43,813 bases of DNA from Bacteroidales bacterium (lineage in GTDB: Bacteria > Bacteroidota > Bacteroidia > Bacteroidales > P3): assembly GCA_017960605.1 (NCBI GenBank), contig JAGCYV010000042.1:1-43813 (forward strand), in the 5' to 3' direction. Position 1 is the first letter of the stretch; each line of letters starts with the position of its first letter. The notes under the pieces are model-generated. The model saw only the letters and a program-made list of their open reading frames with translations. It did no database searches and was not told the origin of the DNA. Positions 1 through 43,813 of this stretch are shown here, in pieces. The position numbers and the translations under genes were made by a program.

Positions 1-1568
<1,568 letters not shown>

Positions 1569-1664
1569 ATCGTTTTTTTCTGTTCTCTTTATCGTATAAT
1601 AATTATAATAATAGTCATTGACAATCAATGTCCAACGCCGGAAAGCGCGGACAATTTGCCGTTG

Positions 1665-1672
1665 CAAATATA
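1665..1672 (-). promoter_or_regulatory. Candidate -7 element upstream of secA
   Basis: On the minus strand these bases read TATATTTG, a full match to the Bacteroidetes -7 consensus TAnnTTTG, about 97 bases before the secA start. The expected -33 TTTG is not clear; only a T-rich stretch lies at the right distance. The rest of the 1569-1767 gap is AT-rich and shows no gene. Confidence 0.4.
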
Positions 1673-1767
1673 CAAAAAATCCGTGACCTCGGGTAAAAAT
1701 AATTGCTCTTTGTTCGAGATTACTCCCCGAACATGTCGCTCTGTTTACAATTCGTTCCCCATTCGTG

Positions 1768-3816
1768 TCACCGTTGCAGAATGACGGTGGAGCGGTAGGC
1801 ATGCTCGTCGTCGGAGATCATCACCAAGACATAGGCGCCGTCGGGGCGGTCGGTGAGGTCGGCGGCGTAGCGGCCGTCGCCGATGGCGCTGAAGGGCAGC
1901 GGCTCCGCGATGCCGTCCATCCCCGCCACATAGAGCTCACGCAGCGGACGTCCGTTCATCACCACGGTGACGCGACCCGACGTGGGGTTGGGATAGAGCA
2001 CCCTGGTCCACTCCTCCTGCACCACCTCGACCCTGATGGTCGTGTCCTCCGTCACCCTCCGCACATACGGCGTCATGAAAGACGTATCCACATATTTGGC
2101 GATACAGGCGTGGTAGCCTCCTCTGGATTGTACATGGATATCCCCGAAAGTGGCATCGGAGGAAAGACGGTTCATAAGATATAAAGTGCTGTCATGAATC
2201 GCTAATGGACCCGATATATTAGTTGGGCCATATGCAGAATAAGAGACTCCTCCGATGGCATTCCCCTGATAGTCAAAGATTACGAATCCCAGACCGACAT
2301 CAGCTATTCGTGGGAAATCAATTGTGCGGCCGGGAAACCGGAAACCTCCTCTGGCTTCAGCCTGAATGAAAATCCTGTTGTTTTTGCATACAATACGGTT
2401 CTGCCCAAGAAGAACTGATGGCCACCGCACGATTGAACGTATCTTGGAAGGCACGCGACCATAGGAGTGTAACCGCAAAGAATCATCCAAGAGAAACGAC
2501 ATGACAAACGCATCGTTTTTTAACCGATTCAAAAGCGTTCCTTGATAGGTCAGAATAGAGTAAAATGACGAAGTGTCGGTAATGGATCCACGTTGTGTAC
2601 TTGCACAAAGAAACATCAAGTTGCTGTCATAGTCAAATGTGATATCATAGAAAATCGAAGTGGATACAGAAAAATTTGAAGGATTAATATTGTCGTCTTC
2701 TAACGATATTATATTTTTTGCAAGCAGCGAAGAGTCAAACCTTACCAAAACTCCTTTCAAGATATTTGCATCAGATTTGGTTATAAATAAATTACATGTA
2801 GAATCCACCACCAAATAATTGCTATCCGTCGCGTCCAACGTTCCGACTATATATAAATCTCCGTTTTTATCTACTTGGGAATTTATAAAAGGATAGTACA
2901 ATGCTGTTTGCGACTGAAATACATATCTGTTATTCAATAAGGTACCAAAATGAGGTGCAAACTTGAAAATCTGGAGATATCCATGCCGAGTACTATCAAT
3001 GGTAATGGTCCCTATTGGGCGGCGGTCGCACCAAAACTTGACGGCACTGATATCTCCGTCTTTTAGGCGATATTGTCCGTTGTAAGGTCCACCATCAGCT
3101 CTGTCATTTACGGTTCGGCAGAGATAGACATTGCCTTCGCCATCTATTGCATACGATGGAGATTCTGGAATGTCAGTATATAGAAAATCGTTGGAACCAG
3201 AATTAGGGGGATTAACATAGTATATATCCTCCCCGTTGCAATCCAAATAACTCATCTGCAAAAAGTGCTGTTCCAACACATTTCCGTCGAAGCCAAAGAT
3301 GATCAAGGCCAAGCATCTGTTACCTACACCCTCGGCGCTCATCGGATAGTCGGGTTGGGGATCCCAGTTGGGCTCCACCAATGTATCAAGATAATAGAGA
3401 TACCAGTTATAATAGGAAGCCAATGGCATGGTGACCAGACAGGCGAACGCTGTGTCGCCCAAAGGCTTAATGTCATGCGGCTGGCTCGGACAGGCGTTCC
3501 CGTGAATCACCTTCTTCCATACCATCTCGCCCTCGGGCGAAATCTTGGCTATCAGCACGTCACCATTGTTGGAAGCTTGGCCGTGCGGGGTGACGGGCAG
3601 CAACAGTTCGCCCTCCTCCCACCGGCTTTCGAAGTTGAAGGACCCCAGGATATAGAGGTTCCCCAAGCTGTCGGTCACCGACCCCACGATGCTGACATGT
3701 TCCCCCGGCGCATACCCCCGCACCCACTCGAACCGGCCCGTCGAATTTCCATTCTGTCCTGCCACGCCACCCAGCACCAGCAGCACCGAAACCAAGAATA
3801 AAGCTGTCTTTTTCAT
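1768..3816 (-). CDS. Secreted protein with type IX secretion (type A) sorting domain
   Basis: A 682-residue protein exported by Sec and then probably by the type IX secretion system. Residues 1-20 form a signal peptide (MKK, a Leu/Val-rich core, then VAGQ). The body contains repeated short stretches of the form 'D..GN.Y..G', as in beta-propeller proteins (for example [17 protein letters not shown] and NGDLYIVG). The last 80 residues are a T9SS type A domain beginning at [12 protein letters not shown] and ending in a YVLVMISDD...VILQR strand. No enzyme motif is visible, so the function is unknown. Base composition in 2500-3000 is clearly more AT-rich than in the flanking genes. It is followed by secA in the same direction after a 199-bp gap and faces away from the pigment operon. 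Confidence 0.85.
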
Positions 3817-3855
3817 ATGGTTATGTTTTTATGTTTTCAATTCAGTTTCATTTTG

Positions 3856-3863
3856 CAAAAGTA
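3856..3863 (-). promoter_or_regulatory. Candidate -7 element of the T9SS gene at 3816
   Basis: Read on the minus strand this is TACTTTTG, which fits TAnnTTTG, about 40 bases upstream of the ATG at 3816. The -33 position falls inside the AT-rich hairpin at 3867-3896 and has no clear TTTG. Confidence 0.4.
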
Positions 3864-3866
3864 CGA

Positions 3867-3896
3867 AAAAAAAATCAACGTTTGTTGATTTTTTTT
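3867..3896. repeat. AT-rich perfect inverted repeat (13-bp arms)
   Basis: Arms at 3867-3879 and 3884-3896 (eight A then TCAAC, and its complement) are separated by a 4-base loop. It overlaps the -33 region of the gene starting at 3816, so it could be an operator. It could also act as a weak terminator in either direction. Neither role can be shown from sequence. Confidence 0.55.
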
Positions 3897-3931
3897 AGTG
3901 ACCTGTAATTAGTGACCAGTGACTTTCAATT

Positions 3932-4058
3932 CCTTTCACCTTTCACCTCTCACCTTTCACCTTAGCTTCTCCTCCCGTTCTCTTCCCGTTCTCCTCTAGT
4001 CATCCTCAAGTATGCCTAAAGACACTAAACACTAAACACTGAACACTAAACACTACCC
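3932..4058. repeat. Intergenic low-complexity repeat patches (TTTCACC type and ACACTAA type)
   Basis: The 463-bp gap 3817-4279 holds no gene. From 3932 to 3964 it is made of 7-8-base units CTTTCACC/TCTCACC, and from 4022 to 4058 of units ACACTAA/ACACTGA. The first family recurs in frame inside the hydrolase gene (about 23640-23673) and the symporter gene (about 28656-28693). The second recurs between operon genes near 16368-16389 and 17114-17137. The rest of the gap holds the 85-bp inverted repeat and the operon promoter. Confidence 0.8.
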
Positions 4059-4070
4059 ACTTTCCTAGGC

Positions 4071-4155
4071 AATGACCTAGTACTTTCTATATAGTCATTA
4101 CTAGGTCAATACTAGGTCAATACTAGGTCATAACGGATTCAAGGCTTAGTATCAG
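4071..4155 (+). repeat. Left copy of 85-bp inverted repeat flanking the pigment operon
   Basis: This segment matches the reverse complement of 26977-27061 at 82 of 85 positions with no gap; the mismatches are at 4077, 4144 and 4147. It contains three tandem 11-base units ACTAGGTCAAT (about 4099-4131) and the 8-base palindrome CTATATAG (4087-4094). Its ends are themselves partly complementary: ATGACCTAGTA at 4072-4082 and TACTAGGTCAT at 4121-4131. It lies just upstream of the operon promoter. A short outer match (4006-4022 with 27094-27110 reversed, 16 of 17) suggests the inverted symmetry extends further out. Confidence 0.95.
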
Positions 4156-4196
4156 CGGATTATGAGTGTTTGCCTATGTTAAATATAAATTTATTC

Positions 4197-4226
4197 TTTA
4201 CGTTACGGAAAAAATGATTATATTTG
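4197..4226 (+). promoter_or_regulatory. Candidate promoter of the aryl polyene operon
   Basis: A full Bacteroidetes -7 match, TATATTTG, is at 4219-4226, 53 bases before the ATG at 4280. The -33 partner is weak: TTTA at 4197-4200 with an 18-base spacer. No other good promoter is seen in the short gaps downstream, so this one may serve most or all of the operon. Confidence 0.5.
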
Positions 4227-4279
4227 CAAATTCGCTTCTTTGTGTGAAGCGGGGATATATTATTGCAAATAAATGTATT

Positions 4280-5797
4280 ATGAGACATATATCGTTTGAC
4301 GAGGTGAAGGAAATCGTTTTCCGCGGCGCGAAGTTCGAGCTGGCGGAGAGCGAATTGCAGGAGGTGGAGCGCTGCCACAACTTCCTGAGGGAGTTTGCCG
4401 CCGAGAAGGTGATTTACGGCATCAACACGGGCTTCGGCCCTATGGCTCAGTGGAGGGTGGATGACAAGTACCTGAGCGACCTGCAGTACAACATCATCCG
4501 CAGCCACTCGACGGGTGCGGGGGAGCCGCTGGAGGATATGTATGTGAAGGCTGCCATGGTGGCCCGCACCACCAACCTGATGCAGGCCCGCAGCGGCGTG
4601 CACCCCAGCGTGGTGCTGCTGCTGAAGGAGTTCATCAACCGCGGCATCTATCCTTTCATCCCGCAGCACGGGAGCGTGGGAGCCAGCGGCGACCTGGTGC
4701 AGCTGGCGCATATCGCCCTGACGCTGATAGGCGAGGGCAGGGTGCACTACAAAGGCGAGTGGCGTCCGAGTGCCGAGGTGCTGATGGAGTGCGGCCTGGA
4801 ACCGCTGAAGATATACATCCGCGAGGGCTTGAGCATCACCAACGGCACGTCGGTGATGACGGGCGTCGCGATGGTGAACCAGGTGTATGCCGAGCGGCTG
4901 CTGGAGCACTCGCTGCTGGCCGCCGTGTGGATGAACGAGATTGCCGCGAGCTATGACGACTGGATGGCCGACGAGCTGAACGGCGTGCGCCGCCAGCGCG
5001 GACAGCAATACACGGCCCGCCGCATGCGCGAGCTGGCCGAGGGCAGTCGTTGCCTGACCAAACGCGAGCACCACCTCTACAGCGAGGAGCAGAAGGGCAA
5101 GACCTACTTCGAGCACAAGGTACAGGCCTACTATTCGCTGCGCTGCACGCCCCAGATACTGGGCCCCGTCTATGACACGCTGATGAACAGCCGCGAGGTG
5201 CTGGAGAACGAGTACAACTCGGCCTGCGACAACCCCATCGTCGACCCCGTGGCCAAGAACGTGTTCCACGGCGGCAACTTCCACGGCGACTATATCTCGC
5301 TCGAGGCCGACAAGGTGAAGATAGCCGTCACACGGCTGGCGATGACCGCCGAGCGGCAGATGAACTACCTGTTCCACGACCGCATCAACGGCATCCTGCC
5401 GCCGTTCCTGAACATGGGGACGCTGGGCCTGAACTACGGCATGCAGGCCTGCCAGTTCACCGCCACCTCCACCACGGCCGAGTGCCAGACGCTGTCGATG
5501 CCCAACTACGTGCATTCGATACCGAACAACAACGACAACCAGGACATCGTCTCGATGGGCACCAACAGCGCGCTGCTTTGCAAGCGCGTCATCGACAACG
5601 CCTACCAGGTGATGGCCATCCACATGATAGCCCTGGCGCAGGCCACCGACTGCCTGAAGAAGGCCGGCAAGCTGTGTCCCGCCAGCAAGGCGATGTACGA
5701 CAAGGTGCGTGGTATCATCCCGCTGTTTGTCGAGGACACGCCGTTCTACGAGGAGATAGCGAAGGTGGAAGACCTTCTGAGAGGTTCATGTTTATAG
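4280..5797 (+). CDS. Tyrosine ammonia-lyase-like enzyme (HAL/PAL family), makes the aryl starter
   Basis: A 505-residue aromatic amino acid lyase. The Ala135-Ser136-Gly137 triad (in GSVGASGDLVQ) forms the MIO electrophile that removes ammonia from the amino acid. Other family blocks are NTGFGPMAQ, the ITNGTSVMTG segment, GGNFHGDYIS and SIPNNNDNQDIVSMG. Selectivity positions read Ser75-His76 (LQYNIIRSH), the pair typical of histidine lyases. From memory, the Flavobacterium flexirubin tyrosine lyase has the same RSHS context, so the pair does not exclude tyrosine. No other hut genes are present; all downstream genes belong to polyene synthesis. I therefore infer deamination of tyrosine to 4-coumarate. 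I chose the ATG at 4280 because homologous sequence starts there; an in-frame start at 4166 would add 38 unrelated residues and swallow the promoter. Confidence 0.88.
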   Translation: MRHISFDEVKEIVFRGAKFELAESELQEVERCHNFLREFAAEKVIYGINTGFGPMAQWRVDDKYLSDLQYNIIRSHSTGAGEPLEDMYVKAAMVARTTNLMQARSGVHPSVVLLLKEFINRGIYPFIPQHGSVGASGDLVQLAHIALTLIGEGRVHYKGEWRPSAEVLMECGLEPLKIYIREGLSITNGTSVMTGVAMVNQVYAERLLEHSLLAAVWMNEIAASYDDWMADELNGVRRQRGQQYTARRMRELAEGSRCLTKREHHLYSEEQKGKTYFEHKVQAYYSLRCTPQILGPVYDTLMNSREVLENEYNSACDNPIVDPVAKNVFHGGNFHGDYISLEADKVKIAVTRLAMTAERQMNYLFHDRINGILPPFLNMGTLGLNYGMQACQFTATSTTAECQTLSMPNYVHSIPNNNDNQDIVSMGTNSALLCKRVIDNAYQVMAIHMIALAQATDCLKKAGKLCPASKAMYDKVRGIIPLFVEDTPFYEEIAKVEDLLRGSCL

Positions 5798-5809
5798 GTT
5801 ATTGAAAGA

Positions 5810-6538
5810 ATGGAATACGCACTTGTTACCGGAGCATCGAGAGGGATAGGACGGGCGGTGGCCGAAAGGCTGGCGCAGGACGGGATGCCCGTGGTCATCA
5901 ACTATAAGAGCAACGCCACCGCCGCCGAAGAGACGAAGAAAGCCATCGAGGAGGCGGGCGGCGTGTGCGAGCTGCTGCCGTTCGACACCTCAGACCCCAA
6001 GGCCATCGAGGCCGCCGTGGAGCAGTGGCAGGAGAAGCACCCGGACGACTATGTGTCGGTGCTGGTGAACAATGCCGGCATCCGGCAGGACAACATACTG
6101 GTGTTTATGACCGACGAGCAATGGCATTCGGTGCTCGACACCACCCTCAACGGATTCTTCTACCTGACGCGCCGTGTGATGAAGGATATGATGACCCACC
6201 GCAACGGACGCATCGTCAATGTGGTGTCGCTCAGCGGCCTCAAGGGCATGCCCGGCCAGACGAACTACAGCGCCGCCAAGGCCGCCGTCATCGGCGCCAC
6301 CAAGGCGCTGGCGCAGGAGGTGGCACCCCGCAAGGTGACGGTCAACGCCGTGGCCCCGGGATTCATCGCCACCGACATGACCAAGGAACTGGACGAGGGC
6401 GAGCTGAAGAAGCTTATCCCCGTGGGCCGCTTCGGCAAGCCCGAAGAGGTGGCCTCGCTGGTGAGTTTCCTGGCCTCGAAGGAGGCAGCCTATATCACTG
6501 GACAGGTGGTCTCAATCAACGGAGGTTTATATACATGA
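5810..6538 (+). CDS. 3-oxoacyl-ACP reductase (FabG-like SDR)
   Basis: A 242-residue short-chain dehydrogenase that would reduce the beta-keto group on the ACP-bound chain with NAD(P)H in each elongation round. The cofactor loop GASRGIG is at the N-terminus, and NNAG follows the fourth strand. The catalytic set is Ser140, Tyr153 and Lys157 (YSAAK), with the usual 13-residue Ser-Tyr spacing. The C-terminal GQVVSINGG is typical of FabG. It starts 12 bp after the lyase and its stop overlaps the next start (ATGA), so it is translationally coupled to the ketosynthase. As the only ketoreductase in the cluster it should serve all extension cycles. It is a dedicated copy rather than the housekeeping fabG, judging by context. 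Confidence 0.92.
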   Translation: MEYALVTGASRGIGRAVAERLAQDGMPVVINYKSNATAAEETKKAIEEAGGVCELLPFDTSDPKAIEAAVEQWQEKHPDDYVSVLVNNAGIRQDNILVFMTDEQWHSVLDTTLNGFFYLTRRVMKDMMTHRNGRIVNVVSLSGLKGMPGQTNYSAAKAAVIGATKALAQEVAPRKVTVNAVAPGFIATDMTKELDEGELKKLIPVGRFGKPEEVASLVSFLASKEAAYITGQVVSINGGLYT

Positions 6539-7752
6539 GAAGAGTAGTAATCACAGGAATCGGCATCTGGTCATGCCTCGGGAAGAACGTCGAAGAGGTG
6601 CGCCAGTCGCTATATGAGGGCAAGTCGGGCATCGGCATCGAGGAAGCCCGCAAGGACTACGGCTACCAATCGATCCTGACGGGCATCGTGGAGAAGCCTG
6701 TGCTGAAAGGGCTGCTCGACCGCCGTCTGCGGGCCGGCATGAGCGAGGAGGCGGAGTATGCCTTCATGGCTTCGAGAGAGGCATTCCAGATGGCTGGCAT
6801 CGATGACGAATACCTGCTGAAGAACGAAGTGGGTGTGCTGATGGGCAACGACTCGTCGGCCAAGGCCACCGTGGAGAGCCACACGCTGATGCTGGAGAAG
6901 CATGACTCGGCATTGCTGGGCAGCGGCTGGATCTTCCAGAGCATGAACTCGACGGTGAACATGAACATGAGCACCATCTTCCACCTGCGCGGCATCAACT
7001 TCAGCGTGAGTGCCGCCTGTGCCAGCGGCAGCCATTCCATCGGAATAGGGGCCATGTTTATCCGTCAGGGCTTGCAGGACATGGTGCTCTGCGGCGGAGC
7101 GCAGGAGACGAACCTCTACAGCATGGCTTCGTTCGACGCCCTGGGTGCGTTCAGCAAGCGCATGGATGAGCCGACGAAAGCCTCGCGCCCCTTCGACCGC
7201 GACCGCGACGGCCTGATACCCAGCGGCGGCGCGGCGGCTTTGGTGTTGGAGGAATACGAGCACGCCGTGAAACGCGGAGCGAAGATTCTGGGCGAGGTGT
7301 GCGGCTACGGCTTCTCGAGCAACGGCGGCGGTATCTCGCAGGCCAGCGACGACGGCAGCGCTTTGGCGATGCACCGTGCGTTGCAGGATGCCAGGTTGGA
7401 GGTGGATGACATCGACTACGTGAACGCCCACGCCACCTCGACGCCGCAGGGCGACCTCTACGAGGCCAAAGCCCTGGGACGCCTGTTTGAGGGGCACCGT
7501 GCCTGGATCAGCTCGACCAAGAGCATGACGGGACACGAGTGCTGGATGGCCGGTGCCAGCGAGGCGGTGTATAGCCTGCTGATGATGCACGGCGGCTTCG
7601 TGGCTCCCAACATCAACTTCGAGAACCCCGACGAGGCCAGCGCCCACCTGAAGCTGGCCACCAGGACCATCGAGACAAAGGTCGAAACGGTGCTGAGCAA
7701 CAGCTTCGGCTTCGGTGGCACCAACTCGGCGCTGGTTTTGAGAAAGTTATAA
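6535..7752 (+). CDS. Beta-ketoacyl-ACP synthase, stand-alone (KS1)
   Basis: A 405-residue FabB/FabF-type condensing enzyme that joins malonyl-ACP to the growing chain. The catalytic residues are all present: Cys162 (SAACASGS), His299 (NAHATSTP) and His334 (SMTGHECWMAG). The C-terminus SNSFGFGGTNSALVL is canonical. Unlike the other two ketosynthases of the cluster it has no C-terminal extension. The ATG at 6535 overlaps the fabG-like stop. Aryl polyene clusters usually contain several KS proteins with divided roles (chain start, elongation with a chain-length factor, and a third). Which role KS1 has cannot be told from the sequence. Confidence 0.92.
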   Translation: MRRVVITGIGIWSCLGKNVEEVRQSLYEGKSGIGIEEARKDYGYQSILTGIVEKPVLKGLLDRRLRAGMSEEAEYAFMASREAFQMAGIDDEYLLKNEVGVLMGNDSSAKATVESHTLMLEKHDSALLGSGWIFQSMNSTVNMNMSTIFHLRGINFSVSAACASGSHSIGIGAMFIRQGLQDMVLCGGAQETNLYSMASFDALGAFSKRMDEPTKASRPFDRDRDGLIPSGGAAALVLEEYEHAVKRGAKILGEVCGYGFSSNGGGISQASDDGSALAMHRALQDARLEVDDIDYVNAHATSTPQGDLYEAKALGRLFEGHRAWISSTKSMTGHECWMAGASEAVYSLLMMHGGFVAPNINFENPDEASAHLKLATRTIETKVETVLSNSFGFGGTNSALVLRKL

Positions 7753-7776
7753 GTCAAAAATTAAGAGTCAAAATAC

Positions 7777-8874
7777 ATGTATCTAAACCCTAAACTGAAA
7801 GAAGCGTACGGCAAGGAACATCTGACTGCCCGAGAGGCACAGGAGAAGGCAGAATGGATTGCCTGGGGACCGGTGGTGTTCCAGGTGAGCCGACTGATGA
7901 AGAAGTTCGGCATATTGGAAATGTTGCGCGACAGCGACGACGGGATGACCGAGGCCGAGATAGCGGAAGCTGCAGGGCTGAGCCGCTATGCCGCCAAGGT
8001 GATGCTGGAGGCCAGTCTTTGCATCGGTACCGTTCTGATAGACACGGAGACCGACCGTTACAGCCTCAGCAAGACGGGCTGGTTCTTCATTACCGACCCC
8101 GCCACGAATGTCAATATCGACTTCAACCACGATGTGAACTACGAAGGGTGGTTCCGCCTGGAGGAGAGCCTCAAGGAAGGCCGCCCCGCGGGTCTGGAAC
8201 ACTTCGGACCGTGGCCGACGGTATATGAGGGATTGTCGCAGCTTCCGCCCCAGGTGCAGAAGAGCTGGTTCGGATTCGACCACTTCTACAGCGACAGCTC
8301 GTTCCAGCAGGCTTTGAAGATTGTCTTTGAGAACAAGCCGAGGACGCTGCTCGACGTGGGTGGCAACACGGGCCGTTGGGCGCTGCAATGTGTGGGATAT
8401 GACAAGGAGGTGTGGGTGACCATCGTGGATCTGCCGCAGCAGCTGGAGATGATGCGCCGCGACACAGCCGGCAAGCCCGGTGCCGACCGCATCGACGGCT
8501 ACGGCATGAATCTGCTTGACGCCAGCCAGCCTTTCCCTACCGACAAGCACTACGACGCCATCTGGATGAGCCAGTTCCTCGACTGCTTCGGCGAGGAGGA
8601 GATTGTGAGCATCGTGAGCCGTGCGGCGAAGATTATGGATGCCGACAGCCGCCTCTACATCATGGAGACCCTGTGGGACCGCCAGCGTTTCGAGCCGGCC
8701 GCCTTCTGCCTGACGATGACCAGCCTCTATTTCACCGCCATTGCCAACGGCAACAGCAAGATGTACCACTCGGAGGATTTGACTCGCTTGGTGGAGAGGG
8801 CCGGATTGCAGGTGGAGACCATCCACGACAACCTGGGACAGGGACACAGCATCATGGTATGCCGAAAGCTGTAA
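7777..8874 (+). CDS. SAM-dependent O-methyltransferase-like protein
   Basis: A 365-residue methyltransferase of the two-domain O-methyltransferase type. Residues about 60-110 look like the winged-helix dimerisation domain (TEAEIAEAAGLSRYAAKVML). Residues about 185-350 are the Rossmann catalytic domain, starting with the SAM-binding LLDVGGNTGRWAL. A later acidic segment YDAIWMSQFLDCFGEEE matches the region before the catalytic helix. Similar enzymes sit in aryl polyene clusters and are thought to methylate the aryl head group or the polyene. The target here is inferred, not shown. A 24-bp gap with AAGTCAAAA/AGAGTCAAAA repeats separates it from KS1. Confidence 0.85.
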   Translation: MYLNPKLKEAYGKEHLTAREAQEKAEWIAWGPVVFQVSRLMKKFGILEMLRDSDDGMTEAEIAEAAGLSRYAAKVMLEASLCIGTVLIDTETDRYSLSKTGWFFITDPATNVNIDFNHDVNYEGWFRLEESLKEGRPAGLEHFGPWPTVYEGLSQLPPQVQKSWFGFDHFYSDSSFQQALKIVFENKPRTLLDVGGNTGRWALQCVGYDKEVWVTIVDLPQQLEMMRRDTAGKPGADRIDGYGMNLLDASQPFPTDKHYDAIWMSQFLDCFGEEEIVSIVSRAAKIMDADSRLYIMETLWDRQRFEPAAFCLTMTSLYFTAIANGNSKMYHSEDLTRLVERAGLQVETIHDNLGQGHSIMVCRKL

Positions 8875-8890
8875 AGAGATAAGGAAACCC

Positions 8891-8922
8891 TATCAACGTA
8901 TCAACATATCAACGTATCAACA
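8891..8922. repeat. Four tandem 8-bp units in the gap before ACP1
   Basis: The units TATCAACG and TATCAACA alternate four times with no gap. They fill most of the 54-bp space between the methyltransferase and the ACP gene. This is another small-period spacer repeat, here outside coding sequence. Confidence 0.9.
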
Positions 8923-8928
8923 ATTAGT

Positions 8929-9174
8929 ATGACAAGACAGGAAATTGAAGATAAAGTGAAGAACTTCCTCGTGGAAGAACTTGAGTTTGACGAGGAAAAC
9001 ATCAAACCCGAAGCACGGCTGAAGGAGGACATCGGAGTGGATAGCCTCGACTTCGTCGATATCGTGGTGATTGTCGAAAAGACTTTCGGGTTCAAGATTG
9101 TAGCCGAAGAGATGAAAACCATAAAGACCTTCGGCCAGTTCTGCGACTACATAGAGACCAAGATTCAGGCGTAA
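8929..9174 (+). CDS. Acyl carrier protein 1
   Basis: An 81-residue acidic ACP. Ser39 in GVDSLDFVDIV is the attachment site for 4'-phosphopantetheine. The protein would carry the aryl starter or the growing polyene as a thioester. It is one of two ACPs in the cluster; carrying two is common in aryl polyene systems and may separate priming from extension. The preceding 54-bp gap is mostly repeat; the acyltransferase follows after 3 bp. Confidence 0.93.
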   Translation: MTRQEIEDKVKNFLVEELEFDEENIKPEARLKEDIGVDSLDFVDIVVIVEKTFGFKIVAEEMKTIKTFGQFCDYIETKIQA

Positions 9175-9177
9175 AGG

Positions 9178-10068
9178 GTGCAGGAACCGGCACATAGCGA
9201 GTGGACAGGCCGTACCGACGGTAGCCCCTTCATGCAGAGGGCATTGATAGTGCTCTTCAAGGTGGTACCGTTGGAGGTTATCTATGGCGTGATGGCGCTG
9301 GTGGTGCCTTTCTATATGGTGTTTAACCGTAAGGGTTACAAGGCTATGTACAACTTCTTCTGCCGCAGGGTGGGGAAGGGGCCGTTGGCTGCTGTGTGGC
9401 ATGTGTATCTCAACCACTTTGCTTTCGGACAGGTGGTGCTCGACCGATTTGCCTCCTATGCCGGGCACCGGTTCAAGATCACGGTGGAGGGCAACGAGCA
9501 TTTCCTGCGGCTGACGGAGCAGGAGGGTGGATTCCTGATGCTTTCGTCGCATGTGGGAAACTATGAGCAGGCGGGCTACACGCTACGGTCGGACCGCAAG
9601 CAGTTCTACGCCCTCATCTATGCCGGCGAGTCGAAGGTGGTGATGAATGGCCGCCGGGGACGTTTCGCCGACAAGCAGATCAACATGATTCCCGTGCTGC
9701 CCGATATGTCGCACCTGTTCCGTATCAATCAGCTCCTCGACGAGGGCCAGATTGTCAGTATGCCTGCCGACCGATGCTTTGGCTCGGCCAAGAGTGTCGT
9801 CTGCGACTTCATGGGGGCTCCTGCCAGATTCCCGTTGGGACCTTTCGCCACCGCCGTGCAGAAAGAGGTGCCGGCGCTGGCCGTCGCCGTGATGAAAGAA
9901 GGGGTGCGGAAATACAAGGCCTATGTGATTCCGCTGCACGACGGAGAAGGCAGCCGCAGGGAAAGGATGGAGCGGATGGCCAAGGAGTTTGCAGCCGCGC
10001 TGGAAGGGATTGTCCGCCGCTATCCGCATCAATGGTACAACTATTATGAGTTCTGGGATGGAGAATGA
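9178..10068 (+). CDS. LpxL-like lysophospholipid acyltransferase
   Basis: A 296-residue membrane-associated acyltransferase. The HVGNYE sequence gives the family's H-x4-E catalytic motif near residue 124. A hydrophobic segment lies at residues 20-45 (ALIVLFKVVPLEVIYGVMALVV). It resembles lipid A late acyltransferases and the acyltransferase carried by many aryl polyene clusters. It could transfer the ACP-bound polyene, or a fatty acyl group, to a lipid anchor. The start is taken as the GTG at 9178, three bases after the ACP stop; the in-frame ATG at 9232 (MQRALIVLF) is a possible alternative start just before the membrane segment. Its end overlaps the following dehydratase gene by 11 bp. Confidence 0.85.
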   Translation: MQEPAHSEWTGRTDGSPFMQRALIVLFKVVPLEVIYGVMALVVPFYMVFNRKGYKAMYNFFCRRVGKGPLAAVWHVYLNHFAFGQVVLDRFASYAGHRFKITVEGNEHFLRLTEQEGGFLMLSSHVGNYEQAGYTLRSDRKQFYALIYAGESKVVMNGRRGRFADKQINMIPVLPDMSHLFRINQLLDEGQIVSMPADRCFGSAKSVVCDFMGAPARFPLGPFATAVQKEVPALAVAVMKEGVRKYKAYVIPLHDGEGSRRERMERMAKEFAAALEGIVRRYPHQWYNYYEFWDGE

Positions 10069-10471
10069 GTACGACATATTGACCCTTCTGCCCCAGCGGC
10101 CTCCGATGGTGATGGTCAGCCGGTTGCTGCATTGCGATACGGTGCTCACAACTACCGAGTTGGACATCCAGGAGGACAATATTCTGGTGGAGAATGGCTG
10201 CCTGTCGGAGATAGGACTCATAGAGAACATTGCCCAAACCTGCGCCGCCCGTATGGGATACATCAATCTCTCGTCCGGCAAAGAGGTGAGGGTGGGGGTG
10301 ATAGGTGCCTTGCGTGACATCGAGATACACCACCTGCCGCCGGTGGGTGCCACGATAGAGACAAGGATAGAGGTGAGCGACGAGGTATTCGGAATGACAT
10401 TGGCTCAGGCCTCCTCACGTTGCGGAGATGTGCTGTTGGCCAGTGGAACAATAAAGATTGCATTGTTGTGA
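10058..10471 (+). CDS. Hotdog dehydratase, ApeP-like (Glu kept, His absent)
   Basis: A 137-residue FabZ-fold protein. The helix LIENIAQ contains Glu56, which lines up with the catalytic Glu of FabZ. The stretch before it (NILVENGCLSEIG) has none of the HFPGHPxxPG motif, so the catalytic His is missing. This matches the ApeP type of aryl polyene clusters. It probably works with the second hotdog protein at 16001, which has the opposite pattern, to remove water from the 3-hydroxyacyl-ACP. The start is the ATG at 10058, 11 bp inside the preceding gene; its stop overlaps the next start (GTGA). Confidence 0.8.
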   Translation: MENEYDILTLLPQRPPMVMVSRLLHCDTVLTTTELDIQEDNILVENGCLSEIGLIENIAQTCAARMGYINLSSGKEVRVGVIGALRDIEIHHLPPVGATIETRIEVSDEVFGMTLAQASSRCGDVLLASGTIKIALL

Positions 10472-10878
10472 GCAACATATTGAGCATAAAGAAAGAACTG
10501 GATATCCGCTTCAGCGAGGTGGATTCGATGGGTGTGGTGTGGCACGGAAGCTACATGCTCTACCTGGAGGACGCCCGCGAGGCTTTCGGACAGAAATACG
10601 ACCTGGGTTATCTGCGCTTCTTCGGAGAGGGCTATTATGCTCCGCTGGTGGATGTGCAGTTGCAATACAAGCAGCCCATCATCTACGGCATGCATCCCGA
10701 GGTGGAGATTGTCTATCATCCCACCGATGCCGCCAAGATTGTGTTTGACTACTGCATCACCGACGGTGACCGCCTTCTGGCTACGGCGCATACCGTGCAA
10801 GTATTCATGGACAAGGAGTACAAACTTGTGCTGGGAAATCCTCCGTTTTTTGAAGAGTGGAAGAAAAAGTGGTTATAG
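10468..10878 (+). CDS. Hotdog acyl-(ACP/CoA) thioesterase, 4HBT type
   Basis: A 136-residue thioesterase of the YbgC/4-hydroxybenzoyl-CoA family. The signature is near the N-terminus: RFSEVDSMGVVWHGSYMLYL, where the Asp is the catalytic residue and WHG replaces the usual H-x-N-Y turn. It would release the finished or a stalled acyl chain from the carrier. The chosen start is the GTG at 10468 overlapping the previous stop (GTGA). An ATG at 10420 would add 16 residues that are out-of-frame sequence of the dehydratase. The KS2 gene follows after 3 bp. Confidence 0.85.
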   Translation: MSNILSIKKELDIRFSEVDSMGVVWHGSYMLYLEDAREAFGQKYDLGYLRFFGEGYYAPLVDVQLQYKQPIIYGMHPEVEIVYHPTDAAKIVFDYCITDGDRLLATAHTVQVFMDKEYKLVLGNPPFFEEWKKKWL

Positions 10879-10881
10879 GTT

Positions 10882-12579
10882 ATGGTAATTAAACTGGCGG
10901 ATAACATATACTCTCCTTTGGGAGCCACCACACGTGCCAACTACGATGCCGTGATGGAGGGTCGCACCATGCTGCGGCAATACTCGCTGCCCGACGGTTC
11001 ACTCTACACCGCGTCGCTCTTCCCAGAAGAGGAACGCCACGATGGCGAAACATATACTTTTTTCGAGCAGCTGTGCATCGTTTCCGCCTCGGACGCCATC
11101 GCCCGTGCGGACATCGACCCCAGTTCCGACCGTGTGCGGTTCTTCCTCTCCACCACCAAGGGCAATGTGTACCTGCTGGCCGAGGGTAAAGAGGAACGCG
11201 CCCTGTTGGGCACATCGGCCACGTTGATATGCCGCCATTTCGGCAACCCCAATCCGCCGGTGGTCATCAGCAACGCCTGTATCAGCGGTGTGAGTGCCCA
11301 GATTGTCGCCATGCGGAGCATCGAGGCGGGCCTCTGCGACACAGCTGTCGTCATTGGCTGCGATGTGCAGTCGGAGTTCATCATCAGCGGGTTCCAGTGT
11401 CTGCATGCCCTCTCTCCCGACCCATGCCGACCCTTCGACCGCGACCGATGCGGTCTGAACCTCGGCGAAGCGGCTGCAACGATAGTCTATAGTGGCCAGT
11501 GGCCAGCGACCAACGGTCATCCATGGGTGGTGGCGGCCGGTGCCATGTGCAACGATGCCAACCATATCTCGGGACCCTCCCGCACAGGTGAAGGTTCCTA
11601 CCGTTGCCTCCAAGCGTTGGATATCAACCCCTCTGAGATTGCTTTTGTGTCGGTGCATGGCACTTCGACGCTCTATAACGACGAGATGGAGAGTATCGCC
11701 CTCGAACGTGCAGGTCTCTCCGATGTGCCGCTTTTCAGTCTGAAGGGCATCTATGGCCACACCATGGGGGCCGCTGGCGTGCTGGAGACCATCCTCTCCA
11801 TGCAGGCCGTTGAGCACGGGGTGGTCTTTGGCACCCGTGGATTCGAGCATGTCGGTGTCAGCGGCAAAGTCACCGTCAGTGCCGACGCCCGCACTACCGA
11901 CCGCCACAGCTTTGTCAAGCTCATGTCCGGCTTTGGCGGATGTAATGCGGCGATGCTCTTCAAAGCGTGTCCTCCCGCAGAGGAGTTTGTGACAAATGCT
12001 CAGTCGCCAGTGTCCAGTGAATCCACGCAGGCCGGCAGCACACTGACCCGCATAAGACTTACCCCTTCCGACGGAGATCTCGCCGACCTTTATCGCACCC
12101 ATGTGGGCGACTATCCCAAGTTCTTCAAGATGGACCCCTTGGCCCGTCTGGGCTTCGTGGCAAGCGAGATGCTGAAGAAACTCAAGTCTGAAAACATGGC
12201 ACAAGACACTTCTTACGGAGTACTGCTGTTCAACCGGTCCTCCTCGTTGGCCGACGACAAAGCCTATCAGGCCACTATCGCCGACCATGCCAACTTCTTC
12301 CCGTCGCCATCCCTGTTTGTCTATACCCTTCCCAACATCGTCACCGGCGAGATAGCCATCCGCAACCATTTCCAGACCGAGACCAATTTCATGGTGCTTG
12401 ACAGTCTCCGTCCCCGCGTGATAGCCGAGCAGGCCGCTTTGGCCGCACAGCATTCGGCCATGATTACAGGCTGGGTCGATTACATGGACGACAGCCATTA
12501 TCAAGCCATCCTGCTGATGGTACCGCAAGGGACTGCCATGGAAACCATTGAAGAGAAAATCAATCAAATAATTCAATAA
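10882..12579 (+). CDS. Ketosynthase fused to a truncated KS-like domain (KS2)
   Basis: A 565-residue protein in two parts. Residues 1-365 are a ketosynthase with Cys133 (SNACISGVS), His259 (SVHGTSTL) and His293 (GIYGHTMGAAG), ending in the usual GFGGCNAAMLF. Residues about 390-565 form a second, incomplete KS-like domain (LARLGFVASEMLKK, then a TLPNIVTGEIAIRNHF block). I recall that block from small stand-alone 3-oxoacyl-ACP synthase-like proteins of Bacteroidetes polyene clusters. The linker at residues 366-390 is Ser/Thr/Gln-rich and coded by DNA resembling the intergenic CCAGTG repeats (11998-12022). A similar patch occurs at about 11490-11515 (YSGQWPATNG). Context gives a role in chain extension or initiation; the tail might be a partner subunit or chain-length factor. 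Confidence 0.85.
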   Translation: MVIKLADNIYSPLGATTRANYDAVMEGRTMLRQYSLPDGSLYTASLFPEEERHDGETYTFFEQLCIVSASDAIARADIDPSSDRVRFFLSTTKGNVYLLAEGKEERALLGTSATLICRHFGNPNPPVVISNACISGVSAQIVAMRSIEAGLCDTAVVIGCDVQSEFIISGFQCLHALSPDPCRPFDRDRCGLNLGEAAATIVYSGQWPATNGHPWVVAAGAMCNDANHISGPSRTGEGSYRCLQALDINPSEIAFVSVHGTSTLYNDEMESIALERAGLSDVPLFSLKGIYGHTMGAAGVLETILSMQAVEHGVVFGTRGFEHVGVSGKVTVSADARTTDRHSFVKLMSGFGGCNAAMLFKACPPAEEFVTNAQSPVSSESTQAGSTLTRIRLTPSDGDLADLYRTHVGDYPKFFKMDPLARLGFVASEMLKKLKSENMAQDTSYGVLLFNRSSSLADDKAYQATIADHANFFPSPSLFVYTLPNIVTGEIAIRNHFQTETNFMVLDSLRPRVIAEQAALAAQHSAMITGWVDYMDDSHYQAILLMVPQGTAMETIEEKINQIIQ

Positions 12580-12592
12580 ATTATTCATTCAC

Positions 12593-12853
12593 ATGGAAGA
12601 ACTTATTCTGCAACTGAAGAAACAGATTATCGAAGTGCTCAACCTCGAAGACGTCCATCCTGAGGATATCGACGAGAACGCCCCCCTCTTCGGCAACGAA
12701 GGCTTGGGTCTCGACAGTATCGACGCACTCGAACTCATCGTCCTCATGGAGAAGAACTACGGTATCCGTCTGCAGGACCCCAACCAGGGCAAGGAAATCT
12801 TCAAGTCGGTGGCTGTCATGGCCGATTACATCAGCAAAAACCGCACCAAGTAA
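12593..12853 (+). CDS. Acyl carrier protein 2
   Basis: An 86-residue ACP with Ser42 in GLDSIDALELIV as the phosphopantetheine site. It is more similar in its motif to polyketide/fatty acid ACPs (LDSIDALEL) than ACP1 is. It lies 13 bp after KS2 and 6 bp before KS3, which suggests that it serves these two enzymes. The two ACPs differ strongly outside the motif and are not a recent duplication. Confidence 0.93.
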   Translation: MEELILQLKKQIIEVLNLEDVHPEDIDENAPLFGNEGLGLDSIDALELIVLMEKNYGIRLQDPNQGKEIFKSVAVMADYISKNRTK

Positions 12854-12859
12854 GCAAGG

Positions 12860-14950
12860 ATGAACAACATCCTCATCACAGGGGCTGGTATCGTGTCGGC
12901 CATCGGTGTCGGCAAGGAGGAGACTCTCCGTTCGTTGCTTGAGCAGCGCAGCGGCATACGTCCGGTGCATTACCTCAAGACCGACCACCACGAATTTCCC
13001 GTGGGCGAGGTGCAACTCTCCAACGACGAGATGTGCGCCCTCCTCGGCATCGACCCGCAGGCCCAACCCACCACGCGCACCGCACTGATGGGTATGGTGG
13101 CTTTGAAGGAAGCCTTGGAACAATCGGGTCTTACCTCCGACATGTATCCATCCATTCCTCTCATTTCTGGCACCACCGTCGGCGGTATGGACAAGAGCGA
13201 GCAGTATTACATGGACTTCCTCGAGAACGACAGCCGCAACGAGTACATCCGTACCCACGACTGCGGCGCCTGCACCGAGATGATGGCCGACCATTTCGGC
13301 CGCTTCCGTATGCTGACCACCCTCTCCACCGCCTGCTCGTCGGCAGCCAACGCCGTGATCACCGGTGCCGAGCTCATCCGTGCCGGTCAAGCCGACTGTG
13401 TGGTGGTGGGCGGCACCGAGGGCATCACCAAGTTCCACCTCAACGGCTTTGCGTCGTTGATGATTCTCGACAAGGACCCCTGCCGCCCATTTGATGCTTT
13501 GCGTGCCGGTCTCAATCTCGGCGAGGGTGCCGCCTGGCTGGTTCTTGAGACCGAGGAGCATGCACGCCGCCGTGGGGTCAAGCCGCTGATGCGACTGGCT
13601 GGCTATGGCAACGCCTGCGACGCTTTCCATCAGACGGCTACTTCGGCCGACGGCGAAGGTCCCTACCGGGCCATGAAGCAGGCCCTCGAGAGTGCCGGCA
13701 TCGCCCCCGGTCAGGTGGATTATATCAACACCCACGGCACCGGCACCGGCAACAACGACCTCACCGAGAGCGTGGCTATGCGTCGTCTGTTCGGCGACCA
13801 GGTGCCGCCGTTCTCTTCCACCAAAGCTTTTACCGGACACACAACCTCGGCTTCGGGCACTATCGAAGCTGTCATCTGCATGCTAGCCATGCAACACGGA
13901 TTCCTGCCTATCAATCTGCGTTTCAAGGATGCCGGCGAGGGCCTGACGCCTGTACATGAGCCCACCCAGAAGGCGCTGCGGTATGTCCTCAGCAATGCCT
14001 TCGGTTTCGGTGGCAACGACAGCGCGCTGCTCTTCGAGCAAATTGAAAATGAAAAATTGAAAATTGAAAATTTGCAGCCGCAGAGAGTATATCTTCTTTC
14101 TGCCGCGCAGATTTCGGCGCAGGAGCCGTTGTGCGACGACTGGAAGGACAATCCCATACATCTCACCGAGCCGCTTACCCGCAGCCGTGAGGCCGACTAC
14201 AAGCAGTTTATCCCGCCCCTTGAGGCCCGTCGTATGGGACGCATCCTCAAGCGTGCCATCGCCACCGCCTGCACCGCCATGAATGATGCAGGGGTAGGCA
14301 CTCCCGAGGCCATCATCACGGGTACTGGATTGGGATGCATCGAGAACACCGAGATTTTCCTCGATGCCCTCTGCCGTCAGGGTGAGGACCAGATGATGCC
14401 CACCCGCTTCATGTCCTCCACCCACAACACCATGTCCTCCATCGTGGCCATCAACCTGCATGCCAACGGCTACAATGCCACCTATGCCCACAACACCGTC
14501 TCGTTCCAGAGCGCCTTGATGGACGCCCTCTTGCAGTTGCGTCGCGGTGCGGTGCATAACGCTATGGTCTGTGCCCACGACGAGATGACGCCCTCCTACC
14601 ATGCATTGCTTTGCAAGGGCGGATACCTGAAGGGCAAGCGTGCCGCCGAGTGCGCCGTCAGCATGATGCTGGCCACCGGGAACAACGGCCGTGCCATCTG
14701 CGAGGTGGCCGGCATGCGCATGCTCTATCGACCCACCGAGGCCGAGAAACAGCAGGCCCTCGACGAACTCTGTGGCGGCGGAGCCGATATTGTCGATGGC
14801 TACCCCGACCTTTTCGGTGTCAATTACACCACGCCCGCCCTCGACCTCTATGCGGCTGCCCACCTCATGGGTGACCGTCCTGTGGTGGTGCGCTACTGTG
14901 ACGAAAACCATTATTCATTGATACTCCTCAAACCATGTGGCGACTGCTGA
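12860..14950 (+). CDS. Ketosynthase-chain length factor fusion (KS3, ApeO-ApeC-like)
   Basis: A 696-residue protein. Residues 1-393 are a full ketosynthase with Cys159 (STACSSAAN), His292 (NTHGTGTG) and His327 (AFTGHTTSASG), ending SNAFGFGGNDSALLFEQ. Residues about 405-696 form a second KS-like domain of the short type found as a separate chain-length-factor protein in other aryl polyene clusters (ITGTGLGCIENTEIFL, MSSTHNTMSSIVAINL, then GAVHNAMVCAHDE). The usual Cys is absent there. In known systems KS and CLF form a heterodimer that sets polyene length; here they appear joined in one chain. The linker (IENEKLKIENLQ) is coded by a GAAAATT repeat at 14041-14075 of the same type as the spacer at 27331-27362. 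It overlaps the next gene by 16 bp. Confidence 0.87.
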   Translation: MNNILITGAGIVSAIGVGKEETLRSLLEQRSGIRPVHYLKTDHHEFPVGEVQLSNDEMCALLGIDPQAQPTTRTALMGMVALKEALEQSGLTSDMYPSIPLISGTTVGGMDKSEQYYMDFLENDSRNEYIRTHDCGACTEMMADHFGRFRMLTTLSTACSSAANAVITGAELIRAGQADCVVVGGTEGITKFHLNGFASLMILDKDPCRPFDALRAGLNLGEGAAWLVLETEEHARRRGVKPLMRLAGYGNACDAFHQTATSADGEGPYRAMKQALESAGIAPGQVDYINTHGTGTGNNDLTESVAMRRLFGDQVPPFSSTKAFTGHTTSASGTIEAVICMLAMQHGFLPINLRFKDAGEGLTPVHEPTQKALRYVLSNAFGFGGNDSALLFEQIENEKLKIENLQPQRVYLLSAAQISAQEPLCDDWKDNPIHLTEPLTRSREADYKQFIPPLEARRMGRILKRAIATACTAMNDAGVGTPEAIITGTGLGCIENTEIFLDALCRQGEDQMMPTRFMSSTHNTMSSIVAINLHANGYNATYAHNTVSFQSALMDALLQLRRGAVHNAMVCAHDEMTPSYHALLCKGGYLKGKRAAECAVSMMLATGNNGRAICEVAGMRMLYRPTEAEKQQALDELCGGGADIVDGYPDLFGVNYTTPALDLYAAAHLMGDRPVVVRYCDENHYSLILLKPCGDC
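14041..14075. repeat. GAAAATT repeat inside KS3, at the domain junction
   Basis: Tandem units AATTGAAAAT/GAAAAATTG run in frame across codons about 394-405, precisely between the KS and CLF-like domains. The same unit forms the non-coding spacer at 27331-27362 beside tRNA-Ser. Confidence 0.85.
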
Positions 14951-15288
14951 TACTCGTGTGCATCCAGACCGCCTTCCTCAGCGGAGGACAGGTGCTGCTC
15001 AAACTGGCATTGGCCCAGCTGCCTAAGTTCAGTTGGACGTGGTCCTACTTCCGTGCCGTGCTCACCGACTGGTGGCTCGCCGCCTGCGGCCTCTCTTTCG
15101 GTGCCGCCACGGTGCTCTGGCTCTATATCCTCAAGCACTTCCCCTTCTCGCAGGCCTATCCGCTTACGGCGCTGGGCTACATCTTCGGCATGGTGGCCGC
15201 CATCCTCGTCTTTGGCGAGAGCGTCCCCTTCAGCCGCTGGATAGGCGTGGTGCTTATCGTCGTCGGTTGTTTCTTTATCATGCGCTAA
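14935..15288 (+). CDS. Small DMT/EamA-type membrane protein (four TM segments)
   Basis: A 117-residue integral membrane protein with four predicted transmembrane helices: residues about 3-25, 40-60, 70-90 and 97-116. Its size and the segment PLTALGYIFGMVAAILVFGE resemble EmrE/ArnE-type small transporters, including the motif near helix 3 and the Glu at the end of it. Such proteins flip small or lipid-linked molecules across the inner membrane. In the operon it precedes the LolA-like carrier, so it could help export the polyene or a glycosyl donor. Its substrate is unknown. It starts 16 bp inside the KS3 gene, pointing to coupled translation. Confidence 0.8.
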   Translation: MWRLLILVCIQTAFLSGGQVLLKLALAQLPKFSWTWSYFRAVLTDWWLAACGLSFGAATVLWLYILKHFPFSQAYPLTALGYIFGMVAAILVFGESVPFSRWIGVVLIVVGCFFIMR

Positions 15289-15299
15289 AAAATACCGTA

Positions 15300-16004
15300 A
15301 TGGACAAATCGCTTATATTCAGCATTGACAAGGTATCAACTCCGTCTCACCTCCGTCTCAACTCCGTCTCAACTCCGTCTCACCTCCGTTGGCGAACGGA
15401 GGTGAAACGGTGGAGAGGTGCAGTGGCAACGGTGGTGATGCTTTGTCTCTGTCTGACCATGCAGGCCCAATCGGAGACCTTCACGGGAGCCCAGCGCTCC
15501 GAGGTGCTGACGGCCATTGCTGCCGCCCAGCAACCCAAGCCGGGGAAGACGCTGAACTACAGCTTCCGGCAGACCAAGCACTCGCGCCTGTTGGCCGAAG
15601 ATGCGGTGTCGAAAGGCAACCTTACCCTCGGCGACCGCACCATGCAATGGCGATACACAGAACCCAACGACTTCACCCTCGTGGTCGAGGGCGACTCCAT
15701 CTATACCGTCGTCGGTGGCAAGCGCAGCAGCTTTTCGGGTAACGCCGACCGCATGACGCGTGGATTGGCTCAGATGATGATGCAGATGACCGACGGCACG
15801 AGCTTGGCCGACGAACGGGTATTCGAGACTGTGCTCACCGAGGAGTCCAGCTGCTACCGTGCCCTGCTGACCCCCAAGCGGCGGGATATGCGACGCATGA
15901 TGCAGCAAGCCGAACTGACATTCGACCGCAAGAGCATGTGCATCAAGAGCGTGCGACTGGTGGAGAAAGATGGATATACGCAAATCGATTTCACACGGCA
16001 ATGA
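15300..16004 (+). CDS. LolA-like periplasmic lipid carrier
   Basis: A 234-residue exported protein of the outer membrane lipoprotein carrier (LolA) fold. After the signal peptide (hydrophobic core AVATVVMLCLCLTM, cleavage near MQAQ) the mature part has the expected start GKTLNYSFRQTK and later beta strands (MQWRYTEPNDFTLVVEGD, YRALLTPKR). LolA-like proteins in aryl polyene clusters are thought to carry the lipidic pigment across the periplasm. The N-terminus is odd. Codons 13-37 are made of an 11-bp tandem repeat plus a hairpin, so two 11-residue repeats (VSTPSHLRLNS) precede the charged part of the signal peptide. A start further down at 15438 would leave a very short signal peptide. The stop overlaps the next start. 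Confidence 0.85.
   Translation: MDKSLIFSIDKVSTPSHLRLNSVSTPSHLRWRTEVKRWRGAVATVVMLCLCLTMQAQSETFTGAQRSEVLTAIAAAQQPKPGKTLNYSFRQTKHSRLLAEDAVSKGNLTLGDRTMQWRYTEPNDFTLVVEGDSIYTVVGGKRSSFSGNADRMTRGLAQMMMQMTDGTSLADERVFETVLTEESSCYRALLTPKRRDMRRMMQQAELTFDRKSMCIKSVRLVEKDGYTQIDFTRQ
15337..15410. repeat. 11-bp tandem repeat plus hairpin inside the LolA-like gene
   Basis: Units CAACTCCGTCT/CACCTCCGTCT repeat with an 11-bp period from 15337 to 15390. They end in a hairpin with arms 15381-15390 and 15395-15404 (10 bp, loop GGCG; more pairs follow outward). The same array-plus-hairpin design is in the intergenic region at 41115-41188. Confidence 0.92.
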
Positions 16005-16375
16005 AGGTATTGGAAGAGTTGTTTAAAGTGGAACGGGCTGCCTTTGAGGATGTTGAAGGCACCCTGCGCGTGGCGGCCACCCTGTCGGCCCGCCGCGACA
16101 GTGCGGTCTATCGCGGTCACTTCCCTGGCAGCCCGGTGACACCGGGTGTGGCTATGATCGGTGCAGTGGTGGAACTGTTGTCGCAGGTGTCGGGCAAGGT
16201 CTTGTCGCTCCGCAAGGTGAACAATGTGAAATATTTGGGGATGATGAGCCCGGATGATGTGGATGGAGCCACTCTGGCAGCCACCCTCACCCCCGACGGC
16301 ATCGCCGCAGCCACCTATACCAAAGGCGACACCACCTACGCCAAGATGAAACTCACCCTCACCGATAAACACTAA
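16001..16375 (+). CDS. Hotdog dehydratase, ApeI-like (His kept, Glu absent)
   Basis: A 124-residue FabZ/FabA-fold protein. His40 lies in the classic GHFPGSPVTPGV motif. Fourteen residues on, where FabZ has its catalytic Glu, this protein has Gly54 (VAMIGAVVEL). It therefore has the opposite half of the active site from the protein at 10058. Together they fit the ApeI/ApeP pair of aryl polyene clusters, which dehydrate 3-hydroxyacyl-ACP to the conjugated enoyl form. Whether they share an active site as a heterodimer is my inference. The ATG at 16001 overlaps the stop of the LolA-like gene; a 16-bp ACACT-type repeat spacer follows. Confidence 0.82.
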   Translation: MKVLEELFKVERAAFEDVEGTLRVAATLSARRDSAVYRGHFPGSPVTPGVAMIGAVVELLSQVSGKVLSLRKVNNVKYLGMMSPDDVDGATLAATLTPDGIAAATYTKGDTTYAKMKLTLTDKH

Positions 16376-16391
16376 ACACTGAACACTTGAA

Positions 16392-17123
16392 ATGACCTAC
16401 TGCATCGTCATACCGACCTACAACAACAGCCGTACCGTGGCCGACATCGTCGGGCGTTCGCTGGCGGTGTGCCCTTACGTGATGGTGGTCAATGACGGCA
16501 GCAGCGACGATACCCTGCGGCAGTTGGAGCCGTTCGGGGAACGCATACAACTGATTACCTATGCCCGCAACCGAGGCAAGGGCTATGCGTTGAAACGCGG
16601 CCTTTCCGCCGCCCGGCGGGCGGGATACGATTTCGCGGTCACCATCGACTCCGACGGTCAGCACCGCCCCGAAGAGATACCCGGCCTAGTAGAGGCGGCT
16701 CTCGCTGCCGGCACCGACAAGGTGCTGGTGGTGGGCAACCGCTTCTCCGCACAGTCCGAACCAGTGCAGGGGATGCCCTCGGGCAACTCCTTTGCCAACC
16801 GCTTTTCCAACTTCTGGTTCCGCTTGCAGACGGGTGTCCGTCTGACCGACACGCAGAGCGGCTACCGGCTCTATCCGCTTCACCATCTGCCTTGTCTCGG
16901 TCTCTTGACAGCCCGTTACGAGAGCGAACTGGAGTTGCTGGTCTTTTCTGCCTGGCGTGGAGTGAGGCTGCTGAGCGTGCCGGTCAGCGTGATCTATCCC
17001 GACGACCGTGTCAGCCACTTCCGGCCCTTTGGAGATTTCTTCCGCATCTCCGTTCTCAACACGCTCCTCTGCCTTGGAGCCTTGTTTTACGGATACCCCC
17101 GCATGCTCCTAACTAAACACTAA
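16392..17123 (+). CDS. Family 2 glycosyltransferase (dolichyl-phosphate-mannose-synthase-like)
   Basis: A 243-residue GT-A fold enzyme. It shows the nucleotide-sugar binding start IVIPTYNNSRTV, the VVNDGSSDDT segment and the metal-binding DSDGQH, followed by TDTQSGYRLYP. The C-terminal 35 residues are hydrophobic (LNTLLCLGALFYGYP) and may dip into the inner membrane. It resembles polyprenyl-phosphate or lipid glycosyltransferases. In this cluster it probably adds a sugar to the polyene or its lipid anchor. It lies between 16-bp repeat spacers of the ACACTAA/ACACTGA type. The real acceptor is unknown. Confidence 0.87.
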   Translation: MTYCIVIPTYNNSRTVADIVGRSLAVCPYVMVVNDGSSDDTLRQLEPFGERIQLITYARNRGKGYALKRGLSAARRAGYDFAVTIDSDGQHRPEEIPGLVEAALAAGTDKVLVVGNRFSAQSEPVQGMPSGNSFANRFSNFWFRLQTGVRLTDTQSGYRLYPLHHLPCLGLLTARYESELELLVFSAWRGVRLLSVPVSVIYPDDRVSHFRPFGDFFRISVLNTLLCLGALFYGYPRMLLTKH

Positions 17124-17139
17124 CCACTGAACACTGAAT

Positions 17140-20100
17140 ATGACCAAGTTCCTCCTGCGCATACACGACTACCTGACGGCCCATCGCATCGTTGCGGTGG
17201 TGTCGCTCGTCGTGATGCTTGTGGCAGGAGTGCTGTTGGCTTTGCAACTCCATTATGAGGAAAATATAGCCCGTTTCCTGCCCACCGACAAGGGCAACGA
17301 GAAGCAGGCCGCCGTTTATAATGCGCTGGGTGACCAGGGGCAGATCACTGTCATTTTCCGTCCTGTGGAGGAGGCGGGCGACGACGAGGTGATGGATGCC
17401 ATCGACGCCTTTGCCGAGCAGTTCGCCCGGATTCGTCCCGACATCGCCCTCCAGGCCCGTGCCGACGAGAGCGATGCGATGGTAGCCATCGAGGAGTTGA
17501 GGGACAATATTGCCCTCTATTTGACGGCCGCCGACTATGAGAGAATCGATTCCCTGCTGAGCAATCCCGACTTTGTCGCCACCCGTATGGGTGAGGTGAA
17601 GCAGACGCTCGGAATGCCGTTGCCCGAGATGGTTACCGACATGCTGGTGGCCGACCCGCTGGGACTATTCACTCCGGCCCTCAGCCGTTTGCAGGCCCTC
17701 AGCCCCAGCAGCCGCTATGTGGTGACCGACGGCTATGTGATGGATGGAGAGGGGAGAGGCTATGCGTTCATGGCAAGTCCCTACAATGCCAGCGATACCC
17801 GACGCAACGGACGCTTGGCCAAGGATATCGCTGAAGCTATTGATTCCATCAGTGGTCAGACTCCTGTGGTCTCTGTTTCTGCTGTGGGTGCTCCGCTCAT
17901 CGCCGTTACCAACGCCAACCAAATCAAGCGCGACAGCCTGCTGGCGATGCTGCTCTCGTTGGTGCTTATAGCCATCATCCTGTGGCGTTCGATGGGGCAT
18001 CGGCGCAACATCCTGTGGATGGCCTTCTCCATCGCCTGCGGATGGCTGTTCGCATTGGCGGTCATCGCCATCTTCAAGACGGAGATATCAATCATAGTGG
18101 TGGGTATCGGCTCGGTGCTTGTCGGCATTGCGGTCAATTACCCGTTGCATTATCTGGAACACCTGAAAGACCATCCAGACCGTCGTGAAACCCTGCGCGA
18201 GATGGTGGAACCGCTGGTGACGGGCAATATCACCACCGTAGCGGCATTCGCCTGCCTGGTGTTTGTCAAAGCGGAAGCGATGCGCGACCTCGGCCTCTTT
18301 GGTTCGCTGATGCTGGTGGGGACCATCGGATTCACTATGATATTCCTGCCGCTGTGGGCGAAGGGAGGCAAGCGGAAAGCCGAAGAGTCGAAGAGTCAAA
18401 GAGTCGAAGAGTCGAAGAGTAGGAATATGCCGGCATGGGTATTCTGGGTGATGGCGGGCATTACTGCCGTACTGGGATATTTCAGCACGAAGGTGGAGTT
18501 CGATTCCGACCTCCATAATATCAACTTCATGACCGCCCAGCAGCAGACAGACCTTGACCTGCTCGGCAACTCGGTGGGGGAGGGCGAACTGACCTATGTG
18601 GTCAGCGAAGGCCGCACCCTCGACGAAGCCCTCCGCGCCAACGACAGCCTTCAGCTGCCGGGAGTGGGTGTATTGATGCCGTCGCTCGGCCGTCAGCAGG
18701 AGTCGCTGGAACGCTGGAATCGTCTGAAAGAAAAATACCCCGATCTGGGCAGACAGGTGACCCGTGAGGCTGTCCGTGCGGGATTGGCCGACGATGCCTT
18801 CGAACCCTTCTTACGCACGCTGTCGGCCGACTATGAGGCGGCAGAACCTTCGTTGGAGAGTGCTGCGGGAGCGTTGGCGAAGAACTATATCTTGAAGACC
18901 GACACCGGCTACTACGTGGTGAACTACATACATTCAAACACTCAAACAATCAAACAATCAAGCAATAACAGCTTTGCCTTTACCCAGAAGGATGTCGGCA
19001 GTGGTTTGGTCAATGCCCTCAACGGTGACTTCAACTATATCCTCTATGTCTGCTCGTTTGTCGTCTTCGCGTTCCTGTGGCTCGCCCTTGGTCGTTTCGA
19101 GTTGGCCTTGCTGGCATTCCTCCCGATGGCCATGGGTTGGCTGTGGATTCTGGGGTTGATGGCCCTGTTGGGCATCAAATTCAATATCGTCAATATCATT
19201 CTGGCTACCTTCATCTTCGGTCAGGGTGACGACTACACCATCTTCATCACCGAAGGACTGCTCTACGAGAACGCCACCGGCAAACGTCGGCTGAAGGAAT
19301 ACCGCCGCAGCGTCATTATATCGGCGTTGCTGATGTTCGCCGGTATCGGCACCCTGCTGACGGCCCGCCACCCTGCCTTGCGTTCGTTGGCCGAGGTGGC
19401 CGTCATCGGTATGGGATGTGTGGTGCTGATGGCCTGCGTGGTGCCGCCGGTAGTGTTCCGATGGCTTACGCAGCGGCACGGGCACCCCCGCCGCTATCCG
19501 ATCACCGTCGGACGAATTCTGATTACGGTGGTGCCGTTGATCGTATTCATCTTGTTTGCCCTTGTGGTGGCTACGCCGGTGACCGTGGTCTATTTACTGC
19601 TGCCGATGGAGAAACGCCGCAAGCGCGACAGTTTCCACCATTTTATCTGCGGAGTCATGCGGATGGGAGCCAAGTTGATGCCGCGAGTCGATTTCCGGAT
19701 AGAGAATCCCCACGGCGAGGACTTCAGCAGGCCCGCTGTCATTGTGGCCAACCATCAGTCGCACCTCGACTTGCTCAGCATCCTCATGCTTACCCCCAAG
19801 GTGGTGGTGCTCACCAAGAACTGGGTGTGGCGCAATCCTCTCTATGCCCATATCATCCGCTATGCGGAATACCTGCCGGCAGAGGCGGGATACGACAACC
19901 TGATGCCCAAGCTCCGCGACTTGGTGGAGCGCGGCTATTCCATCATGGTGTTCCCCGAGGGAACTCGCAGCATGGACGGCCAGGTGCATCGCTTCCACAA
20001 AGGGGCGTTCCTCCTTGCCGAGGAACTGGGGTTGCCGTTGCTGCCGGTCTTCATCCATGGAGCCTACGACGTGTGGCCCAAGACCGAGAGCCTCATCACT

Positions 20101-20301
20101 CCCGGCCAGATCACCGTCGGCATCGGGCAACGCTGCCATGAAGACAGTCGCGCTATGCGACGCCTCTTCGAGCAGGAACTGGCCGCCATGCGTGACCGGT
20201 TGGAGACGCCGGAATACAAAAGCCGAATAGAACAATACCAGTACCTGTACAAGGGTAGGGAAGTGTGGAGGAACAGGCCGCGAAAGGAGGTGTCCGCATG
20301 A
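17140..20301 (+). CDS. MMPL/RND exporter fused to a PlsC-type acyltransferase
   Basis: A 1053-residue protein. Residues 1-800 are an MMPL-family transporter of the RND superfamily with two homologous halves, each with one TM segment, a periplasmic domain and a TM bundle (VNYPLHYLEHL in the first half, FGQGDDYTIFITEG in the second). Residues about 845-1040 are a lysophospholipid acyltransferase domain with His872-x4-Asp877 (NHQSHLD) and VFPEGTRSMDG. Such fusions couple lipid acylation to export; aryl polyene clusters usually carry an MMPL protein for moving the pigment to the outer membrane. Two stretches look inserted: residues about 414-427 (8-bp GAAGAGTC units) and 598-609 (CAATCAAA units). 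Both are spacer-type repeats in loops. A Shine-Dalgarno-like AAAGGAGG at 20283-20290 inside its end serves the next gene. Confidence 0.9.
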   Translation: MTKFLLRIHDYLTAHRIVAVVSLVVMLVAGVLLALQLHYEENIARFLPTDKGNEKQAAVYNALGDQGQITVIFRPVEEAGDDEVMDAIDAFAEQFARIRPDIALQARADESDAMVAIEELRDNIALYLTAADYERIDSLLSNPDFVATRMGEVKQTLGMPLPEMVTDMLVADPLGLFTPALSRLQALSPSSRYVVTDGYVMDGEGRGYAFMASPYNASDTRRNGRLAKDIAEAIDSISGQTPVVSVSAVGAPLIAVTNANQIKRDSLLAMLLSLVLIAIILWRSMGHRRNILWMAFSIACGWLFALAVIAIFKTEISIIVVGIGSVLVGIAVNYPLHYLEHLKDHPDRRETLREMVEPLVTGNITTVAAFACLVFVKAEAMRDLGLFGSLMLVGTIGFTMIFLPLWAKGGKRKAEESKSQRVEESKSRNMPAWVFWVMAGITAVLGYFSTKVEFDSDLHNINFMTAQQQTDLDLLGNSVGEGELTYVVSEGRTLDEALRANDSLQLPGVGVLMPSLGRQQESLERWNRLKEKYPDLGRQVTREAVRAGLADDAFEPFLRTLSADYEAAEPSLESAAGALAKNYILKTDTGYYVVNYIHSNTQTIKQSSNNSFAFTQKDVGSGLVNALNGDFNYILYVCSFVVFAFLWLALGRFELALLAFLPMAMGWLWILGLMALLGIKFNIVNIILATFIFGQGDDYTIFITEGLLYENATGKRRLKEYRRSVIISALLMFAGIGTLLTARHPALRSLAEVAVIGMGCVVLMACVVPPVVFRWLTQRHGHPRRYPITVGRILITVVPLIVFILFALVVATPVTVVYLLLPMEKRRKRDSFHHFICGVMRMGAKLMPRVDFRIENPHGEDFSRPAVIVANHQSHLDLLSILMLTPKVVVLTKNWVWRNPLYAHIIRYAEYLPAEAGYDNLMPKLRDLVERGYSIMVFPEGTRSMDGQVHRFHKGAFLLAEELGLPLLPVFIHGAYDVWPKTESLITPGQITVGIGQRCHEDSRAMRRLFEQELAAMRDRLETPEYKSRIEQYQYLYKGREVWRNRPRKEVSA
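18382..18420. repeat. In-frame 8-bp repeat in the MMPL gene
   Basis: Five tandem units of GAAGAGTC (the third is AAAGAGTC, the last is short) encode an EESKSQRVEESKS linker in the cytoplasmic loop between the two transporter halves. Confidence 0.9.
18931..18966. repeat. In-frame CAATCAAA-type repeat in the MMPL gene
   Basis: Units CAAACAAT/CAAACACT encode HSNTQTIKQSSNN in the second periplasmic domain. The same words make up the non-coding spacer at 37581-37684. Confidence 0.85.
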
Positions 20302-21806
20302 ACAGCGTCTGCATCATGGGCGGAGGCCTCAGCGGTCTGATGACGGGTGCCCTTCTCGCCAAGGAGGGGATGCGGGTCACCGTGCTGGAGAAGAACGCCA
20401 TTCTCGGCGGTGGCTTGCAGAGTTTCCGACGCGGAGATTATCATTTCGACACCGGCATGCATTGTTTCGGCGGCATGGGTGAGGATGGCCAGATACGCCT
20501 CATCTGCCGTTATCTGGGCATCGAGGACCGCGTGGAGACCGTGCCCCGATGTGACACCCTCATGGATACCGGCAGCGGCCTTCGACTGACGTTGCCCTTT
20601 GGGCCGCGTGCATGGGTCTATCGCTGGAGTCGTGCGATTGGCGCTTTGCTGGGCAAGGAGTTGGAACCCGGGGTCAGGAAGCAGCTCAAGCACTACCTCG
20701 AGACCATGTACAACCTCACCTGCCAAGAACCGCTCTACCACCTGCGCCCGACCGACGACAACTACCGCATGCCCGACCTTACCCTCTCGGCAAAGGAATT
20801 GATAGACAGCAGCATCGAACTACCCCTGCTGCGCTCCATCATGCCCTATCTCTCGCTCTTCTATGCTGGACGCGAGGATTCGCCGGCCATGCTCCATTCT
20901 TTGATCAGCTGCTCCCATATCAACGGAACCTATACCTTCAAGCACGGAAGCCTCTCGTTTGCCAACCTTCTCGCCGATGTCATCAGACAGGCTGGGGGAG
21001 AGGTGCACACCTCCGAAGAGGTGACGGCAGTGGATATAGACGGCCGTCAGGTCGTCTGCGTGAGGACCGCGAAGGACACCTATACCGCCGATGCCTATAT
21101 CAGCGCGTTGCCGGTTACCCGTCTGCTGGAGCTGACGCCCCGGTCGGCTTTCTCGCCGGCATTCCGCAACCGCATCTCCTCGGCTCCGCTGTCCTATTCC
21201 GCCTTCAGCGTCTTTGTGGGATTGCAGCCGCGAGCCCTCTGCTTCAACCGCGAAGCCTACTATTGCGCCAACCTGGCGAGCGACCCCTGGAATGCGGCTT
21301 CTGTCGCCGCCGACAAGTGGCCCTCGTTGGTCTTTGCCCTTCCCGACGAAGACCTTGACAATCCCGGCTTCGCTAAAACACTTACACTCATTTGCCCGAT
21401 GGAGTACTCCGCCGTCGAGCGGTGGGCCGACAGCACGACCGGACACCGTCCGGACGACTATTACCGCTGGAAAGAGCAGATGATAGAGAAGGCGCTGAAG
21501 ATGATAGAACCCATCGGCTTCGAGGTGCCGCTGCAACTGGCGGTAGCCTATGCCGATGCCGGTTCGCCCCTCACCATTCGCGACTACTACGGCAATTCCC
21601 GAGGGGCTATGTACGGGCTCCATCCTTCTACCCGCAACCCGCTTCAGGCACACCTCTCTCCCAATACCCGCGTGGGGAACCTCTTCCTCACCGGTCAGGA
21701 TGTCAACTTCCACGGTCTCGTCGGCACTTCCCTCACCTCCGTCCTGACGGCCGAATCCCTTGTGGGACAGAACGTCATCGTCAATAAAATCAACGCGAGA
21801 AAATAA
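20298..21806 (+). CDS. CrtI/phytoene desaturase-like flavoprotein
   Basis: A 502-residue FAD-dependent oxidoreductase. The dinucleotide-binding motif is at the very start (MGGGLSGLMTGALLAKEG, then VLEKN). The family's C-terminal FAD-contact segment is seen in NLFLTGQDVNFHGLVGTSL. It resembles retinol saturase and phytoene desaturase-like proteins, which isomerise, saturate or desaturate conjugated polyenes, so a redox step on the polyene chain is likely. The exact reaction is unknown. The start is the ATG at 20298, overlapping the previous stop and 7 bases after AAAGGAGG. That is a strong Shine-Dalgarno sequence, which is unusual because Bacteroidetes genes generally lack one. Confidence 0.85.
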   Translation: MNSVCIMGGGLSGLMTGALLAKEGMRVTVLEKNAILGGGLQSFRRGDYHFDTGMHCFGGMGEDGQIRLICRYLGIEDRVETVPRCDTLMDTGSGLRLTLPFGPRAWVYRWSRAIGALLGKELEPGVRKQLKHYLETMYNLTCQEPLYHLRPTDDNYRMPDLTLSAKELIDSSIELPLLRSIMPYLSLFYAGREDSPAMLHSLISCSHINGTYTFKHGSLSFANLLADVIRQAGGEVHTSEEVTAVDIDGRQVVCVRTAKDTYTADAYISALPVTRLLELTPRSAFSPAFRNRISSAPLSYSAFSVFVGLQPRALCFNREAYYCANLASDPWNAASVAADKWPSLVFALPDEDLDNPGFAKTLTLICPMEYSAVERWADSTTGHRPDDYYRWKEQMIEKALKMIEPIGFEVPLQLAVAYADAGSPLTIRDYYGNSRGAMYGLHPSTRNPLQAHLSPNTRVGNLFLTGQDVNFHGLVGTSLTSVLTAESLVGQNVIVNKINARK

Positions 21807-21818
21807 ACGATACACGAT

Positions 21819-23120
21819 ATGGATACAATCAAAATGAAACTCATCTATCCCAAGTGGAAGAAGCTCCCGGGACAGACCACCTTCAACCTTCCGCCTCACG
21901 GGCCTGTGGCTTTCGCCGCCACCCTGCCCGAGTATGTGGATATCGACTTCGTGGATGAGAACGTCGAGGAACTCAACTTCGACGACCCCTGCGACATCGT
22001 GGCCCTCTCCACCATGCTCTCCACCCAGGTGAAGCGTGCCTGGGAGATCGCCGCCGAGTACCACAAACGCGGCAAGACCGTCCTCGCCGGCGGCATCAGC
22101 GCCATGTTGCACGCCGAGGAGTATGTCAACCACGTGGATAGCCTCTTTCTCGGCGAGAGCGAGGGACGTTCCGAGCAGGTGCTTCTCGACTGGAAGGAAG
22201 GGAAGCTGAAGAAGGTCTATAACTTCCTCGGCAAGCAGCCTCCCATCGAGAGCGTAGGCCCCTGCCGCCGCGACCTCTACAAGCGTGAGCTCTACAACCA
22301 CAAGGGTGTGCAGATGGTCGATCTCTTCCACGCCTCGCGTGGATGCCGTTTCAGCTGCTATCCCTGCGCCGTATCCTATCTCGGCGGTCGCAAGTTCCGT
22401 CCGCGTCCCATCGACAAGGTGGTTGAAGATATGGCCGCCATCGACAACAACCGCCTCTTCATCGTTGATAACTCGCTGGCGCAGGACAAGGAGTGGGAGA
22501 AGGAACTCTTCCGCGCCATCGCTCCGCTCAAGAAGAAGTGGATCAGCCACACCATCGAAGACGACCCCGAGGTGCTCGACCTCGCCGCCAAAGCGGGTGC
22601 CTGGTATGTCTATCAGGCCGTCTATGACACCTCCGACTACATCAAGGAGCGTGTGAAACGCTACCACGATGTGGGCATCGGCGTCGAAGGCACCATCCTC
22701 CTCGGACTCGACAATCAGACCGTCGATGACTGCAAACGCCTCATCGACTTCCTTCTCACCATTAACCTCGACCTGGCCGAGTTCACCATCATGACTCCCT
22801 TCCCCCACACCAAAGCCTACGACGACTACCTCCGTCAGGGTCGCATCTTCGACTTCGACTGGAACCACTACAACGCCGGTCAGGTGGTGTTCAAACCCGC
22901 CCAGATGACCCCCGATGAACTGCAGGATGTCTATGAATACGCATGGAAGAGCTTCTATGCCAACGAGACGCAGGAGTCGAAGATGTTCCGCCTCTTCTGC
23001 AACGTGGCCCTGCGCGAGATGAATGAGGGCACCTATCGTCCCCGCAACCGCGCCCTCGCCAACAAGAGCTTCGGCAAGGATGTCGATCGCAGCATCAAAA
23101 CCCACCAAAACGCCTTCTAA
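21819..23120 (+). CDS. Cobalamin-type radical SAM protein
   Basis: A 433-residue protein. Residues about 20-115 look like a B12-binding domain of the type placed before radical SAM domains (IVALSTMLSTQ, then LAGGISAML). Residues about 170-370 are the radical SAM domain with the cluster ligands in GCRFSCYPC (C-x3-C-x2-C). Relatives include BchE-like and hopanoid-modifying enzymes, which perform methylation or other radical chemistry on unactivated carbons. In this operon it may methylate or otherwise modify the polyene or its lipid anchor. That is inference; the substrate is not evident. It lies 12 bp after the flavoprotein, so it belongs to the operon. A 48-bp gap follows it. Confidence 0.85.
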   Translation: MDTIKMKLIYPKWKKLPGQTTFNLPPHGPVAFAATLPEYVDIDFVDENVEELNFDDPCDIVALSTMLSTQVKRAWEIAAEYHKRGKTVLAGGISAMLHAEEYVNHVDSLFLGESEGRSEQVLLDWKEGKLKKVYNFLGKQPPIESVGPCRRDLYKRELYNHKGVQMVDLFHASRGCRFSCYPCAVSYLGGRKFRPRPIDKVVEDMAAIDNNRLFIVDNSLAQDKEWEKELFRAIAPLKKKWISHTIEDDPEVLDLAAKAGAWYVYQAVYDTSDYIKERVKRYHDVGIGVEGTILLGLDNQTVDDCKRLIDFLLTINLDLAEFTIMTPFPHTKAYDDYLRQGRIFDFDWNHYNAGQVVFKPAQMTPDELQDVYEYAWKSFYANETQESKMFRLFCNVALREMNEGTYRPRNRALANKSFGKDVDRSIKTHQNAF

Positions 23121-23168
23121 CAAAGAATTAAAAAGTTACATTTGTCATATCTCCTTATCTCCTAAAAA

Positions 23169-23525
23169 ATGAAAGTCTCAGAAAAATACTACGACGAGCA
23201 GTTCCCCTTCCTCGGCCAGTGGGACATGGAGTCGCTCTGCGGCCTCAAGATTCGCGTCGTTGATAACCGCACCTATGTCATCGTCACCGAACTCTATCAG
23301 GAGAACCCCGGCACCTCGGTGACCTATGCCGGCCAGTCGCTCCGCGAACAGATTTGTGAAGCCAAAGGGCTGAATCCGGCCGAGATCACCTATCTGGAGT
23401 GCAACCCCGACACCAACTCCAAACTCTCGTTCTACGACGAGGAGTACTTCGAGGTCGATTTTACCGACAATCCCCCCAAATACCGTCGTCTCACGGCCGA
23501 CGAGATAAAGCATATCGTTAGTTGA
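23169..23525 (+). CDS. Unrecognised small protein in the polyene operon
   Basis: A 118-residue acidic, soluble protein with no signal peptide or membrane segment. I do not recognise its family. It has no cysteine motif for metal binding; cysteines are at about residues 19, 58 and 75. It contains many Tyr and Asp/Glu residues and an alternating pattern of predicted short strands (LKIRVVDNRTYVIVTELY). It lies between the radical SAM protein and the hydrolase and its stop overlaps the hydrolase start, so the two are probably made together. A role as an accessory to one of its neighbours is possible but unsupported. Confidence 0.7.
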   Translation: MKVSEKYYDEQFPFLGQWDMESLCGLKIRVVDNRTYVIVTELYQENPGTSVTYAGQSLREQICEAKGLNPAEITYLECNPDTNSKLSFYDEEYFEVDFTDNPPKYRRLTADEIKHIVS

Positions 23526-24364
23526 TGCGTCGTCTCCTTGCCATACTTTTGCTACTGTTCTGCCTCTGCACCGCACAAGGGCAGGCGCTCGTCCGTCTTC
23601 CCGGCACCTCGGCCACGCTCGAGTGCTACCCCGCCGACACCTCTCACCTTTCACCTTTCACCTCTCACCTTGCCGTGGTGGTTTGTCCGGGAGGCAGCTA
23701 CAGCTGGCACGACTACAAGGTGGAGGGGGTTGAAGTGGCCCAATGGCTGCAAGCCCACGGCATTGCAGCCTACGTTTTGCGCTACCGCGTGCAAGGCTGG
23801 TGGGCGTGGGCAACGCATTATCGTCTCCTTTTCCGCGGTAACCAATATCCTGACCCCCTGCGCGATGCTGAAGCAGCCCTCGACTGGCTGGCTGTCCATG
23901 CCGACAGCCTCGCCATCGACCCTAGGCAGATCGGTGTTATGGGCTTCTCGGCCGGCGGTCACCTCGCCATGCTCACCACCTACACCCGCCGGCCGGCCTT
24001 CGTAGTTCCCGTCTATCCTGTGGTCACTATGCGGCAGGCCTGCTGTCACTCCCGCTCTCGGCGCGCTTTACTCGGCGAATATGGGAAAAACAACCAGTCT
24101 CTTCGAGATTCCCTTTCAATCGAACTTCATGTGCGGCCCGACTGCCCGCCTGTCTTCCTGGTCAACTGCGTCGATGACCCCATCGTCGATTACCACAATT
24201 CCGTCCTCCTCGACTCCGCCCTCACGGCTAACAACATCTCCCACCGTTATATCCAATACCGCACTGGCGGACATGGCTTTGGCATGAGCGAGACAAAAGG
24301 CAGCCCTGAATGCCGCCCCTGGAAAGAAGAATTTCTCAAATGGATAAAAGGATTATATAAATGA
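23525..24364 (+). CDS. Exported alpha/beta-hydrolase (acetyl esterase-like)
   Basis: A 279-residue hydrolase with a signal peptide (MRRLLAILLLLFCLCTAQGQ). The catalytic set can be read as Ser in GFSAGGHLAM, Asp in VNCVDDPIVDY and His in GGHGFGMS; the oxyanion segment is VVCPGGSYSW. It resembles acetyl-xylan-esterase-like or lipase-like enzymes that cleave small esters. A periplasmic esterase could trim or release the acylated pigment, but the substrate is unknown. Codons about 38-50 (HLSPFTSHL) come from a CTTTCACC-type repeat (23640-23673), as in the spacer at 3932-3964. The start ATG overlaps the preceding stop (TGATG); the stop overlaps the ligase start (ATGA). Confidence 0.85.
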   Translation: MRRLLAILLLLFCLCTAQGQALVRLPGTSATLECYPADTSHLSPFTSHLAVVVCPGGSYSWHDYKVEGVEVAQWLQAHGIAAYVLRYRVQGWWAWATHYRLLFRGNQYPDPLRDAEAALDWLAVHADSLAIDPRQIGVMGFSAGGHLAMLTTYTRRPAFVVPVYPVVTMRQACCHSRSRRALLGEYGKNNQSLRDSLSIELHVRPDCPPVFLVNCVDDPIVDYHNSVLLDSALTANNISHRYIQYRTGGHGFGMSETKGSPECRPWKEEFLKWIKGLYK

Positions 24365-25653
24365 CAGATATTGAATTCAAATCCCCCGAAGAGATAAAAG
24401 CCTTCCAAGAAGACAAACTTCACGAGGCACTAGTCTATCTTGCTGGCCATTCGCCCTATTACCAGCGCATGTTCAGCAGCTATGGTATCGACGTGAACAA
24501 GATTCGGCTGCTGGAAGACCTTGTCAAGATACCCTTCACCGAGAAGAAAGACCTCCAGCTCTTCAACGATGACTTCCTCTGTTGTCCTCGGGAGAAAGTC
24601 ATAGACTACATCACCACCAGCGGTACCCTCGGCGACCCTGTCACCTTCTGCTGTACCGAAAAGGACCTCCAGCGTTTGGCCTACAATGAAAAGAAAAGTT
24701 TCGAATGCGCAGGGCTCAAACCCGGTAACATACTCCAGCTGATGACAACCATGGACAAGCGATTCATGGCGGGCCTGGCCTATTTCCTCGGCATCCGCGA
24801 GATGGGCGCCTCCATCATCCGTGTAGGCAACGGCATCCCCGAACTGCAGTGGGACACCATCCGCCGCATCAAGCCCGACACCATCATGTGCGTCCCCTCC
24901 TTCATCCTGCGCCTCATCGAGTATGCCGAGCAGCACGACATCGACTACCGCAACAGCAGCATCCGCCGCATTATTGGCATCGGCGAAGGCCTCCGCGAGC
25001 AGGACCTCAGCCTCAACCTCCTGGGACGCCGTATCAAGGAGAAATGGGATGTCGAACTCTTTGCCACCTACTCCTCCACCGAGATGGGCGCCACCTTCAG
25101 CGAGTGCCCCTACGGCTGCGGCGGACATGTGCATCCCGAGCTCATCATCGTCGAGATCATCGGAGACGACGACCTGCCCGTGCCCGACGGACAACCCGGC
25201 GAGATAGTGATCACCACCCTGGGCGTCGAAGGCATGCCCCTCCTGCGCTTCCGCACCGGCGACATCGCCGCCAAGATCACCGACCGCTGCGCCTGTGGCC
25301 GCTACAGCTACCGCCTCACCCCGCTGGTCGGCCGCAAGAACAACATGATCAAGTTCAAAGGCACCACCCTCTATCCCCCCGCCATCAACGATGTGCTTGA
25401 CAACACCGACTATGTGGCCAACTACGTCATCGAAGTATCCACCAACAGCGCCGGCACCGACGACGTGAAAGTTAAGATAGGGCTTCGTGAAGGCTATACG
25501 GACACAGTGGTGAAGGAACTCAAGGATTCCTTCCGCTCCCGCATCCGTGTGGCTCCCGAAATTGTGGTGCTTCCTGCCGAGGAGGTGCAGCGCATCAATT
25601 TCCCGGCCAAAAGCCGCAAACCTGTCAAATTTATCGACCTCCGAAAAAAATAA
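24361..25653 (+). CDS. PaaK-like acyl-adenylating ligase, activates the aryl acid
   Basis: A 430-residue member of the adenylate-forming family resembling phenylacetate-CoA ligase. The ATP-binding loop is TTSGTLGDPVTF, the A5-like YSSTEMGATF follows, and LRFRTGDIA is the usual C-terminal core motif. A CxC pair and CPYGCGG/CACG cysteines at about 257-262 and 314-316 look like the zinc-binding residues of PaaK enzymes. It would activate 4-coumarate made by the lyase and load it on an ACP or CoA, giving the polyene starter. The order lyase first and ligase near last fits one operon. The next gene is 111 bp away across a repeat spacer. Confidence 0.88.
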   Translation: MTDIEFKSPEEIKAFQEDKLHEALVYLAGHSPYYQRMFSSYGIDVNKIRLLEDLVKIPFTEKKDLQLFNDDFLCCPREKVIDYITTSGTLGDPVTFCCTEKDLQRLAYNEKKSFECAGLKPGNILQLMTTMDKRFMAGLAYFLGIREMGASIIRVGNGIPELQWDTIRRIKPDTIMCVPSFILRLIEYAEQHDIDYRNSSIRRIIGIGEGLREQDLSLNLLGRRIKEKWDVELFATYSSTEMGATFSECPYGCGGHVHPELIIVEIIGDDDLPVPDGQPGEIVITTLGVEGMPLLRFRTGDIAAKITDRCACGRYSYRLTPLVGRKNNMIKFKGTTLYPPAINDVLDNTDYVANYVIEVSTNSAGTDDVKVKIGLREGYTDTVVKELKDSFRSRIRVAPEIVVLPAEEVQRINFPAKSRKPVKFIDLRKK

Positions 25654-25661
25654 CCATTCCT

Positions 25662-25763
25662 CACTCATAAATCATAAATCACCTCTCATAAATCATAATT
25701 CATAAATCAGAAATCAAAACTCCCCACTCATAAATCATAATTCATAATTCCTTCACCTTTCAC
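25662..25763. repeat. Spacer of ATAAATCA/ATAATTCA repeats
   Basis: The gap between the ligase and the last acyltransferase is almost wholly built of CATAAATCA and CATAATTCA units, with CTTTCACC units just before the start at 25765. No promoter or gene is visible in it. Confidence 0.85.
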
Positions 25764-25764
25764 C

Positions 25765-26865
25765 ATGTTCGACAACATCCGCCCCCTCAATGATTCCGAG
25801 TTCCCCGATGCCATGCGGCAGCTCGTCGCGTCGCCCCTCTTGAAACCCATAGCTGGCTTCGTCTATCCCGGCGAACCCCTTGCGCAGGTCTCCGAGCGGC
25901 TTTGTGCGTTGCCCGACATCCACACCATGCAGGACACCGTCATGCGGGCCGCCATCCATCAGATTCTCGACCGTTCCGTCTCCGACTTCACCCACTCCGG
26001 CACCGACCTCATCCTCCCCGGCCGCCCCTATCTCTTCATCTCCAACCACCGCGACATCACCCTCGACGCCTTCCTCCTCCAATACGTCCTCTTCGCCTAC
26101 AACCAACTCTACATCACCTTCGGCGCCAACCTCATGCAGGACCCCTTGGTTACCCTTGTCGGACGCGCCAACCGCATGTTCCGCGTCGAACGCGGCGGCA
26201 CCCCCAAGGAGTTCTACCGCAACATGCTACAGGTCTCGCAATACATCCGTCAGGTCATCGTCTCCGACCAGCACTCCGTCTGGATTGCCCAGCGCAATGG
26301 ACGAACCAAGAACGGCCTCGACCGCACCGAGGTCTCGCTCCTCAAGATGCTGGCCCTCGGCGGCCGTGCCACCCGCGAGATGCCCCTCATGCCACTCAAG
26401 ACCCTCAACATAGTCCCCGTCGCCATCAGCTATGAGTGGGAACCCTGCGACCTCCTCAAAGCCCGTGAGCTCCACCTCCGCTCCCTAGGCCCCTACCGCA
26501 AGGCCAAAGGCGAGGATATGAACAGCGTCCTCACCGGCATCCTCCAGCCCAAGGGGCACGTCCACCTCAGTATCACCGCCCCTGTCACCGACGAGGAGAT
26601 CGACCGCTGCTCCGCCACCGACACACCATTCGAGAACCTCGCCGCACTCATCGACCGCCGCATCAACGGCGCCTACCATCTCCACCCCACCAACTACCTC
26701 GCCTACGACCTCCTGCACCGCTCCTCGCGCTTCGCCGACCATTACTCCTCCGACATACGGTCCCAGTTCCAGCAGCGCCTCGAAGCCGCCGCTTCGCAGG
26801 AACGGAGCCTCCTCCTCGACATCTATTCCCATCCCGTCGAGCAGCAGTACCCCGAAGTGCTGTAG
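25765..26865 (+). CDS. PlsC/PlsB-like acyltransferase, last gene of the operon
   Basis: A 366-residue soluble or peripheral acyltransferase. The H-x4-D motif is in SNHRDITLDAF near residue 92, and a later RVERGGTPKEFYR block lines up with the glycerol-phosphate binding region. It resembles large 1-acylglycerol-3-phosphate acyltransferases of Bacteroidetes. It is the third acyltransferase domain of the cluster, after the LpxL-like protein and the MMPL fusion, which suggests that the pigment is built into a diacylated lipid. It could also be an independent phospholipid enzyme. The 111-bp repeat spacer before it is the longest gap in the operon. The right 85-bp repeat begins 111 bp after its stop. 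Confidence 0.82.
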   Translation: MFDNIRPLNDSEFPDAMRQLVASPLLKPIAGFVYPGEPLAQVSERLCALPDIHTMQDTVMRAAIHQILDRSVSDFTHSGTDLILPGRPYLFISNHRDITLDAFLLQYVLFAYNQLYITFGANLMQDPLVTLVGRANRMFRVERGGTPKEFYRNMLQVSQYIRQVIVSDQHSVWIAQRNGRTKNGLDRTEVSLLKMLALGGRATREMPLMPLKTLNIVPVAISYEWEPCDLLKARELHLRSLGPYRKAKGEDMNSVLTGILQPKGHVHLSITAPVTDEEIDRCSATDTPFENLAALIDRRINGAYHLHPTNYLAYDLLHRSSRFADHYSSDIRSQFQQRLEAAASQERSLLLDIYSHPVEQQYPEVL

Positions 26866-26976
26866 AGCAAAAAAAGGCCGCCGGACAAATCGCCCCGCAT
26901 TCCTTTTCAGTGTTTAATGTTCCTAAACACGAGGGTAAGCCGTCGGTTCCTTGAAAATTTAGACCTGTGTAACGGT

Positions 26977-27061
26977 CTGATACTGAGTCTTGAATCCGTT
27001 ATGACCTAGTATTGACCTAGTATTGACCTAGTAATGACTATATAGAAAGTACTAAGTCATT
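26977..27061 (-). repeat. Right copy of 85-bp inverted repeat flanking the pigment operon
   Basis: In reverse complement it matches 4071-4155 at 82 of 85 positions without gaps. It carries the same three 11-bp units and CTATATAG centre. It starts 111 bp after the last operon gene and ends 180 bp before the 3' end of tRNA-Ser. Confidence 0.95.
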
Positions 27062-27093
27062 ACCCAGTCACACGTTCATCATGCCCAAGTGTT

Positions 27094-27146
27094 TCTTTAG
27101 TCATACTTGAACCATATTTAGTCATACCTGAGGTGTCATACTTAAG
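27094..27146. repeat. Tandem TTTAGTCATAC units outside the right inverted repeat
   Basis: TTTAGTCATACTTGA (27096-27110) and TTTAGTCATACCTGA (27117-27131) lie 21 bp apart, and a third partial unit follows. A reversed copy of this word is at 4006-4022, outside the left 85-bp repeat. Confidence 0.75.
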
Positions 27147-27187
27147 GAACACTTAGGTGGGATGTCCTTGCCGCCGACTTTGAAACG

Positions 27188-27233
27188 GAAAAACAACAAG
27201 GATCCGTCGGCTACAAGCCAACGGCTCCTTGTT
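27188..27233 (-). terminator. Intrinsic terminator of tRNA-Ser
   Basis: On the minus strand an 18-bp stem with two mismatches (arms 27216-27233 and 27195-27212, loop of 3) is followed by GTTTTT. It lies just past the tRNA 3' end. Confidence 0.85.
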
Positions 27234-27240
27234 TCATCGG

Positions 27241-27328
27241 CGGAAAGACAGGGATTCGAACCCTGGGACCAGGCAAGCTGGTCAACGGTTTTCGAGACCG
27301 CCCCGAACGACCACTCCGGCATCTTTCC
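27241..27328 (-). tRNA. tRNA-Ser (anticodon CGA)
   Basis: An 88-base class II tRNA. Acceptor arms GGAAAGA and TCTTTCC pair fully. The anticodon stem GCGGT/ACCGT encloses the loop CTCGAAA, giving CGA, which reads UCG. A long variable arm (GACCAG/CTGGTC) and the T-arm CAGGG-TTCGAAT-CCCTG confirm serine. CCA is not encoded. Confidence 0.96.
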
Positions 27329-27330
27329 GA

Positions 27331-27362
27331 ATTGAAAATTGAAAGTTGAAAATTGAAAATTT
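27331..27362. repeat. Spacer of GAAAATT repeats upstream of tRNA-Ser
   Basis: Units ATTGAAA and GTTGAAA run up to the 5' end of the tRNA. The same repeat is found in frame in the KS-CLF fusion gene at 14041-14075. Confidence 0.85.
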
Positions 27363-27390
27363 CCTCTTCCTCATTCTCAAAAAGTGGGTG

Positions 27391-27422
27391 CAAAGGTACT
27401 AACTTTTGCCGACATGGCCAAA
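27391..27422 (-). promoter_or_regulatory. Promoter of tRNA-Ser
   Basis: On the minus strand: TTTG (27419-27422), 20-base spacer, TACCTTTG (27391-27398). Both elements match the Bacteroidetes consensus, 63 bases before the tRNA. Confidence 0.85.
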
Positions 27423-27468
27423 ACTTTTTTTGTCCGAAGAGCGAAAGTCGAAAGTTGAAGGTTGATTG

Positions 27469-28287
27469 TCAGCTCTTTTGTGACGGCATTTTTATGACGC
27501 TCGCCTCGTCTTTCTTCAATTCTATACGCATGTTGTCAGCTGCCACAAAGGTGTTTTCGAACTCCTGCATGGCTTGCTGGAGCAAGAGGTCGGGTTCGCG
27601 GTAGCGGGCGCTGATATGGCTGAGCATGAGCTGAAGCACTCCAGCCATCCGCGCCAGTCGGCCCGCCTGTCCGGCGGTGAGGTGCTTGCGCTCCTCGGCC
27701 AGATTGGCCAACTCGTTGGCGAAGGTACACTCCAGACACAGCAGGTCGGCTCCGCTGAGGTGGGGCAGGAGGCTCTCGCTATAGGCGGTGTCGCAGCAAT
27801 AGACGTAGGTTTTACCATTCGCATTCTCGGAGATGCGGAAGCCGTAGGTGGGGACGGTGTGGTCGATGGGGAAGGCATCGACGGTGCATTTGCGGTTCTC
27901 GAAGACCCGTTGGCAGCCCTCGGCGAAGTCCATCTCATGCCATTCGAGGGGGAATCCCACGTGGTTGCCGGTGAGGGCGAAGGTGGTCTCTATCACCTCG
28001 CGGGCTCCCTTGGGGGCGACGATGAGGACGGGCTCGGTGCGGCCGCAGAGGTGCATGGTGCTGAGCAATCCCGGCAGGCCGAAGAAGTGGTCGCCGTGCA
28101 GGTGCGAGATGACGACGGTGGAGAGGGATTGCAGCTTGAGGTGGTTGTAGCGGATGCGGTCCTGCGTGCCTTCGGCGCAGTCGAGCAGCAGCTTGAAGCC
28201 GCCGATGTTGAGCACCTGGGCGCTGCAACGGCGGGCGCCGATGGGTAGGGCGGCTCCGGAACCGAGGATGTTGATGAGGAAGTTCAT
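27469..28287 (-). CDS. rnz: Ribonuclease Z
   Basis: A 272-residue metallo-beta-lactamase-fold endonuclease that removes 3' trailers from tRNA precursors lacking CCA; neither tRNA gene in this window encodes CCA. The zinc-binding block is SHLHGDHFFGLPG. Later ligands are DHTVPTYGFR, YCCDTAYS and LSHISARY, the last corresponding to the HFSxRY motif. It is slightly shorter than the roughly 300-residue usual form. It begins 9 bp after the symporter stop on the same strand, so the two share a transcript. tRNA-Ser follows downstream with its own promoter. Confidence 0.93.
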   Translation of the reverse strand: MNFLINILGSGAALPIGARRCSAQVLNIGGFKLLLDCAEGTQDRIRYNHLKLQSLSTVVISHLHGDHFFGLPGLLSTMHLCGRTEPVLIVAPKGAREVIETTFALTGNHVGFPLEWHEMDFAEGCQRVFENRKCTVDAFPIDHTVPTYGFRISENANGKTYVYCCDTAYSESLLPHLSGADLLCLECTFANELANLAEERKHLTAGQAGRLARMAGVLQLMLSHISARYREPDLLLQQAMQEFENTFVAADNMRIELKKDEASVIKMPSQKS

Positions 28288-28296
28288 GGGCAGTGT

Positions 28297-29787
28297 TTAG
28301 CGTTTACTGTTCAGTGAGGAGAACCACAACAGCAGGAAGGTGATGAGGCCGTTGAGGAGAAGTATCTCGAATCCGAAGTGGTATCCGAACCACACGGGGG
28401 CGTTGAGTTTGAGCACGTAGCAGAGCACGGGCGAGAGCACCGCGATGAAGGGCACCCAGCGGTCGCGGGCTTTGCGGCGGGTGAAGAGGCCGAAGGCATA
28501 GAGGCCCAGCAAGGGACCGTAGGTGAAGCCGGCCACGTCGAAGACGGTATCAATCAGCGACTGCTGGTGGAACGGCCGGAAGGCGATGATGACCAGCAGG
28601 TAGAGCAACGCGAACCCCACATGCACCCAACGTCGGATGGCTACAGGTGAGTTCACTTTTGACCTTTCACCTTTCACCTTTAACCTTTCACCTTTTTCAA
28701 ATCCCAGGAAGTCGTAGCAGAAGGTGGTGGTGAGGGCGGTGAGGGTGCCGTCGGCGCTGCTGTAGCCCGCGGCCACCATGCCCAGCACGAAGCAGATGGC
28801 GGTGAAGCCGCTCAGCGAGAAGGCCACCGAGGGAAAAATCTTGTCGGGCACCACAGCTCCCGCCTCGTTCAGCGGAAGGGCGAAGCCGGTGGCTTCGGCA
28901 TAGGTCAGCAGGGCGGCTCCCAGCATGAGGAAGAGGATATTGACCACGATGAAGAGCATCGAGCTGGTCATCACGTTCTTCTGTGCGTCGTGGAGGGTCT
29001 TGCAGGTGAGGTTCTTCTGCATCATGTCCTGGTCGAGTCCGGTCATGGTGATGGTGATGAACATGCCGGCCAGCACCTGCTTCACCCAGAATTTCGGCGC
29101 CGTGGGATCGGTCTCGAACATGCGCGTGTAGCCTTTCTCGGCCGACAGCTTCATCAGGTCGCCGACGTTCATGTCGAGGTTGTTCAGGATGGCCACCACG
29201 GTGGCGACGGCGGCACCGAGGAGGAAGGTGGTTTGCAGCATGTCGGTCCACACCACCGTCTTGATGCCGCTGCGGAAGGTGTAGAGCAGGATGATGGCGA
29301 TGAAGACCACCGCCGGCACCCAGAAGGGCATGCCCCAGGCGCGGAAGACGAACTCGTAGAGCACAAAGACCACGAGGTACATCCGCAGGGCGGAACCCAG
29401 CAGGCGGCTGAGGATGAAGAAGAGGGCGCCGGTCTTCTCGCTGGCGATACCGAACCGCTGCTCGAGGTAGGTGTAGATGCTGGTGAGGTTGAGCTTGTAG
29501 TAGAGCGGCAGCAGCACCAGTGCGATGGCGGCATAGCCGAGCACGTAGCCGAACACCAGCGGCATATAGGTCCACTGGCCGCCATAGACGCCGCCAGGCA
29601 CCGACATGAAGGTGACGCCCGAGAGCGATGCCCCTATCATGCCGTAGGCCACCACCGGCCACGGCGACCGCCGTCCGGCACGGAAGAAGGCTTCGTTGCC
29701 TTTGGCACCCCGCCGTCCGGTGAGCCACATGACCAGAAACAGCAGCGCCGTATAGGCCGCAAAGCACACAAGTATAGTTAGTTCCAT
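28297..29787 (-). CDS. Sodium:solute symporter (SSS family)
   Basis: A 496-residue inner-membrane transporter with about 13 TM segments. It shows family features such as GASLSGVTFMSVPG in the second helix and the WTDMLQTTFLLGA segment. The substrate is unknown; relatives carry sugars, sialic acid, amino acids or vitamins with sodium. Residues about 364-381 (EKGERLKVKGERSKVNS) lie in a predicted cytoplasmic loop and are coded by AAAGGTGAAAG units at 28656-28693. These are the reverse complement of the CTTTCACC spacer repeats, so this loop looks acquired. The gene heads a two-gene unit with rnz. Confidence 0.9.
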   Translation of the reverse strand: MELTILVCFAAYTALLFLVMWLTGRRGAKGNEAFFRAGRRSPWPVVAYGMIGASLSGVTFMSVPGGVYGGQWTYMPLVFGYVLGYAAIALVLLPLYYKLNLTSIYTYLEQRFGIASEKTGALFFILSRLLGSALRMYLVVFVLYEFVFRAWGMPFWVPAVVFIAIILLYTFRSGIKTVVWTDMLQTTFLLGAAVATVVAILNNLDMNVGDLMKLSAEKGYTRMFETDPTAPKFWVKQVLAGMFITITMTGLDQDMMQKNLTCKTLHDAQKNVMTSSMLFIVVNILFLMLGAALLTYAEATGFALPLNEAGAVVPDKIFPSVAFSLSGFTAICFVLGMVAAGYSSADGTLTALTTTFCYDFLGFEKGERLKVKGERSKVNSPVAIRRWVHVGFALLYLLVIIAFRPFHQQSLIDTVFDVAGFTYGPLLGLYAFGLFTRRKARDRWVPFIAVLSPVLCYVLKLNAPVWFGYHFGFEILLLNGLITFLLLWFSSLNSKR

Positions 29788-29813
29788 AGGAATTGCACGT
29801 TGTTATCTCTCTG

Positions 29814-29821
29814 CAAAGATA
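29814..29821 (-). promoter_or_regulatory. Candidate -7 element of the symporter-rnz unit
   Basis: Minus-strand TATCTTTG matches TAnnTTTG, 27 bases before the ATG at 29787. No good -33 TTTG is seen at 19-21 bases. Confidence 0.5.
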
Positions 29822-29834
29822 CGAAAAAAAACTT

Positions 29835-32800
29835 TTACCTGACCACCTCTATCAATCCGGTGTATCGCACCACCCCGTGGAGGCCTTCGCCCATGAAGCG
29901 GAAGTAGTAGGTGCCGTCGGGCGCGTGCAGGGCGGCAGGATCCCAGAACTGGTCGTGACTGCGGATGTTCTTGGCGTGGAACACCTGCTTGCCCCAGGCG
30001 TCGTAGATCCACAGCTCGTTCATCGGGTAGCGTCCCAGTTCCACCAGATTGACCACCTCCCAGGTGTCGTTCACTCCGTCGCCGTTGGGGGTGACGAGAT
30101 TGGGGAATTGCAGGAGCGAGGTGACGATGGTGACAGTGTAACGCATGCTGTCGATGCAGGTGTGGGTGACGCTGTCGAGGGTGGCGGTCAGGGAGGAGAG
30201 GAGCCTGACGTCGAAGTCGCCTTGCGGCAGCTCACCCTGCCAGTGATAGACGGGCTCTTTCTCGGTCAGGGAATCCACCTCCAGCGAGCTGGGTTCGCGT
30301 TGTATCCACCACAGGTAGTCGCATCCGTCGGGCCAGGTCAGGTTGATGAGCTGCACCTCGGGCGATACATCCACGGGGATGTGAGGATCCCATTGGAAAT
30401 CGGGCACGGGGGTGGCAAAGGCATAGACGTTCCAGTCCACCGTATCCTCGCAGCCGTAGTCGCTGGTCACCCGCAGGTTCACCGACCCGATGCCCTGCAG
30501 GGGTTGGCTATAGGCGAGTGCGGCGGTCGAGTCGGTCGCGGTGAAGGTGCTGTCGCCCCGATACAATGTCCAAATCCAGTCAGTGGCTCCCGGGGTGGTG
30601 TCGAGCAGGAAGAGGGTGTCGGGCGTGCAGAGGCGGATGGGGAGGCTGTCGGTCCAGTCGTCGCCGCCGAAGCGGTAGAAGACGCTGGGATGGAAGGTGC
30701 TGTCGCGCGGCACCAGCTGCACGTGTATCAGGCTGTCGCATCCGTATTGTGAGTGAAGCACGGTGTCGAACTGGGTCGGATGGCCGTAGTCGGTGCCTTC
30801 GTAGAGGAATGGCCGCCACGGGCACACCACAATCGAGTCTTTCAGCTCGTAGGCGGGATGGATGGTCATCTGCAGCCGGTAGGTGCTGTCGCAGAGGTAG
30901 ATGTTGGGGTAGGTGAAGCGGTAGGTGCCGGAGGCGGTGATGGTGCTGTCGCGGTAGAAGTGGCTGACGCAGGCTTCCGCGACGGTGTCGATGAGATTGG
31001 TGTCGAATACCGTCAGCCGGAGGGTGAGGATGCTGTCGCAGTTGGGCATGCGGTCGTAGGTGCCGCTGAGGGCGAAGGTGCTATCGACAAAGGTGTAGAA
31101 TGTGTCGGCGCAGATGGAGGTGGTGACGGTGTCGCGTCCGTAGGTCAGATGTACGGGCAGGGTGAGGGTGTCGGTGCATTCCACGACATCCATCCCGCTG
31201 ATGAGCGTCACCATATAGGTGCCGGTGTCGGGCCAATAGACGACGGGGTTGTAGGCCGTCGAGGTGTCGGCCCCCTGGAAGGTCCACCAGGCTTTGGTGC
31301 AGTGGCCGCTGCTGTCGTCGGTCGGGAAACTCTGGTTGTCGAAGGTCACCTTGAAGCGGCAGCTATCGCGGGCCACGCTGTAGTCGAAGAGCGCCACCGG
31401 TTTCACCAGACGCGAGAGCACGCTCAACGTCACCTCGCAGCTTGGGTTGCCGACGAAGCCCATGTGACAGTAGTAGATGTTGTTGTCGATGGGGAGCATC
31501 ACCTCGCGCTGGGTGCTGAGAGTGGAGTCGTCGCCGGCCAGGTGCCAGCGGTAGGTGAATCCCTCGGGTGCCGAAAGGCGGTTGCTGTCGCCGTTCTCGC
31601 AGCTCGAGAGGGCGATGGTCTTCTGGGCGCAGGAGAGGGTGTAGTAGGCATAGCCGTAGTGGCCTCCCTGGCTGCAGTCGTAGGTGGTCAGTCGCAGGTG
31701 TACCGTGCGCCCATGGTATTCTGAGAGGTCGATGCCTACGATGGTCCAGTCTTTCCACAGGATTTGGCCACTGTTTATGAAGTTCCATCCCAGATTAGGG
31801 CTGGCGACGAAGTCGGCCGAGTTGCACCCGGCGGGTTCGATGAGTCCCAAGGTGTCGTCGAGCATCTCGATGCGGAAGCGGGGCTGCTGGACGGAGTCGT
31901 GGCCGGGGTTTTGCATCACGGCGGCATACTTCAGGATGAGCATGTCCATCTGCGTGGTATCGACGGGGATGTCGTACAGCATGGCCTCCGCCTGTGCGCC
32001 TGTCTGATTGTTGCCCAGCCGTACCGACATGCTTTCGCCATCCGGAATCACCTTCAGCTGCCATCCCACCACCGGGTCGTACATCGTGGTGTCGGTATTG
32101 ACGGTATGGCGGTTTGGGCTCACTCCGATGTTGGCATAGGGATTGGCGAAGGTACCGTAGTAGGGGGTGGCGCGGTTGGAGCGCAGGAAGCTGAGGTTGA
32201 TGCAGGAACTGTTGTCGTAGCGTGTGATGTCGATGCTGTCGCGCGTGTTCATGGAGCAGTGACCGTTGGCGGTGTCGCAGACGGACACCATCAAAGCCCT
32301 GTAGGGATGGTCGGGATTGTGGGGCACGCTGATGCTTTGCTGAGGGGGCGTGATGGGATAGCTCACGGTGTCGTCGCTGTCCAGGTCGATCATGTGCAGC
32401 ACGGCCTGAGGATTGCCGAAGAGGGACCAGGAGAGGTAGGCGGAGTCGGCTGTGACGCTGTCCTCAGTCAAGTAGTTGGTGCCGCAGAGGCCCCCCACCT
32501 TGATGTCGTCAAGATAGAGAGAGCCGTATCGCTTGGAGAAGGCGAGATAACGGTCTCCGGGTACGGCGTTGGTGAGATCGACCATGCAGAATTTCCATCC
32601 TATGGCTAAGGCGTCAATGGTGTCGAGCGGATGGAAGTGGGCTCCCGGCAGGGGACTGTCCATGGTGCCGACGATGATGGAGTAGTTGGGCCGGGAACCG
32701 GTATGGAGGAAGTAGCACCAGAAGGAGACGACGGCCCCTTGGGTGAAGTCGATGCCGAGGTCGGGGGTCGCCACTAGGGTGTTGGAGGAGTATATGTACA

Positions 32801-33026
32801 GGCTTTTGGGTCCGGATTGGTAGTAGCCGTAGCCCGTCACGTAGGCATCGCTGGTGTTGGAGACAAGGGTGTTGTTGTTCCGGATGACGGTCCACCCTTC
32901 GGGCATGGGGTGTTCTCCATAGGTCACGGTGTCGAAATCGATGCACACGTCCGCCTGGCCGTTCACGGACAGGATGGACGCAAACAGCAGTAGAAGTGTG
33001 CAGTATGTCTTCTTCAGCACCTGCAT
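29835..33026 (-). CDS. Large secreted protein with gliding-motility type (T9SS type B) C-terminus
   Basis: A 1063-residue protein with a signal peptide (MQVLKKTYCTLLLLFASILSV, then NGQA). The last 90 residues form the type B sorting domain, recognisable by LVTPNGDGVNDTWEV, LWIYDAWGKQVF and the closing YTGLIEVVR. A PKD-like domain lies around residues 550-630 (KVTFDNQSF, YWPDTGTYMVTL). The middle part has repeated strands of the form 'CDSILTLRLTVFDTN', as in cell-surface adhesin-like Bacteroidetes proteins. Many Ser/Thr/Asp residues and paired cysteines suggest an extracellular, calcium- or disulfide-stabilised rod. The ligand is unknown. It is alone in its transcription unit, between the symporter and a divergent gene. 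Confidence 0.88.
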   Translation of the reverse strand: MQVLKKTYCTLLLLFASILSVNGQADVCIDFDTVTYGEHPMPEGWTVIRNNNTLVSNTSDAYVTGYGYYQSGPKSLYIYSSNTLVATPDLGIDFTQGAVVSFWCYFLHTGSRPNYSIIVGTMDSPLPGAHFHPLDTIDALAIGWKFCMVDLTNAVPGDRYLAFSKRYGSLYLDDIKVGGLCGTNYLTEDSVTADSAYLSWSLFGNPQAVLHMIDLDSDDTVSYPITPPQQSISVPHNPDHPYRALMVSVCDTANGHCSMNTRDSIDITRYDNSSCINLSFLRSNRATPYYGTFANPYANIGVSPNRHTVNTDTTMYDPVVGWQLKVIPDGESMSVRLGNNQTGAQAEAMLYDIPVDTTQMDMLILKYAAVMQNPGHDSVQQPRFRIEMLDDTLGLIEPAGCNSADFVASPNLGWNFINSGQILWKDWTIVGIDLSEYHGRTVHLRLTTYDCSQGGHYGYAYYTLSCAQKTIALSSCENGDSNRLSAPEGFTYRWHLAGDDSTLSTQREVMLPIDNNIYYCHMGFVGNPSCEVTLSVLSRLVKPVALFDYSVARDSCRFKVTFDNQSFPTDDSSGHCTKAWWTFQGADTSTAYNPVVYWPDTGTYMVTLISGMDVVECTDTLTLPVHLTYGRDTVTTSICADTFYTFVDSTFALSGTYDRMPNCDSILTLRLTVFDTNLIDTVAEACVSHFYRDSTITASGTYRFTYPNIYLCDSTYRLQMTIHPAYELKDSIVVCPWRPFLYEGTDYGHPTQFDTVLHSQYGCDSLIHVQLVPRDSTFHPSVFYRFGGDDWTDSLPIRLCTPDTLFLLDTTPGATDWIWTLYRGDSTFTATDSTAALAYSQPLQGIGSVNLRVTSDYGCEDTVDWNVYAFATPVPDFQWDPHIPVDVSPEVQLINLTWPDGCDYLWWIQREPSSLEVDSLTEKEPVYHWQGELPQGDFDVRLLSSLTATLDSVTHTCIDSMRYTVTIVTSLLQFPNLVTPNGDGVNDTWEVVNLVELGRYPMNELWIYDAWGKQVFHAKNIRSHDQFWDPAALHAPDGTYYFRFMGEGLHGVVRYTGLIEVVR

Positions 33027-33046
33027 GGATACAGGATAAATCTCTG

Positions 33047-33054
33047 CAAAGATA
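33047..33054 (-). promoter_or_regulatory. Candidate -7 element of the 1063-residue T9SS protein
   Basis: Minus-strand TATCTTTG matches the -7 consensus, 20 bases before the start at 33026. The -33 element is not clear. Confidence 0.5.
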
Positions 33055-33186
33055 CTAATTTTATCCTAATAGATACCTCATTGGGGCTTTTTGTTGTCAA
33101 ACGACGGAGGTACAATATTTTTTTACCTTTATATGCAATATTTGCACGCATGTCGCGTTAATAGCATAGTTTAATTGTTTATAGGC

Positions 33187-33966
33187 ATGAAACTGAACAA
33201 GATATTGGTGGCGCTGCTCTTCTCTGCGGCCACGCTGTCGGCGGCGGCTCAGAGCGGCCGTGATATTCAGGACGACGAACTGCACGGCGAGGTGAAGCGC
33301 ATCGACTCCCGCATGTACGAAGCCCGCTACGACCTGAACGACAACCTCGAACAGGGCGACCAACTCGAGCACCTCGTCACCGAATACAGGCAGAACGGCC
33401 AGCGTCGCAGCCAGACCTACCTCTCGGTGGCCGAGAATGTCATCTTCCGCACCCGATACAAACACGATGGTTTCGGCCTCACCACCCTGGAGCATGTGGT
33501 CGATAACCAGGAGCGCGTCATCGGCCGCACCTACTACATCTATGACATCGAACACACGCTGACCGAGGTCTATGTGGAGGATGCCGAGCGGCAGGTGGAG
33601 AGCCGCATGCTGCTCAGCCACGATGCCGAAGGCCGCATCAGCCAGCGCAGCTTCAACGACCATGTGAATGATGTCTATAAGCGCGAGGTCTATGTCTTCA
33701 ATCCCGACGGCTCTGTGAACAAGGCCGTCGTCTATGACCGCTCGAAGCAGAAGGTGCAGGAGAAGCGTTGGGAATATGACGAGCAGGGCTATCCCACCAG
33801 CTACACCCTCTACGACTATACCGAGGAAGAGCCCGAACTCTTCATCACCCTCTACGAACGGGAGTACGACTCGCACGGCAACTGGGTACGCTGCACGGAG
33901 TACGACCTCCTCGGCGACCGCAAGATCCCGACCTACACGACAGTCCGCACAATTGAGTATTTCTAA
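33187..33966 (+). CDS. Exported YD-rich protein of unknown function
   Basis: A 259-residue protein with a signal peptide (MKLNKILVALLFSAATLSAAAQ). The mature part contains repeated 'Y...G....VVYDRS..KVQEKRWEYDEQG'-like units of about 20-25 residues with Tyr-Asp-x-x-Gly pairs (KHDGFG, FNPDGS, YDEQGY, YDSHGNW). These resemble the beta-hairpin YD/RHS-type repeats and the DUF-type repeat proteins of Bacteroidales. It is probably periplasmic or outer-membrane associated, but no lipobox cysteine is present. The ATG at 33187 is preferred over an upstream TTG because the signal peptide starts there. A strong intrinsic terminator follows. Confidence 0.8.
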   Translation: MKLNKILVALLFSAATLSAAAQSGRDIQDDELHGEVKRIDSRMYEARYDLNDNLEQGDQLEHLVTEYRQNGQRRSQTYLSVAENVIFRTRYKHDGFGLTTLEHVVDNQERVIGRTYYIYDIEHTLTEVYVEDAERQVESRMLLSHDAEGRISQRSFNDHVNDVYKREVYVFNPDGSVNKAVVYDRSKQKVQEKRWEYDEQGYPTSYTLYDYTEEEPELFITLYEREYDSHGNWVRCTEYDLLGDRKIPTYTTVRTIEYF

Positions 33967-33988
33967 TTTCTAATTTCTAAATTCTAAG
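33961..33988. repeat. TTCTAATTTCTAA spacer repeat, left of the four-helix gene
   Basis: Units TTCTAAT/TTCTAAA run to the terminator stem. Their reverse complement (TTAGAATTTAGAAATT) fills 34398-34504 on the other side of the four-helix gene, so that gene is bracketed by inverted copies. Confidence 0.85.
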
Positions 33989-34027
33989 TGAGCTACGCAG
34001 GTAATGCGGTAATGCTCACTTTTTTTC
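33987..34027 (+). terminator. Intrinsic terminator after the YD-rich protein gene
   Basis: Arms AGTGAGC (33987-33993) and GCTCACT (34014-34020) pair fully, inner CGC/GCG pairs add to the stem, and a run of seven T follows. It ends only 5 bases before the next start codon. Confidence 0.85.
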
Positions 34028-34032
34028 TTTCT

Positions 34033-34401
34033 ATGAGAGACAAAGGGATAATCTACGAAAAATGTAAGCAGTTTTCGCTTCTGATAATCGAACTCTGTCG
34101 TACATTGGAGAGTAGGAATGAGTTGATTATTTCAAGACAAATAATAAGATCGGCAACCAGTATGGGGGCAAACTACAGCGAGGCTCTTGGAGCTGAAAGT
34201 GATTCCGATTTTATCCACAAAATATCTGTTTCTCTAAAAGAAACCCATGAAACACAATATTGGCTTGACCTACTAAAAGATAGTAACTACATAACTGATG
34301 AGTATTACAATACATTATACAGTTTGTCAGAAGAGATATACAAAATGATGACAGCCTCTGTCATAACAGTAAAAAGAAGACTATCCGCGTCAGCCACTTA
34401 G
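34033..34401 (+). CDS. Four-helix-bundle protein of the S23/23S rRNA intervening-sequence family
   Basis: A 122-residue, almost fully helical protein. The family core is clear: SRQIIRSATSMGANYSEALG, then HKISVSLKETHETQYWLDLL. These proteins are found inside rRNA intervening sequences and, as free genes, scattered in bacterial genomes; their exact function is unsettled. Here the gene stands out from its neighbours by low GC and by flanking inverted TTAGAATTT repeats. That looks like a moved cassette. The ATG at 34033 lies 5 bases after a terminator T-run and I see no promoter between, so it may be silent or expressed by read-through. An upstream ORF start at 33988 would run through the terminator stem and is unlikely. 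Confidence 0.85.
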   Translation: MRDKGIIYEKCKQFSLLIIELCRTLESRNELIISRQIIRSATSMGANYSEALGAESDSDFIHKISVSLKETHETQYWLDLLKDSNYITDEYYNTLYSLSEEIYKMMTASVITVKRRLSASAT

Positions 34402-34504
34402 AATGAATACTTAGAATTTAGAATTTAGTAATTTGACTTAGAAATTAGAATTTAGAAATTAGAAGTTGTAAATAGGACTTAGAAATTAGAATTTAGAAAT
34501 TAGA
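34398..34504. repeat. TTAGAATTTAGAAATT spacer repeat, right of the four-helix gene
   Basis: About 100 bp of TTAGAATTT/TTAGAAATT units directly before era. They are inverted relative to the copy at 33961-33988. Confidence 0.88.
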
Positions 34505-34505
34505 A

Positions 34506-35474
34506 ATGAGAAGTGGCTTTGTAAACATAATAGGCAATCCGAACGTCGGCAAGTCAACACTGATGAACGCCTTGGTGGGTGAGAAACTCAGTATTATTAC
34601 CAGCAAGGCCCAGACCACCCGTAAGCGGGTGATGGGGATTGTAAACGGCCGCACCAGCGAGCGCCATCAAACTTGTTTGGATGGCCGAGCGCCAGAGGCC
34701 GTGGGCGCAGCCAACGGCCGATCTGATGAGGCCAATAGCGATGATTTCCAGATTGTCTATACCGACACCCCCGGCATCGTCAATCCCCACAACAAACTCC
34801 ATGAGCAGATGATGGGCTTCATCGGCACCGCCCTGCAGGATGCCGACCTCTTCCTCCTCGTCACCGAGGTGGGAGAGACCTTCAAGAACCGCCATGTGCT
34901 GGACAAGGTAATCAGCAGCGACGTTCCCGTCATTCTCGTCATCAACAAGATAGACCTCTCCGACCAAGCCACCATACAGGAGAAGATCGCCTACTGGCAG
35001 GCCGAGATACCGCGTGCCGTCATCGTCCCCTGTTCCGCCACCGAGGGTTTCAACGTCGATAAAATCTTCGACCTCATCCTCGAACGCCTGCCCGAGCACC
35101 CCGCCTATTTCCCCACAGACGAGCTCACCGACCGCACCATGCGCTTCTTCGTCAGCGAGATAGTACGCGAAAAGATTCTCCTCTACTACCAGAAAGAGAT
35201 ACCCTACAGCTGTGAGGTGGTCGTCGAGGCCTATGAGGAGAAAGACGGCATCGACAACATCTCGTGCCTCATCTATGTGGAGCGCGAGAGCCAGAAGGCC
35301 ATCCTCATCGGCCATCAAGGCAAGGCCATCAAGAAACTGGGTATCGAGGCCCGCAAGGACATCGAGGAGTTCACCGGCAAACGCTGCTTCCTAAGCCTCC
35401 ACATCAAGGTCCTCAAAGACTGGCGCAACAGCGACCGTGCTCTCAAGAGCTTCGGCTATGCCTTCGAAGATTGA
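34506..35474 (+). CDS. era: GTPase Era, with a 30-residue insertion near the switch region
   Basis: A 322-residue GTPase that binds 16S rRNA and assists 30S maturation. All G motifs are present: GNPNVGKS (G1), TT at 37-38 (G2), DTPG (G3), NKID (G4) and SATEG (G5). The KH RNA-binding domain has LIGHQGKAIKKLG. Residues 49-78 have no counterpart in Era proteins I know: in those, the segment after (I/V)MGI(V/Y)N runs straight into DDFQIVYTDTPG. The insert is GC-rich, unlike era's own context, and is coded by 34650-34739 with internal palindromes. It lies between G2 and G3 and therefore near switch I, so an effect on GTPase cycling is possible. The frame stays open throughout. Confidence 0.95.
   Translation: MRSGFVNIIGNPNVGKSTLMNALVGEKLSIITSKAQTTRKRVMGIVNGRTSERHQTCLDGRAPEAVGAANGRSDEANSDDFQIVYTDTPGIVNPHNKLHEQMMGFIGTALQDADLFLLVTEVGETFKNRHVLDKVISSDVPVILVINKIDLSDQATIQEKIAYWQAEIPRAVIVPCSATEGFNVDKIFDLILERLPEHPAYFPTDELTDRTMRFFVSEIVREKILLYYQKEIPYSCEVVVEAYEEKDGIDNISCLIYVERESQKAILIGHQGKAIKKLGIEARKDIEEFTGKRCFLSLHIKVLKDWRNSDRALKSFGYAFED
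34650..34739. repeat. In-frame palindrome-containing insertion in era
   Basis: Ninety bases (30 codons) absent from typical era. It contains the inverted repeat GCCATCAAAC/GTTTGGATGGC (34663-34685, one-base bulge). The 8-bp word AACGGCCG occurs at 34644-34651 and again at 34713-34720, exactly 69 bp (23 codons) apart, which could be a trace of duplication on insertion. Confidence 0.7.
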
Positions 35475-35496
35475 TTGGCTACAATGACAGATACTT

Positions 35497-35529
35497 ATGC
35501 CCCCGTTCGGGACTCCCGGACGGGGGCAT
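35497..35529. terminator. Strong hairpin between era and the convergent serine dehydratase gene
   Basis: A 10-bp outer stem (ATGCCCCCGT with its complement) and an inner CGGG/CCCG pair form a tight hairpin just after era. There is no T-run, so it may slow or stabilise transcript ends rather than be a simple intrinsic terminator. The remaining gap up to 35720 has a 14-bp palindrome (35652-35665) and no gene. Confidence 0.6.
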
Positions 35530-35720
35530 GTCGTTACCCTCTGGTAGGGCTGGCGGCAGCCTTTACCTATTGCTCCCCTTTTGCTCCCCTTCTGCCATCC
35601 ACGATAGTAACTAGGCACAAACAAGGCTCTCCCTGTATGTTTTATACTATACAACGATATCGTTGCGATAGGGCAGGGGGAGAACCGTCATATACGGAGC
35701 ATTTGGGTGCTGCCGGCCGG

Positions 35721-36926
35721 TCAGTCGTCCAGGGCCAGGCCGCCGAGGGAGGTCTCTTTGTAGAGGCTGGGCAGGTCGTGGCCGGTGAGTTTCATGGTTT
35801 TCACCACTTTGTCGAAGCTGATGATGTGCCGGCCGTCGCTCATCATGGCGTAGATGTTGATGTCGAGTGCGCGGAGGGCGGCCATGGCGTTGCGCTCGAT
35901 GCAGGGTATCTGGACGAGGCCGCACAAGGGGTCGCACGTCAGACCCAGGTTGTGCTCCATGGCCATCTCGGCGGCGTATTCTATCTGCTTGGGGCTGCCG
36001 CCGAAGAGCTGGTTGCTGGCTACGGCGGCCATGACGCAGGCACTGCCCACCTCGGCCTGGCAGCCGGCTTCGGCGCCGCTGATGGTGGCGTTGGTCTTGA
36101 TGACGTTGGCGAAGAGGCCGGCGGTGGCCATGGCCCGCAGTATTTCGCGGTCGCTGAAGCCGTGGTTCTTCTTCAGGTGGTAGAGCACGGCCGGCAGCAC
36201 GCCGCTCGAGCCGCAGGTGGGGGCGGTGACAATCTTGGCGCCGCAGGCATTCTGCTCGCTGGTGGCCAGGGCATAGGCGATGACCAGGGCACGGCTCTGT
36301 AGCGAGGGCTTGAAGCCGCTAGCGCGCACATGATACTGGTGGGCCTTGGAGCGCAGGTGCAGGCCGCCGGCAATGACGCGGTCGTCCTGCAGGCCCTCCT
36401 CGATGGTCTGCTGCATCTGCTGCCACATCTCCTCGAGGTAAAACCAGAGAGAGCCGTCTTCGCATTGTTCCACATACTCCCAGAACGACAATCCTTCTTT
36501 GTCGATATATTCCATGATCTCCTTCATGGTGTTGTGCGGATAGACCTCGCCATCGGGAGTGATGCCCAGCGGCACCTCGCCCTCCTCGGTGGCCAGGTAG
36601 CCGCCGCCGGTGCTATATACCAGCCAGGTGTCGATGGTGGAGCCGTCGGCGTCGAGGGCTTCAAAGAGCATGCCGTTGGTGTGGAACGGTTTGACGATAT
36701 CCGCCCGCCATACAATCTCCACTTCTTTGGGTGCCAGGCCACGGGTGATGGCCATGTCGGTGTGGTGCCCCCGGCCGGTGGCGGCGAGGGAACCGTAGAG
36801 GGTGACGCGGTAGCGCGAGGCGTTCTTGGTGCGCTTGGCAAAGAGGGTGGCGGCACGGTGTGGACCCATGGTGTGGCTGCTGCTGGGACCGTAGCCTATC
36901 TTGTATATCTTCTTGATGGTTTCCAT
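35721..36926 (-). CDS. sdaA: L-serine ammonia-lyase, one-chain iron-sulfur type
   Basis: A 401-residue enzyme that converts L-serine to pyruvate and ammonia using a [4Fe-4S] cluster. Cysteines in VTAPTCGSSGVLPAV and LTCDPLCGLVQIPCIERN are the expected ligands. The N-terminal domain starts GYGPSSSHTMGPHRAA, the family signature. The length matches one-chain Bacteroidales enzymes. It lies 66 bp after the L25 gene, with a GCAA-loop hairpin between them. It is likely a central amino-acid catabolism gene unrelated to the pigment operon. Confidence 0.95.
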   Translation of the reverse strand: METIKKIYKIGYGPSSSHTMGPHRAATLFAKRTKNASRYRVTLYGSLAATGRGHHTDMAITRGLAPKEVEIVWRADIVKPFHTNGMLFEALDADGSTIDTWLVYSTGGGYLATEEGEVPLGITPDGEVYPHNTMKEIMEYIDKEGLSFWEYVEQCEDGSLWFYLEEMWQQMQQTIEEGLQDDRVIAGGLHLRSKAHQYHVRASGFKPSLQSRALVIAYALATSEQNACGAKIVTAPTCGSSGVLPAVLYHLKKNHGFSDREILRAMATAGLFANVIKTNATISGAEAGCQAEVGSACVMAAVASNQLFGGSPKQIEYAAEMAMEHNLGLTCDPLCGLVQIPCIERNAMAALRALDINIYAMMSDGRHIISFDKVVKTMKLTGHDLPSLYKETSLGGLALDD

Positions 36927-36940
36927 TGTCGTTCAATAAT

Positions 36941-36968
36941 AAAGGGCGGGCCGCAAGGCTCGCCCTTT
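36941..36968 (-). terminator. GCAA-loop hairpin between rplY and sdaA
   Basis: Arms AAAGGGCGGGCC (36941-36952) and GGCTCGCCCTTT (36957-36968) pair at 11 of 12 positions around a GCAA loop. The minus strand continues TTTATTATT, a weak U-rich tail, 15 bases before the sdaA start. It could end the rplY transcript or reduce read-through into sdaA. Confidence 0.65.
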
Positions 36969-36992
36969 GGTTTGTCTGTCGTCTGTTGTCGA

Positions 36993-37580
36993 TTACTCGG
37001 CAGCGGCTTCGCCCTCTCCCTCGCCGGCGGTGGCGCTGGCACGGGTGCTGAGGACGTTGACCACCTCGGCGCTCTTCGGGTTGAGGATGGTGTAGTTCTC
37101 ACAGGCGATGTCCTGCACGCGGATGCGCTGATTGACATCGAGGTTGGTGATGTCGAGGAGCACCTCGCTGGGCATGTTGGCAGGAATGGCCTTCACGTTG
37201 AGGCGTTTCTGCTTGTAAGCTAGCTTGCCGCCCTTCATGACACCCTTGCTGGTGCCGGTGGTGTGCACGGGGATGGACATCACGACGGGTTTGTCGTCGG
37301 TCAGCTCGTAGAAGTCGGCGTGATAGACGATCTCGGTCACAGGGTGGAAGTCGATGTCTTTCAGCATGGCCATGTGGTCGGTGCCGTTGATGGTGATTTT
37401 CTGGAAGCAGGGTTCGGGGTTGAACAGAATGCGCTGGAAGGCAGTCTGATCGACGCTGAACAGCATCTGCTCGCCTTTACCGTACATGACACAAGGCACC
37501 TTGGCGTCGCGACGCAGAGCCTTAGCATCCTTTTTCCCTACGTTCTCTCTCAGAGAACCGCTCATTGATACTACTCTCAT
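36993..37580 (-). CDS. rplY: Ribosomal protein bL25 (CTC-type)
   Basis: A 195-residue, long-form L25/TL5 protein that binds 5S rRNA in the large subunit. The N-terminal domain shows GKKDAKALRRDAKVPCVMYG and the later DFHPVTEIVYHADFYEL. A C-terminal acidic tail (GEGEGEAAAE) is present. I chose the ATG at 37580; the longer frame to 37664 runs into spacer repeats. It lies 104 bp after prs on the same strand, as is common in Bacteroidales, where prs and rplY are neighbours. Confidence 0.95.
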   Translation of the reverse strand: MRVVSMSGSLRENVGKKDAKALRRDAKVPCVMYGKGEQMLFSVDQTAFQRILFNPEPCFQKITINGTDHMAMLKDIDFHPVTEIVYHADFYELTDDKPVVMSIPVHTTGTSKGVMKGGKLAYKQKRLNVKAIPANMPSEVLLDITNLDVNQRIRVQDIACENYTILNPKSAEVVNVLSTRASATAGEGEGEAAAE

Positions 37581-37684
37581 TGTTTTAATTGTTTGATTGA
37601 TTAATTGTTTGATTGTTTGAGTATGTTGACTGTCTGACTGCGTAGCACTCAAGCATTCACGCAATCAAACATTCACGCATTCAA
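37581..37684. repeat. CAATCAAAC/TTGTTTGATT spacer repeat between prs and rplY
   Basis: Nearly the whole gap consists of units TTGTTTGATT and, nearer prs, CAATCAAACATTCACGC. The same words appear in frame in the MMPL gene at 18931-18966. No separate rplY promoter is visible, so co-transcription with prs is likely. Confidence 0.85.
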
Positions 37685-38671
37685 TTATTCGTTCATTCTC
37701 TTGATGACACCCTTGCGGTGCAGGGTGGTCTCGTAGAGGTTGTCGAGACTCTCGTAGTTCACCACGCGGCGGATGGCCTCTGCCAGCAGCCAGTCGCAGC
37801 TCAGCACGTGAATCTTGTCCGACGGACGCTTCAGCGGGATGGTGTCGGCCACGACAAGCTCTTCCAGTTCAGAGGCTTCCACCTTCTCGATGGCCTGACC
37901 GCTGAGCACGGGGTGGGTGATCATGGCGCGCACGCTCTTGGCGCCGCTCTCCTTGATGATAGCGGCGGCTTTGCAGATGGTGGTGCCGGTGTCGATGATG
38001 TCGTCCAGCAGGATGACGTGCTTGCCCTCGACGTCGCCGATGAGGCGCATCTCGCCGATTTCGTTGGGCTTGTTGCGGTGCTTATAGCAGATGACGAAGC
38101 TGTTGTTCAGCGTCTTGGCGTAGGTGCCGGCACGCTTGCTGCCACCCATGTCGGGGCTGGCGAACATCACGTCGTCGATGTCGAATTTCTCACGGATGTA
38201 GGGCATGAACAGCGACGAGCCGTAGAGGTGATCGACGGGGATGTTGAAGAATCCCTGGATCTGGTCGGCATGCAGGTCCATCGTGATGACGCGATCGACG
38301 CCGGCCACGCTCAGCATGTCGGCGATGAGCTTCGAAGCGATGGGCACATGCGGTTTGTCCTTGCGGTCCTGACGGGCGAAGCCGTAGTAGGGGATGACGG
38401 CGATGATTTTCTGGGCCGAAGCGCGCTTGGCGGCGTCAATCATCATCAGCAACTCGAACAGGTTGTCCGTGGGCGGGATGGTGCTCTGGATGATGAACAC
38501 GATACCTCCGCGGATGGTGTCCTCGTAGGAGGGTTGAAATTCGCCGTCGGCGTACTGAAAAACGGTTGAATTGCCCAGCGGAATGCCATAGATTTCCGCC
38601 ACGCGACGAGCCAAGTCGGCAGTGGCACGGCCGGCAAAAATAAAGACTTTGTCAGAACGCATGTTGTTCAT
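37685..38671 (-). CDS. prs: Ribose-phosphate pyrophosphokinase
   Basis: A 328-residue PRPP synthetase, which makes phosphoribosyl diphosphate from ribose-5-phosphate and ATP for nucleotide, histidine and NAD synthesis. The signature blocks are YADGEFQPSYEDTIRG, DRKDKPHVPIASKL, MDLHADQIQGFF and the PRPP loop LLDDIIDTGTT. The ATG at 38671 (MNNMRSDKVFIFAG) is chosen; the longer frame runs over the promoter at 38737-38767. It heads the prs-rplY unit. Confidence 0.96.
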   Translation of the reverse strand: MNNMRSDKVFIFAGRATADLARRVAEIYGIPLGNSTVFQYADGEFQPSYEDTIRGGIVFIIQSTIPPTDNLFELLMMIDAAKRASAQKIIAVIPYYGFARQDRKDKPHVPIASKLIADMLSVAGVDRVITMDLHADQIQGFFNIPVDHLYGSSLFMPYIREKFDIDDVMFASPDMGGSKRAGTYAKTLNNSFVICYKHRNKPNEIGEMRLIGDVEGKHVILLDDIIDTGTTICKAAAIIKESGAKSVRAMITHPVLSGQAIEKVEASELEELVVADTIPLKRPSDKIHVLSCDWLLAEAIRRVVNYESLDNLYETTLHRKGVIKRMNE

Positions 38672-38736
38672 TAGTCCGTTGATTGATGGTTTTTTATATT
38701 GTTTTAGGATGAATTTTCCCCGTCTTTTTACGACTG

Positions 38737-38767
38737 CAAAGATACATCTTTTTAGGTGACTGGCAAA
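38737..38767 (-). promoter_or_regulatory. Promoter of prs
   Basis: Minus strand: TTTG (38764-38767), 19-base spacer, TATCTTTG (38737-38744). Both elements match perfectly, 65 bases before the start codon. Confidence 0.88.
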
Positions 38768-38774
38768 AAAAAGT

Positions 38775-38805
38775 TTTGTCATGTCGAAAAATGTGTGTAA
38801 TTTTG
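38775..38805 (+). promoter_or_regulatory. Promoter of tRNA-Leu
   Basis: Plus strand: TTTG (38775-38778), 19-base spacer, TAATTTTG (38798-38805), 26 bases before the tRNA. It is back to back with the prs promoter; the two -33 boxes are 7 bases apart. Confidence 0.88.
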
Positions 38806-38831
38806 CACCCGCTTTCGAAAGAAGAAAGCAT

Positions 38832-38914
38832 GCCCTGGTGGTGGAATGGTAGACACGATAGACTCAAAATCTGTTGCTCGCAAGGGCGTGAGGGTTCAAG
38901 TCCCTCCCGGGGTA
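38832..38914 (+). tRNA. tRNA-Leu (anticodon CAA)
   Basis: An 83-base class II tRNA. The anticodon stem ATAGA/TCTGT encloses CTCAAAA, giving CAA (reads UUG). The long variable arm TGCTCGCAAGGGCG and the T-arm GAGGG-TTCAAGT-CCCTC support leucine. The acceptor stem has G-U pairs at positions 1 and 5, and CCA is not encoded. Confidence 0.94.
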
Positions 38915-38917
38915 CAG

Positions 38918-38947
38918 AAGGCATCTAAACTAACGTAGATGCCTTTT
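38918..38947 (+). terminator. Intrinsic terminator of tRNA-Leu
   Basis: A perfect 10-bp stem (AAGGCATCTA with its complement, loop of 8) followed by TTTTC. It ends 6 bases before the glycosyltransferase start codon. Confidence 0.85.
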
Positions 38948-38953
38948 CTTGTT

Positions 38954-40093
38954 ATGAAAGTGATTATCATCGGACCGGCTTGGCCCTATCGCGGCGGCAT
39001 CGCGGCATTCAGCGAGCGGCTGTCACGCGAATATCAGTCGCAAGGCCATGAGGTGGAACTCATTACCTTCACCTTGCAGTATCCATCCTTCCTCTTCCCG
39101 GGCAAGACGCAATACAGTACCGACCCCGCTCCCGAGGGGCTGGGTATCAGGCGTATGATGAGTTCTGTGAACCCCTTCAGCTGGTTCCGTACAGGCCGCT
39201 ACATCCGCCGTCGGCATCCCGACTTGGTTATCAGCGCTTTTTGGCTGCCTTTCATGGCTCCCTGCCTCGGTACGGTGCTCCGTTTTGCCAAAGCGAAGGG
39301 CATCCGCCGTGTAGGTATCCTGCACAATCTCATCCCCCACGAGCATCGTCCTGGCGACCAACTCTTTGCCCGTTATTTTGTCCGCTCCTGCGACGCCTTT
39401 GTCACCCTCAGCCAGTCGGTGCTCGAGGACATCGACCGTTTCGACCCGCAGCGCAAGCGCCCCCGTTGCTACAGCCCCCATCCGCTCTACGACCACTACG
39501 GCGCCATCCTCTCGCGGCAGGAGGCTTTGCACTTGATCGGACTGCCTGAGGACCAGCGTTATGTGCTCTTCTTCGGCTTCATACGCGAGTACAAGGGCCT
39601 CGACCTGCTGCTCGAGGCGATGGCTGACCCGCGGCTGGAGCCGCTGCGGGTGAAGCTGGTGGTTGCCGGCGAGTTCTACGGTGACCCCAAGCCCTACCAC
39701 GACCGGAATGCCCGCTTGGGACTGGGCGACAGGGTGGTGCTGCACACCGACTTCATCCCCGACAGCGAGGTGAACCGCTATTTCTGTGCCGCCGACCTGG
39801 TGGCTCAGCCCTACAAGAGCGCCACCCAGAGCGGTGTGAGCCAGATCGCCTACTACTTCGAGAAACCCATGCTGGTGACCCGTGTGGGCGGCCTGCCCGA
39901 GATTGTGCCCGACGGCAAGGCCGGCTTCGTGGTGGAACCCCGTCCGCAGGCCATCGCCGACGCCATGGTGCGTTTCTTTGCCGAAGAATGGGCAGAGCGT
40001 CTGGCCGACGGGGTGCGCGACGAGAAGCGCAAGTACGGCTGGGACAAGATGGTCGCCGCCATTGAGGGGCTGCGTCAGCCGCAGCAGTCGTGA
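38954..40093 (+). CDS. Family 4 glycosyltransferase
   Basis: A 379-residue GT-B enzyme that transfers a sugar from a nucleotide donor. The N-terminal domain starts IIGPAWPYRGGIAAF; the C-terminal donor domain has FFGFIREYKGLDLLLEAM and a PYKSATQSGVSQIAYYF motif with an acidic residue set typical of GT4. The acceptor is unknown; lipopolysaccharide or capsule synthesis is likely. The ATG at 38954 is chosen because the earlier one at 38939 lies inside the tRNA-Leu terminator. The leader after the terminator is only 6 bases. Its 3' end overlaps the convergent CDF gene by 19 bp. Confidence 0.9.
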   Translation: MKVIIIGPAWPYRGGIAAFSERLSREYQSQGHEVELITFTLQYPSFLFPGKTQYSTDPAPEGLGIRRMMSSVNPFSWFRTGRYIRRRHPDLVISAFWLPFMAPCLGTVLRFAKAKGIRRVGILHNLIPHEHRPGDQLFARYFVRSCDAFVTLSQSVLEDIDRFDPQRKRPRCYSPHPLYDHYGAILSRQEALHLIGLPEDQRYVLFFGFIREYKGLDLLLEAMADPRLEPLRVKLVVAGEFYGDPKPYHDRNARLGLGDRVVLHTDFIPDSEVNRYFCAADLVAQPYKSATQSGVSQIAYYFEKPMLVTRVGGLPEIVPDGKAGFVVEPRPQAIADAMVRFFAEEWAERLADGVRDEKRKYGWDKMVAAIEGLRQPQQS

Positions 40094-41034
40094 TCGTGGC
40101 AGTGGCTGCTACGCGTTTCCAATTCTAAGGTGCTGTGGTGGATGCCGATACTGTCGAGCATCTCCTTCACTCGGTCGGTCACCTCTTCGAGCATCGTGGC
40201 CTCGGGGATGACAATGTGCGCCGTCAGCGCCGTCTCGGTGGTCGAGATGGCCCAGATGTGCACGTGGTGCACGTTCAGCACCCCCTCTTGTCCCTCAATC
40301 TTCTGCTTGATTTCTTCCACGTCGAACCCTTCGGGTACGGCGTCGGTGCTCATACGCAGGCTCTCGGAGAGCAGCTCCCAGGTGCTGACCAGGATGACCA
40401 CGGCGATGACCAGTCCGATGATGGGGTCGATGACCGTCCAGCCGGTGTAGTGGATGACGATGCCGCTCACCACCACGCCGATGCTCACCAGCGTGTCGGC
40501 CAGCATGTGCAGGAAGGCTCCGCGGGTGTTGATGTCGTGCTGCTGCTGGCGGCTCAGGGCCCAGGCGGTGACGCCGTTGATGACGATGCCCACGGCGGCG
40601 GTCCAGATGATCAGCGTGCCGTTGACCTCGGCGGGGTGGAAGAACTTGTCGATGCTCTCCACCACGATGGCCCCCACGGCCACCAGCAGGATGATGGCGT
40701 TGAGCAGCGAGATGAGCACCGAGGCCTTGCGGTGGCCGTAGGTGAAGCGCTTGGTGGCGTGGGAGGAGGCCAGCTTCAGCGCGATCATGGCCAGCAGCAG
40801 CGAGAAGACGTCGCTGAGGTTGTGGCCCGCGTCGCTGAGCAGGCCGATGCTGTTGCCCACCACCCCCGCCACCGCCTCGACGACGACGAAGGTCAGGTTG
40901 AGCGCTACCGCCACTATATATATAGTGGATAGTTTCTCTATCGCGTGTGCGTGATGGTGATGGTGCAGACCATGGTGGTGTTCGTGCCCGTGGTCGTGGT
41001 GGTGTTCGTGTTCGTGATGATGTTCGTGTGTCAT
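40075..41034 (-). CDS. Cation diffusion facilitator (CzcD/ZitB-like) metal exporter
   Basis: A 319-residue inner-membrane exporter, probably of zinc or cobalt by proton exchange. It has six TM segments. The metal-site motifs are SDAGHNLSD in helix 2 and HMLADTLVS in helix 5. A His-rich N-terminal tail of about 30 residues (HEHHHEHEHHHDHGHEH...) and a short His/Cys-rich C-terminal end (CHDHDCCG) would bind metal. Residues 230-300 are the cytoplasmic ferredoxin-like domain. The ATG at 41034 precedes the His tail. It overlaps the convergent glycosyltransferase by 19 bp at its 3' end. Confidence 0.94.
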   Translation of the reverse strand: MTHEHHHEHEHHHDHGHEHHHGLHHHHHAHAIEKLSTIYIVAVALNLTFVVVEAVAGVVGNSIGLLSDAGHNLSDVFSLLLAMIALKLASSHATKRFTYGHRKASVLISLLNAIILLVAVGAIVVESIDKFFHPAEVNGTLIIWTAAVGIVINGVTAWALSRQQQHDINTRGAFLHMLADTLVSIGVVVSGIVIHYTGWTVIDPIIGLVIAVVILVSTWELLSESLRMSTDAVPEGFDVEEIKQKIEGQEGVLNVHHVHIWAISTTETALTAHIVIPEATMLEEVTDRVKEMLDSIGIHHSTLELETRSSHCHDHDCCG

Positions 41035-41058
41035 GATTTGTTCGTTTTTTTCGATTTG

Positions 41059-41066
41059 CAAAATTA
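41059..41066 (-). promoter_or_regulatory. Candidate -7 element of the CDF gene
   Basis: Minus-strand TAATTTTG matches TAnnTTTG, 25 bases before the start codon. No clear -33. Confidence 0.5.
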
Positions 41067-41114
41067 CGAACTTTCTGTTTAACGGCACCCTCACCATTGT
41101 TGGTGATTAGCCAT

Positions 41115-41188
41115 CACCTCCGTCTCACCTCCGTTTCACCTCCGTTTCACCTCCGTCTCACCTCCGTCCAAAAACGGAGGTGAGACGG
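41115..41188. repeat. Intergenic 11-bp tandem repeat with terminal hairpin
   Basis: Units CACCTCCGTCT/CACCTCCGTTT repeat with an 11-bp period from 41115 to 41168. They end in a hairpin with a 15-bp perfect stem (41153-41167 with 41174-41188, loop CCAAAA). It has the same design as the copy inside the LolA-like gene (15337-15410). It lies between sdhB's end and the CDF gene's start, and may also act as a transcript-end hairpin. Confidence 0.92.
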
Positions 41189-41249
41189 TGAGGCGACGGT
41201 GTTGTGACGGACCGGAACGCAGGGGGATGGCAATTGACAAAGCGGGTTG

Positions 41250-42011
41250 TCAGGCCTCGTTGCGGTCGCGTCCGAACATCTGGCCTATCCAGCAGCGGTT
41301 TAAACGGGCGATGTTCTGGCGCTTGATTTGCTTGGGGCACTCGGCCTCGCAGGCGTAGGTGTTGGTGCATCCGCCGAAGCCGAGCTCGTCCATCTTGATG
41401 ATCATGTTGCGCACGCGGTCCATTGCTTCGGGATAGCCTTGCGGCAGCAGGTTGAGGTGGCTTATTTTTGCGCCGACGAAGAGCATTGCACTGGCGTTCT
41501 TGCAGGCCGCCACACAGGCGCCGCAGCCGATGCAGGCGGCGGCATCCATGGCTTGGTCGGCGATATGCTTCGGCACAAGGATGTTGTTGGCGTCGGGCAC
41601 GCCGCCGGTGGTGGCGCTGATATAACCGCCGGCCTGGATAATCTTGTCGAAGGCGGTGCGGTCGACCACCAAGTCCTTGATGATGGGGAAGGCCTTGGCA
41701 CGCCACGGCTCGACCCATATCTCGTCGCCGTCGTGGAAGTGGCGCATGTGGAGCTGGCAGGTGGTCACGCCGTCGTCGTTGCCGTGGGGACGGCCGTTGA
41801 TGTAGAGGCCGCACATGCCGCAGATGCCCTCGCGGCAGTCGTTGTCGAAACAGACAGGGTGCGCTATCTTGTCGTTGATAAGCTTCTCGTTGAGCTGGTC
41901 GAGCATCTCGAGGAACGAGCAGTCGGCCGAGATGTTGTCAATCTCGTAGGTCTCGAAATGGCCTTTGGCGCGGGCGTTCTCCTGACGCCAGATATGTAGA
42001 GTAAATCTCAT
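41250..42011 (-). CDS. sdhB: Succinate dehydrogenase/fumarate reductase iron-sulfur subunit
   Basis: A 253-residue subunit that passes electrons between the flavoprotein and the quinone-binding membrane anchor. The [2Fe-2S] ligands are in [20 protein letters not shown] and the Cys of VTTCQLH. The [4Fe-4S]/[3Fe-4S] ligands are in [30 protein letters not shown]. The ATG at 42011 is chosen ([10 protein letters not shown]); the longer frame to 42059 covers the hairpin spacer. It follows the flavoprotein gene. The third subunit would lie beyond 43813. Confidence 0.94.
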
Positions 42012-42034
42012 AAAACTTCGTTTTATAGTGTGTA

Positions 42035-42101
42035 GTTGGTAGTGGGTAGTGTGTAGCATTCGTGGTCAAGTGCTACCCACTGTCCACTACCCACTACCAA
42101 C
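42035..42101. repeat. Long hairpin between the two succinate dehydrogenase genes
   Basis: Arms GTTGGTAGTGGGTAGTG (42035-42051) and its exact complement (42085-42101) are 17 bp long. Inside them GTAGCA/TGCTAC adds six more pairs. It is built of TAGTGGG-type units, like other spacer repeats in this genome. Confidence 0.9.
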
Positions 42102-42104
42102 TTA

Positions 42105-43813
42105 TTATTTATAATTCCTTTTCACAATCTGTATGTGCTCGTAGTTGAGCTCCTCTTTGTGCATCACCTCGGGCTTGTCGTGGCCCTGGTACTCCCAGGC
42201 GGCGACGAACATGAAGTTGTCGTCGTCGCGCATCGTCTCGCCGTCTTCGGTCTGATGCTCCACGCGGAAATGACCGCCACAGCTCTCCTCGCGCTGTGTG
42301 GCGTCGTCCACGATGAGGCGTGCCAACTCGAAGTAGTCTTCCAAGCGGTAGGCCTTCTCCAGTTCGGGGTTCATCTCCAAGGTCTTGCCGGGGATAAAGA
42401 CATGCTGGAAGAAGTCGGCCTCCAACTCGGCAATTTTCTCCTTAGCGGTAGCCAGACTCTCTTTCGAGCGAGCCATACCGCAGTATTCCCACATGATGCG
42501 TCCGAGAGCCTTGTGGTAGTGGTCGACAGAGTGAAGGTCGGAGGTCGGAGGTCGGAGGTCAGAGTTATTTCCGATGGCCATCAAACCGTCGAGTCTTGCG
42601 CGCACAGCTTGCTCGGCCTCGTCGAACTCGGGGCCTTCGGCCTTGATCTTGCCGACATATATCTGGTCGGCGAGATAATTCTGCAGCGTGTAGGGCAGCA
42701 CGAAGTAGCCGTCGGCCAAGCCCTGCATGAGGGCCGAGGCACCGAGGCGGTTGGCACCGTGGTCGCTGAAGTTGGCCTCGCCGGCAGCAAAGAGGCCGGG
42801 AATGGTGGTCTGCAGCTCGTAGTCGACCCAGAGGCCGCCCATGGTGTAGTGCACAGCGGGGTAAATCATCATTGGCTGCTCGTAGGGGTCCACGTCGACA
42901 ATCTTCTGATACATCTGGAAAAGGTTGCCATACTTCTGTTCCACTACATCTCGGCCGAGACGCTTGATGGCATCGGCGAAGTCGAGGTAGACGGCCAGGC
43001 CAGTGGGGCCTACGCCGTAGCCTGCATCGCAGCGCTCCTTGGCGGCGCGGCTGGCGACGTCGCGCGGCACCAGGTTGCCGAAGGCCGGGTAGCGGCGCTC
43101 GAGGTAGTAGTCGCGGTCCTCCTCGGCGATGTCGAGGGCGTTCTTCTCGCCGCGGCGTATGGCCTCGGCGTCCTCTTTCTTCTTGGGCACCCAGATGCGG
43201 CCGTCGTTACGCAGCGACTCGCTCATCAGGGTGAGCTTCGACTGGTAGTCGCCATGCACGGGGATGCAGGTGGGATGTATCTGCACATAGCAGGGGTTGG
43301 CGAAGGCGGCACCACGGCGGTGGCACACCCAGGCGGCGCTGCCATTGCAGTTCATGGCGTTGGTGCTCAGATAGTACACGTTGCCGTAGCCGCCCGAGGC
43401 CACCACGACGGCATGGGCGGCGTAGCGCTCCAACTCTCCGGTGACGAGGTTGCGGACAATGATACCTCTTGCGCGGCCGTCGACCACCACGAGGTCCATC
43501 ATCTCGTGACGCTCGTGCAACACCACGGTGCCACGGGCAATCTCGCGGCTCAGGGCGCCGTAGGCACCCAGCAGCAGCTGCTGACCCGTCTGGCCGCGGG
43601 CGTAGAAGGTGCGGGAGACCTGTGCGCCACCGAAGGAACGGTTGTCGAGCAGGCCGCTATAGTCGCGGGCGAAGGGCACACCCTGCGCCACACACTGGTC
43701 GATGATGTCGCCGCTGACCTCTGCCAGGCGGTAGACGTTGGCCTCGCGTGCGCGGTAGTCGCCGCCCTTGATGGTGTCCTTGAAGAGACGCTCTACGCTG
43801 TCGCCGTCGTTCT
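42105..43813 (-). CDS. sdhA: Succinate dehydrogenase/fumarate reductase flavoprotein subunit (N-terminus beyond window)
   Basis: About 569 residues are visible; the true start lies past 43813. The protein carries covalent FAD and oxidises succinate or reduces fumarate. Seen parts are the segment [20 protein letters not shown], the capping domain with [20 protein letters not shown] and the catalytic region [29 protein letters not shown]. The C-terminal helical part is normal except for the stretch [16 protein letters not shown] (about 42530-42577), coded by GGTCGGA units, which looks like a short in-frame repeat insertion. It precedes sdhB on the same strand. Confidence 0.95.

Follow-up and report, generated by a model that had tools for sequence, protein, structure and literature searches.

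INTRODUCTION

Among described systems, the closest to the repeats reported here are the Rickettsia palindromic elements (RPE) and the heptamer repeats of cyanobacteria. RPE are described as short dispersed palindromic elements that lie in frame within unrelated genes (PMC10969869, PMC3733652). The heptamers are described as tandem repeats scattered in the spacers of cyanobacteria and five Bacteroidetes, some lying within or at the ends of genes; the account of the TAACTGA repeat places its in-gene copies mostly at the protein periphery or in short hypothetical proteins (PMC4679880 and PMC4692102, cited jointly). REP elements, presented as many-copy short stem-loops that are sometimes intragenic, include CGTC types noted in Bacteroidetes and among RPEs (PMC3733652).

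Here we analyze a window of 43,813 nucleotides from a genus of uncultured gut bacteria of the Bacteroidales, an order in which we found no report of such repeats in the open-licence literature. RPE families are common to Rickettsia and are not known to be made of 7-, 8-, or 11-bp tandem units. The window resembles that system in that the same element stands both in spacers and in frame in unrelated genes (here MMPL and MnmE), whereas it differs in the turnover of some units from one species to another and in the frequent occurrence of single arrays that have no palindrome. Like the heptanucleotide/TAACTGA repeats, its 7-bp tandem arrays are dispersed in spacers; unlike them, they are outnumbered by the 8- and 11-bp arrays taken together, some arrays serve as the arms of cored hairpins, and the array carried by one protein loop differs from species to species.

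RESULTS

Arrays of three periods in spacers and genes. The preliminary description held that the gaps between genes are filled with short-period repeats, and this was borne out by TRF arrays (those marked in Table 1, and others). A host sample of 637 kb (the window and 40 further stretches, which make up one third of the 1.91-Mb genome) held 50 tandem arrays of period 7, 35 of period 8, and 48 of period 11, and none of periods 4, 5, 6, or 13; an order-2 Markov copy of the same sample yielded zero arrays at every period tested from 4 to 15, so the occurrence of arrays is not a matter of chance. Just under half of the period-7 arrays (24 of 50) were intergenic, and the self-match of host intergenic DNA was raised at lags 7, 8, 11, 22, and 33, as well as at 2 and 3. 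Host periods are almost entirely 7, 8, and 11; outside the host, a few arrays had periods of 4, 6, 9, 10, 12, 13, or 14. The genus-like locus set (loci and genomes carry our L and G numbers) leaves out L178 and, as overlaps, L001-L005; L085 and L086, which belong to other families and to the twenty stretches L076-L095, were kept in the genus totals and have no array. An Rfam search of the window returned one tRNA and nothing else.

Within called genes, 29 arrays of 7, 8, or 11 bp were found in this third of the genome, counts in hypothetical genes being approximate since genes were called by a home-made codon-usage caller. Housekeeping genes are among the carriers (SdhA, MnmE, a Mur ligase, MutS2, UvrC, and TilS), and Pfam families were present in 10/10 checked array genes outside the window and in all array-bearing genes within it. 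The original observation is partly confirmed and extends beyond the window. An assembly artifact might be suspected, given that the titled genus-like records are metagenome-assembled genomes; most arrays are well under 100 bp, they keep the frame in genes and differ between species, and they occur in assemblies of several projects, which makes this explanation barely credible.

Table 1. Repeat arrays and elements of the window, by position
Positions	Strand	Feature	Location and remarks
3932..3963	+	7-bp array CCTTTCA	Spacer; unit class of the symporter array; TRF array
4022..4055	+	7-bp array ACACTAA	Spacer; TRF array
4094..4130	-	11-bp array GACCTAGTATT	Spacer; inside a longer 11-bp-phased dispersed element; TRF array
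8891..8922	+	8-bp array TATCAACG	Spacer
14041..14075	+	7-bp array, AAAATTG class	KS3 (gene 12860-14950), linker between two ketosynthase domains; in frame; array confirmed at 14046-14072
15336..15410	+	11-bp hairpin element (array and inverted arm)	Upstream of LolA-like gene; array 15336-15389 is the left arm
18381..18420	+	8-bp array CGAAGAGT x5	MMPL-acyltransferase gene 17140-20301; in frame
18930..18966	+	8-bp array, TCAAACAA class	Second MMPL site; in frame; unit also in spacers
23638..23671	+	7-bp array CACCTTT/CACCTCT	Near N-terminus of alpha/beta hydrolase (gene 23525-24364); in frame; array confirmed at 23638-23670
25665..25747	+	7-bp array TCATAAA, other heptamers mixed in	Spacer
27002..27038	+	GACCTAGTATT element, second copy	Opposite orientation
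27330..27361	+	7-bp array AATTGAA	Spacer; unit class of the KS3 array; TRF array
28652..28695	-	7-bp array, AAAGGTG on coding strand	Sodium:solute symporter (gene 28297-29787); in frame; array confirmed at 28658-28695
33959..34015	+	7-bp array ATTTCTA, then short GC-rich core	
34411..34512	+	7-bp arrays TTAGAAA	Spacer
37579..37684	+	Inverted pair of 8-bp arrays	Flanking a core with GCTACGCAG
41114..about 41210	+	11-bp hairpin: array TCACCTCCGTC (41114-41168), short loop, inverted arm	Arm read by eye; TRF array
42026..42102	+	Two weak 7-bp arrays in inverted orientation, TAGTGGG and CTACCCA	Flanking a short core; paired by eye
42535..42564	-	7-bp array TCCGACC x4	SdhA (gene 42105 to contig end), loop before C-terminal helical domain; in frame

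In-gene arrays of the window. Nine in-gene sites had been listed in the preliminary description. Six of them stand (KS3, MMPL twice, hydrolase, symporter, and SdhA), all in frame in genes with Pfam domains, whereas the two KS2 sites do not: the first (11491-11506), with 2.3 copies and a TRF score of 32, is no better than many chance-level rows, the second has no TRF row, and neither was called as an array. The LolA-like site is doubtful. As read by eye, its hairpin sits between the end of the preceding gene (15288) and an in-frame GTG that opens a signal-peptide-like start, and the 11-bp element is probably noncoding and upstream of the start; the frame is open upstream, and the array may instead form an N-terminal extension.

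In 10 of 53 in-gene arrays the units are such that a perfect array would bring a coding-strand stop into frame one to three times, and no stop is in frame in any of them; the gene calling itself accounts for part of this absence, since only open frames were taken as genes and a stop-bearing array would have counted as the end of one. In the symporter array, the units that would place TGA in frame are changed. In the AlphaFold model of SdhA, whose N-terminal part lies beyond the contig end and whose confidence is low (mean pLDDT, 57.7), residues 377-383 of the array loop (pLDDT, <50) lie between two helices.

Different arrays in the same loops. Among 74 orthologues of five genes, 17 of 20 arrays fell at the array sites of the window, which make up 4-10% of each protein (12 of 15 when 9-bp arrays are set aside); with shared ancestry uncorrected for, the clustering has P <1e-9 even at a share of 10%. 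At these sites congeners often carry another array. At the first MMPL site, three of six orthologues (G023, G008, and G019) have 11-bp arrays and three (G011, G013, and G014) have none; at the hydrolase site, one of five (G019) has an 8-bp array and the other four have none; and at the symporter site, six arrays were found among 21 congeneric orthologues. In MnmE, which carries an 8-bp array in the host, G002, G004, and G010 have differing 7-bp arrays at that site. Orthologues have no array at the second MMPL site, nor do any of the four at the KS3 site at the threshold used; both of these arrays replace a linker of similar length. The expectation that distant orthologues lack the repeat residues held in two genes: the SdhA loop is uninserted in 56/56 lower-identity loci and in 8/8 loci of other genera, and the symporter loop is short in 8/8 loci of other genera.

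Units and whole elements shared between genes and spacers. The proposal that genes and spacers have repeats in common was likewise upheld, in that the unit class of 15 of 35 7-bp arrays and 7 of 14 8-bp arrays inside genes also occurs in a spacer array, against a chance level, from words of the same genes, of 2.2% and 0.9%, respectively. The units of the remaining arrays (20/35 and 7/14) were absent from the sampled spacers, and with so many in-gene units not seen there, some arrays may arise in place.

Complete spacer elements, array together with core, were found in frame in MMPL of two congeners (G023 and G008) and in MnmE of the host, where three copies of one core are present and the same core lies beside arrays in three spacers. 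The core of an 11-bp element, distinct from the GTTCTTCAGT-type arms described below, occurs at 43 places in G023 (28 of them exact) and 11 in G008, with none in G000, G011, G012, or G019. Thirty loci were fetched from these 54 core places; 29 are intergenic, and the remaining one sits in frame within the MMPL gene of G008. A further copy is present in G023 MMPL. In each species, the core variant in MMPL is the commoner one (37/43 in G023 and 8/11 in G008).

Several units are amplified privately. The GACCTAGTATT x2 pattern has 58 matches in the host and none in 60 relatives (61 genomes searched), and arms of the GTTCTTCAGT type have 149 matches in G023, 10 in its sister G008, and none in 59 others; the 11-bp units tested were restricted to a single species or to two sister species. 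Of the 7-bp classes, AATTGAA is the commonest in the host as well as in the other loci of the genus. Between G023 and G008, where 25 arrays were comparable and 53 had no orthologous interval, two clean hairpin insertions are present in G023 and absent from G008; no target-site duplication was readable at either, the junctions being ambiguous. Element arms vary in unit number, and the unit sequence at the same place differs between the two genomes.

These data bear on the possibility that each array forms solely in place, out of the sequence already there, through slippage during replication or a switch of template, the shared units being coincidence or mutational bias. The many in-gene units not found in sampled spacers, the differing units of G008 and G023 at the same place, and the frame-keeping 9-bp arrays that several congeners have in SdhA and in the symporter are all consistent with such an origin; confinement to 7, 8, and 11 bp is not expected from it, and it gives neither private units in dozens of copies nor whole cored elements in genes. 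We consider this explanation rather unlikely, and slippage as the sole process is hard to keep after the private units and the whole elements in genes.

Hairpins, cores, and candidate movers. The hairpin arms formed by some arrays (37579-37684, 41114 to about 41210, and 42026-42102 are examples) and the restriction to periods 7, 8, and 11 both go beyond the preliminary description. Inverted partners were found in the host for 8/55 (7-bp), 6/37 (8-bp), and 11/53 (11-bp) arrays, versus 5, 1, and 1 in the control, and in the other genus loci for 14/65, 5/34, and 30/59, versus 7, 2, and 0. With partners for only part of the arrays, the case for hairpins is weak for 7-bp arrays; inverted pairs are common among 11-bp arrays and a minority among 7- and 8-bp ones, and most in-gene arrays are single arms. 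Core words near 7- and 8-bp arrays were modestly enriched, and a single core conserved in all elements was rejected in favor of species-level cores. A universal TGA/TCA anchor in the units was also dismissed; it is present in 24/50 7-bp classes versus 13.5 after shuffling (z = 3.5), and other trinucleotides gave comparable values.

The occurrence of arrays in many spacers and the hairpins formed by some would fit selected regulatory or terminator sequences, the in-gene copies being functional sites. Divergent spacers carry arrays at least as often (19/51 in the host and 15/66 in the other loci) as convergent ones do (5/29 and 6/62), which led us to reject a terminator role, and the tested 11-bp units are private to a species or sister pair; a regulatory reading is very improbable.

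If the elements were palindromes of the REP/MITE type, mobilized by Y1 (RAYT/IS200-like) transposases and only secondarily endowed with tandem arms, this would account for cored hairpin elements in both orientations. In favor of this view, a Y1_Tnp match was found in 18 of the 25 genus genomes searched, all drafts; G009 and G016, which lack a match, also lack arrays in the one 20-kb stretch read in each; and a GTAG-ended REP-type palindrome, which recurs in several genomes, lies in frame in the same SdhA loop of one congener (L172). The host core has CGTC ahead of a small stem. Against it, G008, G014, and G019 (drafts 88, 97, and 81% complete) carry arrays and have no Y1_Tnp match, which weakens such a transposase as a necessary mover. 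The arms here, unlike those of REP/MITE elements, are tandem arrays of variable unit number, and a systematic GTAG/CGTC tag was not found at array elements. We regard this origin as distinctly unlikely.

DISCUSSION

We consider it probable that the repeats form a genus-wide family of short dispersed elements, built from tandem units of 7, 8, or 11 bp and in part shaped as hairpins, which spread within each species, and that in-frame copies survive in permissive loops. The central proposal of the preliminary description, that spacer repeats spread and their in-frame copies persist as protein linkers, is supported by orthologue loops without insert, shared units, and whole elements in genes. The restricted periods, the private amplification of several units, the presence of whole spacer elements in genes, and the recurrence of different arrays at the same loops are direct observations; the steps that connect them are our reading of the sequences. 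Each species amplifies units of its own across its spacers, and within a species the copies look homogenized. Elements would be copied to new places, either as hairpin-forming DNA via some enzyme or by ectopic conversion, and their tandem units would afterwards be gained, lost, and exchanged. Copies in genes would survive, as new linkers, only where the frame is kept, no stop is introduced, and the loop is permissive. Some in-gene arrays probably arise or re-expand locally by slippage of units.

A bolder form of this explanation, which we put forward tentatively and hold to be doubtful, is a period-locked system in which some activity writes 7-, 8-, and 11-bp arrays, often both arms of a hairpin, from units renewed in each species and scatters them into spacers and genes alike. 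Such an activity would steadily supply essential proteins with random peptides in their loops, with new linkers as a high-rate by-product.

The narrow choice of periods suggests that the repeats form or move by a mechanism not yet described. These genomes hold a dense natural record of noncoding DNA becoming protein sequence, in which congeners show the same loop bare or with another repeat, and comparison can be used to test how well proteins tolerate insertions and how linkers originate. In this genus, junk-like DNA appears to have been turned repeatedly into new protein linkers.

Results

Our strongest result is the recurrence of different repeats at one protein loop. In 74 distinct orthologues of five array-bearing window genes (SdhA, symporter, MMPL, hydrolase and KS3), 20 arrays were found, 17 of them at the sites occupied in the window, which make up 4-10% of each protein; the other three stood at the score threshold. 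Of the 17, five are 9-bp arrays. In this pooled count, loci L050 and L051 represent one ancestral insertion, and locus L105 was entered twice.

The SdhA loop of the host carries TCCGACC x4, about 10 extra residues that lie directly before the C-terminal helical domain and are absent from the closest solved relative (9lay); the gene itself is incomplete and extends past the contig end. Congener G007 has two 7-bp arrays in an inverted arrangement, loci L170 and L171 have 7-bp arrays with units other than the host's, and 9-bp arrays occur in G009, G021 and L166, with one more, in L161, seen at a lower threshold. The SdhA of many congeners has no array, and some have a longer loop with no called array. 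The preliminary description had suggested that spacer repeats interrupt genes in frame and survive as protein linkers; consistent with this, distant orthologues lack the repeat residues, the SdhA insertion being present in 0/56 lower-identity loci and 0/8 other-genus loci, while the symporter loop is short in 8/8 other-genus loci. In L172, a genus-like MAG, this SdhA loop holds an in-frame REP-type palindrome with GTAG at its start and CTAC at its end, found also in G007, G009, G041 and G056 (several Bacteroidales families). Since this palindrome and the 7-bp array of L170, the 91%-identical sister of L172, occupy one loop, our data suggest that the loop is hit repeatedly owing to tolerance of insertions and not to a target sequence.

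In the symporter, the host unit is AAAGGTG, and G022 has its reverse complement in the coding strand; G002 has an AATTTTC array, G010 an 11-bp array, G001 a GGTCGGA-type array with inverted 11-bp arms (the arms read by eye), and G012 and G009 have 9-bp arrays. No array was called in 15 of 21 congeners, among them G004, whose loop is long and of low complexity. The MMPL array is 8-bp in the host and 11-bp in G023, G008 and G019; none was found in G011, G013 or G014, nor at the second MMPL site in six orthologues. The complete MMPL-acyltransferase gene is present in some congeners only, and its neighbourhood is, we presume, aryl-polyene-like. The hydrolase has a 7-bp array in the host, an 8-bp one in G019 and none in four others; KS3 had none in four orthologues. 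Host MnmE has about 60 extra residues between what we take to be the NKxD and SAK motifs. Among 22 congeners, this site holds three different 7-bp arrays in G002, G004 and G010, two weak ones in G014 and none in the remainder; the long MnmE insert of G044, from another family, contains no array.

Coordinates of array-bearing genes and elements
Feature	Sequence	Coordinates	Strand	Remark
SdhA	window	42105 to contig end	-	
Symporter	window	28297-29787	-	
MMPL transporter fused to acyltransferase domain	window	17140-20301	+	neighbours ketosynthases, LolA-like protein, hydrolase
Hydrolase	window	23525-24364	+	
KS3	window	12860-14950	+	
Dispersed >100-bp element phased at 11 bp, two copies	window	26975-27100, 4040-4160		one near tRNA-Ser
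MutS2	host locus L035	694-3156	-	
Mur ligase	L025	2043-3392		
APH/RapZ-C	L032	620-2116		
REP-type palindrome in SdhA	L172	7123-7150		
Cluster of 7-bp arrays	L194 (Tannerellaceae MAG)	2935-4334		

The repeats are real, and their periods are restricted. With a detector that tolerates mismatches, the window and 40 further host stretches (637 kb) yielded 50, 35 and 48 arrays of periods 7, 8 and 11, with few of periods 9 (2), 10 (1), 12 (2), 14 (4) and 15 (2) and none of periods 4, 5, 6 or 13, vs none of any period in an order-2 Markov copy. Self-match in intergenic sequence overall was elevated at lags 7, 8, 11, 22 and 33, and also at 2 and 3. Twenty stretches from relatives (358 kb; 18 from congeners and two from other families) gave 20, 8 and 17 arrays of periods 7, 8 and 11, plus periods 9 (4), 10 (2) and 12 (1); the two other-family stretches had none. 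The corresponding counts were 17, 10 and 7 in 23 genus-like SdhA loci (297 kb; 15 of other periods) and 12, 5 and 0 in the 56 lower-identity loci (675 kb, other Bacteroidota as judged by title except one mislabelled; period 9, 3; period 14, 2). Because no 11-bp array occurred in these 56 loci, this kind is restricted to the genus within our sample. Five 7-bp arrays in 1.4 kb of L194 hint at related activity in a further Bacteroidales family.

The host is a draft genome of 1.91 Mb in 78 contigs (completeness 78%; the window is contig C9), and its SdhA is matched by MAGs of uncultured Bacteroidales from gut and rumen. Four congeners were identified through exact matches of 3.9-4.6 kb: RUG429 (G022), RGIG4772 (G012), RUG10805 (G001) and Candidatus Colimorpha merdihippi E1_90 (G020). 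The last of these places that candidate species in the host genus.

With a home-made gene caller (527 host genes), intergenic, gene-end and gene-internal arrays numbered 24, 10 and 16 for 7-bp, 18, 5 and 12 for 8-bp and 47, 0 and 1 for 11-bp units. As 90% of the sequence lies within called genes, spacers are favoured by all kinds, by the 11-bp kind nearly exclusively. Arrays were present in 19/51 divergent, 47/183 tandem and 5/29 convergent host spacers (15/66, 54/333 and 6/62 in other genus loci); we rejected a terminator role, the share in convergent spacers not exceeding that in the others. Separately, host MutS2 carries an in-frame CTCCGAC array a little before its P-loop region; such an insert in a DNA-structure protein makes it worth attention.

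Repeat sharing between genes and spacers, also claimed earlier, was borne out. Across host and other genus loci, 15/35 in-gene 7-bp arrays had a unit class also found in a spacer array (2.2% by chance, as estimated with words drawn from these genes; P 2e-16), as did 7/14 8-bp arrays (expected 0.9%; P 1e-11); the units of the rest were absent from the sampled spacers. More telling is the recurrence of whole elements. A hairpin phased at 11 bp, whose core is 23 nt long, occurs at 43 places in G023 (at most 3 mismatches; 28 exact) and 11 in G008, and at none in G000, G011, G012 or G019; of 30 fetched loci, 29 were intergenic and one lay in the G008 MMPL, and the G023 MMPL holds a further copy. 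These in-gene core variants are the prevailing ones of their own species (37/43 in G023, 8/11 in G008), which suggests that in-gene copies are homogenised with that species' spacer copies. One host core word has eight matches: three in MnmE next to 8-bp arrays, and three in spacers, next to arrays; of the remaining two, one lies in a second called gene and the other in a spacer at a distance from any array.

Amplification of several units is recent and private. GACCTAGTATT x2 has 58 matches in the host and ACCTCCGTCTC x2 has three, both with none in 60 relatives (36 congeners); GACCTAGTATT arrays are embedded in a longer, 11-bp-phased dispersed element. GTTCTTCAGT-type arms have 149 matches in G023, 10 in G008 and 0 in 59 others. 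AAAATTG arrays, in contrast, are present in 21/37 genus genomes vs 0/24 of other families. G023 and its sister G008 (87.8% identity over 88.9 kb aligned) have 31 11-bp arrays in 216 kb and 8 in 177 kb; 25 arrays were comparable between them, 53 having no orthologous interval in the fetched sequence. Arrays differ wholly in several spacers, and two ~90-bp hairpin insertions in G023 are absent from G008.

Discussion

A coding-strand stop is contained in the unit of 10/53 in-gene arrays, and a perfect array would frame it one to three times; none of these stops is in frame, an absence that the gene calls themselves partly build in. In genes with domains flanking the array on both sides, the absence of stops means that the frame was kept; in the window symporter, the two units that would bring TGA into frame, and just these, have TTA and TCA there.

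For 11-bp arrays there is a clear excess of inverted partners (41/112 vs 1 in the control, with host and other loci pooled), and for 7- and 8-bp arrays a far smaller one (33/191 vs 15), so that a hairpin reading of 7-bp arrays is weak. The Mur ligase and APH/RapZ-C genes each contain an inverted 7-bp pair around a short core, an in-frame hairpin-like element. Y1 transposase matches occur in 18/25 genus genomes; the draft genomes G008, G014 and G019 have arrays without such a match, and G009 and G016 have neither match nor array of any kind in the one 20-kb stretch of each. Local slippage must contribute to array formation, given the in-gene 9-bp arrays and the unit changes at fixed sites, but it leaves the private families with cores unexplained.

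Earlier reports describe heptamer arrays in cyanobacteria and some Bacteroidetes, a few of them inside genes (PMC4679880; PMC4692102), which resemble ours in their tandem 7-bp units, some in genes, and Rickettsia palindromes in frame inside genes (PMC10969869; PMC3733652), which share the in-frame insertion. Restricted periods, private amplification, whole elements inside genes and recurrence at loops are shown here for the present genus, and our searches of open-licence papers turned up no report of this combination. In these bacteria, elements may spread by being copied to new places, and later exchange of units among the copies would follow.
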